A stretch of DNA of 55,598 nucleotides, from NCBI GenBank assembly GCA_902783625.1, contig CACZRN010000032.1, positions 1 through 55,598 of the forward strand, read 5' to 3'. The stretch is from an uncultured Prevotellaceae bacterium. GTDB taxonomy: Bacteria; Bacteroidota; Bacteroidia; Bacteroidales; Bacteroidaceae. The position numbers were made by a program, and so were the translations under genes. How positions within the stretch are numbered: the first letter of the stretch is position 1; each line of letters opens with the position of its first letter. This document shows positions 1-55,598 of this stretch, one piece after another. The notes under the pieces were generated by a model. It saw nothing but the letters and a program-made list of their open reading frames with translations. It was not told the DNA's origin and did not search any database.

Positions 1-803
1 GCTTTTTCCTCGCCGCACTGGCAGGGGTCGCACTTGCATTCCTCACACTGGCAGGCTTTTGCTTCATCGAAACAAGCTGCCTTCGCCTTGTCGCAAGTGG
101 GCTGCATCATGCACTCTGCCTTTGCCTTGCAAAGGCTGGGAGCTGTCTTGGTGGCAAAGCCCAGAACGACCACGAGGAAGCCGAGCATGAGCAGGGTGAC
201 GTAGACGAGTCCTATCTTCTTCCAGCGATTGAACCACACCTTGCCATTCACTCCGAGAGTCTGCATTGCGCTCCAGAAGCCGTGACTGAGGTGGAACCAG
301 ATGGCTACAATCCAGATGACATAGAGCACAACATAGAGTGGGCACGAGAATGTCTGCTTAATAAGTCCGAATCCATCGGTGGGCTCCAGCGGAGTAGCGA
401 TGTGGAACAGCTCGGCAAACATCATGTTGTACCAGAAGTTAAAGAGATGGAGAAGCAAGCCGAGCAGGATGATGATACCCAGCACGAGCATGTTCTGAGA
501 AGCCCATTCCACCTTGCCAGGCTTTTCGGTCACAGCATAGCGCTGTGCACCGCGGGCCTTACGGTTCTGCATGGTAAGCAGGAAAGCATACACAATGTGG
601 ACAACAGCCAGGAAAGCCAAGCCCAATGTTGCTGCTACTGCATACCAGTTAGCACCTAGCAAAGCGCATATCGTGTTGTAAGCCTCGCCCGAGAAGAGCG
701 CAACAACATTCATGCACATGTGGAATGTCAGGAATAGAATAAGCGCAATGCCAGTGACCGACATCACTACTTTTCTACCGATTGATGAATTGATTAACCA
801 CAT
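1..803 (-). CDS. sdhC: Succinate dehydrogenase/fumarate reductase cytochrome b subunit, 3' end cut by window edge
   Basis: Membrane anchor of respiratory complex II, passing electrons between menaquinone and the flavoprotein/iron-sulfur subunits. Reading from the ATG at 803 I translate MWLINSSIGRKVVMSVTG followed by five hydrophobic segments. Candidate heme-ligand histidines lie in the helices (LTFHMCMNVV, VVHIVYAF, LLHLFNF, WFHLSHGFWS). This is the pattern of the cytochrome b558 SdhC family of Bacteroidetes. sdhA and sdhB would be expected to follow beyond the left edge. The odd part is the tail: after the last membrane helix (ending near VVLGFATKT) the frame runs about 50 more residues with ten cysteines, ending CQCEECKCDPCQCGEE, and is still open at base 3. 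I know of no such tail as a standard part of the family. The frame has no stop, so the true C-terminus is not seen. Confidence 0.9.
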   Translation of the reverse strand, partial: MWLINSSIGRKVVMSVTGIALILFLTFHMCMNVVALFSGEAYNTICALLGANWYAVAATLGLAFLAVVHIVYAFLLTMQNRKARGAQRYAVTEKPGKVEWASQNMLVLGIIILLGLLLHLFNFWYNMMFAELFHIATPLEPTDGFGLIKQTFSCPLYVVLYVIWIVAIWFHLSHGFWSAMQTLGVNGKVWFNRWKKIGLVYVTLLMLGFLVVVLGFATKTAPSLCKAKAECMMQPTCDKAKAACFDEAKACQCEECKCDPCQCGEEK

Positions 804-954
804 AAATGATTGATTTTTAAATTATTTAATTAAATTATAGTCTATAGTAGTATTCTTTTTCAGCGCAAAAAATCTGTGCCACCACTCACTTTCCACAAGC
901 ACGGCAGCGGCCCAAAATAATTATATTTAGGTATTGACACCTATCATTTGTGTG

Positions 955-985
955 CAAAAATAATACTTTTTTGTGATTCCGCAAA
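955..985 (-). promoter_or_regulatory. Bacteroidetes-type promoter for sdhC
   Basis: On the minus strand TTTG (985-982) and TAnnTTTG as TATTTTTG (962-955) are separated by 19 bases, the standard -33/-7 arrangement of Bacteroidetes sigma-ABfr promoters. Transcription would begin near 949, giving an untranslated leader of about 145 bases before the sdhC ATG at 803. That leader is long and AT-rich; I see no riboswitch that I recognise in it. Confidence 0.6.
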
Positions 986-1049
986 GGTTTTCGCCTTATT
1001 TGACGAAAAAATAAAGCGTCTTTCGCATAAAGCAGCGCCAAAGCGATGG

Positions 1050-2612
1050 TTATGGCTTCAGCGCATTGAACTTTTGCATCACATCTGTCGAACTTACCTT
1101 TTGGACACAATTCTGGTGGTTGTCGATAGCCAGACAAGCTGCTATGGCCGCACTCTCGCCCAAAACCATGAAGACTGGCTCCATGCGAATGCTTCCATAT
1201 GCTATGTGGCTGGCACTCAAGCATACCGGAACAAGAAGATTACTCGCCTCAGCCTCGACAGGGGTTATCGATCGGTAACTCACGTTGTAGGGCTTGGGGC
1301 AACCTATCTGCACATCACCCTCGTTCTTTACCATGCCATCCACCACGTAGCGTCCGCAGTTGTGGGAGTCCATATTGTAGGCAGCCCACCCCACATAGTC
1401 GTCAACATCGGTACGCCCCAGACAGTTGTTTTCGGTCATCACATAGCGCCCTATCATACGTCGGGCTTCGCGGATGTACATCTGCGGGGTGAAGTGAGCG
1501 GTTTCTTGATATTCATCTTTGGGAAGCCCCCACTCCAACATGCTGTTACGGATGCTGTCGGGAACCCGCTCGTCGTGACCGACAAAATAGAGCAGGCCCA
1601 AGGTGTAATCGAGGTGAGCCTTGCGTATCTTGTCTCTCTTTTTATAACTTGCCTCAGGATAATCCCAATTCTCACCTATCATGTCGGTAGAGAAGGCTCC
1701 GCGATTGTTGATGTCTGTCTTATTGTTGGGCATCAGGTTCCAACCGAAACAGTCGCGGATAGAATTCCAAGGAGCCAACTCTTTCCACCTAAGCAGAAGC
1801 TCATAGCGCGTGGGGTCGTAGTTCTCGGGCTTTGTGATGGGCAACATATTAGAAGGATCGTTGGTCAGTGTGATGCGGTAATTGTAAGCCTGAACGCACT
1901 TGTCGGCATCTCCACGTTTTCCCATATTCCTCTTCAGGATGCCATAAAGCAAACCGCTCTTGGGATCGCCTTTTACCTTATAGGGATCAATGCCATCGGG
2001 GAACTGGTGCTTGTCGAGCATCTGCACTCCATCATAAATCTCGCCATACTGCGCATTCGATTCGCGTCCTACTGTATAGCTGACACCTGACTTTGCCATC
2101 AGATCGCCCTCATAGGAGCAGTCGATAAACACCTTTGCCGAAATACGCACACGCTCCTTGGTGTCATCAGACTTCTCAACGACGATACTGTTTATCACGT
2201 TTCCCTTCTTCTTAACTGAACGCAAGCGATATGGCATCAGTGGCTCCACGCCAGCCTCACTCAGGAAGTCGTTATACACCGCCAACGCCACACTGGGTTC
2301 AAACTTGAAGGCTGGCTCATCCTTTCCGTATTTCCTGCCCACTCTCTGGTAGAAACCAAGCGAAAAACCTTGGATGATATCCACTTTACCAATATCTGTA
2401 TCTCCCAAACCACCTGCCGATAAACCTCCGATACGGGCTGTAGGCTCTATCAGCAAAACCGATTTGCCCTGAATCTTTGCCGTGTAGGCAGCTATCACAC
2501 CGGCAGAAGTGGCACCATAGATACACACGTCGGCTTCTTTTTCCTTCATGTCTGCCGAGGTGCCCTGTAGGAGCATCAACCACGAAAACAAAAAGACACA
2601 CAGTTTCCTCAT
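1050..2612 (-). CDS. Secreted FAD-dependent oxidoreductase (FAD_oxidored family)
   Basis: Predicted exported flavoprotein of 520 residues. The start is put at the ATG at 2612 because MRKLCVFLFSWLMLLQGTSA is a clean signal peptide; the open frame extends 36 codons further upstream but without a plausible start context. The mature protein opens with an FAD-binding Rossmann motif (DVCIYGATSAGVIAA) and the typical ARIGGLSAGGLG segment of the FAD_oxidored group, including the second-shell GD motif after it. Members of this group are common in Bacteroidetes polysaccharide-use regions, but their substrates are mostly unknown. No other carbohydrate gene is adjacent here, so no substrate can be proposed. 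A -7-like element lies at 2668-2661 on the minus strand, without a good -33 partner. Confidence 0.8.
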   Translation of the reverse strand: MRKLCVFLFSWLMLLQGTSADMKEKEADVCIYGATSAGVIAAYTAKIQGKSVLLIEPTARIGGLSAGGLGDTDIGKVDIIQGFSLGFYQRVGRKYGKDEPAFKFEPSVALAVYNDFLSEAGVEPLMPYRLRSVKKKGNVINSIVVEKSDDTKERVRISAKVFIDCSYEGDLMAKSGVSYTVGRESNAQYGEIYDGVQMLDKHQFPDGIDPYKVKGDPKSGLLYGILKRNMGKRGDADKCVQAYNYRITLTNDPSNMLPITKPENYDPTRYELLLRWKELAPWNSIRDCFGWNLMPNNKTDINNRGAFSTDMIGENWDYPEASYKKRDKIRKAHLDYTLGLLYFVGHDERVPDSIRNSMLEWGLPKDEYQETAHFTPQMYIREARRMIGRYVMTENNCLGRTDVDDYVGWAAYNMDSHNCGRYVVDGMVKNEGDVQIGCPKPYNVSYRSITPVEAEASNLLVPVCLSASHIAYGSIRMEPVFMVLGESAAIAACLAIDNHQNCVQKVSSTDVMQKFNALKP

Positions 2613-2800
2613 AGTATTTATATTTAAGAAAAACACATTCGCCCAAATCCTTTCATTCTGCAAATATACAAATATTACACCTATAAAAAGAATTTTCCAT
2701 GCTACATTTTCATTCCCCACACTTTGCCTCCAACGAAGTCTTGCCTGCTTTCCACCTCAAAATACGTACTTCTTTCTGCACAACAAAACCATCTATTAAT

Positions 2801-2886
2801 AATTTTGCTAGCAAAATTTCGATTAAAGGGCCTCTTTAATGGCAATAGAAAGCCTCTTTATTGAAAATTTTGCTAGCAAAATTTTC
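2801..2886. repeat. Palindrome-bordered intergenic repeat, copy 1
   Basis: An 18-base perfect palindrome AATTTTGCTAGCAAAATT (2801-2818) and a 24-base perfect palindrome centred on the same GCTAGC (2863-2886) enclose 44 bases. That core holds two copies of GCCTCTTTA/AGCCTCTTTA. Near-identical elements lie at 11061-11148 and 34382-34465. The right palindrome overlaps the stop of the decayed gene at 2885. The flanking stretch 2613-2800 holds nothing else I can identify. Confidence 0.85.
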
Positions 2887-3214
2887 ACATATCGCGAAAG
2901 CCTTTATCCACAAAGGGTTTTGCAAGGGGGGAGTATCGAACTAAAAAATCAAAGTTATACATAACCCTTTTAACAGCTTCCTGAATACTTCCGTACCCAT
3001 GTTCATTGAGATATTGAATCATCTCTTCTCTATTATGGACATTTATGCCCATATACTTGAGATGATTAATAAGCTACTGGGTAAGGGCCGACTCTTTGGT
3101 TTCTTGCTCATTAACAAGTTGTCTTTCTTCTGCTTCTAAGTATCTGAGAAAAGACTTTTTAATAATGAAAAACTCTTCTCCCACACGGATAAAACGTGTT
3201 GAGGAGAAGAGGTA
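2885..3214 (-). pseudogene. Decayed hypothetical gene, truncated at 5' end with an internal stop
   Basis: On the minus strand one frame is open from 3214 down to a TGA at 2885-2887 except for a TAG at 3074-3076. It reads FIRVGEEFFIIKKSFLRYLE and, after the stop, GINVHNREEMIQYLNEHGYG ending LAKPFVDKGFRDM. The composition is protein-like (charged amphipathic helices), and the frame continues after the stop in the same style. There is no start codon at its upstream end. I do not recognise the family. The most likely reading is a gene fragment inactivated by truncation plus a nonsense mutation; a chance open frame in AT-rich DNA is the alternative. Confidence 0.45.
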
Positions 3215-3226
3215 TTATAAAGGTAG

Positions 3227-3263
3227 TGATATAGTTACTATGTTGCAGATGCTAACTATATCA
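3227..3263 (-). terminator. Hairpin downstream of the phosphatase gene
   Basis: Perfect 11-base arms TGATATAGTTA (3227-3237) and TAACTATATCA (3253-3263) with a 15-base loop lie just past the stop of the phosphatase gene. The stem is AT-rich and the following bases are only moderately T-rich, so this may end transcription weakly or be an operator-like palindrome. Confidence 0.35.
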
Positions 3264-3273
3264 TTGCTTTTCT

Positions 3274-4233
3274 TTATTTATTAAAAATGGAAGTCATTGG
3301 GCGACCAACCCAGGCTTGCGGAGGGGTAACCCCGAGCATGTAGGCTACAGTGGCAGGTACATCGTATTGCATCATGGCATCTGTCATCACAAACCCTTCT
3401 TTGATGCCTTTTCCACAGACGACAAAAGGCGACAGCATCTCGTCGAGCGTCATGCCCCCGTGTCCTTTGTCTATGCCTCCATGATCGGCTGTAAGAACAA
3501 AAATAGTGTCATCGTAAATGCCGGCTTCTTTAGTTGCATCGACAATAAGTTTGACGCACTGATCGATGAATTTCTCGAAGGCATAGTATTCGTCGGTATA
3601 CCATCCAAAAGTATGACCTGCATGGTCGAGACCTGAGAAATAGATGGTCATGAACGTTGGTTTCTTTTCCTTAATATAATTGACAGCGGCCATCGTGTAG
3701 TCGAACTTGGTGCCTCCGTGCTTTTCCACATACTCGTCACCAGAGCTACCGCCGGGGATAAACATCACATCATCAACACACGCAGAGTCGACAAGATGCT
3801 TGATGACGTCCCAGTCGCAAAGCAGCCCTGAACGCTCTTCTGGTCGTTGTTCTTTAAGAATAGAATAAATGGTGGGGAAGATGCCGCGTTCGTTGGTAAC
3901 CGATGAAGGAATCTCTGGCACCTTCGAGAACCACTTTGTGTAGCCATGGCTTTCTGTGCCAACACCCATAAACACCGATGCCCAGTTGATAGCCGATGCC
4001 GAAGGTAATACAGAACGTTTTTTCAGCGTATAGCTACCGTTCGCCATGAGGGTGCCTTTCACACATGGCATGTCGGCATCTGCAATACTTTTGGCGGCCC
4101 AACCGTCAATACCGATAAGGACTACATGCTTGGCTTTTGCCTTGGGTTGGTGACGCTTGGCTTGACAGACTGTTATACTTGACCCGAGAAATACAAGGGT
4201 GAGAAAAATAAATGATAGCTTCAAATTTTTCAT
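3274..4233 (-). CDS. Secreted alkaline phosphatase family protein (nucleotide pyrophosphatase/phosphodiesterase type)
   Basis: Exported metal-dependent phosphatase or phosphodiesterase of 319 residues. The start at 4233 gives the signal peptide MKNLKLSFIFLTLVFLGSSI...CQA, followed by KHVVLIGIDGWAAKSI with the first metal-ligand aspartate. The probable nucleophile lies in the LPSASAINWASVFMG segment. Further metal ligands lie in YFSGLDHAGHTFG and TADHGGIDKGHGG, which are typical of the type I phosphodiesterase/nucleotide pyrophosphatase fold. The short size fits a single catalytic core without extra domains. A well-formed promoter sits 37-67 bases upstream. It is apparently transcribed alone. 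Its physiological substrate cannot be read from the sequence. Confidence 0.85.
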   Translation of the reverse strand: MKNLKLSFIFLTLVFLGSSITVCQAKRHQPKAKAKHVVLIGIDGWAAKSIADADMPCVKGTLMANGSYTLKKRSVLPSASAINWASVFMGVGTESHGYTKWFSKVPEIPSSVTNERGIFPTIYSILKEQRPEERSGLLCDWDVIKHLVDSACVDDVMFIPGGSSGDEYVEKHGGTKFDYTMAAVNYIKEKKPTFMTIYFSGLDHAGHTFGWYTDEYYAFEKFIDQCVKLIVDATKEAGIYDDTIFVLTADHGGIDKGHGGMTLDEMLSPFVVCGKGIKEGFVMTDAMMQYDVPATVAYMLGVTPPQAWVGRPMTSIFNK

Positions 4234-4269
4234 AATGTAAAAGATTAGTGTTAAACAGCTTTCTATCTG

Positions 4270-4300
4270 CAAAATTAACAATATTCCGTTATAATACAAA
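4270..4300 (-). promoter_or_regulatory. Bacteroidetes-type promoter for the phosphatase gene
   Basis: Minus-strand TTTG (4300-4297), 19 bases, then TAATTTTG (4277-4270), matching -33 TTTG and -7 TAnnTTTG exactly. The predicted transcript start is about 30 bases upstream of the ATG at 4233. Confidence 0.7.
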
Positions 4301-4331
4301 ATCAAATCTCTTTTTTCATTGAATAACATTA

Positions 4332-4500
4332 TCTCGGCATAAAAAAGAATTATTTTTTCGCTTTGCTCAACAACTCGTCTTTTTGTACTGCACTCGATTT
4401 TATGCAACATTTCCATCCTTATGAATGAAGAAGTTACCATGTCTCGGCATTAAAAAAGAACAATTTCTTTTTGTACTGCACTCGATTTTATGTAACTTTG
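4332..4500 (+). repeat. Direct duplication of the mnmG promoter segment
   Basis: Two imperfect copies of one segment lie in tandem: 4332-4407 and 4442-4496. Both begin TCTCGGCAT with an A-run ending in AGAA, and both end TTTTTGTACTGCACTCGATT followed by TTATG(C/T)AAC. The upstream copy has an extra 20-odd bases inside and lacks an intact -7 element (CAACATTT). The downstream copy ends in the intact TAACTTTG. It looks like a local duplication in which only the second copy stayed functional. Confidence 0.7.
4470..4500 (+). promoter_or_regulatory. Promoter for mnmG
   Basis: TTTG (4470-4473), 19 bases, then TAACTTTG (4493-4500). The transcript would start near 4505, so the only usable in-frame start is the ATG at 4518; the longer open frame from 4425 lies within and upstream of the promoter and is not translated. 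Confidence 0.8.
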
Positions 4501-4517
4501 TCGGAGATATAGCTACT

Positions 4518-6389
4518 ATGGAAATGAAATACGACATCGTGGTAGTTGGCGGCGGTCATGCTGGATGTGAAGCAGCTACTGCTGCAGCCAACCTCGGGGC
4601 AAGGACTTGTCTCGTGACGATGGATATGAATAAAATCGCACAGATGAGTTGCAACCCTGCTGTGGGTGGAATAGCGAAAGGACAGATTGTGCGCGAAATA
4701 GATGCTCTTGGCGGACAAATGGGGCTCGTCACCGACGCAACAACGATACAATTCCGCATGCTTAACATGGGAAAGGGACCTGCGGTGTGGAGTCCGAGAG
4801 CACAATGCGACAGGGCGAAATTCATTACAACATGGAGAGAAACGCTCGACCACACAGACAACCTCGACATCTGGCAAGATCAGGTTGAGGAAATATGTGT
4901 GGAAAATGGCAAGATAACTGGTGTGAAAACCATCTGGGGTGTTGATATCAAAGCACGATGTGTCATCATCACTGCTGGTACATTCCTTAATGGCATGATG
5001 CATGTCGGACGCAAACAAGTAGAAGGTGGACGATGTGCAGAACCTGCAGCACACAAATTAACGGAAAGTATTGAACATCAAGGGATTAGATCGTACAGAA
5101 TGAAGACAGGAACACCTGTCAGAATCGATCGTAGAAGTGTGCATTTCGAGGACATGGAACGTCAAGATGGCGACCGAAACAACTATAAGTTCAGTTACAT
5201 GGGCGAAGGGAAAAACCTGCCACAATTGCCATGCTGGATCTGCTACACAAACGAAGAGGTGCACAACACTCTGAGAAACCGCATCGACGACTCTCCACTT
5301 TACAACGGACAGATACAAAGCATCGGACCGAGATATTGTCCTTCGATAGAAACAAAACTTGTAACATTCCCTGATAAAGATCGCCACCCGCTGTTCCTCG
5401 AACCGGAAGGGACTGACACAAACGAAATGTACCTGAACGGGTTTTCGTCGAGCATGCCTATCGAATGCCAGATAGAAGCAATCCGACATATTCCCGCACT
5501 GCGCGATGTGAAAGTGTATCGACCTGGATATGCTATCGAATACGACTTTTTTGATCCTACACAATTGCAACACTCTCTCGAATCGAAGGTTGTCGACGGT
5601 CTCTTCTTCGCTGGACAAGTGAATGGCACTACGGGGTATGAAGAGGCTGGAGGACAAGGAACGGTAGCGGGAATAAACGCAGCTTTGAAATGTGGAGGAG
5701 GCGAGCCATTTGTTATGGGGCGCGATGAAAGTTATATCGGTGTACTCATCGACGATCTTACCACAAAAGGTGTCGATGAACCATATCGCATGTTCACATC
5801 AAGAGCAGAATATAGAATACTGCTTCGACAAGACAATGCCGACGAAAGACTGACAGAAAAAGCCTACGGCTTAGGACTGGCAACACGAGAAAGATACAAT
5901 TGGTGGATTGAAAAGAAAGAGGGCATAGAGCGTATTATCGACTATTGCAACCGTACACCTGTAAAACCCGCAATTATAAATCCTACTCTAGAAAGTCTGG
6001 GCTCTACCCCACTCTCTTCAGGTTGTAAGATTTCGGATCTTATCGCACGACCATTTGTAACAATCGAAGCACTGAGCGAAACCCTACACGAATTGAAAAA
6101 CATAATCGAATCTGTGCCTAATCGTAAAGACGAAAAAAAAGAGGCCGCAGAGATTAGAATGAAATATAAAGGCTACATAGAGCGTGAAAAAGAAGTAGCA
6201 GAGAAAATGCAACGGCTCGAAAACATAAAGATAAAAGGGCACTTCGACTATAACTCTCTTCATGAGATATCTACCGAAGGACGGCAAAAACTCATCAGAA
6301 TAAATCCGGAAACACTTGCTCAAGCAAGCAGAATTCCTGGAGTATCACCAAGCGATATAAACGTTTTACTTGTACTTATGGGTAGATAA
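4518..6389 (+). CDS. mnmG: tRNA uridine-5-carboxymethylaminomethyl modification enzyme MnmG
   Basis: FAD-dependent partner of MnmE, which installs the carboxymethylaminomethyl group at C5 of wobble uridine 34 in certain tRNAs, in the cytoplasm. The 623 residues match the usual MnmG length. MEMKYDIVVVGGGHAGCEAA contains the GGGHAG dinucleotide-binding motif at residues 11-16, followed by the signature NPAVGGIAKGQIVREIDALG. The GYEEAGGQGTVAGINAA segment near residue 375-390 is the second conserved FAD-contact block. The C-terminal helical tRNA-binding domain ends normally with SDINVLLVLMGR. The start at 4518 is fixed by the promoter. mnmG is often origin-proximal in bacteria, which fits the parS-like site 23 bases after its stop. 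Confidence 0.97.
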   Translation: MEMKYDIVVVGGGHAGCEAATAAANLGARTCLVTMDMNKIAQMSCNPAVGGIAKGQIVREIDALGGQMGLVTDATTIQFRMLNMGKGPAVWSPRAQCDRAKFITTWRETLDHTDNLDIWQDQVEEICVENGKITGVKTIWGVDIKARCVIITAGTFLNGMMHVGRKQVEGGRCAEPAAHKLTESIEHQGIRSYRMKTGTPVRIDRRSVHFEDMERQDGDRNNYKFSYMGEGKNLPQLPCWICYTNEEVHNTLRNRIDDSPLYNGQIQSIGPRYCPSIETKLVTFPDKDRHPLFLEPEGTDTNEMYLNGFSSSMPIECQIEAIRHIPALRDVKVYRPGYAIEYDFFDPTQLQHSLESKVVDGLFFAGQVNGTTGYEEAGGQGTVAGINAALKCGGGEPFVMGRDESYIGVLIDDLTTKGVDEPYRMFTSRAEYRILLRQDNADERLTEKAYGLGLATRERYNWWIEKKEGIERIIDYCNRTPVKPAIINPTLESLGSTPLSSGCKISDLIARPFVTIEALSETLHELKNIIESVPNRKDEKKEAAEIRMKYKGYIEREKEVAEKMQRLENIKIKGHFDYNSLHEISTEGRQKLIRINPETLAQASRIPGVSPSDINVLLVLMGR

Positions 6390-6411
6390 TTTAAAAGAAT
6401 ACAACATAAAA

Positions 6412-6427
6412 TGTTTCACGTGGAACA
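6412..6427. promoter_or_regulatory. parS-like centromere site 1
   Basis: TGTTTCACGTGGAACA differs at one base from the perfect palindrome TGTTTCACGTGAAACA, the well-known ParB-binding parS consensus. It lies in the 68-base gap between mnmG and apt. With the second site 615 bases away it implies a ParB-loading zone, which in most bacteria is near the replication origin. Confidence 0.85.
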
Positions 6428-6457
6428 CTTCGATTAATCATAAAAACAACAAATAAA

Positions 6458-6988
6458 ATGAACAACGAAATTCTTCTTAAAAATCTGAGATGCATTCCTG
6501 ATTGGCCAATTAAAGGTGTAAACTTCAGGGATGTAACAACATTGTTTAAAAGTGCGGAATGTATAAAAATCATCAACGATGAGATGTATGATCTCTACAA
6601 AGACAAGGGGATTACAAAGATCGTAGGTATTGAAAGTCGTGGTTTTGTAATGTCGTCTGCATTGGCGCTCCGATTGGGTGCAGGTGTTGTGCTTTGTAGA
6701 AAACCAGGAAAACTCCCTTGTGAGACAGTACAAGAAAGTTATGCAAAAGAATACGGAATCGACACTATCGAAATTCACAAGGATGCTATCGGTGAAAACG
6801 ACATTGTTTTACTTCACGATGACCTGCTTGCTACTGGAGGAACAATGAAAGCTGCATGCAATCTTGTTAGAAAATTCAATCCCAAGAAAATCTATTGCAA
6901 TTTTATTATAGAACTTGTAAACGAAGGATTAAACGGAAGACAAGCATTTGACGATGATGTAGAAGTTACGTCACTTATTCAGATTTAA
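6458..6988 (+). CDS. apt: Adenine phosphoribosyltransferase
   Basis: Purine salvage enzyme making AMP from adenine and PRPP in the cytoplasm. The 176 residues are the normal size. The PRPP-binding loop is seen as NDIVLLHDDLLATGGTMKAA near residues 110-130, and the family opening RCIPDWPIKGVNFRDVTTLF is intact. The ATG at 6458 starts the conserved N-terminus. It follows mnmG by 68 bases, in a gap occupied by a parS-like site. A strong hairpin after its stop separates it from uvrC, so it may be transcribed with mnmG. Confidence 0.96.
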   Translation: MNNEILLKNLRCIPDWPIKGVNFRDVTTLFKSAECIKIINDEMYDLYKDKGITKIVGIESRGFVMSSALALRLGAGVVLCRKPGKLPCETVQESYAKEYGIDTIEIHKDAIGENDIVLLHDDLLATGGTMKAACNLVRKFNPKKIYCNFIIELVNEGLNGRQAFDDDVEVTSLIQI

Positions 6989-6998
6989 TCGAAAAATG

Positions 6999-7038
6999 TG
7001 GGGCGAAGAAGAATAAAGAAACTTATTCCTTCGCCCCA
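6999..7038 (+). terminator. Strong hairpin after apt
   Basis: Arms TGGGGCGAAG (6999-7008) and CTTCGCCCCA (7029-7038), continued inward after a two-base bulge by GAATAA (7011-7016) with TTATTC (7023-7028). This is a very stable stem. No T-run follows on the plus strand; instead a T-run lies on the minus-strand side. Termination after apt is therefore likely but not of the textbook kind. It stands three bases from the second parS site. Confidence 0.55.
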
Positions 7039-7041
7039 TAA

Positions 7042-7057
7042 TGTTTCACGTGAAACA
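7042..7057. promoter_or_regulatory. parS centromere site 2 (perfect palindrome)
   Basis: TGTTTCACGTGAAACA, an exact 16-base palindrome identical to the ParB-binding parS consensus. It sits between the apt hairpin and uvrC. Its ATG would read MFHVKQ in frame with uvrC; this is a by-product of the site, not a start codon. Confidence 0.93.
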
Positions 7058-7079
7058 ATCAGGCCTACATAAAGCAGAT

Positions 7080-8921
7080 ATGACAAAGGAAGAAAACAAA
7101 AAAAGACTCGAAAAACTTAAGCTGATTGTCGAAAATATGCCGGAAAAGCCAGGTAGCTACCAGTATTACGACGACAATCACACCATTATTTATGTAGGAA
7201 AAGCAAAGAATCTGAAGAAAAGGGTTTCATCGTATTTCCACACAGAAGTGGACAGATACAAAACAAAAATACTCGTTTCGAAAATTTGGGATATAAGTTA
7301 TACTGTAGTAAATAGCGAAGAAGACGCACTTTTGCTTGAAAATAACCTGATAAAAAAATACAATCCAAAATACAACGTTCTGCTCAAAGACGGAAAAACA
7401 TATCCAAGCATTTGTATCACAAACGAAAGTTACCCAAGAATATTCAAGACAAGAAATATCAACAAAAAAATCGGAAATTATTACGGGCCATACAGCCACG
7501 TAACAACAATGTACCAGCTTCTGGACATAATCTTTAAACTCTACAAACCACGCACGTGTCGGTTAAACCTGACAAAAGAAGGAATTAAGGAAGGAAAATT
7601 TAGGCCCTGCTTGCAATATCATCTGAAGAACTGTTATGGTCCATGCATCGATAAACAATCGTACGAGGATTACCAGGAGAATATAGCCAAATCAAGGGAA
7701 ATACTGAAAGGAAACACCCGCGAGCTGAACAATCTTATATATTCAAAAATGCTGGAAAAGGCTGAGAATCTGGAGTTTGAAGAAGCAGAAGAACTGAAAA
7801 AACAATACCAGATGCTCGAAGGATTCAGAGCAAAAAGCGAAGTCGTATCACATACAATATCTAACATTGATGTATTTACTATTACTGAAGACGAGCACAA
7901 CCGCACAGCGTTCATCAACTACATTCATGTGATGAATGGCTCTATAAATCAAAGCTTTACGTTCGAATATAAAAGAAAACTCGATGAAACCGAGCAAGAT
8001 TTGCTATTGAACGCAATTATAGAGATACGTACACGGTTCAAGTCAACAGCAAAAGAGATTGTTGTTCCTTTTGAGATGGAATGGACCCTAAACGACGCAA
8101 CGTTTTTCGTCCCTCAGCGCGGTGACAAGAAACACCTTCTCGATCTGTCGGAAATGAACGGAAAACAATATAAAGTTGACAGACTTAAACAATCGGAAAA
8201 ACTAAACCCCGAGCAAAAGCAAACACGATTGATGAAAGAACTTCAGAGCAAGCTGAAACTTGAAAAAATGCCATACCAAATAGAGTGCTTCGACAATTCA
8301 AACATCTCTGGAACAAACGCCGTTGCTGCTTGTGTGGTGTTCAAGGCGATGAAACCGTCAAGAAAAGATTACAGAAAATATAACATAAAGACTGTTGTGG
8401 GCCCCGACGACTATGCTTCAATGCAAGAAGTTGTACGACGCAGATATTCACGCATGATTGAAGAAAACACTCCCCTACCCGACCTTATAATTACCGATGG
8501 CGGCAAGGGTCAGATGTCAGTTGTGCGTGAAGTTGTGGAAGACGAATTGCACCTCAATATTCCAATTGCCGGACTTGCGAAAAACGATCGTCACAGGACC
8601 AACGAAATTCTATATGGAAATCCACCGCAAGTAATTGGTATTAAGACAGATACAGAACTATTTCATGTACTCACACACCTGCAAGATGAAGTGCACAGGT
8701 TTGCTATCACATTCCATCGCCAAAAGCGAAACAAAAACATGCTCCACTCAGAACTGGACACAATTGCCGGAATTGGGCCAAAGACCAAAGACGTGCTTCT
8801 CAAAAAATTCAAGAGTGTAAAAAGAATAAAAGAAGCTGATATTGAGACACTTACAAATGTTATCGGAGCATCCAAGGCGAAGATAATTAAAGATTTTTAC
8901 GATGCCAAAGTGCAGGATTAA
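7080..8921 (+). CDS. uvrC: Excinuclease ABC subunit C
   Basis: Makes both incisions around DNA damage in nucleotide excision repair with UvrA and UvrB. The 613 residues show the GIY-YIG nuclease first (PGSYQYYDDNHTIIYVGKAK, about residues 22-41). A UVR/UvrB-binding motif follows near residues 205-240 (LEFEEAEELKKQYQML). The RNase H-like second nuclease (IECFDNSNISGTNAVAACVV and LIITDGGKGQ) comes next, and C-terminal helix-hairpin-helices end the protein (LDTIAGIGPKTKDVLLKKF). The start is placed at the ATG at 7080 (MTKEENKKRLEKLK), because the open frame upstream begins in the parS site. The coding strand is strongly A-rich. Confidence 0.97.
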   Translation: MTKEENKKRLEKLKLIVENMPEKPGSYQYYDDNHTIIYVGKAKNLKKRVSSYFHTEVDRYKTKILVSKIWDISYTVVNSEEDALLLENNLIKKYNPKYNVLLKDGKTYPSICITNESYPRIFKTRNINKKIGNYYGPYSHVTTMYQLLDIIFKLYKPRTCRLNLTKEGIKEGKFRPCLQYHLKNCYGPCIDKQSYEDYQENIAKSREILKGNTRELNNLIYSKMLEKAENLEFEEAEELKKQYQMLEGFRAKSEVVSHTISNIDVFTITEDEHNRTAFINYIHVMNGSINQSFTFEYKRKLDETEQDLLLNAIIEIRTRFKSTAKEIVVPFEMEWTLNDATFFVPQRGDKKHLLDLSEMNGKQYKVDRLKQSEKLNPEQKQTRLMKELQSKLKLEKMPYQIECFDNSNISGTNAVAACVVFKAMKPSRKDYRKYNIKTVVGPDDYASMQEVVRRRYSRMIEENTPLPDLIITDGGKGQMSVVREVVEDELHLNIPIAGLAKNDRHRTNEILYGNPPQVIGIKTDTELFHVLTHLQDEVHRFAITFHRQKRNKNMLHSELDTIAGIGPKTKDVLLKKFKSVKRIKEADIETLTNVIGASKAKIIKDFYDAKVQD

Positions 8922-8946
8922 AAATATATATTCGTAAATTTGCACC

Positions 8947-9399
8947 ATGAGAGCTGTTATTCAACGAGTTAAGCACGCAAGTGTAACCATTGCAGGAACC
9001 AAGAAGTCAGAGATCGACAACGGTTTGCTGATACTATTGGGTATTTGTCAGGAAGATAACAGCGACGACGTGGAGTGGCTTGTAAAGAAGATTTCGCAAT
9101 TGAGAATCTTCGATGATGAAAACGGCGTGATGAACAGAAGTATTATGGATGTTTGCGGTAATATATTGGTTGTCAGTCAGTTTACCCTATTTGCCTCATA
9201 CAAAAAAGGAAACCGTCCGTCGTGGTTTCGTGCCGCGACACACGATATCTCAATTCCACTCTACGAACAATTCTGCAAAGAGATGAGCCACACTATCGGC
9301 AAGGACGTGATGACCGGCGAATTTGGCGCAAATATGCAGGTGGAACTTATTAACGACGGTCCCGTGACAATATGTATGGACACCAAAAACAAGGAATAA
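8947..9399 (+). CDS. dtd: D-aminoacyl-tRNA deacylase
   Basis: Removes D-amino acids (and glycine mischarged on tRNA-Ala) from tRNA. The 150 residues are the standard length and the start MRAVIQRVKHASVTI is the family N-terminus. Both active-site signatures are present: SQFTLFA near residue 78 and NDGPVT near residue 137. The ATG follows the uvrC stop by 25 bases. A TAAATTTG element at 8935-8942, only four bases before the ATG, resembles a -7 box but has no -33 partner, so co-transcription with uvrC is more likely. Confidence 0.96.
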   Translation: MRAVIQRVKHASVTIAGTKKSEIDNGLLILLGICQEDNSDDVEWLVKKISQLRIFDDENGVMNRSIMDVCGNILVVSQFTLFASYKKGNRPSWFRAATHDISIPLYEQFCKEMSHTIGKDVMTGEFGANMQVELINDGPVTICMDTKNKE

Positions 9400-9470
9400 G
9401 CCCAAAAAGGGTTTCAGCGCATTTTTTCTAGAAAAGAGACCATCGAAATAAAATACGAAAAATAGAAACG

Positions 9471-9797
9471 ATGACAATAAAAGAAGCACAAACACTTGTA
9501 GATCAGTGGATTAAGAAATACGGAGTAAGGTATTTCTCTGAACTGACAAACATGGCTTGCCTGACAGAAGAAGTCGGTGAGTTGGCACGTGTTATTGCCC
9601 GTACCTATGGTGACCAGAGTTTCAAACCAGGCGAACAGAGCAACATTGGCGAAGAAATGGCCGACGTGTTATGGGTGCTGATATGTCTGGCAAACCAAAC
9701 AGGAGTTGATCTTACAAAAGAACTAGAAAAGTCGATTGAAAAGAAGACAAAGCGCGACTCGCTTCGCCACATTCAGAACGAAAAACTAAAAGCATAA
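9471..9797 (+). CDS. MazG-type nucleotide pyrophosphohydrolase
   Basis: Small all-alpha NTP pyrophosphohydrolase, probably removing non-canonical or excess nucleotides. The 108 residues contain the metal-binding helices typical of the fold: CLTEEVGELARVIA (EExxE) and IGEEMADVLWVLICLA (ExxD). A single-domain MazG-like protein of this size with the YGVRYFSELTNMA opening is common in Bacteroidetes. It lies between dtd and deoC in a same-strand run with short gaps (71 and 18 bases), and so is probably part of a uvrC-dtd-mazG-deoC unit. Its exact substrate is not known. Confidence 0.9.
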   Translation: MTIKEAQTLVDQWIKKYGVRYFSELTNMACLTEEVGELARVIARTYGDQSFKPGEQSNIGEEMADVLWVLICLANQTGVDLTKELEKSIEKKTKRDSLRHIQNEKLKA

Positions 9798-9815
9798 ACA
9801 AATAAAAGTAAAACT

Positions 9816-10757
9816 ATGGAAAATAAAAAAAACACAAACAGTGGGAAGTTAAAGATTATCACCTCCCCCACCTCACAAAGCAACATCGAACAGGCTTTTG
9901 GCAAGTATGATTTCAATATCACCGATGAGCAGGTGTCGGCTGCTGTGAAGAAGATTATTGCTGAAAAAGTGCACGAAAACGACACTCTCGACGTGAAGAA
10001 ATTCCTAATGGCCAGCATCGAGCTTACCACCTTGAAGACTACTGACAGTGATGAGTCTGTTTTGGCGTTCACGGAGCGCGTGAATCAGTATGCTGACACA
10101 TATCCCGACCTACCCAACGTAGCTTGTATTTGTGTTTATCCATGCTTTGCAAACATCGTTAGCCAAACACTTGAGGTTGAGGGTGTTAACGTCACATGTG
10201 TCAGCGGAAGCTTCCCTTCATCGCAAGCTCTGATGGAGGTAAAAATCGCAGAAACAGCATTGGCAATCAAAGACGGAGCAACAGAGATCGACATCGTAAT
10301 GCCTGTTGGGAAATTCCTCAGCGGCGACTATGAGGGTGTGGCTGATGATATCAGCGAACTGAAAAACGTGTGTGGCGACGTTCCAATGAAAGTTATACTT
10401 GAGACCGGATGCCTAAAAACTGCGGAAAATATTAAAAAAGCATCGATTTTATCGATGTATGCAGGCGCTGACTACATAAAGACTTCAACAGGCAAGGAGA
10501 AGATATCGGCAACACCAGAGGCCGCATATGTAATGTGCCAGGCAATTAAAGAATACTACAACGAGACTGGAATACAAATAGGATTCAAGCCTGCCGGAGG
10601 TATCAACACGGTGATGGACGCCATCACATATTACACTATCGTGAAGGAAGTGCTTGGCGAGAAATGGCTGGACAATAAGTGGTTGCGCCTTGGCACAAGC
10701 CGACTGGCAAATCTATTGCTCAGCGAGATCGTTGGCGAAGAAACCAAGTTCTTCTAA
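9816..10757 (+). CDS. deoC: Deoxyribose-phosphate aldolase
   Basis: Cleaves 2-deoxyribose 5-phosphate to glyceraldehyde 3-phosphate and acetaldehyde in nucleoside catabolism. The Schiff-base lysine is in DYIKTSTGKEK (about residue 226), and the supporting block MKVILETGCLK precedes it. At 313 residues it is longer than the 220-260 of many bacterial DeoC proteins. The extra length is an N-terminal helical section of about 60-90 residues before CICVYPCF, which is usual for the long form found in Bacteroidetes. It is the last gene of the run before a 590-base non-coding stretch. Confidence 0.95.
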   Translation: MENKKNTNSGKLKIITSPTSQSNIEQAFGKYDFNITDEQVSAAVKKIIAEKVHENDTLDVKKFLMASIELTTLKTTDSDESVLAFTERVNQYADTYPDLPNVACICVYPCFANIVSQTLEVEGVNVTCVSGSFPSSQALMEVKIAETALAIKDGATEIDIVMPVGKFLSGDYEGVADDISELKNVCGDVPMKVILETGCLKTAENIKKASILSMYAGADYIKTSTGKEKISATPEAAYVMCQAIKEYYNETGIQIGFKPAGGINTVMDAITYYTIVKEVLGEKWLDNKWLRLGTSRLANLLLSEIVGEETKFF

Positions 10758-10800
10758 GCCACGGCTACTACCCGGCAAACAATAATATTTGGGAGTTTGT

Positions 10801-10907
10801 TGCCTGAGAAAAAACCACTACATTCTTTTTGTATACAAGAACTATACTTCGTAAAACATTGTATATCAGAAAGAAATAGTTGATTATGGTCGGTTTTTTC
10901 TCAGGCA
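10801..10907. repeat. MITE-like element with 16-base perfect inverted repeats
   Basis: TGCCTGAGAAAAAACC (10801-10816) is exactly complementary to GGTTTTTTCTCAGGCA (10892-10907), enclosing 75 bases with a small palindrome TTGTATACAA (10829-10838). Size and structure resemble a miniature inverted-repeat element; no clear target-site duplication is visible. It could also be a long-looped terminator structure serving both convergent genes, since each arm ends in an A/T run. Confidence 0.6.
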
Positions 10908-11060
10908 TATTTTTGTCTTTCCACTTCCACATTAAAACCATTTTGCCCCCTACTCTACATTCCTATTCCTTACTATCAACACATTTTGGATGAAATAAAA
11001 AAGGGATTAAAGTAATAGAAAGAAACAGAAAAAGAAACGAAACAACAATTCCGAAGAAAT

Positions 11061-11148
11061 AATTTTGCTAGCAAATTTTCTATTAAAGAGGCTTTTTATT
11101 GACATTAGATGGGCCCTTTATTGAAAAATTTGCTAGCAAAATTTTCAA
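11061..11148. repeat. Palindrome-bordered intergenic repeat, copy 2
   Basis: The left border AATTTTGCTAGCAAATTT (11061-11078) and the right near-palindrome (11121-11148), both centred on GCTAGC, enclose about 42 bases containing ATTAAAGAGGCTTTTTATT and GGGCCCTTTATT. Layout and spacing match copies 1 and 3, with a few substitutions and a one-base loss in each border. Confidence 0.85.
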
Positions 11149-11347
11149 CAAACACAATAATAAAGTAAAATAAACATATTAGAGTGCATCAGAAACAGAT
11201 ACAGACAAGAGAAACAACAAATACGGATAACTTCGCAAAAAAACACTGGTTGCTACATAAAAGGGTATCTGCAGCAAGACAAAACAACACTGGTGGGGGC
11301 GTTGTCATTTGTGAATTATACCGATGAAATGAGGAATAATCTGTTAT

Positions 11348-12325
11348 TCAATTGCTTCTTTGAATAACATAATCGAGGTAGAAAGAGAGTGATTTTCGTA
11401 TAGAATCGTCAGAAACGTAGTCAACAATAAACTGCATCGCCTCTTCTTTCAGTTCGAGCATCTTTTTCTCAGCATACTCTATACCACCATTTTCCTTGGT
11501 AAAATTCACTAAATTCTCGATTTCATCGGGAGTTGCAGAATTGTTTTTCACCCTCAGCGCGACATCTCTCATTGCCTCGTTATTTGTCGATGTGAGCGCA
11601 TAAATGGCGGGGAGCGTTATCTTTCCCTCGTGCATGTCGTTGCCGGTTGGCTTACCGATTGTTTCATCAGAGAAATAATCGAATATGTCGTCACGTATCT
11701 GGAATATCATTCCCAAATTGTGTCCGAATTTCTTGGCTGCCTCTACCCTGTCCTCGCTTGCGTTTACCGATAGTGCTCCGATGCCTGCACAAGCCTCGAA
11801 AAGAGCTGCTGTCTTTTGGTTTATCACACTATAATAAACCTCTTCGGAAATCATATTTCGTTGAATATTAGAGAGTTGTAGTATTTCACCGTTACTCAGT
11901 GTGCGTCCTAGTTCAGCCAGATGTTGCACGATAATTTCGGAATGTGTGAACGACACTTTCAGCAAAGCCGTTGACAAAATATAGTCACCCACCAGCACAG
12001 CCACCTTATTATTATAAGTAGCATTTACCGATGCCTGTCCCCTACGCTCGTTACTCTCATCGACGACGTCGTCGTGCACGAGCGATGCTGTGTGAAGAAG
12101 TTCAAGTCCCACAGCAGCGTTTAGTGTGGCATCGTTTACAATACCGAAATTTTTTGCGATAAGCAACATGAGAATGGGACGCATGCGCTTACCCGACCTA
12201 GATTTTATATGATCGAGCGCATGCGAAAGAAGACCCTCGCTAGTGGTCAGAGAATCATTAAAAAGCTCGATGAAATCGGATAATTCTTTCTCTATCGGAG
12301 CCTTTATGAGCGAAATATAATCCAT
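11348..12325 (-). CDS. All-trans polyprenyl diphosphate synthase (IspB/octaprenyl type)
   Basis: Condenses isopentenyl diphosphate units onto an allylic primer to make the long prenyl chain of menaquinone. The 325 residues carry both aspartate-rich motifs: LVHDDVVDESNERRG (first DDxxD, about residue 84) and IRDDIFDYFSD (second, about residue 211). GKRMRPILMLL precedes the first. Product chain length cannot be set from motifs alone; octaprenyl, nonaprenyl or longer are all possible. It is divergent from polA across 87 bases, with its own promoter in the gap. Confidence 0.92.
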   Translation of the reverse strand: MDYISLIKAPIEKELSDFIELFNDSLTTSEGLLSHALDHIKSRSGKRMRPILMLLIAKNFGIVNDATLNAAVGLELLHTASLVHDDVVDESNERRGQASVNATYNNKVAVLVGDYILSTALLKVSFTHSEIIVQHLAELGRTLSNGEILQLSNIQRNMISEEVYYSVINQKTAALFEACAGIGALSVNASEDRVEAAKKFGHNLGMIFQIRDDIFDYFSDETIGKPTGNDMHEGKITLPAIYALTSTNNEAMRDVALRVKNNSATPDEIENLVNFTKENGGIEYAEKKMLELKEEAMQFIVDYVSDDSIRKSLSFYLDYVIQRSN

Positions 12326-12344
12326 TCTCAGTTTATTTTTGTTA

Positions 12345-12378
12345 CAAAATTAGTTATTTTATCGGGATTACTTCCAAA
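12345..12378 (-). promoter_or_regulatory. Probable promoter for the prenyl synthase gene
   Basis: Minus-strand TAATTTTG (12352-12345) matches the -7 TAnnTTTG box. A TTTG at 12378-12375 is 22 bases further upstream, slightly longer than the usual 19-21. The ATG at 12325 lies 20 bases downstream. Confidence 0.5.
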
Positions 12379-12412
12379 AAATTTGTAATTTTACACCAAA
12401 TAAAAAAATATT

Positions 12413-15175
12413 ATGAACAAAATATTCTTTTTTGATGCTTATGCGATAATCTATCGCTCCTATTATGCCTTCATCAACAACCCCCGCATAAATTCGAAGG
12501 GGCTGAATACTTCGGCCATTCTCGGTTTTGTGAATACCCTTCAAGAGATCATCAGCAAAGAGCAGCCCACTCATCTTGGTGTTGCCTTCGATCATGGTCT
12601 CACTTTCCGTCACGAAGTCTTTCCCGAATACAAGGCCCAACGCAAAGAGACCCCCGAAGACATTCGCAAGGCGGTGCCTATCATTAAGCAGATTCTCGAG
12701 GCGTGGAACATTCCCGTGCTTCAGTGCGACGGTTTCGAGGCCGACGATGTCATTGGTACGCTTGCCACAAAAGCCGGGGCCAATGGTGACGACACCTACA
12801 TGCTTACCCCTGACAAAGACTACGGTCAACTTGTGACCGACAATGTTTATATCTTCCGCCCACGCCATGGTGGTGGTTACGAGAAAATGGGAGTGCCAGA
12901 GGTGTGTCAGAAATACGATATCGATACCCCACTCCAGGTCATTGACCTGCTTGCACTCATGGGCGATTCGTCGGATAACTTCCCTGGCTGCCCCGGTGTC
13001 GGAGAAAAGACAGCAAGCAAACTGATAAAACAATTCGGGTCAATCGATAACCTGCTCAATCATACCGATGAGGTGAAAGGCAAATTGCGCGAAAAGATTG
13101 AAGCGGCTGTCGATGACATCAAAATGTCGAAATTCCTTGCCACCATCAGAAAGGATGTTCCGATGGAACTTGAACTCGAAAAACTCAAACTCGCCGAGCC
13201 AAATGAGCAACAACTGACAAAAATCTTCGAAGAACTGGAATTTCACACTTTAATCCGCAAAGTGTTAAACAAACAAAACAACACCAAACCAAAGTTAAAT
13301 CAACCCCTCGATTTATTCGCATCTTTTGCCGACGAAGACCAACAAGAACAAAAATATTCGAGTTTTGAGACGGTTAACACAATAAATGCGTCTTATCAAC
13401 TTATTGATAATAAAGAAGATGCAAAAGAATTGTGTAAAAAACTGTTTACAAATAAAATTTTAAGTTTAGACACCGAAACCACATCAACCAATGCGATTGA
13501 TGCAGAATTGGTGGGGTTGAGCTTTTCTGTGAAAGAAAACGAGGCCTACTATGTTGCAATTCCGGAAAATCGCGACGAAGCAGAACAATTTGTCGAAATC
13601 TTCAAACCGCTTTATGAAAACCCCGACATTGTGAAGGTGGGGCAGAATATCAAATACGACCTTGAGGTGCTCCGCAACTATGGTGTCGATCTGGCAGGGG
13701 AGCTATGGGACACCATGATTGCCCATTACCTCATCCAACCCGAACTGCGTCATAACATGGACGACATGGCCGAGGCTCTCCTCGGATACAAAACCATACA
13801 CATCGACGAACTGATAGGTCCGAAAGGTAAAAACCAACGCTCTATGAGAGAACTCGACCCAAAGGATGTCTATAAATATGCCGCAGAAGATGCCGACATC
13901 ACCCTTCGCCTGAAAAACGTACTTGAGCCGAAGCTACGTGAAAAAGGGGTGGACAAACTCTTCAGCGAGATTGAGATGCCGCTGGTGAGGGTGCTTGCCG
14001 AGATGGAGATGAATGGTGTGAGAATTGACACGGCTGCTCTCGAGGAGACTTCTGACATCTTCACCACACGAATGAACACCATTGAGCAACACATATACGA
14101 GCTAGCGGGAGAGTCGTTCAATATATCGTCACCAAAGCAAGTGGGGGAGATCCTCTTCGACAAGATGAAAATAATAGAAAAGCCGAAGAAGACGAAAACC
14201 GGGCAATACGTGACATCGGAAGAAGTGCTTATGCAACTGAAAGGCAAGCATGAGATTGTTGAAAACATACTTCTCTACCGCGGTTTGAAAAAACTGCTCG
14301 GCACTTATGTCGACGCACTTCCACGCCTCATCAATCCTCGCACGGGACATATCCACACATCGTTCAACCAGACAATCACTGCCACCGGACGACTATCGTC
14401 GAGCGACCCTAACCTACAGAACATCCCTGTGCGCGGCGAAGACGGAAAAGAGATTCGCAAATGTTTCATTCCGGAAGAAGGGTGTCTGTTTTTCTCTGCC
14501 GATTACAGTCAGATAGAACTGCGAGTGATGGCACACCTCTCGGGCGACGAGCACATGATAAAGGTCTTCCAGGACGGCAAGGACCTACATGCCGCCACCG
14601 CCGCCACTATATATAAAAAAGGTATCGACGAGGTTACGCGCGACGAGCGCACAAAATCGAAGCGCGCAAACTTCGGAATCATCTACGGCATCACCGTTTT
14701 CGGGCTCGCCGAGCGACTCGACATTAGCCGCGCTGAAGCAAAGCAACTGATCGACGGGTTCTTCGAGACATTCCCGCAGGTGTATGAATATATGGAACAA
14801 AGTAAGCAAACAGTGCGCGAGAAAGGATATGCCGAGACGCTGTTCCACCGTCGCCGCTATCTGCCAGACATCAATTCCAACAACTCCACTGTGCGCGGTT
14901 TTGCAGAGCGAAACGCCATCAACGCCCCTATACAAGGCTCAGCGGCGGACATCATAAAAGTGGCAATGGTGAAAATCTACAACCGCTTCAAAGAAGAAGG
15001 AATTAAATCGAAAATGATTCTCCAAGTGCACGACGAACTCAACTTCTCCGTTTATCCCGAAGAAAAAGAAAAAGTGGAGCACATCGTCATCGAAGAGATG
15101 CAGAATGCCTACAAGCTCTCTGTGCCGCTCATTGCAGATGCGGGGTGGGGGAGTAACTGGCTCGAAGCGCATTGA
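12413..15175 (+). CDS. polA: DNA polymerase I
   Basis: Repair and Okazaki-fragment polymerase. The 920 residues contain all three domains. First is the 5' nuclease (FFDAYAIIYRSYYAF, GFEADDVIGTLA, GDSSDNFPGCPGVGEKTA). Second is a 3'-5' proofreading exonuclease with intact acidic residues (LSLDTETTSTNA near residue 345, and YAAEDADITLRL). Third is the polymerase, with motif A DYSQIELRVMAHLSGD, motif B RANFGIIYG and motif C LQVHDELNF. Proofreading therefore appears functional, unlike in some bacterial PolA proteins. The ATG at 12413 begins the conserved nuclease domain, and a weak -7-like TAATTTTA lies at 12386. The coding strand has more C than G in most sampled lines. Confidence 0.97.
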   Translation: MNKIFFFDAYAIIYRSYYAFINNPRINSKGLNTSAILGFVNTLQEIISKEQPTHLGVAFDHGLTFRHEVFPEYKAQRKETPEDIRKAVPIIKQILEAWNIPVLQCDGFEADDVIGTLATKAGANGDDTYMLTPDKDYGQLVTDNVYIFRPRHGGGYEKMGVPEVCQKYDIDTPLQVIDLLALMGDSSDNFPGCPGVGEKTASKLIKQFGSIDNLLNHTDEVKGKLREKIEAAVDDIKMSKFLATIRKDVPMELELEKLKLAEPNEQQLTKIFEELEFHTLIRKVLNKQNNTKPKLNQPLDLFASFADEDQQEQKYSSFETVNTINASYQLIDNKEDAKELCKKLFTNKILSLDTETTSTNAIDAELVGLSFSVKENEAYYVAIPENRDEAEQFVEIFKPLYENPDIVKVGQNIKYDLEVLRNYGVDLAGELWDTMIAHYLIQPELRHNMDDMAEALLGYKTIHIDELIGPKGKNQRSMRELDPKDVYKYAAEDADITLRLKNVLEPKLREKGVDKLFSEIEMPLVRVLAEMEMNGVRIDTAALEETSDIFTTRMNTIEQHIYELAGESFNISSPKQVGEILFDKMKIIEKPKKTKTGQYVTSEEVLMQLKGKHEIVENILLYRGLKKLLGTYVDALPRLINPRTGHIHTSFNQTITATGRLSSSDPNLQNIPVRGEDGKEIRKCFIPEEGCLFFSADYSQIELRVMAHLSGDEHMIKVFQDGKDLHAATAATIYKKGIDEVTRDERTKSKRANFGIIYGITVFGLAERLDISRAEAKQLIDGFFETFPQVYEYMEQSKQTVREKGYAETLFHRRRYLPDINSNNSTVRGFAERNAINAPIQGSAADIIKVAMVKIYNRFKEEGIKSKMILQVHDELNFSVYPEEKEKVEHIVIEEMQNAYKLSVPLIADAGWGSNWLEAH

Positions 15176-15225
15176 TTAAACAACAAAACCTATATTGAAA
15201 AAACAAATAAATATCATAAACCACT

Positions 15226-18111
15226 ATGAAAAATAACCTACTTTCACTGAAGGCATTCCTCTTGACGGGATTGCTTCTAACCTTTTCGTGTACCTCAACA
15301 AACGATCCCTTACAACTTGCCGACCCGTTTGTGGGCACTGGTCTTCACGGACATACCTATCCCGGTGCCGCTGCTCCGTTCGGTATGGTGCAGTTAAGTC
15401 CCGACACACGTAACGACGGGTGGGATGGTGTCTCGGGCTATCATGCCGAAGACAACACCATAATCGGATTCTCTCACACCCATCTGAGCGGAACTGGCGA
15501 GGGCGACATGGGCGACTTCCTCTTCGTACCACTGACGGGAAACGTTGCAACGGGTGACAATGGCTACGAAACCACACCTCTGCCTTTTAAACGTTCCGAC
15601 GAGAAAGCTTATCCCGGTTATTATAGTGTCAGCTTTCCATCTGTCGGCATCACCGCAGAACTCACGGCTACACAAAGAACCGGCTGCCATCGTTACACCT
15701 TCAAAGGAAATGGCGAGCGACGCATACTCGTCGATATGGGTTACAGCATCCGCAACAAGAAAGCCGACCAGATACGTTTCGCCACGATCTCCAATATCGG
15801 TATAGAAGGAGGTCGTCATATCACTGGTTGGGCAAAAGACCGATGGATGTATTTCTCGGCAGAGTTTTCTGTGCCATTTACTGACTGTGTTCCCGACGGA
15901 CACGACCGTTATTTGCTTACCTTCCCCAACGATTTGAAAGAGTTGACTGTTTGCATCGGTCTTTCTCCTAATGATGAGAGTGGGGCACGCAACAACCGCC
16001 TGACAGAGGCTCCTCGGTGCAATTTCGACATAATTCTGCAGACAACAAGCCGGCAATGGGAAGAGGCGTTTGGAAAAATACAAATAGAAGGCGGTGACAA
16101 TACCGACCGCTCGCTCTTCTACACCGCACTTTATCACTCTCTCATAGTACCTCATCTGCTCAGTGATGTCGATGGCCGTTACCGCAATCATCGTCAGGAG
16201 ATACAGACAGCACCTGCCGGCCGTCGTTATTTCTCAACACTCTCGCTGTGGGATACGTTCCGCAGCTGGCATCCGCTACAGTCGATTATCTATCCTGAAG
16301 TGAATGAAGACATCGTTTTCAGCCTCTTGGATATGTACGACTGCGATGGGAAACTGCCTCTTTGGCCACTTGGCGGTGCCGACACCGACTGCATGATAGG
16401 CTATCACGGTGTGGCTGTTATTGCCGATGCATGGCTGCGTGGCATACGTAGTTTCGACGGCGAACACGCACTGAAAGCAATGGTGTCGTCGTCGAATCAA
16501 GACCCAGCCTCTGAATGGTACAACACTTATGGATACATACCATGCGACTTGAGTCCACAGTCGATATCGAAAACACTTGAATTTGCCTATGACGACTGGT
16601 GTATTGCCCGCATGGCGGAGTCGCTGGGGCACGATGATATTGCAGCAGAATATGATCTCCGCGCCAAGCGCTACAAGAATATATTCGATCCAACCACAGG
16701 CTTCTTCCGCGGCAGGGATTCTGAAGGCAACTGGCGCGAACCTTTCGATCCTACGGGATCATCGCGCGACTATACCGAAGCAACAGCTTGGCAGTATCGC
16801 TTCTTCGTTCCTCATGATATGAATGGATTCTCTCAACTGATGGGTGGGAAAGAGGCCACAATAACAGCTCTCGACTCTCTTTTCTCCTTTGATTATCTTA
16901 ATCCCACGATAACCAATGACGGCAACATCTCGGGGTTCATTGGGCAGTATGCACATGGCAACGAACCAAGTCACACTTTTGCCTGGCTATACTCTTTTAT
17001 GAACCATCCCGAAAGCACTCAACGCCGTGTCAGACAAGTATTAAAAGAACTCTACACCCCAGACCGTGCCGGAATCTGTGGCAACGAAGACTGCGGTCAG
17101 ATGTCGGCATGGTATGTTCTTGCTGCAATTGGACTATATCCTGCTTGTCCGGGAACGGGTGAGTTTGTTTTTGCTGCTCCACTCTTCAAGAAGACAACCA
17201 TCGCACTGCCCAACGGAAAGACACTTGTCATCACTGCCGACAAACCAAACTATGCCTTTATAAAGGAGGTTACATTTAATGGCGAAACCGTTGACGCACA
17301 ATATATTACCTACGACCAACTGATGCGGGGAGGCGAACTTTCATTCACTTTATCCCGCAAGCCAAGTAATGCTTTAGACGATAGAAAAGTGCCTTATTCG
17401 CTCACTCAAGGACTGATGGCGTCAACACCTCGGCTGAAAGGAAATCCGCGCTTTTTCGAAAATACATTCAATGTTGAACTCGATTCGCGCACTCCCGAGG
17501 CAAAGATATATTATACCCTCGACGGCAGCGAACCTACTGAAGAATCAACACTCTACTCCGAACCGTTCACCATCGACAAAGACTGTCAGGTGAAAGCAAA
17601 GGCGTTCGTTAAGGATGGCGAACCGAGTCCGTTGATGAGCATCCACGCTTTCCCAATCATATATCAGCAGGCGGTCAATGTGACAAACACCCAACCTGGA
17701 TGCCGCTTTACATATCATCGTGGCATGTTCACATGGACTCGCGACGTGGCACGCTCGCCAATCGTAAAGAGTGGGGTATTGCCTGCACCATCTATCGCAG
17801 GAGCAACCGACGAGGATCATTTCGGATTTATCTTCGATGGATATCTCGACATTCCTGAGGACGGTCTCTGGCAGTTTGCTGTAACAAGCGACGACGGTGC
17901 TGTCTTGTTGCTCGACGGCAAACTGGCAGTCAATGGTGACGGGTCGCACTCCAACTACACCGCCACCGGATACATCGCATTGCTGAAAGGTATGCATCAG
18001 TTCCGCCTGCTTTACCTCGAAGATTACGAAGGTCAGAACCTTGAATGGGCTTGGAAAGCACCGTCGGCAACGGAGTTTGCACCTATCCCAGAATCGGCAA
18101 TCTCACACTGA
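15226..18111 (+). CDS. GH92 family alpha-mannosidase lipoprotein with chitobiase-C-like and PA14 domains
   Basis: Predicted exo-alpha-mannosidase acting on mannose-containing glycans at the cell surface or in the periplasm. The N-terminus MKNNLLSLKAFLLTGLLLTF ends in SC, a probable lipobox (LTFSC), so it is likely lipid-anchored. The GH92 body starts with VNPFVGTG-like LADPFVGTGLHGHTYPGA and includes AAPFGMVQLSPDTR, GFSHTHLSGTG and GNEPSHTFAWLYSF, the family's conserved blocks. After about residue 740, YYTLDGSEPTEESTLYSEPF is a chitobiase/hexosaminidase C-terminal type domain. The last 150 residues form a PA14 domain (ITSDDGAVLLLDGKL-like AVTSDDGAVLLLDGKLAVNG), a probable carbohydrate-binding module. 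Family members need calcium. It is followed after 116 bases by a double esterase, possibly removing acyl groups from the same glycan. Confidence 0.92.
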   Translation: MKNNLLSLKAFLLTGLLLTFSCTSTNDPLQLADPFVGTGLHGHTYPGAAAPFGMVQLSPDTRNDGWDGVSGYHAEDNTIIGFSHTHLSGTGEGDMGDFLFVPLTGNVATGDNGYETTPLPFKRSDEKAYPGYYSVSFPSVGITAELTATQRTGCHRYTFKGNGERRILVDMGYSIRNKKADQIRFATISNIGIEGGRHITGWAKDRWMYFSAEFSVPFTDCVPDGHDRYLLTFPNDLKELTVCIGLSPNDESGARNNRLTEAPRCNFDIILQTTSRQWEEAFGKIQIEGGDNTDRSLFYTALYHSLIVPHLLSDVDGRYRNHRQEIQTAPAGRRYFSTLSLWDTFRSWHPLQSIIYPEVNEDIVFSLLDMYDCDGKLPLWPLGGADTDCMIGYHGVAVIADAWLRGIRSFDGEHALKAMVSSSNQDPASEWYNTYGYIPCDLSPQSISKTLEFAYDDWCIARMAESLGHDDIAAEYDLRAKRYKNIFDPTTGFFRGRDSEGNWREPFDPTGSSRDYTEATAWQYRFFVPHDMNGFSQLMGGKEATITALDSLFSFDYLNPTITNDGNISGFIGQYAHGNEPSHTFAWLYSFMNHPESTQRRVRQVLKELYTPDRAGICGNEDCGQMSAWYVLAAIGLYPACPGTGEFVFAAPLFKKTTIALPNGKTLVITADKPNYAFIKEVTFNGETVDAQYITYDQLMRGGELSFTLSRKPSNALDDRKVPYSLTQGLMASTPRLKGNPRFFENTFNVELDSRTPEAKIYYTLDGSEPTEESTLYSEPFTIDKDCQVKAKAFVKDGEPSPLMSIHAFPIIYQQAVNVTNTQPGCRFTYHRGMFTWTRDVARSPIVKSGVLPAPSIAGATDEDHFGFIFDGYLDIPEDGLWQFAVTSDDGAVLLLDGKLAVNGDGSHSNYTATGYIALLKGMHQFRLLYLEDYEGQNLEWAWKAPSATEFAPIPESAISH

Positions 18112-18227
18112 TAAAAACAGAAAAAACAATATATTGACGCGGTGGATAATATCAAGTTCGAAATCATCGGAAATAATATCGCACGAATGAACGAATTTCA
18201 GAATCAATAATTTAAAAACATAAAAAC

Positions 18228-19961
18228 ATGAAGAGGTTTTCTTATTTTCTAATTCTCTTATTTTCCACATTTCTTAATGTGCAGGCTGGCAAGCACATTG
18301 CGCTTTGGCCTAAGGGCAAAATGCCCGACACTCAGCCTCAACAGATTGCGGCAATGACTGCTGAGACAAGTCTGAAAGACTTCAACCCCGACAAGGCTCG
18401 CATGCCTTTCCTTGAGTGGATGGAGAAGCCTGCTACACCCAATGGCGGATGCATGATTCTCATCTCCGGAGGGGGCTACAACAACACCTGCGACAATAGC
18501 CTCATCACTCTTTGGACAAACCGATTCACTGAACTCGGTTTCCAATGCGTAAACTTCGTCTATCGCACTCCTCGACCCGAAGGTCTGCCCATCTACAAAA
18601 CGGCTTGGGAAGATGGTCAGAGAGCTGTTCGAATGGTTCGTAGTGAGGCAAAGAAGCGTGGCTTCGACCCTGAGAAGATAGGCACCATTAGTATGTCGGC
18701 AGGTTCACATCTGGCACTACTGCTGGCAACAAGTTCAATGACGCCTGCTTACTCTCCCATAGATGCGCTCGATGATGTGCCTTGTCACGTGAACTTCGCC
18801 ATTGTAAATGCCCCTGCCTACGCCCTTTCCGATAGTGAGGGTGGCACTCCCAATGTGCGACTCGGTTATGGTCCTGATGTCAAACTCGACACTATCTTCC
18901 ATTTCGACGAGAAGACTTGCCCTATGAGTCTGCATCATGGTGGCAACGACCCTTATTCTCCAAACGCTTCAACGATGGTATTCCGTCAGCTTCGCAAAAG
19001 GAACATACCTGCCGAACTACATCTCTATCCTGGCAAAGGACACGGAGCCTTTGGCTTGGAGCGCGGCGTTGAGTTCCTTCAGCAACTTGGTCTGCTCGGT
19101 CCTCTTGCTCCAGAAGAAGATCTCATGAAACGCTTCCCAAATGATAATGACCGCGACAAATATGTCAAGGAGAACATTTGGCCCGATGGCAAGATACCTT
19201 ATGTGCAAGAGAATCAAGGCACTCCCTACATCGAATGGCACATCCCTGCCAACCTCAAGACGAAAGCCATTCAAATAATCTATTCAGGTGGCAGCTACAT
19301 GGGAAACAGTCCTGACGGTTTCGAAGTGGCTCCTGCACGCAGATACCTGAACAGCCTCGGTATGGCAGTAGTGACAATGCGCTATCGCACCCCACGGCCA
19401 GCTCCTGAGACGGGGTTAAAGAAGCACATCTCTGCTTGGCAAGACTTGCAACGAGCCATCAGAATCGTCAAAAGCAAAGCGGCTGATTATGGGCTTGATC
19501 CCAATAATATCGGCATTATGGGCAGCAGTGCAGGCGGTCATCTCACACTTATGGGTGTCACCTCTTCTGTGCAACAAGCTTATCTTCCCATCGATGATCT
19601 CGACAAACTGCCTTGCAATGTGCAATGGGGCATTGGCATTTATCCCGCTTATGCTTTGACAGACGGGGCAGAGGAGAATAATACAACAAGCGGAACTGAC
19701 GACAACGCCGTCCTTGTTCCTGAGTTTAATTTCGACCTCAAGACCGCCCCGATGCTCTTTGTTCATGGCGATAAAGACGGTTGGGCGGCTATGAATTCCG
19801 TCAAGACTTGGGAGAAGATGAGAGCCATGGGCATTCAGAGCGAGCTCCATATCCTTGCCACACGCGATCATTGCTTCCAAAGGACTGCTTCCCCTGGTAC
19901 AGGAAGTTACACCTATCTCGAACGAATCAGCGAGTTTCTTAAAGAAATGAAGAAACTATAA
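18228..19961 (+). CDS. Secreted tandem double alpha/beta-hydrolase (esterase) protein
   Basis: Exported protein of 577 residues made of two homologous esterase units joined head to tail after the signal peptide (MKRFSYFLILLFSTFLNVQA). Unit 1 has the oxyanion segment ISGGGYN, nucleophile Ser157 in SMSAGSH (not the usual GxSxG), Asp241 in HHGGNDPYS and His272 in GKGHGAFG. Unit 2 has IYSGGSYMG, Ser434 in the canonical GSSAGGH, Asp517 in VHGDKDGWA and His548 in TRDHCF. Each repeats the phrase FVYRTPRPEG / MRYRTPRPAP and an IWP(D/K)GK(I/M)P opening. Both triads look complete, so both may be active. Substrate is unknown; proximity to GH92 suggests deacylation of a glycan. Confidence 0.88.
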   Translation: MKRFSYFLILLFSTFLNVQAGKHIALWPKGKMPDTQPQQIAAMTAETSLKDFNPDKARMPFLEWMEKPATPNGGCMILISGGGYNNTCDNSLITLWTNRFTELGFQCVNFVYRTPRPEGLPIYKTAWEDGQRAVRMVRSEAKKRGFDPEKIGTISMSAGSHLALLLATSSMTPAYSPIDALDDVPCHVNFAIVNAPAYALSDSEGGTPNVRLGYGPDVKLDTIFHFDEKTCPMSLHHGGNDPYSPNASTMVFRQLRKRNIPAELHLYPGKGHGAFGLERGVEFLQQLGLLGPLAPEEDLMKRFPNDNDRDKYVKENIWPDGKIPYVQENQGTPYIEWHIPANLKTKAIQIIYSGGSYMGNSPDGFEVAPARRYLNSLGMAVVTMRYRTPRPAPETGLKKHISAWQDLQRAIRIVKSKAADYGLDPNNIGIMGSSAGGHLTLMGVTSSVQQAYLPIDDLDKLPCNVQWGIGIYPAYALTDGAEENNTTSGTDDNAVLVPEFNFDLKTAPMLFVHGDKDGWAAMNSVKTWEKMRAMGIQSELHILATRDHCFQRTASPGTGSYTYLERISEFLKEMKKL

Positions 19962-20082
19962 TGCCGCAGATGATATTTGTGGAATAAACGTTGAAGATGC
20001 AATTGCTTGGCTCGAAAAGCAGAATATAACAACACACTGAAAATGTGTTAGTTATATTATACTATACTTTACTCTCAATAGA

Positions 20083-20165
20083 AGGGCTCTTTAATGCGAT
20101 TAAAGAGCCTTTTATCTTGCATTAGAAAGCCTCTTTAACGCCATTAAAGAGGCTCTTAATTAAAT
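20083..20165. repeat. GCCTCTTTAAT-family repeat, two-hairpin copy without GCTAGC borders
   Basis: Two adjacent perfect hairpins: 20085-20109 (11-base arms, 3-base loop) and AGCCTCTTTAA (20128-20138) with TTAAAGAGGCT (20144-20154). Between them lies TTGCATTAGAAAG, the same spacer wording seen in copies 1 and 3 (CAATAGAAAG, CCATTAGAAAG). The GCTAGC palindromes that frame the other copies are absent. Confidence 0.8.
20085..20114 (+). terminator. Rho-independent terminator-like hairpin after the esterase gene
   Basis: GGCTCTTTAAT (20085-20095), loop GCG, ATTAAAGAGCC (20099-20109), then TTTTA. Eleven perfect pairs followed by a short T-run on the plus strand. The same sequence is a member of the GCCTCTTTAAT repeat family, so the repeat may be serving as a terminator here. 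Confidence 0.6.
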
Positions 20166-20259
20166 ACATGTGAATCAATATATTACATAAATGATAAATT
20201 TCTCCTACGCAAATAATCCTTTTATTTACCGACACAGAAAATAACTTCTTCGGTTTTTC

Positions 20260-20291
20260 TTCGCCGTTTTTATAAATAATGATTACCTTTG
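20260..20291 (+). promoter_or_regulatory. Probable promoter for ychF
   Basis: TACCTTTG (20284-20291) matches the -7 box exactly. The -33 position has TTCG (20260-20263), one base off TTTG, with a 20-base spacer. The ATG at 20323 is 31 bases downstream. Confidence 0.55.
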
Positions 20292-20322
20292 TAGGTTGAA
20301 ATAAAATATTTTTCTACTTACT

Positions 20323-21426
20323 ATGTCATTAAAATGTGGTATTGTAGGTTTACCCAATGTTGGTAAATCAACTCTTTTCAATTGTCTGTCGAGCGCCAAA
20401 GCGCAGGCAGCGAATTTCCCTTTCTGCACGATAGAACCCAATGTGGGTGTAATCACCGTTCCCGATGAGCGCCTCACTCGACTTGCTGAGTTAGTGCATC
20501 CTGGCCGTATAGTGCCCGCCACTTGCGAGATAGTCGATATTGCAGGACTTGTGAAAGGTGCTTCGAAAGGTGAAGGACTGGGAAATAAATTTCTTGGAAA
20601 CATTCGTGAGACAGACGCCATAATCCACGTACTGCGCTGTTTCGACGACGATAATGTTGTCCGCGAGGGTGGGGCAGTGGTTGATCCTGTGGCTGACAAG
20701 GAAATAATAGATACTGAACTGCAACTGAAAGACCTCGAAACCATTGAAGGCCAGATGGCTAAGGTGCAGAAGACGGCAGCAGCCGGCAATAAGGATGCAA
20801 AGGTATTGCTCGGTGTGCTTGAGGCTTACAAGGAAGTGCTCGACAAGGGACAAAATGCCCGCAGCGTGAGTTTCGAGTCAAAGGAAGAGCAGAAGATGGC
20901 TCACGATCTTTTCCTTCTCACGGCAAAACCCGTGCTCTATGTGTGCAACGTCGATGAACAGTCTGCTAAAGATGGCAACGATTATTCAAAGAAAATTGAG
21001 CAGATAGCAGCCGAAGAGGGTGCCGAGGCAATGATTATAGCAGCCAAAACAGAGGAAGATATCGCTTCGCTCGATACTTACGAAGACAAGATGATGTTTC
21101 TCGAAGAACTCGGACTCAAGGAGAGTGGTGTGAACCGTCTTATAAAGAAAGCCTATTCACTGCTTAATCTCGAGACTTTCATCACCGCCGGTGAGATGGA
21201 GGTAAAAGCTTGGACATACCGCAAGGGATGGAAGGCACCGCAATGTGCTGGTGTCATTCACACCGATTTCGAAAAAGGCTTCATCCGCGCCGAGGTTATC
21301 AAATACGACGACTACATCCATTATGGCTCCGAAGCTGCGGTGAAGGAAGCCGGTAAAATGGGTATCGAAGGTAAAGACTATGTGGTGCAAGACGGCGACA
21401 TTATACACTTCCGATTCAATGTTTAA
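20323..21426 (+). CDS. ychF: Ribosome-binding ATPase YchF (OLA1 family)
   Basis: Obg-like ATPase that binds the ribosome and is linked to translation and stress responses; despite the G-protein fold, the family prefers ATP. The 367 residues match the usual length (about 363). The start MSLKCGIVGLPNVGKSTLFN contains the P-loop GLPNVGKS. The switch region VDIAGLVKGASKGEGLGNKF and the TGS domain at the end (YDDYIHYGSEAAVKEAGKMG and GKDYVVQDGDIIHFRFNV) are all normal. From here rightward, the plus strand shows more G than C, unlike the genes to the left. Confidence 0.97.
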   Translation: MSLKCGIVGLPNVGKSTLFNCLSSAKAQAANFPFCTIEPNVGVITVPDERLTRLAELVHPGRIVPATCEIVDIAGLVKGASKGEGLGNKFLGNIRETDAIIHVLRCFDDDNVVREGGAVVDPVADKEIIDTELQLKDLETIEGQMAKVQKTAAAGNKDAKVLLGVLEAYKEVLDKGQNARSVSFESKEEQKMAHDLFLLTAKPVLYVCNVDEQSAKDGNDYSKKIEQIAAEEGAEAMIIAAKTEEDIASLDTYEDKMMFLEELGLKESGVNRLIKKAYSLLNLETFITAGEMEVKAWTYRKGWKAPQCAGVIHTDFEKGFIRAEVIKYDDYIHYGSEAAVKEAGKMGIEGKDYVVQDGDIIHFRFNV

Positions 21427-21448
21427 TTTTCTCTATGAATTGTAAACT

Positions 21449-22366
21449 ATGAATTATGCACTATTATTTATAAACTGGAATCCCGATCTTGAGATTATAA
21501 GGTTTGGAAATTTCGCCCTCAGGTGGTACTCAATGTGTTGGCTTGTGGGACTGGCACTGGCTTATTTCATTGTGCGCTATCTGTTTTATTCACAGAATAT
21601 TGCCATCAGAAAGGTAAAAGGCATTGGCAGAACACCTGACAAGGAAATCGATGTTTTCGAACCTTTGTTCATTTACTGTTTTCTCGGTATTCTCGTTGGT
21701 GCGCGTCTCGGACATTGTCTCTTCTATGAACCAGGTTATTTCCTCTCGTCAGGAAAGCACATTGTTGAGATGTTTCTGCCTATTCGTTTCCTATCAGATG
21801 GTAGTTGGAAATTCACTGGTTACGAAGGACTTGCCAGTCATGGTGGCACCCTCGGATTGATGATAGCGCTTTGGCTCTATGTTCGTTGGTCGAAGCTCAG
21901 CATCTGGACAGTGCTCGATAATATAGCTATCGCTACACCTGTTACAGCATGTTTCATCCGTTTGGGAAATTTGATGAACTCCGAAATAATAGGAAAGGTG
22001 ACTGATGTGCCTTGGGCATTTATCTTTGAGCGTGTAGATATGATGCCCCGACATCCGGGACAACTCTACGAAGCCATCGCCTATGCTATTTTCTTCCCTA
22101 TAATGTGGTTTACATATAAGAAGAGTCTGAAACCGGCAAACGATGTTAATCCGTCGAGAGTGAAGCCCGTAGGTAGTGGCTTCTACTTCGGACTTGTGCT
22201 TACACTTATATTCACCTTCCGTTTCTTCATCGAATATACAAAAGATATTCAGGTGAGTTTCGAACAAGGAATGCCGTTCAATATGGGACAGTTGCTTTCT
22301 ATTCCATTCATTATTATTGGTGTTGCTTGTATGATGGGTGGCAAATGGATGAAAAGACTCGAATAG
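21449..22366 (+). CDS. lgt: Prolipoprotein diacylglyceryl transferase
   Basis: Inner-membrane enzyme that moves diacylglyceryl from phosphatidylglycerol to the lipobox cysteine of prolipoproteins, the first step of lipoprotein maturation (needed, for example, for the GH92 lipoprotein in this window). The 305 residues have seven probable membrane helices. The family blocks [37 protein letters not shown] and [13 protein letters not shown] are present. The start [20 protein letters not shown] agrees with the conserved N-terminus. It follows ychF by 22 bases and ends in a hairpin that overlaps its stop codon. Confidence 0.96.
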
Positions 22367-22382
22367 TTTTTCGGGTCTTTTG
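22352..22382 (+). terminator. Terminator overlapping the end of lgt
   Basis: AAAAGACTCGA (22352-22362) and TCGGGTCTTTT (22371-22381) pair over 11 positions with one G-T wobble; the 3' arm ends in TTTT. The stem begins in the last codons of lgt. It separates ychF-lgt from the DUF4254 gene, which has its own promoter. Confidence 0.6.
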
Positions 22383-22425
22383 CTTTACTATGCTATACTT
22401 CAAAATATAAAACTTTCGTTTTTAT

Positions 22426-22456
22426 TTTGCTCTCCGCTCAATTTGCATTATCTTTG
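22426..22456 (+). promoter_or_regulatory. Promoter for the DUF4254-GT9 pair
   Basis: TTTG (22426-22429), 19 bases, TATCTTTG (22449-22456): an exact -33/-7 pair, 17 bases upstream of the ATG at 22474. Confidence 0.75.
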
Positions 22457-22473
22457 TAAAAAATATATCGAAT

Positions 22474-23082
22474 ATGAAATTTACTGAAAACGCAAACAAA
22501 ATCTTCAATCAGGTTATTGAAGACTATCACATTAAGGATAATGTTGATTCTCCTATCAACAACCGTTACGACAAAGAGTCGATAATAGAAAATCGCTTGT
22601 ATCTTAAATGCTGGATCGACACCGTGCAATGGCATCTTGAGGATATCATTCGCGACCCTCAGATTGACCCGGTGGAAGCGCTGGGCATTAAGCGCCGCAT
22701 AGATGTCTCTAATCAGGATCGCACCGACCTTGTGGAGCAGATAGATTCTTACTTCCGCCAAAAATATTGCGACGTGAAGGTTCTTCCCGATGCTACTATC
22801 AACACTGAGAGTCCGGCATGGGCTATCGACCGGCTTTCTATTCTGGCACTTAAAATATATCACATGCGCGAGCAGACACTGCGCACCGATGCTACGGAAG
22901 AGCATAAGGAGAAATGCCGCGGCAAACTCTCTGTGCTGCTCGAGCAACAGAAAGATCTCTCAACAGCTATCGATCAGCTGCTCGACGATATTGAAGCAGG
23001 AAGAAAATACATGAAAGTTTATCGTCAGATGAAGATGTACAACGATCCTTCTACAAATCCTATTCTTTATAAAAAGGAATAG
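22474..23082 (+). CDS. DUF4254 family protein
   Basis: Conserved Bacteroidetes protein of 202 residues, recognised as DUF4254 from the opening ENANKIFNQVIEDYHIKDN, the block RLYLKCWIDTVQWHLEDIIR, and NQDRTDLVEQIDSYF. It is soluble and almost all alpha-helical by composition, with no signal peptide. Its function is not established. In this phylum the gene typically precedes a family 9 glycosyltransferase, as it does here after only 10 bases, so a role in lipopolysaccharide or another glycolipid is a reasonable inference. It is transcribed from a clear promoter just upstream. Confidence 0.85.
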   Translation: MKFTENANKIFNQVIEDYHIKDNVDSPINNRYDKESIIENRLYLKCWIDTVQWHLEDIIRDPQIDPVEALGIKRRIDVSNQDRTDLVEQIDSYFRQKYCDVKVLPDATINTESPAWAIDRLSILALKIYHMREQTLRTDATEEHKEKCRGKLSVLLEQQKDLSTAIDQLLDDIEAGRKYMKVYRQMKMYNDPSTNPILYKKE

Positions 23083-23092
23083 AAAAGAAACG

Positions 23093-24130
23093 ATGAATTC
23101 GGAACACATTCTCATAATACGCCTTTCTGCCATCGGAGATGTCGCTATGACAGTTCCGGTGGTGTATTCTTTAGCCCGCAACTATCCTTCGTTGCGCATA
23201 TCGGTATTAAGCCGACCATACGCACGTCCGTTCTTTAGCGGTATTGGCGATAATGTGGAATTCATCGGAGTAGATTTGAAAAAAGAATATGCAGGTATAA
23301 AAGGACTCAATAAACTATATAACCTGCTTAAAAGTAAAAATTTCACTGTTGTTGCTGATATGCACGATATTCTCCGTACAAAATATCTGCGTATGCGTTT
23401 CCGTTTGAGCGGAAAGAAAGTAGCAGCAATTGATAAACACAGAAAAGGCAAACGACTCCTTACAAGGAAAAACAATAAAGTGATGCAGCAGCAATCCTCT
23501 TCATTTGATAATTACAAAGAGGTGCTCACAAAACTTGGTTATACGTTTGATATTGAGTTTAACTCCATCTTTGAAGGAAGAAAAATAAATTTCAATTCCA
23601 TTTATGAAAACTTCGGTGAAAAGAAAAGCAAATGGATTGGAATAGCACCTTTTGCAAATCATCAAGGAAAAATTTATCCTATAGAAAGAATGAAGAAGGT
23701 TATTTCCATCCTATCAGAGAGAATACCCGATGTGAGAGTTTTCCTCTTCGGAGGTGGAAAGAGTGAAATGAATATATTTAATCAATGGCAAAATGAATTT
23801 CCTTGTGTAACTAATGCATCAGCTATTCTTGGTGGTATTGAAAATGAACTTCTTTTGATGAATAAACTCGACTTGATGCTTTCAATGGACAGTGCTAACT
23901 CACACATAGCATCGCTCGTAGGTACGAAGGTTATAAGCATCTGGGGTGCTACTCATCCTTATGCCGGATTTAAGTCGTGGAATATGAAAGATGAAAATAT
24001 TATTCAAAATACACTCTCATGCCGACCATGCTCAGTATATGGAAATAAAAAGTGTATTAGAGGTGACTATGAATGCTTAAATATTGATGAAAATAGAATT
24101 GTAGATAAAATAATTGAAAGTATAAATTAA
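23093..24130 (+). CDS. Glycosyltransferase family 9 protein (heptosyltransferase-like)
   Basis: GT-B type glycosyltransferase related to the ADP-heptose:LPS heptosyltransferases; probably adds a sugar to the lipopolysaccharide core on the cytoplasmic side. The 345 residues begin with ILIIRLSAIGDVAMTVPVVY, the family's N-terminal signature. The donor-binding C-terminal half contains DLMLSMDSANSHIASLVGTK and ISIWGATHPYAGF, also typical. A cysteine-rich end (CRPCSVYGNKKCIRGDYECL) is usual in this branch. Donor and acceptor cannot be named from sequence. Translation is probably coupled to DUF4254. Base composition is noticeably more AT-rich than in ychF, especially toward the 3' end. Confidence 0.88.
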   Translation: MNSEHILIIRLSAIGDVAMTVPVVYSLARNYPSLRISVLSRPYARPFFSGIGDNVEFIGVDLKKEYAGIKGLNKLYNLLKSKNFTVVADMHDILRTKYLRMRFRLSGKKVAAIDKHRKGKRLLTRKNNKVMQQQSSSFDNYKEVLTKLGYTFDIEFNSIFEGRKINFNSIYENFGEKKSKWIGIAPFANHQGKIYPIERMKKVISILSERIPDVRVFLFGGGKSEMNIFNQWQNEFPCVTNASAILGGIENELLLMNKLDLMLSMDSANSHIASLVGTKVISIWGATHPYAGFKSWNMKDENIIQNTLSCRPCSVYGNKKCIRGDYECLNIDENRIVDKIIESIN

Positions 24131-24387
24131 TAACAAAAAGTGTGGATAACCCTGTTAATAAAATGAGGATAAAATTGTGGATAAAAGTTTTAAACATTTT
24201 TCAAACAAACATAAACATAATTATTTTGTAGTTTTCAACATATAATATAAATATGTAAATATTTGATTTTGAATAGTTTAAATTGATAAAATAAAATTAT
24301 CAACATAATTAACACCTTCTGTTTTTGTTTATATTTTTCATTTAAAATAAATCTTACATAAAATAAAAATAAAAGTTGAAAAAGTTG
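24131..24387. other. Candidate replication origin: AT-rich gap with clustered DnaA boxes
   Basis: The gap before nadA holds two exact DnaA boxes on the minus strand (TGTGGATAA at 24141-24149 and 24176-24184). Two one-mismatch boxes lie at 24164-24172 (TGAGGATAA) and 24297-24305 (TTATCAACA). The three left boxes lie within 44 bases. The stretch 24241-24300 contains only five G or C in 60 bases, as expected for a duplex-unwinding region. parS sites 17 kb away and a shift from C-rich to G-rich plus strand at about 20-24 kb agree with an origin. This is inference; no dnaA gene is in the window. Confidence 0.5.
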
Positions 24388-25368
24388 ATGGGTAAGAGTA
24401 GTAAAAATAAAAAAGAAGCAGTTGTGATGAGCAATGAAGAACTGAAAAGTGAGATACGCCGACTTCTTAAAGAGAAGAACGGAGTGTTGCTCGCACATTA
24501 TTATACTATAGGCGATATACAAGACATAGCCGACTTTGTAGGTGATTCGCTTGCTCTTGCCCGTAAGGCAGCAGCCACTGAAGCAGATGTGATAGTGATG
24601 TGCGGTGTTCATTTCATGGCTGAGACTTGTAAGATACTTTCACCAAAAAAGACAGTGCTTTGTCCTGATCTTAATGCCGGATGTTCTTTGGCTGATTCAT
24701 GCAGTGCAGAAGATCTGAAGAAATTCAAAGAGGAGCATCCTGGATATAAAGTTGTGAGTTATGTAAATACCACAGCTGCTGTGAAAGCACTTACCGATGT
24801 GGTGGTAACATCGGGTAACGCAAAGAAAATAATCGACAGCATGCCCAAGGATGAGAAAATATTATTCGGTCCTGATTATAATTTGGGCAACTATATAAAT
24901 AGTGTTACAGGCAGAAATATGCTTCTTTGGAATGGCGGTTGTCATGTTCATGAGCGATTCTCTGTTGCAGAGATAAAGAAATTAAAAAAGGAACATCCCG
25001 GAGCTGTGGTAATGGCACATCTTGAATGTAAGGCCCCAGTGTTGAAAATGGCTGACGTGGTAGGATCGACAGCTGTTATGTTGAAGTATGCCCAGGAGAG
25101 TGATAAGAAGGAGTTTATTGTTGCCACAGAGGCAGGAATATTGCACGAGATGCAACGCACGTGTGGAGATAAAATTTTCTATCCCGTACCGCCTGAAGTG
25201 AGCGAGGGTGGGGTAGGGTGCTCATGCAACGAGTGCCAGTATATGAAGATGAATACTCTCGAGAAAATATACAAAGCTCTTGTGAATGGTAGTCCTTCTA
25301 TTGAGATTGATGAGAAGATAAGAAAAAAGGCGGTGAAGTCGATAGAGCGTATGCTCGAATTGAGTTGA
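24388..25368 (+). CDS. nadA: Quinolinate synthase
   Basis: Iron-sulfur enzyme condensing iminoaspartate with dihydroxyacetone phosphate to give quinolinate in de novo NAD synthesis. About 326 residues from the ATG at 24388; the ATG at 24427 (MSNEELKSEIRRLL) is an equally good start, and an upstream TTG is less likely. Conserved blocks are LLAHYYTIGDIQDIADFVGDS, the first cluster cysteine in VMCGVHFMAETCKIL, the second in WNGGCHVHERF, and the third in GVGCSCNECQYMKMN. These are the three ligands of the [4Fe-4S] cluster. nadB and nadC are not nearby. The coding strand is G- and T-rich. Confidence 0.95.
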   Translation: MGKSSKNKKEAVVMSNEELKSEIRRLLKEKNGVLLAHYYTIGDIQDIADFVGDSLALARKAAATEADVIVMCGVHFMAETCKILSPKKTVLCPDLNAGCSLADSCSAEDLKKFKEEHPGYKVVSYVNTTAAVKALTDVVVTSGNAKKIIDSMPKDEKILFGPDYNLGNYINSVTGRNMLLWNGGCHVHERFSVAEIKKLKKEHPGAVVMAHLECKAPVLKMADVVGSTAVMLKYAQESDKKEFIVATEAGILHEMQRTCGDKIFYPVPPEVSEGGVGCSCNECQYMKMNTLEKIYKALVNGSPSIEIDEKIRKKAVKSIERMLELS

Positions 25369-25399
25369 TTGATAATATGTAGTTTCATTATTATAAAAG

Positions 25400-26398
25400 A
25401 TGATGAAAATATTAATAACAGGAGCCAGCGGATTTATAGGAAGTCATATAGTTGACGAGGCCCTTCGAAGAGATATGGATGTGTGGGTGGTAGTGAGAAA
25501 AACCACTTCACGTCGTTATCTTCAGGACAGTCGTATAAACTTTATTGAAATGAATTTGAACTCTGCTGACGATGTTTATGAAAAACTCTCTACTCTTTCG
25601 TTTGATTATATTGTGCATGCTGCAGGTGTAACGAAATGTGCCGATAAGAATGATTTTTTCCGTGTAAACACAGAAGGAACAAAGAATTTTGTAAATGGTA
25701 TTTTAAGAAGCGGAATAGATGTAAAGAAATTTGTATATTTAAGTTCACTAAGTATATTTGGTGCTATTCATGAACAACAACCTTATATACCAATAAATGA
25801 GAAAGATACACCTCATCCAAATACACTTTATGGCGAGAGTAAATTAAAGGCTGAAGAGTTTTTGGATAGTATAAAAGATAGACTGCCAATTGTAGTGCTT
25901 CGTCCTACTGGTGTATATGGTCCTCGAGAGAAAGACTATTACATGATGGCGAAATCGATAAAAAGTCATGTTGATTTCTCTGTCGGATATAAGCGTCAGG
26001 ATATTACATTTGTGTATGTAAAGGATGTAGTGAATGCTGTTTTTCTTGCTCTTGAGCGAGGAGAGAGTGGAAGGAAATATTTTCTTTCAGATGGTAATAT
26101 ATATCAGTCATCATCGTTTAGTAATCTCATTCATAAAGAGCTCGGTTCACCTTGGTGGATACGCATAAAGTCACCACTTTTCATTCTTAAAATTATAACA
26201 ACAATAGGTGAGTATTACGGACGAGTTACAGGTAGGGTGACAGCATTGAACAATGATAAATATAATATTCTCAGTCAGCGTAACTGGCAGTGTGATATAA
26301 CGCCTACAATACAAGAACTCGGATATAAACCTGAGTATAATCTTGAGCGTGGAGTGAAAGAAACTATTGCATGGTATAAGGAAAATAATTGGCTGTAA
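25400..26398 (+). CDS. NAD-dependent epimerase/dehydratase family protein
   Basis: Extended short-chain dehydrogenase of 332 residues. It has the Rossmann motif ILITGASGFIGSHIVDEAL at the N-terminus, DYIVHAAGVTKCADKNDF around residue 75, the catalytic YxxxK in HPNTLYGESKLKAEE, and RPTGVYGPREKDY. It acts on a nucleotide sugar, lipid-linked sugar or sterol-like substrate; the 3-beta-HSD/dihydroflavonol-reductase branch is possible, so the substrate is left open. It is followed after 22 bases by a PAP2-type membrane protein and then miaB, all on the same strand. The pairing with a PAP2-type enzyme suggests a glycolipid or phospholipid role. The gene is AT-rich compared with its neighbours. Confidence 0.85.
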   Translation: MMKILITGASGFIGSHIVDEALRRDMDVWVVVRKTTSRRYLQDSRINFIEMNLNSADDVYEKLSTLSFDYIVHAAGVTKCADKNDFFRVNTEGTKNFVNGILRSGIDVKKFVYLSSLSIFGAIHEQQPYIPINEKDTPHPNTLYGESKLKAEEFLDSIKDRLPIVVLRPTGVYGPREKDYYMMAKSIKSHVDFSVGYKRQDITFVYVKDVVNAVFLALERGESGRKYFLSDGNIYQSSSFSNLIHKELGSPWWIRIKSPLFILKIITTIGEYYGRVTGRVTALNNDKYNILSQRNWQCDITPTIQELGYKPEYNLERGVKETIAWYKENNWL

Positions 26399-26420
26399 AT
26401 ATATTTTATAGTAGAAAAAA

Positions 26421-27368
26421 ATGAAAAGAATTATATCAAATATAAGCCGGAAAACGGGATTGTTGTCATTCGAATGGGTGATGATAATCTATGCCGTGCT
26501 TACTATGTTGTTTATACTTTTCGCATGGAGATTACTCGACAATCCGTATGAGCTTCTCCTGAAAAGAATTATTCCTGTTTTAATTACATTTTTACTTTGT
26601 TATATATATAAGAAAATACCCAATCGCATTGTTTATTTTCTGCGTATTATATTTCAGTTATACATGCTTATATGGTGGTATCCAGATACCTATGAACTAA
26701 ATAAAGCAATACCTAATCTCGATCATATTTTTGCATCTGTCGAACAATGGATATTTGGTTGTCAGCCAGCAATATTATTCTTTGACAATTATCCGCAAAA
26801 GATTGTTAGCGAGGCAATGAATCTTGGATATGCCATATACTATCCAATGATTTTTTATACCGTTCTTGTATATTATTTTTTCCGCAAGAGTGAGATAGAA
26901 AAGATAATGTTCATAATAATGGGATCGTTCTTTGCATATTACTTTATATTCGATTTACTACCAGTTGTAGGACCTACTTTCTATTATAAGGCGGTGGGTA
27001 TGGAGCGGATAAGTGAAGGCATATTTCCTAGTCTTGGCGATTATTTCGCCACTCATAATGAATGTATGCCCACACCTGGCTATAGTGATGGTATTTTCTA
27101 TCAGATGGTGGAGAGTGCCAAAGCAGCAGGTGAGCGACCAACGGCAGCATTCCCCAGTTCACATGTTGGAGTGGCTACTATATGTATGATACTGCTTTAT
27201 AAACTTAAGAATAAAGTATCTTTTATTTTACTTATAATACCTTATATACTCCTTTCGATGGCAACTGTTTATATTCAGGCTCACTATGTGATTGATGCCA
27301 TTGCCGGACTGATAACGGGAGTTATATTCTATTATATTTTTGAAAGCATTAAAATAAACAATCAATGA
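26421..27368 (+). CDS. PAP2-superfamily integral membrane protein (phosphatase or IPC-synthase-like)
   Basis: Polytopic membrane protein of 315 residues with at least six hydrophobic segments. The C-terminal half has the PAP2 catalytic pattern: AAFPSSHVGVATICM (the SxHxG motif, about residue 241) and QAHYVIDAIAGLITG (the HxxxD motif). The first PAP2 motif (KxxxxxxRP) is not obvious; GERPTAAFPSS carries an RP just before the SSH block. This layout is closer to PAP2_3/inositolphosphorylceramide-synthase-like proteins than to classic lipid phosphatases. Its TGA overlaps the miaB start by four bases (ATGA), so translation is coupled. Substrate is unknown. Bacteroidetes do make sphingolipids, so a phosphoceramide role is worth considering but unproven. 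Confidence 0.75.
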   Translation: MKRIISNISRKTGLLSFEWVMIIYAVLTMLFILFAWRLLDNPYELLLKRIIPVLITFLLCYIYKKIPNRIVYFLRIIFQLYMLIWWYPDTYELNKAIPNLDHIFASVEQWIFGCQPAILFFDNYPQKIVSEAMNLGYAIYYPMIFYTVLVYYFFRKSEIEKIMFIIMGSFFAYYFIFDLLPVVGPTFYYKAVGMERISEGIFPSLGDYFATHNECMPTPGYSDGIFYQMVESAKAAGERPTAAFPSSHVGVATICMILLYKLKNKVSFILLIIPYILLSMATVYIQAHYVIDAIAGLITGVIFYYIFESIKINNQ

Positions 27369-28675
27369 AGAAATTATATATAGAGACCTATGGTTGTCAA
27401 ATGAACGTGGCCGACTCAGAAGTTGTGGCGTCGATAATGAAAATGGCAGGATACGACGTTTGCGAGAATATCGATGAGGCTGATGCAATATTTCTGAATA
27501 CATGCTCGGTGCGCGAGAATGCTGAGAATAAAATATACAATCGACTAGATACTCTTAATGCTGAGCGTCGCAAAGGTCGACAATTAATAATAGGCATACT
27601 CGGTTGTATGGCTGAACGGGTGAAGAGCGATCTTATAGAAAATCATCATGCCGACCTTGTTGCAGGTCCTGATGCTTATCTTCGTCTGCCTGATCTTATT
27701 GCACAAGTAGAAGTGGGCGGTAAGGCTATCGATGTTGATTTGTCGCTCACAGAGACATATCGTGATATCGTACCACAGCGAATTAGTAATAATCGTGTGA
27801 GTGGTTATGTGAGTATTATGCGCGGATGTAATAATTTCTGTCATTACTGTATAGTACCATATACCCGTGGACGTGAGCGTTCGCGCGATGTGGATAGCAT
27901 TCTGCGCGAGGTTGACGATCTCTGTCAGCGTGGATATAAAGAGGTGACACTGCTGGGACAAAACGTAAACTCATATAATTTCGATGGCATTACTTTCCCA
28001 CAGCTGCTGCGTAAAGTAGCAGAGAGTGTACCTTCGATGCGAGTGCGCTTTACTACATCACATCCGAAGGATATGAGCGATGAAACGTTGCATGTGATAG
28101 CCGACGTGCCCAATGTATGTAAACATATACATCTGCCTGTGCAGAGTGGGAGTAATAAAATACTGAAACTTATGAACCGCAAATATACCCGTGAGTGGTA
28201 TCTCGACCGCGTGGATGCCATACGAAGGATTATCCCTGACTGTGGGTTATCGACAGACATATTTGTAGGTTATCATGGTGAGACGGAAGAAGATCATCAA
28301 ATGTCGCTCAGTCTGATGCGCGAGGTTGGGTACGATTCTGCTTTCATGTTCAAATATAGTGAGCGTCCAGGTACTTACGCGTCGAAACATCTGCCTGATA
28401 ATGTGCCAGAGGAGGAGAAAATACGTCGTCTAAATGAACTCATTCATCTGCAGACCGAGCAGTCGCGTATTGCAAACAAGCGTGATGAAGGTCGTGAATT
28501 CGACATACTTATTGAGGGATTCAGTCGTCGCAGTCGTGAACAGATGTGCGGACGGACAGAACAAAACAAGATGGTGGTGATACCACGAGGTAACTGCCAC
28601 GTTGGCGAGACGGTTAGAGTGAAGATAACAGGCTCTACAAGTGCAACCTTGTTGGGTGAGCAGATAGTAGAATAA
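27365..28675 (+). CDS. miaB: tRNA-2-methylthio-N6-dimethylallyladenosine synthase
   Basis: Radical SAM methylthiotransferase that adds the 2-methylthio group to i6A37 of tRNAs reading codons beginning with U. The 436 residues show the N-terminal methylthiotransferase domain with three cluster cysteines (TYGCQMNVADSEV, LNTCSVRENAENK, GILGCMAERV). The radical SAM motif CNNFCHYC is in MRGCNNFCHYCIVPYTRGRE. A C-terminal TRAM domain ends the protein (FDILIEGFSRRSREQMCGRT, then VKITGSTSATLLGEQI). Overlap by four bases with the upstream membrane-protein gene points to one transcript. MiaA is not in the window. Confidence 0.97.
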   Translation: MKKLYIETYGCQMNVADSEVVASIMKMAGYDVCENIDEADAIFLNTCSVRENAENKIYNRLDTLNAERRKGRQLIIGILGCMAERVKSDLIENHHADLVAGPDAYLRLPDLIAQVEVGGKAIDVDLSLTETYRDIVPQRISNNRVSGYVSIMRGCNNFCHYCIVPYTRGRERSRDVDSILREVDDLCQRGYKEVTLLGQNVNSYNFDGITFPQLLRKVAESVPSMRVRFTTSHPKDMSDETLHVIADVPNVCKHIHLPVQSGSNKILKLMNRKYTREWYLDRVDAIRRIIPDCGLSTDIFVGYHGETEEDHQMSLSLMREVGYDSAFMFKYSERPGTYASKHLPDNVPEEEKIRRLNELIHLQTEQSRIANKRDEGREFDILIEGFSRRSREQMCGRTEQNKMVVIPRGNCHVGETVRVKITGSTSATLLGEQIVE

Positions 28676-28789
28676 CCGCGACTATATAAAAAATGTAGGC
28701 GATAATATGCATTAATATGGCTTTTTTATAGCGATAATTAATAAAAATCAAGTATAAAGTGTTAAAAAGATAAATAATACGGGTATTTC

Positions 28790-28820
28790 TTTGTAATTAT
28801 GATAAAAATAGTTACTTTTG
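28790..28820 (+). promoter_or_regulatory. Promoter for the Lrp/AsnC regulator operon
   Basis: TTTG (28790-28793), 19 bases, TACTTTTG (28813-28820): an exact -33/-7 pair, with the ATG 44 bases downstream at 28865. The leader is AT-rich; an autoregulatory Lrp site could lie here, but none is obvious. Confidence 0.75.
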
Positions 28821-28864
28821 CTGACAATTTGTAAGTAATAGGTAATAATTAATGTCAAAAAGAT

Positions 28865-29326
28865 ATGGAAAGAATAGACAAATTAGATCGTCAAATACTT
28901 AGTATTATATCCCGCAATGCACGTATTCCTTTTAAGGATGTAGCCGAAGAATGTGGTGTCTCGCGTGCTGCCGTACATCAGCGTGTGTCACGACTTGTTG
29001 AAGATGGGGTGATTACCGGTAGCGGATTCTATGTGAATGCAAAGAGTCTGGGCTACAGCACCTGCACATATATTGGGCTTAACCTTGAGCGTGGAAACAT
29101 GTATAAAGAAGTTGTGAAGGAATTAATGAAAATACCCGAAATAGTTGAATGTCATTTTACTACAGGTCCTTACACAATGTTGGCAAAAGTGTATGCACGT
29201 GATAACGAGCAACTTATGGACCTACTAAACAATCATATACAATCTATACCAGGCATTGTATCGACCGAAACACTAATATCTCTCGAGCAGAGCATACGTC
29301 GCGAACTGCCTGTGAAAAACGAATAA
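28865..29326 (+). CDS. Lrp/AsnC family transcriptional regulator
   Basis: Small DNA-binding regulator of 153 residues. An N-terminal winged helix-turn-helix covers about residues 3-60 (LDRQILSIISRNARIPFKDV, AEECGVSRAAVHQRVSRLVE). A C-terminal RAM domain covers about residues 65-150 (TCTYIGLNLERGN, ECHFTTGPYTMLAKVYARDN) and normally binds an amino acid. Its TAA overlaps the ATG of the next gene (TAATG), so it is translationally coupled to the C26-M19 peptidase fusion. That link suggests the regulator senses an amino acid or dipeptide breakdown product and controls peptide use; this is inference. A clean promoter precedes it. Confidence 0.93.
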   Translation: MERIDKLDRQILSIISRNARIPFKDVAEECGVSRAAVHQRVSRLVEDGVITGSGFYVNAKSLGYSTCTYIGLNLERGNMYKEVVKELMKIPEIVECHFTTGPYTMLAKVYARDNEQLMDLLNNHIQSIPGIVSTETLISLEQSIRRELPVKNE

Positions 29327-31071
29327 TGAACAAAATAGAAAACATCTTAGACGGCATATATAGTAATTATAAGAAAACAACCCGTCCGGTAATAGGTATT
29401 ACTTCAAACTATACCGCTGGCGATGCTACCCTGCGTGAGCGATACTATAAGCAGGTAGAGGCTGCCGGAGGTACACCAATGATTCTACCTCCACTGAAAA
29501 GCGAGGAGGTAATTCTTTCCACACTCGACAATATTGATGCCCTGTTGCTTACAGGCGGCGGCGATATTGATCCGACACTTATCGGTGAAGAGCCGTCACC
29601 GTTGCTTGGCGAGGTGAATGAAGAGCGCGATATACCCGAGCTTGTCATAGCCCGGCTGGCGTTCAACCGTCAGATGCCTATACTCGGAATATGCCGAGGC
29701 ATACAGACTTTGGCAATAGCACTCGAAGGACATGTGGCACAGGACCTGTCGCTTGCCAAAGAATGGAAAAGCGATGTGGGCATAATTCACTCGCAGCAGG
29801 AAGAGCGTGAGGTGAAAACTCACAGCGTCGGCATATTGCCTAGCACAATTCTACATGATATCTACGGCACAGATGAATTACGCGTGAATTCGTTTCATCA
29901 TCAGGTGGTGGATGACGCCGGACCACACTTAGTTGTATCGGCCACTAGTCCCGACGGACTGATAGAGGCTGTTGAGAGCAGCGAGCATAAGAGTGTGCTC
30001 GGTGTGCAGTGGCATCCGGAGTGGCTAGGCGAAGAGGGTAGGAGACTCTTTGTGTGGCTTGTGGAGAGAGGAAGGCTGTTTGCAGAAGCAAAGCGGTTGA
30101 ACGATGATATAATCACCCTCGACAGCCATTGCGACACGCCGATGTTTTTCTCGCAGAATATCGATTTCGGTAAACGCGACAGTCATATCCTCGTCGATCT
30201 TCCAAAGATGACAGAGGGACGGCTCGATGTTACTACCATGGTGTCTTACCTGCCGCAACCGCGCGAGGGCGAGACATTCCAAGAGAAAGTGCCATTCCCC
30301 GTCAGCGGACCAAAGGCATATGCTGATCTTATTTTCGACAAGATAGAAGCTATCACGGCAAAATATGCCGACAGGGTGGCCATCGCCCGCAGTCGTGATG
30401 ATATATTGTTAAATAAGCGCGCCGGCCGTAAGTCTATCATGATAGGAATAGAAAACGGATTGGCGCTAGAAGACGATATTGCCAACGTTGAGCACTTTGC
30501 ACGGCGCGGAATAGTGTATATAACACTATGTCATAATGGTGATAACCAGATATGTGACTCGGCTCGTGGCAGCCAGACACATGGTGGTGTGAGTGAGTTT
30601 GGCGCTAAGGTGATAAGAGAGATGAACCGTCTCGGCGTGGCTGTCGATCTGTCGCACGGCGCAGAGAGCAGTTTCTATGATGCACTGGCGATAAGTAGCG
30701 AGCCGATAGTATGCAGCCATAGTTGCTGTCGCAGTCTGTGTGATGTGCCGCGTAACCTTACCGATGACCAGATGCGAGCATTGGCCCAGAAAGACGGGGT
30801 GATGCAGATAACACTCTATCATGGTTTCCTCCGCGATCCTGGCGAGGCGTCGATAATTGATGCTATAGAACATCTCAACCACGCCATCGACGTGATGGGG
30901 GTCGATCACGTTGGTTTGGGGTCTGACTTCGACGGCGATGGTGGCGTGGCAGGCATAGCCGATGCGTCGGAAATGATAAACTTCACGATTAAGTTGCTCG
31001 AGCAGCGTTTCAGCCACAGTGATATCCGTAAAATATGGGGTGAGAACTGGTTGAGAGTGATTCGTCGTTAA
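29326..31071 (+). CDS. Fusion of gamma-glutamyl hydrolase (C26) and membrane-dipeptidase-type (M19) domains
   Basis: Two complete enzymes in 581 residues. Residues about 20-250 are a class I amidotransferase-fold gamma-glutamyl hydrolase like PuuD. The nucleophile is Cys123 in GICRGIQ, with His230 and Glu232 in QWHPEW, and TGGGDIDP is also conserved. Residues about 262-581 are an M19 zinc dipeptidase: His268/Asp270 in DSHCD, bridging Glu376 in GIENG, His444 in VDLSHG, His465 in CSHSC and Asp534 in GSDFDG. There is no signal peptide, so it is probably cytoplasmic. The order suggests removal of a gamma-glutamyl group and splitting of the remaining or resulting dipeptide in one protein, for example in breakdown of gamma-glutamyl peptides. 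It is coupled to an Lrp-type regulator. Confidence 0.9.
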   Translation: MNKIENILDGIYSNYKKTTRPVIGITSNYTAGDATLRERYYKQVEAAGGTPMILPPLKSEEVILSTLDNIDALLLTGGGDIDPTLIGEEPSPLLGEVNEERDIPELVIARLAFNRQMPILGICRGIQTLAIALEGHVAQDLSLAKEWKSDVGIIHSQQEEREVKTHSVGILPSTILHDIYGTDELRVNSFHHQVVDDAGPHLVVSATSPDGLIEAVESSEHKSVLGVQWHPEWLGEEGRRLFVWLVERGRLFAEAKRLNDDIITLDSHCDTPMFFSQNIDFGKRDSHILVDLPKMTEGRLDVTTMVSYLPQPREGETFQEKVPFPVSGPKAYADLIFDKIEAITAKYADRVAIARSRDDILLNKRAGRKSIMIGIENGLALEDDIANVEHFARRGIVYITLCHNGDNQICDSARGSQTHGGVSEFGAKVIREMNRLGVAVDLSHGAESSFYDALAISSEPIVCSHSCCRSLCDVPRNLTDDQMRALAQKDGVMQITLYHGFLRDPGEASIIDAIEHLNHAIDVMGVDHVGLGSDFDGDGGVAGIADASEMINFTIKLLEQRFSHSDIRKIWGENWLRVIRR

Positions 31072-31101
31072 CATGTCGCTGGTCGACAATTTGCGTATAG
31101 A

Positions 31102-32133
31102 ATGAAAAGAAAAACAATATTAGGAATTTTGATAACCTCAGTTTTAATAATTGCCGCTCTTGCTTTAGGACCGGCAAAATCTTTGTTGCAGCAACAAGAT
31201 AAGTCGGGTGTTATCACCGACAACTCTGGTGTTGGCAATTTAGTAACTACGCTGCAGTTCGATGCCGACTCTGCCTATGCATTTACTGCTGCTCAATGTG
31301 ATTTCGGACCGCGAAACATGAACAGCGATGGCCACGACAAGTGTAAGAAATGGATAATAAATAAGTTTCGCAGCTATGGTTGTGAGGTGATGAGCCAAGA
31401 TGCCGACCTGCGTGGATACGACGGCACCATGCTAAAGAGCAGTAATATTATTGCCCGTCATCGCACAGATATCGATCGTCGCATAATGCTCTGCGCTCAT
31501 TGGGACAGTCGTCCGTGGGCAGATAACGACCCCGATCCCGACAACTGGCATAAACCCATCCTTGCAGCCAACGATGCTGCTTCTGGGGTAGCCGTGATGA
31601 TTGAGATCGCCAGGTTGTTACAGGCAGACTCTACGCTCAACGTCGGTGTCGATTTCGTATGCTTCGATGCCGAGGACTGGGGTACTCCTCAGTGGGAAGA
31701 GCGACAACCGGGCGATGATAACACTTGGGCTCTCGGGGCACAGTATTTCGCTCAAAACATGCCACTTGTACCAACGCCTCAATATGGTATCCTGCTCGAT
31801 ATGGTGGGAGGCGAGAATGCTACATTCTATCGCGAGGTGTACTCTTTGAAATACGCCCGCGACATTGTCGACCGTATATGGGATGCGTCGCGTGAGGTAG
31901 GGCAGAGCTCGTTCTTCATTTACGAAGAAGGTGGGGCAATCACCGACGACCATGTGCCGCTGAATACCATTGCCCGTATCCCTACAGCCGACATTATTCC
32001 TTTCCATCCCAACTGCCGCGAGAGCTCGTTCGGATCAACATGGCACACCCTTGCCGACGACATGTCAAACATCAGTCGCAACACCCTGAAAGCCGTAGGA
32101 CAAACAGTGCTTCAGGTCCTTTCAAAAGAATAA
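31102..32133 (+). CDS. M28-family protein, probable glutaminyl-peptide cyclotransferase
   Basis: Predicted zinc enzyme of 343 residues anchored or exported by an N-terminal hydrophobic segment (TILGILITSVLIIAALALGP). The fold is the M28 aminopeptidase type. CAHWDSRPWADNDPDPDNWH around residue 132, AANDAASGVAVMIEIARLL with Asp158, DAEDWG with Glu191, and FHPNC near the C-terminus closely follow the animal-type glutaminyl cyclases of Bacteroidetes such as that of Porphyromonas gingivalis. Those enzymes convert N-terminal glutamine of periplasmic proteins to pyroglutamate. The single zinc site implied by this pattern favours cyclase over peptidase. It begins 30 bases after the C26-M19 gene and may share its transcript. 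Confidence 0.82.
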   Translation: MKRKTILGILITSVLIIAALALGPAKSLLQQQDKSGVITDNSGVGNLVTTLQFDADSAYAFTAAQCDFGPRNMNSDGHDKCKKWIINKFRSYGCEVMSQDADLRGYDGTMLKSSNIIARHRTDIDRRIMLCAHWDSRPWADNDPDPDNWHKPILAANDAASGVAVMIEIARLLQADSTLNVGVDFVCFDAEDWGTPQWEERQPGDDNTWALGAQYFAQNMPLVPTPQYGILLDMVGGENATFYREVYSLKYARDIVDRIWDASREVGQSSFFIYEEGGAITDDHVPLNTIARIPTADIIPFHPNCRESSFGSTWHTLADDMSNISRNTLKAVGQTVLQVLSKE

Positions 32134-32147
32134 TTCAAAGGAAATAT

Positions 32148-32333
32148 TATACCACAGATTGCGCTGATTATCCAGTATTTGTTTATAATAAAGAACCACA
32201 GATTACACAGATTTCACGGATTTAAATAATCCGTTTAATCAGCGCAATCTGTGGTTTTTATATACCACTCCCGTGTTACTTTATTATAAATAAAAATCCG
32301 TTTAATCGGTGCAATCTGTGGTCGTTAAGTAAA
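32148..32333. repeat. ACCACAGATT-type repeat cluster after the M28 gene
   Basis: Four copies of a short element, two in each orientation: ACCACAGATTGCGCTGATTA at about 32151, ACCACAGATTACACAGATTT at about 32201, and the reverse forms GCGCAATCTGTGGTT (about 32241) and GTGCAATCTGTGGTC (about 32309). AATCCGTTTAATC precedes each reverse form. Opposed copies can pair into hairpins between the convergent M28 and DUF4294 genes. A related copy lies at about 44729-44757. This type of element is widespread in intergenic DNA of this phylum. Confidence 0.75.
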
Positions 32334-32344
32334 GTAATCTGCGG

Positions 32345-33004
32345 TTATATCTGTCCAGCCTCCACCTGCAAGACGATCTTCTCTATCTCTTTGTCATCGT
32401 CGTCAGGGTCGTATTTTTTCGTCAGACTGGCACCGTAGGCCCACGCGAATGCCTGCCAGAATCCAGCGCGGATAGGACCCATGAAAGCGTTGATAAGATT
32501 ATATGACGACGAGTTACACTCGCGGTAGACGAGTTTTATAAGTAGCTTACCCTGTTTGAACGACAGCTTTCTCATCCGCGGACCATACTCCTCTTTCAGA
32601 CTCTTCTCCACATATTTCATGTGCTCCTTGCGCGCCTCTTTGTCGGGAAGCGTCTGCAGATATTCGTATGTCTCAACAACCATTTGCCTCACCTCCTTTG
32701 CTATTGGCAACACCTTCTTCACGTTTGCAACGTCGCGGTTGTATTTCTGTTGCGCCTTTTTGTTTTTGAATACCTTCTTTGGATAAACATATATTCTGTT
32801 CAGCTCCACATACATCACGCTGTCGCCGTCTAAGAGAGCCTTGCCAACCTTTATCAGCGGGTCGAACGTGGTGTTGCTGAGTTTTATCTCCTCGGCGCTG
32901 CTCATCTCGTCGAGAGGACCCTCGTTCTGTGCAAATACAGTCTGCGCAAGAAAGAGGAGTGCTATTATGTGGAAAAAGCGAAACTTCAAAATATTAATTG
33001 TCAA
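32345..33004 (-). CDS. DUF4294 family exported protein
   Basis: Bacteroidetes-specific protein of 219 residues recognised as DUF4294. A signal peptide (FRFFHIIALLFLAQTVFA, then QNEGP) comes first. The conserved core reads NRIYVYPKKVFKNKKAQQKY, KEVRQMVVETYEYLQTLPDK and YRECNSSSYNLINAFMGPIR, and FWQAFAWAYGASLTKKYDP follows. Function is unknown. Its start overlaps the end of the upstream U32 gene by 11 bases on the same strand, so the two are co-translated from one message, probably from the promoter at 34326. It is predicted to be periplasmic or envelope-bound. Confidence 0.85.
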   Translation of the reverse strand: MTINILKFRFFHIIALLFLAQTVFAQNEGPLDEMSSAEEIKLSNTTFDPLIKVGKALLDGDSVMYVELNRIYVYPKKVFKNKKAQQKYNRDVANVKKVLPIAKEVRQMVVETYEYLQTLPDKEARKEHMKYVEKSLKEEYGPRMRKLSFKQGKLLIKLVYRECNSSSYNLINAFMGPIRAGFWQAFAWAYGASLTKKYDPDDDDKEIEKIVLQVEAGQI

Positions 33005-34271
33005 CTTCTATTTTATCTATTCTGAACAGTTTATCGCTCGGTCTTATCTTCTCCGGAACAGCAATCGACACGCGTGTACCCTTGTTTGCCTCTGCCACTG
33101 GCCCGTGATCGCCGTGCACCTCAGTGGGTGTGACATAGATGACTCCCGTCGTAGGACCTGTTATCAGCATCTTGTCGCCGGGCTTGAATGTTGAGGCTTC
33201 GACGGTGAACTCCGCCACACCGAGTCGCGAGAAATACTTAACCCCGCGCCCCACATACACCTTCCGCTCCGTTGCCATCGAGCCATAGTGGTCGTTCCAT
33301 TCGCCGAGCGTCTGCCCCTGGTAGTAGCCATCCCAGAACCCACGGTTGAACACCCGCGCCAGTCGCTCGTCCCACTCGTCCTTCCGGGCCTCGTTGAACT
33401 CACCCGCGCACACCGCATTGATAGCTTCGCGGTAGCACTTCACCACCGTATAGACATATTCTGGTCCGCGTGCACGACCTTCAATCTTAAACACCCTCAC
33501 CCCGCTCTCCATCATGCGATCGATGAATCGGATGGTTTTCAGGTCTTTAGGGCTCATTATATATTTATTGTCAATCTCCAGTTGGGTGCCCGTTTCGTTA
33601 TCGGTGACGGTATATGATCTCCGACATATCTGCATACACTCACCGCGGTTTGCCGAGCGTCCCGTGTTCTGCAGGCTCATATAACACTTGCCCGAGATGG
33701 CCATGCAGAGTGCCCCGTGGCAGAACATCTCAATCCTCACCAGCTCTCCCGACGGCCCTTTTATCTGTTGCTCCACTATCTGGCGATAGATGTCAGCCAC
33801 CTGCTCCATCCTCAGCTCGCGCGCCAGCACCACCACATCGGCAAATTGAGCGTAGAAGCGCAGCGCCTCTATGTTCGAAATATTTAGCTGTGTACTCAGA
33901 TGCACCTCCACTCCGCGCTGCCGGCAATAGGTCATCACCGCCACATCGCTTGCTATCACCGCACTTATGCCCGCCTCGGCGGCAGCGTCGATAATCTCGC
34001 GCATCGTGGCCATGTCCTCGCCGTAGATGATGGTGTTCACCGTCAAGTACGATTTCATTCCATGCTCATGGCACGTCAGTGCAATCTCGCGCAGGTCGTC
34101 GATGCTGAAGTGGTTGGCCGAGTGAGAGCGCATATTGAGCTTCTCCACACCGAAGTAGATGCTGTCGGCACCTGCCTGGATGGCGGCTGTCAGACTCTCG
34201 CGCGAACCCACCGGGGCCATTATCTCAAAGTCGTTGCTGTTCATTACTGTCATTATTTGTGGAGCAATCAC
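32994..34271 (-). CDS. U32 family protein, probable tRNA hydroxylation enzyme TrhP
   Basis: Member of the collagenase-like U32 group, most of which act in tRNA or ubiquinone hydroxylation using prephenate rather than as proteases. The 425 residues contain DFEIMAPVGSRESLTAAIQA near the N-terminus, DSIYFGVEKLNMRSHSANHF, and the family signature EMFCHGALCMAISGKCYMSL with further cysteines in GECMQICRRSY that likely bind an iron-sulfur cluster. TrhP (YegQ type) makes 5-hydroxyuridine at tRNA position 34; the length fits. The true start may be the ATG nine codons downstream (34244, MNSNDFEIMAPVGS). DUF4294 follows with an overlap. Sequence is GC-richer than genes at 23-28 kb. Confidence 0.85.
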   Translation of the reverse strand: MIAPQIMTVMNSNDFEIMAPVGSRESLTAAIQAGADSIYFGVEKLNMRSHSANHFSIDDLREIALTCHEHGMKSYLTVNTIIYGEDMATMREIIDAAAEAGISAVIASDVAVMTYCRQRGVEVHLSTQLNISNIEALRFYAQFADVVVLARELRMEQVADIYRQIVEQQIKGPSGELVRIEMFCHGALCMAISGKCYMSLQNTGRSANRGECMQICRRSYTVTDNETGTQLEIDNKYIMSPKDLKTIRFIDRMMESGVRVFKIEGRARGPEYVYTVVKCYREAINAVCAGEFNEARKDEWDERLARVFNRGFWDGYYQGQTLGEWNDHYGSMATERKVYVGRGVKYFSRLGVAEFTVEASTFKPGDKMLITGPTTGVIYVTPTEVHGDHGPVAEANKGTRVSIAVPEKIRPSDKLFRIDKIEVDN

Positions 34272-34294
34272 CGGCTCCCTTTTCCATCACATGG

Positions 34295-34326
34295 CAAAAT
34301 TAATCACTTATCCGTAAATATGCAAA
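34295..34326 (-). promoter_or_regulatory. Promoter for the U32-DUF4294 pair
   Basis: Minus-strand TTTG (34326-34323), 20 bases, TAATTTTG (34302-34295). The predicted transcript starts about 20 bases before 34271, or 45 before the alternative start at 34244. Confidence 0.65.
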
Positions 34327-34381
34327 TCTCTTGCTTTTTATTTATTTATAATGCATTGCAGCATGTCGAATTGTATGAAAA

Positions 34382-34465
34382 AAATTTTGCTAGCAAAATT
34401 TCGAATAAATGGGCACTTTAATGCCATTAGAAAGCCTCTTTAATGAGAATTTTGCTAGCAAAATT
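34382..34465. repeat. Palindrome-bordered intergenic repeat, copy 3
   Basis: A left 20-base perfect palindrome (34382-34401, centred on GCTAGC) and right palindrome AATTTTGCTAGCAAAATT (34448-34465) enclose 46 bases with GGGCACTTTAATGCCATTAG and AGCCTCTTTAAT. It lies between the divergent promoters of the U32 and MINPP genes, so here it cannot be a terminator for a convergent pair. Confidence 0.87.
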
Positions 34466-34508
34466 ATTCACACATCAATTATTATGTCTTTTTATTGCAC
34501 TAAAACAT

Positions 34509-34539
34509 TTTGTTTTAAGGGATAAATATGTTACTTTTG
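34509..34539 (+). promoter_or_regulatory. Promoter for the MINPP-type phosphatase
   Basis: TTTG (34509-34512), 19 bases, TACTTTTG (34532-34539), exact -33/-7 match. An AGGAGA ribosome-binding site (34554-34559) stands just before the ATG at 34562, which is unusual in a genome where most genes lack a purine-rich leader. Confidence 0.78.
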
Positions 34540-34561
34540 CAGAAACATTTTTTAGGAGAAT

Positions 34562-35848
34562 ATGAAAAACCTAAAGATACTTTTTGTTCTGTTAGTTTTC
34601 CCTTTGAGCATGTTTTCTCAGCAGGCCCGCGAAGAGATTGCTGCCGACAACTGCGTGTCGGGGAGTAACTACTATGCCTATCCCGGTCCGCGCGCCGATG
34701 GGCTTACGCCAGCGCCGAAGGGATACAAGCCCGTATATATATCACACTACGGTCGCCACGGCTCGCGTTATCTGGTGAGCAAGAGCGACTACGACGTGGC
34801 TCTCAGCATGCTGGAGCATGCCGACAGCCTCGATAAGCTGACGGCACTGGGCAAGGAGACGCTCGACAAGGTGCGTCTGCTGCGACGCGAGGCACACAAC
34901 CGGTTCGGCGAACTGACACTGCGCGGGGCAGAGCAACATCAGGGTATAGCGCGGCGGATGTACGAGCGGTTCCCCGAGGTGTTCAAGGGTGATGTGCATG
35001 TGGATGCTAAGAGCACGGTGGTGATACGCTGCATACTGTCGATGGAGAATGCCCTACAGGAACTTCTAAGACACAACAATCGCCTCCGCATCAGTCACGA
35101 TGCCAGCGATCACGACATGCATTACATGAATTTCTGGGACGCCGAGCTGCAGAAGAAATGTCTGCCGGAGCGCTCAAAGGGCGACTACGAGGCTTTTCGT
35201 GCACGTCATGAGAAGCACGACAGGGTAATGAGAAGCTTGTTCAACGACGAGGATTATTGGCAGAAGGAAATCAACGCCGCCGACCTGAACTATCGTCTCT
35301 TCAAGCTGGCGAGCAATATACAGAGCAGCGAGATACGACACAACATCACGCTCTATAATCTATTCACTGCCGATGAGCTGTATGAGAACTGGCTTCAGAC
35401 AAACGCCTGGTGGTATACCCATTATGGCGCATACACGGGTAACGACGCGAACATGTCGTTCGTGGAGCGCTTCCTGCTGAAAAAGATGATCGACGAGGCC
35501 GACAGTTGTCTTACACTCAGCCGCCCCGGGGCAACGCTCCGCTACGGCCACGAGGTGTGTGTGTTGCCGCTGGCATGTCTGATGGAGCTCGACAACTATG
35601 GTCTTGCTACCGACAATCTTGAGCAACTCGACAAGATGGGATGGCGATGCTACGACATCTTCCCCATGGCATGCAACGTGCAGATGGTGTTCTACAGACA
35701 TAAAAACGCGAAGAAAGACACGCTGGTGAAGGTGTTGCTCAACGAGAACGAGGCACGGCTGCCGCTCACACCAGTGACGGGCAACTACTACCGATGGGCC
35801 GATGTGAGGAAATACTATCTCGATAAGCTCGCGGCATTCGCGTTGTAA
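34562..35848 (+). CDS. Secreted histidine phosphatase, MINPP type (inositol polyphosphate phosphatase)
   Basis: Exported histidine-acid phosphatase of 428 residues resembling the multiple inositol polyphosphate phosphatases, known in gut Bacteroides as phytases. The signal peptide is MKNLKILFVLLVFPLSMFSQ. The catalytic RHG motif is SHYGRHGSRYLVSKSD with Arg65-His66-Gly67. The proton-donor region near residue 325 is LRYGHEVCVLPLACLM, containing HE. The overall order matches MINPP rather than AppA phytase. Likely role: releasing phosphate from inositol phosphates outside the inner membrane. It is expressed from a clear promoter and followed after 60 bases by mutS. Confidence 0.88.
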   Translation: MKNLKILFVLLVFPLSMFSQQAREEIAADNCVSGSNYYAYPGPRADGLTPAPKGYKPVYISHYGRHGSRYLVSKSDYDVALSMLEHADSLDKLTALGKETLDKVRLLRREAHNRFGELTLRGAEQHQGIARRMYERFPEVFKGDVHVDAKSTVVIRCILSMENALQELLRHNNRLRISHDASDHDMHYMNFWDAELQKKCLPERSKGDYEAFRARHEKHDRVMRSLFNDEDYWQKEINAADLNYRLFKLASNIQSSEIRHNITLYNLFTADELYENWLQTNAWWYTHYGAYTGNDANMSFVERFLLKKMIDEADSCLTLSRPGATLRYGHEVCVLPLACLMELDNYGLATDNLEQLDKMGWRCYDIFPMACNVQMVFYRHKNAKKDTLVKVLLNENEARLPLTPVTGNYYRWADVRKYYLDKLAAFAL

Positions 35849-35908
35849 GGTTTTTAATGTTGTTTTCGTAAGGAAAAGAAAATCAGGCGGTCGCACCGCA
35901 AGAGAGAT

Positions 35909-38533
35909 ATGGCTACAAAAGATGCAGGGACAACCCCGATGATGAAACAGTTCTTCTCGCTGAAGGCAAAGCATCCCGAGGCTTTGCTTCTGTTTCGTTG
36001 TGGCGACTTCTACGAGACCTATGGCGAAGACGCCATCGATGCCTCAAAGATACTCGGCATAACCCTCACGCGCCGCAACAATGGTGGTTCGACGGGGCAG
36101 ACAGAGATGGCGGGATTTCCATATCACGCCCTCGACACCTATCTGCCGAAGCTTATCCGTGTGGGGCGAAGGGTGGCCATCTGTGATCAGTTAGAGGATC
36201 CCAAGCTGACAAAGAAACTGGTGAAGCGCGGTATAACCGAACTTGTGACGCCTGGCGTGGCGATGAACGACAACGTGCTCAACCATAAGGAGAACAATTT
36301 CCTTGCTGCAGTGCACTTCGGTCGTGGCGCTTGTGGCGTGGCATTCCTCGACATATCAACGGGTGAGTTCTTTGTCGACGAGGGTTCTTTTGACTATATA
36401 GAAAAACTCCTTTCAAACTTCCAGCCCAAGGAGGTGCTCTACAACCGCGAGCGGCGACATGAGTTTGAACAGTTCTTCGGCACACGGCTCTGTGTGTTTG
36501 AACTCGACGACTGGGTATTCACCGAGCAGACAGCGCGGCAACGACTGCTGAAGCACTTCGCCACTAAGTCGCTGAAGGGCTTCGGTGTGGAGCATCTGAA
36601 AAATGGCATCGTAGCCGCAGGGGCCGTGATGCAATATCTCGACATCACCCAGCATACTCACGTATCACACATAACCACTCTGTCGCGCATCGAGGAAGAG
36701 CGCTTTGTGCGTCTCGACCGCTTCACCATACGCTCGCTCGAGATACTCCATCCGATGGCCGACGAGGGTGCTTCGCTGCTCGGGGTTATCGACAAGACCA
36801 CCACACCGATGGGCGGCCGCATGCTGCGCCGATGGCTCGTATTCCCATTGAAAGATGTCAACGCCATCAGCCAGCGACAGGATATCGTGGAGTATTTCTT
36901 CCGCGATGTTGATTTCCGTGAGTCTATCGACGAGCATTTCCAGCGCATTGGCGACCTTGAGCGCATTATCTCGAAGGTTGCCACTGGTCGTGTATCGCCT
37001 CGCGAGATGGTGCAGCTGGGCAGAGCACTCGCGGCATTGGAGCCCGTGCGCACCGCTTGCACTGAAGCCGACAACGACAGTCTGCGGAAGTTGGGCAGCC
37101 AGATAAATGTATGCGAGAAGTTGAGGCAGCGCATAGAGAGCGAGATGCAGCCCGATCCGCCACAGCTCATCAGCAAGGGCGATATCATCCGCGACGGCTA
37201 CAACAGCGAGCTCGACGAACTGCGACAGATATCGCGCGGCGGAAAGGATTTCCTGCTTCAGATACAGCAGCGCGAAGTGGAGAAGACAGGAATATCGTCG
37301 TTGAAGATTGGATATAACAATGTGTTCGGGTACTATCTCGAGGTGCGCAACACATACAAAGACCTTGTGCCTGCCGACTGGGTGCGCAAGCAGACACTGG
37401 CACAGGCAGAGCGATACATAACACAGGAACTGAAGGAGTATGAGGAGAAGATTCTCGGTGCCGATGAGCGCATACAGGCACTCGAGGAGCGTCTCTTTGC
37501 CGAGCTCATTGCCAGCGCTCAGCAGTACATACCTCTCATTCAGGCCGACGCTGCCGTGGTGGCACGCATCGATACATTGCTTGCCTTTGCAAAGGTGGCA
37601 GAGGAGAATAAATACATTCGCCCTGTTGTTGATGGCTCTGATGTCATCGATATCCACCAGGGACGACACCCCGTCATCGAGACACAGATGCCCTCTGGCG
37701 AGACCTATGTGCCCAATGATATCCTGCTCGACACCACACGCCAGCAGATAGTCATCATCACCGGACCCAACATGGCGGGTAAGTCAGCACTGCTCCGACA
37801 GACAGCCCTCATCACCCTCATGGCTCAGATAGGTAGCTTTGTGCCTGCTGAGAGTGCGCGCATCGGTGCTGTTGATAAAATCTTCACCCGCGTGGGAGCC
37901 AGCGACAACATCGCCCTGGGCGAATCGACGTTCATGGTGGAGATGAACGAGGCCGCCAACATCCTCAACAATGTCACCCCTCGCTCGCTGGTACTCTTCG
38001 ATGAACTCGGGCGTGGCACATCGACCTACGACGGCATCTCCATCGCCTGGGCGATAGTGGAATACCTCCACGAGCAGCCAAGAGCACGTGCCCGCACCCT
38101 CTTCGCCACACACTATCACGAGCTCAACGAGATGACAAAACTCTTCTCGCGTATAAAGAATTTCAACGTCAGCGTTCGTGAGAGCGACGGCAAAGTGGTC
38201 TTCTTGCGCCGCTTGGTGCCTGGAGGGTCTGAACATTCATTCGGTATTCATGTCGCTGAGATAGCAGGAATGCCTAAGAGTATCGTAAAGAGAGCAAACA
38301 CCATACTACATCAACTTGAAAACGAAAACGCCGGAGTGGGGCATGTGGGTAAGCCCACGGCGGAGAAGATAGAACAAAGTCGCGAAGGAGCGCAGCTCAG
38401 TTTCTATCAACTCGACGACCCCGTGCTGTCGCAAGTGCGCGACGAGATAATCAATCTCGATATCAACAACCTTACACCAGTAGAAGCACTAAACAAACTA
38501 AACGATATAAAGAAAATCATCTCCGGCAAATAA
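35909..38533 (+). CDS. mutS: DNA mismatch repair protein MutS
   Basis: Recognises mismatches and small loops and starts repair with MutL. The 874 residues are the usual length. The N-terminal mismatch-binding wedge [16 protein letters not shown] carries the Phe-x-Glu pair (FYE near residue 35). The clamp and lever regions follow. The ATPase has Walker A in [17 protein letters not shown], Walker B in [16 protein letters not shown] and the switch histidine in [12 protein letters not shown]. The C-terminal dimerisation helix-turn-helix ends the protein ([17 protein letters not shown]-like). The start [20 protein letters not shown] is the normal N-terminus. No mutL is adjacent. Confidence 0.97.
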
Positions 38534-38549
38534 AAACTGCCAGAAAAAT

Positions 38550-40541
38550 ATGAAACGAATCATTGCCGCCGTCATACTTTTGTCGTATGTCGTCGTTGTT
38601 GTTGCACAGACACCGGATGATTGGGAGTCGCTTCTCAATCAGGTTGTCGGTATCGATGAGGCTGAAGATGCCGACTGGGCCGACAACTACGAAACGCTTA
38701 ATTATCTGGCAGAGCACCCCATGGATATCAACACCGCCAGTACCGACGACCTTCTCCGCCTGCCGTTCCTTACGGCGTCGCAGGTAGAAGACATCGACGC
38801 TTATCGCTACCGCCATGGTGCCCTGCGCTCGTTGGGTGAGCTTGCAATGATTGAGTCGATTGACGCACCGCTACGCAAGCTCATGAGTTGTTTTCTTTAT
38901 GTTGACAAAAACACCGAAGAGAAGCATTTTCCATCGATAGGCAACATCCTGAAATACGGCCGCCACGAGTTGTTGGCGACAGGGCAGATACCGTTCTATA
39001 AACGCAAAGGCGACGAGAACGGATACTTGGGGTATCAGTATCGCCATTGGCTACGCTACGACTTCAGGCGTGGGGAGTGGTTGCGAGCCGGTATTGTGGC
39101 GTCGCAGGATGCAGGCGAGCCCTTCTTTGCTCAGCGAAACAAGGCGGGCTACGACTATTACTCTGCTTACCTGATGATACGGCATCTCGGAAGAGTGAAG
39201 GCTTTGGCAGTGGGCAGGTACAGGATGAAACTCGGTATGGGCTTGGCAGTGAACAACAGTCTGTCGTTTGGCAAACTGGCGATGCTTGCCTCACTCAATC
39301 GTCAGCAGCCAATCATCAGCGCCCATTCGTCGCGCTCGGAGGGTAACTATCTGCAGGGGGCGGCTGCTACGGTGACAGCAATGAAAGGGCTTGACATCAC
39401 CGCATTCGCCTCTTACCGCAACAGAGACGCCACCCTCAACGACGACGGCAGCATTGCCACCTTGCTCACAACGGGTTATCACCGCACCGCCAGCGAGATG
39501 GAGCGCAAAGGTAATACCCACCAGACGGCATTCGGAGGCAACATAAACTACTCGAGTCACGGTTTTCATGCAGGTCTGACAGCTGTTCAGACATCTCTCA
39601 ACCGCACATTAAATCCCGACACCCGACAGATATATCGCGCTCATTACCCTTCAGGCGACAGCTTTTGGAATGCGAGTATCGACTACGGATACATCAGTCG
39701 TCGGCTGAGCATCGGCGGTGAGACGGCAACAGGCGGCAGTGGAGGTGTGGCAACGATAAACACCGTCAGCTACGAGGTGGTCCCATCGCTTCGGCTGACA
39801 GCGCTCCAGCGCTTCTATTCCTACAAATACTACTCGCTCTTCTCGCGCAGCTTTGGCGATGCATCGTCGGTGCAAAACGAGAGTGGTGTGTATCTCAGTG
39901 CCACATGGCGTCCGTTGGCATGGCTCTCACTGATGGCATACACCGATTATGCCTATCATCCGTGGGCTGTATATCAAGCCGACAAGGAGTCGCGGGCATG
40001 GGACAATCTTGCCTCTGCCACGATGCGCTTTGGCAAGGTGACGGCCAATGTTCGCTATCGTTATCGCACCCGTGAGCGTAACGGCGACGAGGAGGGGCAG
40101 CTGATATGGAAGCAGGAGCACCGCGCCAGGGCACAGGTCGATTACGACGGAGGTGCGTTCACCACGCGTAGCCAGATTGATGTGGCGGCGTGTGAGTACA
40201 AGGCGAGCAGCTTCGGGTGGATGTTCTCGCAGCGTCTGTCGTATGCATGTCGATGGCTACGGGCGTCGCTCATGGCGGGATATTTCCACACCGACGACTA
40301 CGACAGCCGCGTCTATACTTACGAGCAGGGCATGCTCTACGAGTTCTCCTTCCCCGTCTTCTATGGCGAAGGCATCCGATACGCCCTGTCTCTTCGCAGT
40401 GACATTTCTGCCCATCTGATGCTTCAGGCGAAGATAGGGGTTACAGATTATTTCGACAGCGACCATATCTCGAGCGGATTACAACAGATAGACCGTTCGT
40501 CGAAAGCAGATTTGTGGCTACAACTGAAGTGGAGATTTTAA
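38550..40541 (+). CDS. Helix-hairpin-helix domain protein with predicted outer-membrane beta-barrel
   Basis: Exported protein of 663 residues with signal peptide MKRIIAAVILLSYVVVVVAQ. Residues about 55-115 form ComEA-like helix-hairpin-helices (MDINTASTDDLLRLPFLTAS, ALRSLGELAMIESID). The remaining 540 residues are rich in alternating aromatic and polar residues (WLRYDFRRGEWLRAGIVASQ, RYRYRTRERNGDEEGQLIWK) and end in an aromatic-terminated strand (SKADLWLQLKWRF), as expected for an outer-membrane barrel. The HhH is extracytoplasmic, so DNA binding or protein binding at the surface is possible; no function is established. It follows mutS by 16 bases, probably in one transcript. Tandem repeats lie right after its stop. 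Confidence 0.75.
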   Translation: MKRIIAAVILLSYVVVVVAQTPDDWESLLNQVVGIDEAEDADWADNYETLNYLAEHPMDINTASTDDLLRLPFLTASQVEDIDAYRYRHGALRSLGELAMIESIDAPLRKLMSCFLYVDKNTEEKHFPSIGNILKYGRHELLATGQIPFYKRKGDENGYLGYQYRHWLRYDFRRGEWLRAGIVASQDAGEPFFAQRNKAGYDYYSAYLMIRHLGRVKALAVGRYRMKLGMGLAVNNSLSFGKLAMLASLNRQQPIISAHSSRSEGNYLQGAAATVTAMKGLDITAFASYRNRDATLNDDGSIATLLTTGYHRTASEMERKGNTHQTAFGGNINYSSHGFHAGLTAVQTSLNRTLNPDTRQIYRAHYPSGDSFWNASIDYGYISRRLSIGGETATGGSGGVATINTVSYEVVPSLRLTALQRFYSYKYYSLFSRSFGDASSVQNESGVYLSATWRPLAWLSLMAYTDYAYHPWAVYQADKESRAWDNLASATMRFGKVTANVRYRYRTRERNGDEEGQLIWKQEHRARAQVDYDGGAFTTRSQIDVAACEYKASSFGWMFSQRLSYACRWLRASLMAGYFHTDDYDSRVYTYEQGMLYEFSFPVFYGEGIRYALSLRSDISAHLMLQAKIGVTDYFDSDHISSGLQQIDRSSKADLWLQLKWRF

Positions 40542-40564
40542 GTTGTAACGGGATAGATTCTTGA

Positions 40565-40693
40565 ATAGAAAGTCTCTTAATCGTCAATAAAGAGCCCCTT
40601 AGTCGTCAGTAAAGAGCCTCTTAGTCATCAGTAAAAAGCCTCTTAATCGTCAGTAAAAAGCCTCTTAATCGTCAATTAAGGGCCTCTTTAATA
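40565..40693. repeat. Tandem array of 22-base GCCTCTTAA-type units
   Basis: About six consecutive 22-base units, each of the form GTAAA(G/A)AGCCTCTTA(A/G)TC(G/A)TCA; the two central units are identical. The last runs into GGCCTCTTTAATAAG. The wording ties it to the GCCTCTTTAAT family, but here the units are all in one orientation without hairpins. The array fills most of the gap between the barrel protein and the exonuclease gene. Confidence 0.88.
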
Positions 40694-40718
40694 AGAAGCA
40701 AATATTTCTCAGGGTAAA

Positions 40719-41213
40719 TCAGAGCAGATTGATTGCAATCACGGCACATGCTTCTGCGTCGGCAAGGGCGTGATGGTGATGCTCGAGGTCGTAGCCGAGG
40801 GCTGCGCTGACGGTGTGCAACTGATGGTTCTCGAGGTTCGGCATCTGTCGTCGGAAGGCGCGCAAGGTGTCGTGGAACACGTAGCTGGGGTAGTCCATCT
40901 GATAAGTGCGGAACACCGAGCGGAGGCAGTTCTCGTCGAAACGGCTGTTATGCGCCACGAGTGGCAAGCCCTCTATCAGCGGCTCCACCTGCTCCCATAC
41001 GCGGGGAAAGATTGGGGCTTCGTCGGTATCGCGACTGGTGAGCCCATGAACACGCACGCACATGGGACTGTAGTAGTTGGGCTCGGGCTGTATGAGCGAG
41101 TAGAACCGGTCGACTATCCGCCCGCCTCTCACCACCACAATGCCAACACTACACACCGACGAGGGGTAGCCGTTGGCCGTCTCGAAATCGATAGCTGCAA
41201 AGTCTCGAAGCAT
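40719..41213 (-). CDS. DnaQ-type 3'-5' exonuclease
   Basis: Small DEDDh exonuclease of 164 residues, a proofreading or RNA/DNA-trimming enzyme related to the epsilon subunit. Exo I is FAAIDFETANGYPSSVCSVG (Asp and Glu), Exo II is LVAHNSRFDENCLRSV (Asp), and Exo III is HHHALADAEACAVIAINLL (His and Asp). The protein is a single domain, shorter than full epsilon, and lacks the BRCT or helicase parts of larger relatives. It is divergent from sufE, and no clear promoter for it is visible in the gap. Confidence 0.9.
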   Translation of the reverse strand: MLRDFAAIDFETANGYPSSVCSVGIVVVRGGRIVDRFYSLIQPEPNYYSPMCVRVHGLTSRDTDEAPIFPRVWEQVEPLIEGLPLVAHNSRFDENCLRSVFRTYQMDYPSYVFHDTLRAFRRQMPNLENHQLHTVSAALGYDLEHHHHALADAEACAVIAINLL

Positions 41214-41317
41214 GGTTTTTGTCTAAGAAATCAGTTGACTGTTAATTGAATACATCTATAAAAACACCTCGATGGGGGTTATTATTGTGGCTGAATGGGA
41301 AAAAAATTGATTTTTAT

Positions 41318-41348
41318 TTTGAGGTGATATCGGTTTTTTGTACTTTAG
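41318..41348 (+). promoter_or_regulatory. Promoter for sufE, deciding its start codon
   Basis: TTTG (41318-41321), 19 bases, TACTTTAG (41341-41348), one base off the -7 consensus. Transcription would start at about 41353, at or just inside the first in-frame ATG. The usable starts are therefore the ATGs at 41371 or 41377. Confidence 0.5.
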
Positions 41349-41370
41349 TGGCATGGAAAATAATATTGAC

Positions 41371-41796
41371 ATGGAAATGAAGACGATAAACGAGCTTCAG
41401 GATGAGATTGTGGAAGAGTTTCTTGAACTCGACGACTGGATGGATCGCTATCAGTTGCTCATTGACATGGGTGGCGAGCTTGAGCCGATGGACGACAGTA
41501 TGAAGACCGAGCAGAATCTTATCGACGGCTGCCAAAGCCGCGTGTGGATAAATGCCGATTGCATCGACGGGCGCCTCGTGATGACCGCCGAGAGCGACGC
41601 TTTGATAGTGAAGGGCATCATCGCCTTGCTGCTCAGGGTGCTCAACAATCAGACTCCGCGCGACATTCTCGAGTGCGACCTCTACTTCATCGACCGCATA
41701 GGGCTTCGCGACCACCTCTCGCCGACACGCTCAAACGGATTGCTGGCGATGGTGAAACGCATACACGACTATGCTTTGGCGTATGAGGCGGAATGA
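41371..41796 (+). CDS. sufE: SufE family cysteine desulfurase sulfur acceptor
   Basis: Accepts persulfide sulfur from the cysteine desulfurase SufS and passes it to the iron-sulfur scaffold. The active cysteine is in NLIDGCQSRVWINAD, Cys54 counting from the ATG at 41371. The rest fits the SufE fold (EEFLELDDWMDRYQLLIDMG, VKGIIALLLRVLNNQTPRDI, DRIGLRDHLSPTRSNGLLAM). With this start the protein has 141 residues, the common length. The upstream ATG at 41353 would add MENNID but lies at the predicted transcript start. sufBCDS are not in the window, so this copy is unlinked from the rest of the system. Confidence 0.92.
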   Translation: MEMKTINELQDEIVEEFLELDDWMDRYQLLIDMGGELEPMDDSMKTEQNLIDGCQSRVWINADCIDGRLVMTAESDALIVKGIIALLLRVLNNQTPRDILECDLYFIDRIGLRDHLSPTRSNGLLAMVKRIHDYALAYEAE

Positions 41797-41803
41797 CGGA
41801 TTA

Positions 41804-41900
41804 ACATAATAACGAATTAACATATTAACAAAATAACGGATTAACCATCCCCCTTGGGGGGATTACAGGGGGCTCCGATTAATGGGTTAACTTACAAAAC
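41804..41900. repeat. TTAAC-rich and C/G-run repeat before the glycosidase gene
   Basis: Repeated short words ATTAACATAATAACG, ATTAACATATTAAC and ATAACGGATTAAC (41804-41846) are followed by CCCCCTTGGGGGGATTACAG and GGGGGCTCC. The same two parts recur in the gene desert: TTAAC words at 46895-46930 and 47750-47800, and C/G-run words at 46851-46873 (reverse orientation) and 47298-47322. Confidence 0.7.
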
Positions 41901-41907
41901 TATAACT

Positions 41908-44118
41908 ATGAAGACAACATCCATACAAAGACTTATTGGCTTAACCGTCGTCTTGTTGCTTCCGTTGACTGCTTTTTGTCAGGAGAAGCGCGAGAAGACC
42001 ACCATGCAGACGGCAGCCCAGTGGAAGCCCGTGACCGATGTGAGGTGCGATGCTGTGATGTGCTACGGCACCAACGACCGCCGTTCGATGACATTCGAGG
42101 AACGCGTGGCTTCGTGGCGAGCAAGGGGTTACACCACTCATTTCATGACAGGTATCGCATGGGGCGACTATCAAGACTATTTCACCGGACGGTGGGATGG
42201 TAAGTGGCACCTTGATGAGGGACAGAAGAACATGCGCGGCGACACGATTTGGCACGGACGTATGGTGCCTTACATCGTGCCTACGGCCAACTACATGAAG
42301 TATTTCAAGGAGCGACATGTGAAGCGTGTCATCGATGCGGGTATTGATGCTATCTTCCTCGAAGAGCCCGAGTTCTGGGCACGAAGCGGATACTCCGAGG
42401 CCTTCAAGCGCGAGTGGCAAGACTACTACGGATTCCCTTGGCGGCCACAACATGAGTCGGCTGAGAACACATATCTATCCAACAAGCTGAAGTATCATCT
42501 CTACTACCGCGCTCTGAACGATGCTTTCACGTATGCGAAGGACTATGGTCGGAAGCGAGGCATGAATGTGCGCTGCTATGTGCCCACGCACTCACTGCTC
42601 AACTATGCGCAATGGGCCATCGTGAGCCCTGAGGCTTCGTTGGCAAGCATGGACTGTGTCGACGGTTACATTGCTCAGGTGTGGACAGGTACATCGCGTG
42701 AACCGAACTTCTACAACGGCCGACAGAAGGAGCGTGTGTTTGAGACAGCACTGCTCGAATACGGTTGCATGGAGTCGATGACGCGTCCCACAGGGAGGAA
42801 GATGTTCTTCCTTACCGACCCTATCGAGGACCGAGCCAAGGATTGGGACGACTACAAGCGCAACTATCAGGCCACATTCACCGCGCAACTGATGTATCCC
42901 AGTGTGAGCGACTACGAGGTGATGCCTTGGCCCGACCGCATCTATGAGGGGCTCTATCGCATCAGCGGAGACAGTCAGGAGCGCGCACGCATCCCGAAGT
43001 TCTATTCCACACAGATGCAGGTGATGGTGAATAGTCTGAACAACATGCCGGCAAGCGACAACAGCCTTAGCGGCTCGAAAGGGATAGCTGTGCTGATGGC
43101 CAACTCGTTGATGTTCCAACGCTCGCCCCGCCCGGTAGAGGGATACGACGATCCTCAGCTCTCTAACTTCTACGGCGAGGCTCTGCCACTGATAAAGAGG
43201 GGTGTGCCGGTGTCGATAGTGCACCTCGAGAATGTGGGCTATGCCAACACGTGGAAGGGTGTGAAGGTGTTGTTGATGTCGTATTCGAACATGAAACCCC
43301 TCGACCCCGAAGCCCACAAGCACATCGCGGCATGGGTGAAGAGCGGCGGACAGCTCATCTATAGCGGGCGCGACGACGATGCCTTCCAACATGTTCAGGA
43401 GTGGTGGAACCAGAATGGCAATAACTTCGATGCGCCTTCTGAACATCTTTTCCAACTGATGAATATTCCGGCAAAGGCACAGGAGGGTGTGTATAAATAC
43501 GGCAGGGGAAAGGTGTACGTGATACGTAAAGACCCGAAGGAGTTTGTTATGCAAGCCGGTGGCGAGAAACAACTCATCGACGTAGTGAAAAAGGCTTATA
43601 AGAAGCTGACGGTGAAGAATTCGTTCATCCTCGAGCGTGGTCCTTATGTTCTGGCGTCGGTGGTCGATGAGAGCGAGGCGGGCAACGAACCTCTGCGGCT
43701 GAAGGGCGACTATATAAACCTCTTTTCGCCTGAACTCGACTATGCCGGTAAGGTGTCGATAGAGCCGGGCAACCAGGCTTTCCTCTTTAACCTCAGGGAG
43801 GCTTACGACCGTAAACGGCCGCATGTAATAGCCTCGGCATCAAGGATATACGACGAAAAAGTTTCGCCCGATAAGTATTTCCGCTTCGTCGCAAAGGGTC
43901 CGAAAGACACCAAGAATGTTGTCTGCATCCTTTTGCCCGAGAAGTCGGCGAAAACTATCGAGGTGGGATGTGCCGATAGTAAGGGCAACAGCAACCTCGA
44001 CTATGAGATGAAGTTACTCAACGTCTCGTCAGACACAGGTATCATAATGCGCCTTCTCTGGGTGAAGACCGACAACGATCCCGATGGAATTAATTTCACC
44101 ATCGCTTGGAAGAAATGA
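41908..44118 (+). CDS. Putative secreted glycoside hydrolase, family not recognised
   Basis: Exported protein of 736 residues; the start at 41908 gives the signal peptide MKTTSIQRLIGLTVVLLLPL...FC. The first 380 residues look like a TIM-barrel hydrolase: MTGIAWGDYQDYFTGRWDGK, a strand-end acidic pair in DAIFLEEPEFWARSGY (a candidate acid/base), RCYVPTHSLLNYA, and IAQVWTGTS. Residues about 400-560 resemble the glutamine-amidotransferase-like second domain of GH42-type enzymes (KVLLMSYSNMKPLDPEAHKH, AAWVKSGGQLIYSGRDDDAF), and a beta-rich C-terminus follows. The architecture suggests clan GH-A, but I cannot assign a CAZy family. It ends 19 bases before the TrmH-type gene. Confidence 0.6.
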   Translation: MKTTSIQRLIGLTVVLLLPLTAFCQEKREKTTMQTAAQWKPVTDVRCDAVMCYGTNDRRSMTFEERVASWRARGYTTHFMTGIAWGDYQDYFTGRWDGKWHLDEGQKNMRGDTIWHGRMVPYIVPTANYMKYFKERHVKRVIDAGIDAIFLEEPEFWARSGYSEAFKREWQDYYGFPWRPQHESAENTYLSNKLKYHLYYRALNDAFTYAKDYGRKRGMNVRCYVPTHSLLNYAQWAIVSPEASLASMDCVDGYIAQVWTGTSREPNFYNGRQKERVFETALLEYGCMESMTRPTGRKMFFLTDPIEDRAKDWDDYKRNYQATFTAQLMYPSVSDYEVMPWPDRIYEGLYRISGDSQERARIPKFYSTQMQVMVNSLNNMPASDNSLSGSKGIAVLMANSLMFQRSPRPVEGYDDPQLSNFYGEALPLIKRGVPVSIVHLENVGYANTWKGVKVLLMSYSNMKPLDPEAHKHIAAWVKSGGQLIYSGRDDDAFQHVQEWWNQNGNNFDAPSEHLFQLMNIPAKAQEGVYKYGRGKVYVIRKDPKEFVMQAGGEKQLIDVVKKAYKKLTVKNSFILERGPYVLASVVDESEAGNEPLRLKGDYINLFSPELDYAGKVSIEPGNQAFLFNLREAYDRKRPHVIASASRIYDEKVSPDKYFRFVAKGPKDTKNVVCILLPEKSAKTIEVGCADSKGNSNLDYEMKLLNVSSDTGIIMRLLWVKTDNDPDGINFTIAWKK

Positions 44119-44137
44119 TTTTCGAAGTGTGAAGCAC

Positions 44138-44695
44138 ATGCGCAAGCTCCGTACGATAGAGATGAATCGGCTCAGCATCGATGAATACCACGTTGCTGAA
44201 AAACTGCCGCTTGTTGTGGTGCTCGACGATGTGCGCTCGCTCTATAATGTGGGAAGTGTCTTTCGCACCGCCGATGCCTTCCGTCTGACTGGCTTGTGTT
44301 TGTGTGGGATCACCGCCACACCTCCTCACAACGAGATTCACAAGACCGCTCTCGGGGCAGAGGACAGTGTCGATTGGCAATATTTCGCTTCGGCCCTCGA
44401 GGCGGTGACCACCTTGCAAGGCAAGGGCTATAAGGTGTTTGCCGTGGAGCAGGCAGAGGGTAGTGCCAAGTTGGGCAATCTACCCGCTGAGGTGCTTCGG
44501 CAGATAAAGAGCGGTAAGGTGGCCGTGGTGTTGGGCAACGAGGTGAAGGGAGTGCATCAGGAGGTGGTCGATGCTTGCGACGGGTGCATAGAGATAGAGC
44601 AATACGGCACCAAGCACTCGATGAACGTGAGCGTCACCGCAGGTATTGTCATTTGGGAAATGCGCCAAAAGCTAAATCATAAAGATGATTCATAA
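44138..44695 (+). CDS. TrmH/SpoU family RNA 2'-O-methyltransferase
   Basis: Knotted (SPOUT) methyltransferase of 185 residues that methylates a ribose in tRNA or rRNA using SAM. The three family motifs are visible: VVLDDVRSLYNVGSVFRTAD (motif 1), KVAVVLGNEVKGVHQEVVDA (motif 2) and IEIEQYGTKHSMNVSVTAGI (motif 3). The start at 44138 (MRKLRTIEMNRLSIDEYH) is preferred; the open frame upstream overlaps the end of the glycosidase gene. The absence of an N-terminal RNA-binding extension suggests a TrmH/TrmL-like tRNA target. The precise target is not known. Confidence 0.9.
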   Translation: MRKLRTIEMNRLSIDEYHVAEKLPLVVVLDDVRSLYNVGSVFRTADAFRLTGLCLCGITATPPHNEIHKTALGAEDSVDWQYFASALEAVTTLQGKGYKVFAVEQAEGSAKLGNLPAEVLRQIKSGKVAVVLGNEVKGVHQEVVDACDGCIEIEQYGTKHSMNVSVTAGIVIWEMRQKLNHKDDS

Positions 44696-44700
44696 TTAAT

Positions 44701-44868
44701 AATGAATAATGCATAATGCATAATAATAACCACAGATTTCGCTGATTGAACAGATTTAATTCTACAAGTGCGGATGAGATAACATTCATGCAGATTTCGC
44801 AGATATCATTCTTTTAATCTGTTGAATCTGATAAATCGGAGGTTATTATGCATTATGCATTATTCATT
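44701..44868. repeat. Composite repeat with 26-base perfect inverted ends
   Basis: The 26 bases at 44701-44726 (built from AATGCATAATGCATAAT words) are exactly complementary to 44843-44868. Inside lie one ACCACAGATTTCGCTGATTG unit (44729-44748), a CAGATTTCGCAGATATC unit (about 44791) and AATCTGTTGAATCTGAT (44817-44833). It lies between the convergent methyltransferase and CoA-transferase genes and can fold into one long hairpin, acting perhaps as a two-way terminator. The inner units match the 32.1-32.3 kb cluster. Confidence 0.85.
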
Positions 44869-44873
44869 ATGCA

Positions 44874-46382
44874 TTAAATATATTCACCGAAGTCGGTCAG
44901 TCGCATGTCGCCCTTCCTCAGATACGTGTCGTGGAAGGCCAGTGCCGCGCGCATGTGCTGAGGCTCGTGGCCCATCGGTGCGATGTGCTTCAGGTAGTCC
45001 CACAACAATGGTTTGTAGTCGGGGTGCGCACAGTGCTCTATCACCTCCACGGCGCGGCGGTACGGCCCCTTTCCGCGCAGGTCGGCGATGCCTTGCTCGG
45101 TGGCAATGATGTCCACGTCGTGCTCGGTAGAGTCCACATGACAACACATGGGCACGATGGCCGAAATCTTTCCACCCTTGGCGGTCGACGGAGTGGTGAA
45201 TATCGAGATATATCCGTTGCGTTCGTAGTCGCACGATCCTCCGATGCCGTTCATCAGTGCCGAGCCGCACACGTGGCTCGAGTTCTCGTTGCCGTAGAGG
45301 TCGCACTCCAGCGGTGTGTTGATGGCTATCACACCCAGGCGGCGTATCACCTCGGGCGAGTTGGCTATCTCGCTCTGGCGTATTGTCAGGTGCTTCGAGA
45401 AATAGTCCATATTGTCATATACTCGATGCAAAGCCTCGTTTGTCACCGTCATTGCCGTTGCCGATGCATAGCCGATGCGCCCCTCGAGCATGTAGTCGAT
45501 GGCAGCATCTTGCACCACCTCGCTATAGACGTCGAACCGCGGTATTAACGGACTTGTGCCCAATGCCTTCAGCACGGCGTTTCCCGTGGCTCCCACACCG
45601 CTTTGTACGGGCAGGAACTGCTTCGGCACGCGTCCGCACTTCATGTCGTTTGCCAGCAGGTCGGCCACATTGTGCCCTATGCGCATTATCTCGTCGTCGG
45701 GCTCACGGAAGGCACGCGCCTCCTCGGGGATGTTGCTCTCTATCACACCCACTATCTTCCTCGGGTCTATCGCCACGTAGTCGTTGCCTATGCGGTCGTA
45801 GGGCGAGTGAATGTCCATCACCTCGCGCCCTTCCCACACCTCGCGTGGCTCCCATGTGTCGTGCAGATAGCGCGAGTTGGGGTTATGGAATCGGTTGTGC
45901 TCCAGAATGATGCGCTTTGCCAGACGTACTATGGTCGATACTATTCCTCCCGCCGAGGTGAGGTATGCGTGGCACACGCCGCCGATCTCCTCATAGTCGC
46001 TCACCTCCACCACGGCCCAGTCCACCTCGCCGTAGAAGCCTCGGCGCAGACGCTCAGCCATGTGTCCGAGGTGCATATCCTCGTAGTCCACCTCGCCGAG
46101 GTTGGTATGGTCGCGGAAGTCCTTATTCGTCGAGAACGGGGCTCTGAACTTCAGCGCGTGTGCCGCGGCCATGTCGCCCTCCACGCTCTGGCACGATGAG
46201 GCACCCGTCAGCACACCCACCTGAAAGGGGATGCCCTGCTCGTGGAGACGTATAGCGCGCTTCGAGAGCTCGCGGAATATTGCTTTGGGGTTAGCGTTGG
46301 GTGTGAACCCCGAGAGCGCCATCATGTCGCCGTCGTTGATCATTGCGGCCGCTTCAGCTGCGGTGAGAATGGTGTATGCCAT
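44874..46382 (-). CDS. Succinyl-CoA:acetate/propionate CoA-transferase (acetyl-CoA hydrolase/transferase family)
   Basis: Moves CoA between carboxylates; in succinate/propionate-producing Bacteroidetes the natural pair is succinate with acetate or propionate. The 502 residues match the family. LTAAEAAAMINDGDMMALSG and GFTPNANPKAIFRELSKRA open the protein. The catalytic glutamate lies in INTPLECDLYGNENSSHVCG, and glycine-rich oxyanion segments are in QSGVGATGNAV and MNGIGGSCDYERNG. The sequence ends PMGHEPQHMRAALAFHDTYL, also typical. It is a single gene between two repeat-rich gaps. A -7-like TAACTTCG at 46460-46453 on the minus strand may be its promoter. Confidence 0.92.
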   Translation of the reverse strand: MAYTILTAAEAAAMINDGDMMALSGFTPNANPKAIFRELSKRAIRLHEQGIPFQVGVLTGASSCQSVEGDMAAAHALKFRAPFSTNKDFRDHTNLGEVDYEDMHLGHMAERLRRGFYGEVDWAVVEVSDYEEIGGVCHAYLTSAGGIVSTIVRLAKRIILEHNRFHNPNSRYLHDTWEPREVWEGREVMDIHSPYDRIGNDYVAIDPRKIVGVIESNIPEEARAFREPDDEIMRIGHNVADLLANDMKCGRVPKQFLPVQSGVGATGNAVLKALGTSPLIPRFDVYSEVVQDAAIDYMLEGRIGYASATAMTVTNEALHRVYDNMDYFSKHLTIRQSEIANSPEVIRRLGVIAINTPLECDLYGNENSSHVCGSALMNGIGGSCDYERNGYISIFTTPSTAKGGKISAIVPMCCHVDSTEHDVDIIATEQGIADLRGKGPYRRAVEVIEHCAHPDYKPLLWDYLKHIAPMGHEPQHMRAALAFHDTYLRKGDMRLTDFGEYI

Positions 46383-46744
46383 CAGTATAGAGATTTTATT
46401 ATATGTTTGTAGATTACCTTACCCTTCGGGGCGTGGTCGTTGTTTTGCGCTGCGAAGTTAGCAATAAAAATGGAGAATAAAGAGATTTACAGAAAAAATA
46501 TGGTTTATTGTTCACGTTTTTAGAGCCCTAAACCATTCGTGTCATTCGTGCGATTAGTGTTTTGTTTATCCCGAAAAAGTCGAAAACCCCGAAATATTCC
46601 TAAAACTATTTTCGTGTACTTTCGTTTTTTTAGATTTTGTTCGTGATCTAAAAAAGTTATCGTTAACGTTATCGTTAATACTTTGATTCGTGTTTAAAAA
46701 TAAAGGTTGTGATACAGCCGTTGTCATAAACTCATGGGTTTAGT

Positions 46745-47025
46745 GTGTGCCCTTAGGCACATCGATAGTAGTAGCCAGCTACGCAGTGGCTGGATAATAG
46801 GGACAAATACACGAAAGCGTGCCTTTAGGTACGCGACCGCGAACAAGAAGCCCCCTATCATCCCCCAAAGGGGATATACAGAGCGAGCGAGAAAAGTTAA
46901 TTCGTTAATATGTTAATCGGTTAATATGTTGAGGTCGCGTACCTAAAGGCACGCACTCTCTATTTAATATTCACATACCGGCCATTTCATAGCCGACTAC
47001 CAATATCCGGTACCTAAAGGCACCG
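46745..47025. repeat. Long imperfect inverted repeat built from GTGCCTTTAGGTAC units
   Basis: Arms of about 93 bases (46745-46838 and 46933-47025) face each other across a 94-base loop. The inner 22 bases of each arm (46817-46838 and 46933-46954) are perfectly complementary. Further out the match is looser but clear: GTAGCCAGCTACGCAGTGGC on the left against the complement of GCCATTTCATAGCCGACTAC on the right. Each arm begins and ends with a near-palindrome of the type GTGCC(T/C)TTAGG(T/C)AC, four in all. The loop holds C/G-run and TTAAC words shared with 41.8 kb. Confidence 0.8.
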
Positions 47026-47330
47026 ATTATTATTTTAACAAATTTCTTATTTTTGATTATTTTCGGAGGCTACTTACAGTTTCTCTCCCTATTCATCGGC
47101 CTTCCCCGAAAACTGATAACTAAAAACTGAAAACCTATAACCAAAATTCGCTTATTTAAATCCAATCTACATAAAAACGCTCATTTTTCGCTGATTTTCG
47201 TCTTTTTCGCCCATTTCATCGAATTTTCCCACTTTTTCATCAAAACCGTCTAACTCCCTCTGCCTCAATCCCCTGCGTACCTTTTGATTCGCAAAGTCCC
47301 CCTCCGGGGGATTAGGGGGCTCCCATTAGG

Positions 47331-47406
47331 TGGCCTCTTTAATGCCATTAAAGTGCCCAAGTAACAGCCTTAAAGTGCCCACCTAATGCCCTTAAAGAGC
47401 CCACTT
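47331..47406. repeat. GCCTCTTTAAT-family repeat, degenerate tandem copy
   Basis: GGCCTCTTTAATGCCATTAA at 47332 is followed by AGTGCCCAAGTAACAGCCTT, AAAGTGCCCACCTAATGCCC and TTAAAGAGCCCACTTACC: about three diverged units of 23-25 bases with alternating inverted wording. A C/G-run word (CCCCCTCCGGGGGATTAGGG) stands just before it. Confidence 0.75.
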
Positions 47407-47804
47407 ACCAGCGCCGAAAAAGCAAAGAAACGGCGATTTTAACTTAAAACGTGTTAAATCATGTCGTTTTTCGCCCCTTTTTACCCTCACTGCAAGCATT
47501 TTTTGGGGTTATCGTTCCCGTTTCCGTTCTCGTTAAAATACTGCTTTCAATTTATCACTTTTATGTCGTTTCACTCCATGAACTTCTTGATGCCTTCTTT
47601 AAAAACTCTGCATTGCTTTCCCTCCTTCGCTTCGCTACGGAGACTTGTCGAGCGCAGTGAGACCCACTGGCCGTAAGGGAAGTAACAAGCGACCGTTGGT
47701 TCCCCGCGGGGGCATCATCGAGCAGAACTTTAGATTTCATTTGCGAGCATTAACGAGTTAACGGATTAACAAATTTACAAATTAACGAATTAACATAATA
47801 ACAG

Positions 47805-47832
47805 TAGCTTCCTGGATGGGGAGCTATTTTTT
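47805..47832 (+). terminator. Rho-independent terminator with no gene upstream
   Basis: TAGCTTCC (47805-47812), six-base loop, GGGAGCTA-type arm (47819-47826), then TTTTTT. It faces the plus strand, but the nearest plus-strand gene ends 3.1 kb upstream at 44695. It therefore either ends an unseen transcript or is a relic. Confidence 0.6.
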
Positions 47833-47960
47833 ATGATTAACACAGGAAACGGGGTTCGATTTCAGGGAACGGAAGACATTCATACCTTTGCAGCCATAAA
47901 ACAGCCTCGCAATATATGCACGGCGGCTTTATGGCGTTCTTTGACTTAATAAATAATTGG

Positions 47961-49250
47961 TTAATTCTTAACAGTTTGAGTGGCTGTTTTCTTTGCAATC
48001 ATTGCGGCAACGGCCATGATGATGAACGGCATGAACGGCTGATGGAAGCGCGCCTCGCCGTGGCCGAAGAAGACGAGCACGAGTGTGCCCACGACGATGA
48101 TGGAAAGGGTGAGCAGTGGGATGATGGGGAGTCGCTCGGAGCCTTTGCCGCCCGAGGGGGTTTCTTTGTGGAAAAGCGCAAAGAGCGAGACGATGTAAAG
48201 GAGGAGGAGCAGATAGTAGTAAAGGAGATTTGTCGCCGTGAGCCATTGCACGGGGGAGAGTCTGGGGAAACTGGCGGCAAGCACCGGCATGCTCACCTCG
48301 CCGTACATATATTCGCTGGTGGCCTTGTCGGGCACGAAAGCGCACATGTTTACATTGTCGGATATGTAGGTGTCGAACACCTTACGCGGCATCTGCGAGA
48401 GGTATTCAACGATGTTGCCCCCTGCTATCCATCTGCCGAAGTTCTTCTGCCAGTAGCTGTCTCTCTCCACTCCGTCGATGGCACTGCCGTCGGGTATTGC
48501 CATGGGGTCGCCGCCGTAGAACAGACACGTGTCGGGAGCCTGCTGGCCGTCGTTGTCCCACGAGTATTGCATGAGCGCCATCCATCCCGTCTGTGCCTGG
48601 GTGAAGAAGCGGCCGCTATAGAGGCGTGTGGCTGTGCCGATGATGAGAAGCATGGCTATGTATCCACCTGCCGTGCGTAGCAGATGGCGTTGGCGCTTCA
48701 GGATGGCGATAAGGGCTATTGCGACGAGGAACACAAGTCCCATCGGTCGGAACCAGTTGGCCAGCGCCATAACAGCACCGCCGAGCAGAGGGCGCTTTCT
48801 AACGAATATCAGCCACATCGAAAGCATGATGAAGAAGATGAAGGGCACCTCGCTCAGGGTGGATGTCGCCTCGCCGTAGTTGGCAGGGTAGAGTACGTAT
48901 ATAACGAGCGCGATGAATGCCGTGCGCTTGTCGGTGAGGGCCTCTGTGATGGAATAGAGCATCGCCGCGGTGAGGCCTTTCATTATGGCATAGATGACGA
49001 GTAGCGGCTCTATCGACTTCGTCAGCCATAGCGACAATTCCACGGCGTTGATAGAGCCGAGGTTCCAGATGAATTCAAGATTGTGGAGTTGAGAGGGCGA
49101 GGGGTAGGGACTCCCCTGACGTAGTGCCTCAGTAGCCGCGGCTATATACCCATCGCTATCGGGGTAGGGTGTATAGCCACATATGAAGATAAGAGCCACC
49201 TGCACGAGCAGGAAGGCAAGAATGATCAGTTTACTATAGCGATTTTGCAT
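47961..49250 (-). CDS. GT-C type integral membrane glycosyltransferase-like protein
   Basis: Polytopic membrane protein of 429 residues with about nine to ten hydrophobic segments. The first periplasmic loop carries the acidic pair of GT-C enzymes (GYTPYPDSDGYIAAATEALR). A PYP, DSD arrangement and LYPANYGEATSTLSEVPFIF follow as in the GT39/polyprenyl-phosphate sugar transferase group. A soluble loop of about 100 residues (DNDGQQAPDTCLFYGGDPMA) lies between helices. It probably transfers a sugar from a lipid-linked donor outside the inner membrane; donor and acceptor are unknown. Its start overlaps the end of porZ by 25 bases, so it is co-translated and may serve the same envelope pathway. Confidence 0.75.
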   Translation of the reverse strand: MQNRYSKLIILAFLLVQVALIFICGYTPYPDSDGYIAAATEALRQGSPYPSPSQLHNLEFIWNLGSINAVELSLWLTKSIEPLLVIYAIMKGLTAAMLYSITEALTDKRTAFIALVIYVLYPANYGEATSTLSEVPFIFFIMLSMWLIFVRKRPLLGGAVMALANWFRPMGLVFLVAIALIAILKRQRHLLRTAGGYIAMLLIIGTATRLYSGRFFTQAQTGWMALMQYSWDNDGQQAPDTCLFYGGDPMAIPDGSAIDGVERDSYWQKNFGRWIAGGNIVEYLSQMPRKVFDTYISDNVNMCAFVPDKATSEYMYGEVSMPVLAASFPRLSPVQWLTATNLLYYYLLLLLYIVSLFALFHKETPSGGKGSERLPIIPLLTLSIIVVGTLVLVFFGHGEARFHQPFMPFIIMAVAAMIAKKTATQTVKN

Positions 49251-51226
49251 ACTACGCCTTTGCTGCCGTCGGCTTTAGCCGTTTGCACCATATACACGCC
49301 CGATGCCACCCGCTTGCCTTTCATGTCGCATCCGTCCCAAGTGAACATGCCGCCGCTGGAGCGTCCTTCGGCAACCAGAGCACCGTTGGAGGCGCATATC
49401 TTCACATCGGCATTGTAGGTGAGTCCGGTGATGGTGATCAGTCCGGTATAGTCGGGGCGCACGGGGTTGGGATAAGCCCACACGCTCTCTTTGGTCATCT
49501 CCTCGGCAGGTATGGTGGCGTCGCTCATGTAGGAGCACAAACCGTAGGAGGTGCCGATGTATACCTCGCCGGTGTGGTCGTTGATGGCCATCGACTCGAT
49601 GTTGTCGGAGAGCAGCTTGCTACCCGTCATGGTGAAGTGCTGAACCTGAGTCATATTATCCTCGCTGATGAGATACACTCCCATGCCGTTGGTGCCAAAC
49701 CATTTGCGTCCGGCTCCATCGACAGCGATGGTTGTAATATCGACATCGGCAAGAAGATAGTCGGCCAGGTTTGTCCCGTCGTTGCGTGGCACCTTCACTT
49801 GCTCCAACCGCACCGTTTCGGGGTCGGCAAGCACATCCTGAGCATGAAGCATTAGCGGTCCTATTGTGGTGCCTATCCAGATGTTGCCCGACTTGTCTTC
49901 GCCGATGCAACGCACATATTGAGGCTCAAGCACCGTCTCGTCTTCGTTGATGAACATGCTGTAGGTAAGGAGCTTGTCGGCTTTGGTGTCGTAGCAGAAG
50001 AATGCGGGGAAGCCGTGGTGATAGTTGACAAACCACAGTAGTCCGCGCGAGTCGAAGAACGAGCATCGCATACCACCCATGGAGCGGTCGACAGACATCA
50101 GCTCGCTGCGATGGTGATCGACCCATTTGCCGTCGGCGGTATATTCGAGCAACGACACCGACTCGGCCTGGCTATCGAACACCCATAGGTTGCCTTCCTT
50201 GTCGAATTTTATTGAGAGGATAAGCGTGTAGTTCTTGTTCACATCCTTTGCATATTGTAGCGGGCTATTGTCGATGTTCCAAAGCTTGAGGAATTTGCCG
50301 TCGTTGAACTCGTAGAGTCCTGAGCGTCCCGACACGAAGACGTGCTTCGGGTCGCGTGGATCGACATCGATGCATGTGTTGTCGAAATATCGCACTCCCG
50401 TCTTTGTGGTGAGGTCGCCTTCATACAATATCCACTCATCGTTGTCGAGCACCTGCACCACACCTGGACGTCCGCTATCGACCAGACCACCGAAAGCACC
50501 TCCGACGGTGTAGAGTCGGCCGTCGATGATGCGGATGAAGTTGAAGTAGTTGTAGTAAGGTCCTCCCGGCTCGAGGGTATTGACCAGTGCGAGTTGGTCG
50601 GGATCGATGGTCTTGGTGTGTTTCTTGTATCCACCGGTCTTTGTCCAGCTCTTCTTGTCGATGAGGTTAGAGTTGAGGAGGGCAGAATACTGTCCTTCGC
50701 TCTCAGACATGGCGTAGATGCGTCCGTTCTCGATGTAGCACCAGTTGACCTTGAATCCCAGAGTATATGTCTCTGTTATCTCAGCATCGCGGAGATTTAT
50801 CTTCATGATGCCGAATCCCGTGGAGATGTATGCATAAACACCATCGACGCAGATGTCGTAGATGGTCTTGTCGTAGGTGAGGTTCTTTGAGTAATAGTCG
50901 GAAATATTCCTCACTTTGTCGCCGTCGTAGAGAAGGTCGATATTTCCGTTTTGGTACACAATGATGAGGCAATGAGCCACCTTTGAGTATGCTATCTGGC
51001 TGACGAGCCCGTCGGAGAGCATATTCATCTTGCTGTATGTGGTGATGCTTCCGTCGTTGGTGTTGTACGAGTATAGGTTGTCGGATGCAAGCACATACAA
51101 TAGGTTGCCGGCCTCTTCGATCCACGTCACGTTTCTATATACGGGGTAAGCCTTCCATGTACCGATTTCGGCAGCGTTTAGTGTGAGCACAACGAAAAGT
51201 GCTACCAGTGTGAATAGTTTCCTCAT
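49226..51226 (-). CDS. porZ: PorZ-like type IX secretion system protein with C-terminal sorting domain
   Basis: Exported protein of 666 residues. The signal peptide is MRKLFTLVALFVVLTLNAAE. About 560 residues of beta-propeller repeats follow (AGNLLYVLASDNLYSYNTND, YAYISTGFGIMKINLRD, NIWIGTTIGPLMLHAQ, KWFGTNGMGVYLIS). The last 80 residues are a T9SS type A sorting domain: WAYPNPVRPDYTGLITITGL, VKICASNGALVAEG and GKRVASGVYMVQTA, ending VVCKIAIVN. This order is that of PorZ, which in Porphyromonas sits with PorU on the surface and delivers anionic LPS for attachment to cargo. It implies an active type IX secretion system. It lies in the probable leuS-yitT-rdgB-porZ-GT operon. Confidence 0.82.
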   Translation of the reverse strand: MRKLFTLVALFVVLTLNAAEIGTWKAYPVYRNVTWIEEAGNLLYVLASDNLYSYNTNDGSITTYSKMNMLSDGLVSQIAYSKVAHCLIIVYQNGNIDLLYDGDKVRNISDYYSKNLTYDKTIYDICVDGVYAYISTGFGIMKINLRDAEITETYTLGFKVNWCYIENGRIYAMSESEGQYSALLNSNLIDKKSWTKTGGYKKHTKTIDPDQLALVNTLEPGGPYYNYFNFIRIIDGRLYTVGGAFGGLVDSGRPGVVQVLDNDEWILYEGDLTTKTGVRYFDNTCIDVDPRDPKHVFVSGRSGLYEFNDGKFLKLWNIDNSPLQYAKDVNKNYTLILSIKFDKEGNLWVFDSQAESVSLLEYTADGKWVDHHRSELMSVDRSMGGMRCSFFDSRGLLWFVNYHHGFPAFFCYDTKADKLLTYSMFINEDETVLEPQYVRCIGEDKSGNIWIGTTIGPLMLHAQDVLADPETVRLEQVKVPRNDGTNLADYLLADVDITTIAVDGAGRKWFGTNGMGVYLISEDNMTQVQHFTMTGSKLLSDNIESMAINDHTGEVYIGTSYGLCSYMSDATIPAEEMTKESVWAYPNPVRPDYTGLITITGLTYNADVKICASNGALVAEGRSSGGMFTWDGCDMKGKRVASGVYMVQTAKADGSKGVVCKIAIVN

Positions 51227-51248
51227 TTGTTGCGGTGTCGTTAATTAT

Positions 51249-51848
51249 CTATTTCAGATTAGCGAGGAATTCTGCCAGTTTAGCTACGGCGCGTGCTCTA
51301 TGAGAAATAGTATTCTTCACCTCATTTCCAAGCTCAGCGAAGCTTTTGTCGTAGCCGTCGGGAACGAAGATAGGATCGTATCCGAACCCTTCGCTTCCGT
51401 GGCGCTCATGGGCTATAGTGCCGTTGACGATGCCTTCAAACTCATATGCCGACGGGGCATTTTCCTCATCATTTCCTAATAATAACGCAATAACGGTGCG
51501 AAATCTTGCATTTCGATTGTTATTTTCTGCTAATTCGCCCAAAAGTTTCTTCATATTAGCCTCGCTGTCGTGGTCGGTGCCTTCTGCGTAACGTGCACTA
51601 TGCACCCCCGGACGCCCACCGAGAGCGTCAACCTCAAGCCCTGTGTCGTCGGCAAAGACGTTCATGTGGTAGTGGTCCCAGATGTAGCGGGCTTTTATCA
51701 TGGCATTCTCCTCGAGCGTGTCGGCATCTTCGGGGATGTCGTCGTGGCAATCGATGTCGGCAAGCGATAGTACTTCAAACCTATTGCCCAGAATGCAGCT
51801 GATTTCTTCGAGCTTGTGGCGATTGTTCGTTGCGAAAATTATTTTCAT
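51249..51848 (-). CDS. rdgB: XTP/dITP diphosphohydrolase (RdgB/HAM1)
   Basis: Removes deaminated purine nucleotides (XTP, dITP) from the pool. The 199 residues are normal. The start [20 protein letters not shown] contains the TxNxxK signature. [38 protein letters not shown] and [20 protein letters not shown] are the family blocks. The start is fixed by this N-terminus. Its first 68 bases overlap the 3' end of yitT, an unusually long overlap, and porZ follows after 22 bases. Confidence 0.96.
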
Positions 51849-52767
51849 CTTCTGATACTCTTACTTTCATCTCATCGAAACCTTCGCCATAGACGCCGAT
51901 TACTGAACTCTGGCTGACAAAGGCATTGGGGTCGATTGATTTTATTATACGGAATATTGTCTGGCTCTCTTGTTTCTTGGCGAGGATGCAGAGCACCTTC
52001 ATCTCCTGTCCGGTGTACCATCCGTGACCGTCGAGCACGGTGACACCATGGTCGAGCTTCTTTGCTATCGTGGCGGCAATCTGCTCATGCTTCCTCGAGA
52101 AGATGAGGAATTGTACCGATGTGCGACGTGCATTCATCACCCTGTCGAGCATGAAGTTCTCGATGACCATAGTACAAAGACCGAACACAACCTTATAGAC
52201 CCTGTTGATGGGTTCGCCGAATTCGGGAATGAAAAGACAGCTGCCGATGATAAGCAGATCGACGCCTATCAGCACCTGGCCAAGGGAGAAATTGTAGAAC
52301 TTGTTCACACAAGCAGCAATGATGTCCGTTCCTCCGGTAGAACCGTTGTTGAGGAATACGATTGCCAGCGACGTGCCAGTGAAGCAACATCCTATGACAA
52401 GCGACATGAACTCTTGCCCATCGCCAAGTATTCGGAGGAATTTGCCATCGCTGCCCGTGACGATGTCTTGAGCAAACTTCAGCATGAAGTAGAGTGCTAT
52501 AATGGCGTAGATGGTCTTCACCATGAATCGGAACCCGAGTATGCGCAGGGCCACAATGAGAAGTGCTATGTTGATAATCAAATAGCTGTTTTCAATTCTA
52601 AAACCTGTAGCATAGAAGATGATAGCCGATACACCAGTAACGCCTCCCGTCACTATCTCGTATGGAAGCAAGAACACGGTCCATCCGAACGTGTAGAGCA
52701 GCAGACCGAGGGTGATGAAAATGTAGTCCCTCACTTCGCCCCAGATGAATCTTTGCCTGTCTGTCAT
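51781..52767 (-). CDS. YitT family membrane protein with DUF2179 domain
   Basis: Membrane protein of 328 residues. Five or six helices in the first 200 residues form the YitT domain ([40 protein letters not shown]). A cytoplasmic DUF2179 domain follows ([60 protein letters not shown]). Function is not established; roles in transport have been proposed for relatives. The domain normally ends soon after GEGFDE. Here it continues about 30 further residues ([20 protein letters not shown]) into the rdgB coding region, which looks like a lost stop codon. It starts four bases after the leuS stop. Confidence 0.88.
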
Positions 52768-52771
52768 CGGA

Positions 52772-55598
52772 TTATTTGATTACAATGTTTACGATGCGTT
52801 TTGGTACGATGATCACCTTCACTACCTGCTTTCCTTCTACGTATTTGTCTTTCCTTTCATCGGCCAGCACGGCAGCTTCAATCTGCTCGTTTGTGGCATC
52901 GGCGGGGAAAGTCATCTGATAGCGTGCCTTTCCGTTAAAAGATATTGTCAGTTGCATCTCGTTCTCCACAAGATAAGCCTCGTTCCACTCGGGCCACTCG
53001 GCATCGCACACCGATCCTTCGCCACCGAGTCGCTCCCATAGTTCTTCGGCGATATGGGGTGCGAATGGTGCTATCGTCACTACCACTTGCTTCAGCAGCT
53101 CGCGGTTGTGGCATTTCTGCTGTGTGAGTTCGTTGGTGCAGATCATGAAGGCCGACACCGAAGTGTTGTAGGAGAAGGCTTCGATGTCGGTGCTCACTTT
53201 CTTTATCAGTTTGTGCACGCTCTTCAGTGAATCCTTCGACGGCTCGTCATCGTTGATCTCTGCAAACAGGTTCCAGAATTTCTTCAGGAAGCGGTGGCAC
53301 CCGTCGATGCCGTTGGTGTCCCAAGGTTTCGACTGCTCCACTGGCCCGAGGAACATCTCGTAGAGTCGGAGCGTGTCGGCACCATATTTCTCCACAATCA
53401 TGTCGGGATTCACCACGTTGAACATCGATTTCGACATTTTCTCCACAGCCCATCCGCAGATGTATCGTCCGTCTTCAAGAATAAACTCAGCATCGGCATA
53501 TTCCTCTCGCCAGGCCTTGAAGGCTTCAATGTCGAGCACGTCGGCCGATACGATGTTCACGTCGACGTGGATAGGTGTCACGTCCTTATACTGATTCTTC
53601 AGTCCCACGCTCACAAACACGGGGTGTCCTTTCTCGTGTGTAGCTTCGTTGTCGCGATAGACGAAATTGGAGCGCCCTTGTATCATTCCCTGATTCACGA
53701 GACGCTGGAATGGTTCTTCCTTGCACGACACGCCGAGGTCGAAGAGGAACTTGTTCCAGAAGCGGGAGTAGATCAGATGGCCTGTGGCATGCTCCGAGCC
53801 TCCCACGTAGAGGTCCACCTGCTGCCAGTACTCGTCGACGTCTTTGCTGACAAGTGCATGGTCGTTGTGTGGGTCCATATAGCGCAGGTAGTAGGCCGAC
53901 GACCCTGCGAAACCAGGCATCGTGTTGAGCTCGAGTGGGAACACACGCTTATTGTCGATAAGACTCTTATCCACAATCTTGTTCTCCACAGTGTCCCATG
54001 CCCATTTCTTTGCATTTCCGAGTGGCGGCTCGCCTGTCTCAGTGGGTTTATATTGGTCAACCTCAGGCAGCTCCAGTGGCAGACACTCTTCGGGAATCAT
54101 GTATGGCATGTTGTCTTTGTAGTAGACGGGGAACGGCTCTCCCCAATATCTCTGACGGGAGAAGATGGCATCGCGCAGACGGTAGTTCACCTTCACGCGT
54201 CCCAGATGGTGGGAGGTGACAAACTCCTTCGTCTTCTGGATGGCTTCCTTCACGCTGAGTCCGTTGAGCGTGAATCCGTCGAGAGCAGTGCGGCCCTCTG
54301 CGGGGCTGTTCATCACTATTCCCTCCTTGGCATCGAAACTTTCTTCTGAGATGTCGGCACCCTCAATGAGTGGCACTATCGGCAGACCGAAATGCTTTGC
54401 GAAGGCATAGTCGCGTGAGTCGTGGGCCGGCACTGCCATGATGGCTCCTGTGCCATAACCGGCAAGCACGTATTCTGAAATCCACACAGGTATCTTGTCG
54501 CCGGTGAAGGGATTCACAGCATACGAGCCGGAGAACACTCCCGTCACCTTCTTGTCGGAAATGCGGTCGCGCTCGGTGCGTTTCTTCACATAGGCTATAT
54601 ATTCGTCCACGGCCTCCTTCTGCTCAGGTGTCGTGAGTTTTTCCACGAGTTCGCTCTCTGGTGCCAGCACCATGAATGTCACGCCGAAGATGGTATCGGC
54701 GCGGGTAGTGAAGATGGTGAATGTAGTATCAGAGTCGGCCACACGAAACTCCATCTCTGTTCCTTCGGAGCGTCCTATCCAGTTGCGTTGTGTCTCTTTC
54801 AGCGACTCTGTCCACTCTATTGTGTCGAGTCCGTCGAGCAGTCGCTGCGAGTAAGCCGACACGCGGAGGCACCACTGTCGCATCTTCTGCTGCACCACGG
54901 GGAATCCTCCTCTCACGCTTACGCCGTCGACCACCTCGTCGTTGGCCAGCACAGTGCCAAGCCCGGGGCACCAGTTCACCATCGTCTCACCGAGATATGC
55001 TATGCGATAGTTCATGAGTACCTCTTGCCGGCGCTTCTCGTCCCAGCTACGCCACTCGTCGGCGGTGAACGTCAGTTCCTCGCTCTGTGCCACGTCGAGG
55101 CCGTCGGTACCCTTCTCTTCGAAGTGTCTGATGAGCTTCTCTATCGGCTGTGCCTTCTGGCAACTGTTGCAATAGAACGAGCCGAACATCTTCTGAAAAG
55201 CCCACTGCGTCCATTTGTAATATCCCGGGTCGCAGGTGCGCACCTCGCGGTCCCAGTCGAACGAGAATCCGATCTTGTCCAGCTGTTCGCGGTAGCGGTT
55301 GATGTTCCCCTCGGTGGTCACTGCCGGATGCTGTCCTGTCTGTATGGCATACTGCTCAGCAGGCAGACCGTAGGCATCATAACCCATGGGGTTCAGCACG
55401 TTGAATCCCCTCAGCCTCTTATATCTGGCATAGATATCACTGGCTATATATCCGAGGGGATGGCCCACGTGGAGTCCCGCACCACTGGGGTAGGGAAACA
55501 TGTTCAACACATAGAATTTCTTCTTGTCGGCACGCTCTGTGATTTTGTAAGTCTTATTCTCAACCCAGTACTGCTGCCATTTCTTCTCAATCTCGTTA
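52772..55598 (-). CDS. leuS: Leucyl-tRNA synthetase, 5' end beyond window edge
   Basis: Class I aminoacyl-tRNA synthetase charging tRNA-Leu. The frame is open to the right edge; its first visible residues are [20 protein letters not shown] and [19 protein letters not shown], so only about ten N-terminal residues are missing. The HIGH motif is seen as [10 protein letters not shown] and the KMSKS motif as [11 protein letters not shown]. The CP1 editing domain lies between ([40 protein letters not shown]). The C-terminal anticodon-binding and tail parts are complete ([20 protein letters not shown]). It is the first gene of the minus-strand run with yitT four bases downstream. The GTG at 55510 is internal, not a start. 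Confidence 0.97.

Follow-up and report, generated by a model that had tools for sequence, protein, structure and literature searches.

The stretch of DNA analysed here (the window, 55,598 nucleotides from an uncultured Prevotellaceae bacterium) carries three copies of an intergenic repeat that is built as a ladder of four small dyads about 22 bp apart, running from a GCTAGC palindrome (P) through two variable 22-bp near-dyad units (u) to a second GCTAGC palindrome, with a total length of about 85 bp. Ladders avoid one another along the chromosome, and comparison with a sister species showed gaps between genes that keep a ladder although its sequence family has changed. We tentatively read these repeats, from sequence comparison, as REP/BIME-like intergenic dyad ladders recognized by a putative lineage-specific protein, a mobile element being nearly as likely. 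The genome is a draft metagenome-assembled genome (MAG; 84.6% complete, 148 contigs). The window holds six ladders, none with an assigned strand; the outer limits of the three lacking P were drawn by eye.

2801..2886, no strand: ladder copy 1, P-u-u-P; exact 77-bp repeat at 2804-2880, palindromes at 2804-2815 and 2869-2880, core at 2816-2868
11061..11148, no strand: ladder copy 2, P-u-u-P; exact repeat at 11064-11140
20078..20165, no strand: about four u units without GCTAGC; period-22 repeat at 20090-20159, sequence inspected
34382..34465, no strand: ladder copy 3, P-u-u-P; exact repeat at 34386-34462, divergent genes on either side
40565..40700, no strand: five to six u units without GCTAGC; period-22 repeat at 40574-40688 (5.2 copies), sequence inspected
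47323..47410, no strand: about four u-like units without GCTAGC; period-22 repeat at 47340-47404 (3.0 copies), sequence inspected

The first-pass annotation had reported the three P-bearing copies as one family with strictly conserved ends and spacing. Exact repeats of the form TTTGCTAGCAAA-N53-TTTGCTAGCAAA begin at 2804, 11064 and 34386, and the same pattern occurs 102 times genome-wide (0 times when read backwards as a control). Since a pattern of fixed length 77 with a central purine recovers all 102 (50 + 52 matches), all exact copies have one length, and family and spacing both hold as claimed. With up to three mismatches across the 24 palindrome bases the genome-wide count is 112 (control 0); a first, stricter pattern gave no matches in a search of genome contigs. 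Within the window, TTTTGCTAGCAAAA with up to three mismatches has 9 matches against 3.35 expected, a number reached in 0 of 100 shuffles, and the six matches with at most one mismatch correspond to the two ends of each of the three copies.

Between these ends the sequence varies: 100 of the 102 copies were inspected and comprise 96 distinct 77-mers, with a mean pairwise identity of 0.76 across the 53-bp cores. Each core consists of two 22-bp near-dyad units, AATA-NNNN-GSC-TCTTTAATG, the dyad centres fall at 6.5, 28, 50 and 71.5 of the 77-mer, and flank conservation extends about 4-6 bases outside each palindrome. One variant elsewhere (L098) has three units and palindromes 87 bp apart, modules are chained via common palindromes, and a subset of copies have arms in common that reach about 95 bp. 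Terminal inverted repeats are present, with P at both ends, whose inner edges (positions 13 and 65) are coupled (p = 4e-5); paired positions inside the u dyads showed no coupling above chance. The coupling of the ends is also explicable by a hairpin or by terminal inverted repeats. As in REP/BIME elements, these are high-copy intergenic palindromes in mosaic arrays. The 22-bp pitch of the four dyads, the two-unit core, the three-unit variant, the flank conservation, the three P-less ladders of the window and the sister's differently sequenced ladders in shared gaps were absent from the first-pass annotation.

The exact P pattern was found in none of 397 other sampled genomes of the genus, and the sister RGIG4872 has 13 copies against 102 here. 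Conversely, AGTAC-N9-GTACT unit pairs at 22-bp pitch number 358 in the sister and 27 here, and a 22-bp period appears in 31 of 112 repeat rows from 20 other species, a figure taken without an outgroup control. Among the matches listed, GCTAGC pairs from other phyla and viral contigs belong to repeats or other sequence with a different build. The consensus of the right arm has 8 matches at a score of at least 14 in 1.08 Mb of the sister and 0 in shuffled sequence; two of the 8 adjoin P copies and one adjoins a GCCGGC-centred relative, and the arm was rejected as a general companion of ladders. That the sister has ladders of the same build, often in the same gaps, in different DNA sequence points to a fast-changing repeat, either chromosome-marking or mobile. 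The first-pass annotation had held its reading to be wrong if no further copies existed or if all relatives carried the element at the same positions; further copies occur genome-wide, and relatives differ in occupancy.

With genes called by a longest-ORF rule, gaps bounded by two called genes hold 76 of the 100 inspected copies; another 3 overlap a short ORF and 21 stand at a locus or contig edge. The 76 placed copies cover all four gene orientations ('-+' 26, '+-' 19, '--' 17, '++' 14), which supports the varied gene settings described in the annotation. In codirectional gaps the ladder is nearer the 3' end of the upstream gene in 25 of 31 cases here and in 25 of 33 in the sister.

Exact copies in this genome form 0 of 30 intervals below 5 kb against 8.8 expected under uniform placement with contig-end copies held fixed, in a draft assembly that may lack short contigs lying between close copies. 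The closest pair is 5.1 kb apart, so copies do not enclose single-gene cassettes; an invertible promoter or an integron attC site was considered and seems improbable. Sister ladders form 3 of 49 intervals below 3 kb against 17.4 expected, again under uniform placement, where ladders less than 300 bp apart were merged by the rule and not by the null, and about 12 of the stretches had been picked for holding P copies. A broader ladder rule gave a weaker result there (7 of 45 intervals below 3 kb against 13.2 expected, p = 0.011) and nothing at 1 or 2 kb; AGTAC arrays taken by themselves, on five contigs, showed no spacing effect. For a third genome (G061), ladders form 0 of 25 intervals below 5 kb against 3.2 expected among the matches listed, which were taken from the order of their rows as complete below 0.98 Mb. 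Even spacing is also explicable by target immunity of a mobile element.

Thirteen orthologous gaps hold a P ladder only here, and in 8 of them the sister has a ladder of another family, compared with 1 of 18 comparison gaps (Fisher p = 0.0012), in a single species pair and with dyad-ladder status judged by eye from the unit. This test sets aside two low-complexity rows (L023 and L046) and leaves out a solo palindrome (L100); with the two rows included, the figures are 9 of 13 and, among gaps of at least 150 bp, 1 of 12 (p = 0.0036). The gap orthologous to copy 2 of the window, for example, holds a TATC-family ladder in the sister, and the core of copy 1 (2816-2868) is unlike the sister's core at the same locus (L230), the whole core having been replaced at a fixed position; one core was exchanged between loci. 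One pair has the full element in the sister (L209) and a lone palindrome here (L100). Loci aligned individually revealed no precise empty site and no target duplication, the sister gap holding other or diverged sequence. Site-specific recombination at GCTAGC was rejected as the cause of core shuffling: one pair (L019/L226) has a breakpoint inside the core, and conversion or template switching fits equally.

The few AGTAC ladders in this genome bear on exchange between the two species. Of 12, six could be checked and all six lie within DNA 93-100% identical to the sister, against a background in which 12 of 126 tiles attain 94% identity; the corresponding chance figure, (12/126)^6, treats tiles as independent and was not used. 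Judging by this identity, the DNA around the checked ladders is recently exchanged with the sister. Not every shared P copy reflects recent exchange, since one P copy common to both species (L055/L233) has flanks about 80% identical.

Under the docking-site reading, which we favour with some hesitation, four small palindromic sites 21.5-22 bp apart over about 85 bp would be one lineage's version of an intergenic ladder. Because this pitch equals two helical turns, all four dyads would lie on the same face of the DNA; each might be bound by a dimer of an abundant, putative lineage-specific DNA-binding protein, and a ladder every 5-15 kb or so could let a cooperative complex dock on one side of the DNA. 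Its job may resemble that of REP/BIME elements, in anchoring, supercoil relief or 3'-end protection; REP/BIME elements bind gyrase, IHF or Pol I. A shift in the preference of the protein would then turn ladders over genome-wide to a new sequence dialect, partly via conversion between copies, and DNA recently received from the sister would keep the sister's dialect.

A selfish, non-autonomous MITE-like element that burst in this lineage, with GCTAGC palindromes as ends for a putative transposase, is only slightly less probable in our estimation. It would explain intergenic placement as tolerance, self-avoidance as target immunity or recombinational loss of close pairs, and shared gaps as target preference, and it draws on the lineage-specific amplification (102 here, 13 in the sister, 0 in 397 genomes), the near-invariant ends around a variable core, the coupled inner edges, the arms common to a subset of copies, the chained modules and the full element in the sister where one palindrome stands here. 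However, neither a target duplication nor a precisely empty site was seen in the aligned loci, other-family ladders in 8 of 13 P-less sister gaps are not what tolerance by itself would lead one to expect, and GCTAGC is absent within 1.5 kb of the two Y1 transposase loci of this genome. The mobility proposed in the first-pass annotation may hold: the filled and half-empty pair, core replacement and lineage amplification speak for it, whereas neither a clean empty site with duplication nor an enzyme was seen. If the ladder is mobile DNA, it is unusually regular, keeping four sites fixed and strongly avoiding its own copies.

Transposase searches covered the Y1 and Mu-type families. Two Y1 genes are present here, and GCTAGC occurs within 1.5 kb at 0 of the 2 loci, which led us to reject a REPIN/RAYT system for the P family. 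In other genomes a 22-bp repeat or AGTAC units lie within 1.5 kb at 5 of 8 Y1 loci, about chance given 255 of 600 random windows in the sister and 196 of 600 in 20 species. At one sister locus (L264) a TATC ladder begins about 45 bp past a Y1 gene, which may leave a RAYT link possible for that family. Tn7/Mu-type transposon ends have four 22-bp sites and target immunity; the TnsB/MuA-like domain PF09299 matched in 0 of 3 genomes, and in 0 of 14 control genomes too.

An RNA-level element, a long hairpin made from either strand that protects or ends transcripts, is improbable. Each of the three P copies in the window folds into a single long hairpin (z = -6.0, -7.0 and -6.2), two AGTAC ladders fold with z = -5.7 and -8.3, placement is biased to the 3' side of genes and the ends are coupled, but strong folding already follows from the palindromes, and AGTAC stems show 18 one-sided and 0 two-sided changes in 1,430 pair cells. 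An Rfam search of the ladders in the window, L019, L041 and L205 gave no family match. We set the hairpin or terminator behind as a main reading, keeping it as a rival, because divergent genes flank 26 of 76 placed copies and the u units lack internal coupling, an absence in keeping with sites read as double-stranded DNA and not as hairpins. A tag for DNA uptake, with dialects by species like those of Neisseriaceae, is very improbable: reciprocal dialects and even spacing favour it, but exchanged segments bear the donor's dialect, the opposite of what recipient preference predicts, and uptake sequences are much commoner than the roughly one copy per 25 kb seen here.

Docking sites may extend further, although we consider it rather unlikely that Prevotella as a genus has a system of self-spacing four-dyad sites in which positions persist and each lineage rewrites the sequence genome-wide, along with a fast-evolving putative DNA-binding protein. 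Such a system would parallel, in bacteria, satellite or hotspot motifs that co-evolve, and would mark chromosome segments recently received from another species by a built-in dialect. Should the positions be functional while the sequence alone turns over, the protein reading the ladders must change with them, a DNA-binding protein and about 100 sites switching specificity jointly between species that still exchange DNA. In practice, ladder dialects may reveal recently exchanged stretches of Prevotella genomes, and draft assemblies seem to break at identical modules of these repeats.

Literature searches found no description of the four-palindrome 22-bp layout, in agreement with the first-pass annotation, which knew of no such family. 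Closest in kind are REP/BIME elements (compare PMC2817692), which are likewise short palindromes in more than 100 intergenic copies with regularly spaced modules and a mosaic build; here, by contrast, four dyads keep a fixed 22-bp pitch, the GCTAGC ends are near-invariant, the sequence is species-specific and P ladders have no adjoining RAYT. REPINs (compare PMC3116915) share conserved ends, a variable middle, a peaked length and one population per lineage, but the ends here are short self-palindromes, two structured 22-bp units make up the middle, and a cognate RAYT was not found. In the sections of PMC4596501 consulted, the BrickBuilt MITE of Porphyromonas gingivalis has 23-nt tandem units in variable number between a leader and a tail with IS5-type ends, in 19 always intergenic copies; the ladders resemble it as intergenic tandem short units in Bacteroidales, but are about 85 bp long with four dyads at pitch 22, and we rejected membership on their GCTAGC ends, which replace IS5-type repeats around a 23-nt minisatellite. 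PINSR of Prevotella intermedia/nigrescens is likewise intergenic, high-copy and clade-restricted within Prevotella (177-184 copies), but is by its description, in the portion of PMC4755523 used, 188 bp long and without terminal inverted repeats, unlike ladders of about 85 bp with P ends. The Neisseriaceae DNA uptake sequence is a short single motif. Its species-specific dialects extend over a genome, according to the part of PMC3630211 consulted, whereas in the ladders exchanged DNA bears the dialect of its donor.

The three copies of a palindrome-framed element that the first-pass annotation had picked out in the window are exact, each reading TTTGCTAGCAAA-53 bases-TTTGCTAGCAAA (2804-2880, 11064-11140 and 34386-34462), and a pattern search of the whole genome (2.58 Mb in 148 contigs, 84.6% complete) found 102 such TTTGCTAGCAAA pairs, with no match to the reversed control pattern. 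A fixed-length pattern recovers all 102 (50 + 52), and when up to three of the 24 palindrome bases may differ, 10 further copies appear, bringing the count to 112 with the control still at 0. When copies are stacked in one orientation, dyad centres fall at element positions 6.5, 28, 50 and 71.5, forming a ladder at ~22-bp pitch; the outer two are GCTAGC palindromes (P) and the inner two are variable units (u) of the form AATA-NNNN-GSC-TCTTTAATG. A few words account for most of the NNNN stretches (AAGA, GAAA, GATG, ACTG, AAGG, AAGT and others) and are combined across the two u units in many ways; one variant (L098, 87 bp) holds three u units. Paired positions inside the u dyads showed no coupling beyond chance; positions 13 and 65, at the inner edges of both ends, are coupled (p 4e-5), with weak coupling at 0/78 and 0/13 (p 0.018 each). 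As RNA, each window copy forms a single long hairpin (z between -6.0 and -7.0), as palindromes are bound to do. At several loci, the element is joined through shared palindromes to a second spacer, module B, of 66-67 bp, or 88-89 bp with an extra unit; its copies are nearly identical, and several contigs terminate at it.

Module B between GCTAGC palindromes, with a GCCCCTTGATAAGGGGC hairpin
L019:167-239
L041:2937-3009
L069:151-223
L103
L104

Among the 100 of 102 copies read with flanks, 76 sit in gaps whose two neighbouring genes are both called, 3 overlap a short ORF and 21 are at an edge. Placed copies number 26 in '-+', 19 in '+-', 17 in '--' and 14 in '++' gaps, which offer 21.2, 13.2, 16.7 and 13.5 kb of sequence, respectively; in codirectional gaps the nearer side is the 3' end of the upstream gene in 25 of 31 cases (hand count; p 0.0009). 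Copies also avoid one another: across the 18 contigs with at least two copies, three-unit variant included, no interval of 30 is under 5 kb (8.8 expected), and the interval coefficient of variation is 0.42 versus 0.84. Ladders of 22-bp u units lacking P also occur in the window:

20078-20165, u ladder without P
40565-40700, u ladder without P
47323-47410, u ladder without P

Together with the three P ladders (P-u-u-P) these make six ladders in 55.6 kb, at a minimum distance of 6.2 kb (p 0.008).

The P-ladder pattern was found in 0 of 148 relatives and a looser form in 0 of 397 other genus genomes, in two of which the control matched once. A contig-database scan returned the true element in two records among the matches listed; exact copies number 13 in the 2.3 Mb of RGIG4872, the sister species from roe deer rumen, and 1 in the 3.9 Mb of RGIG1614, from goat abomasum. 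The sister has ladders of other sequence, with AGTAC-N9-GTACT unit pairs at 22-bp pitch numbering 358 there, 27 in the genome of the window and 0 in RGIG1614. In its first 0.74 Mb sampled, the AGTAC family occurs in 41 arrays, 30 of them 84-88 bp, equal to four units; over 1.25 Mb, a family rule counts 78 AGTAC, 13 P, 11 TATC and 6 CATTA ladders, with 3 of 49 intervals under 3 kb (17.4 expected). Under a broader repeat rule, 7 of 45 intervals are that short against 13.2 expected (p 0.011) and the effect is absent at 1 and 2 kb, and AGTAC arrays alone on five contigs show no significant effect. Sampling 20 kb per genome in 20 further members of the genus showed a period of 22 more often than any other repeat length (31 of 112 rows). 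Many such arrays, though not all, contain dyad units, several have four, and their sequences differ. In one closed genome, G061, CAAAWTGGGCGNNWTTG units occur 78 times per strand, and none of the intervals among 26 arrays is under 5 kb (first 0.98 Mb; 3.2 expected, p 0.027). As this sampling covered members of the genus, we do not claim that 22-bp arrays are confined to it. TTTGCTAGCAAAATAAGTT-like units at ~21-bp pitch, unlike ladders in build (L122, L134, L142, L145, L151), form arrays in two bins of one sample, one assigned to Spirochaetaceae and the other to Bacteroidales, possibly through a binning mix-up.

Using 60 stretches of the sister, 34 of 159 gaps in the genome of the window could be paired. 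Two have P in both genomes (flank identity 94.9 and 79.8%) and 13 have P in the genome of the window only (flanks 75-86%); at 8 of these 13 the sister carries a ladder of another family (AGTAC in four, TATC in three, four u units in one). Of 19 paired gaps without P in the genome of the window, L100, a solo palindrome with a full element in the sister, was excluded, and the remaining 18 include one sister ladder (AGTAC, 111-bp gap). Occupancy stands at 8/13 versus 1/18 (Fisher p 0.0012), or 8/13 versus 0/12 in gaps of at least 150 bp (p 0.0016).

Tiles of sampled DNA from the genome of the window matched sampled sister DNA over at least 400 bp in 126 of 325 cases, at 70-90% identity in 104 and at least 94% in 12. 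Among sampled loci, 8 of the 13 sister copies have a recognizable counterpart; in six pairs at least one flank is at least 94% identical, and the other two have flanks at 85-90% and 72-83%. At window position 2804 the flanks are 96-98% identical to sister locus L230, whose core exactly matches the one at L031, elsewhere in the genome of the window; a whole core has been replaced at a fixed place. At L019/L226, module B and half a core differ and the remainder is common. Segments 96-99% identical between the two genomes (for example, L293/L205, L294/L223-L310 and window 2804/L230) stand out from the 70-90% found mostly elsewhere, and represent recent between-species exchange carrying the donor's ladders. 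Of 12 AGTAC arrays examined in the genome of the window, which cover 25 of its 27 unit pairs, six have counterpart DNA in the sampled sister sequence, all in segments 92.9-100% identical, the value for L296 coming from one 197-bp flank match. A single TTTTGCCGGCAAAA palindrome in the sister (L275 near 3790), with GCCGGC instead of GCTAGC, adjoins sequence resembling the element's right arm.

The repeat is strictly built, intergenic, self-avoiding and lineage-specific in sequence, with conserved gap occupancy and exchanged cores. We propose that the dyads would act as double-stranded sites along one helix face that a lineage-specific protein reads. An almost equally likely alternative is a mobile element with target immunity. 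The genome of the window has two genes for Y1 transposases, the RAYT family, and GCTAGC lies within 1.5 kb of neither; ladders occur near 5 of the 10 Y1 loci examined across genomes, about the level of random windows (255/600 and 196/600). One TATC ladder of 4.9 units in the sister (L264:1984-2091) begins ~45 bp past the stop of a Y1 gene, which could be chance or a family-specific link. A Y1 gene in the genome of the window (L260; contig C50:3442-3780) sits between its own GCGACTTCGAAGATGTCGC-type hairpins, unlike ladders, and looks like a separate REP system. In searches of open-licence papers we found no description of a four-dyad ladder at 22-bp pitch, and one may be in print elsewhere. 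The nearest systems among the papers found are PINSR (PMC4755523), BrickBuilt (PMC4596501), REP/REPIN elements and uptake-sequence dialects.
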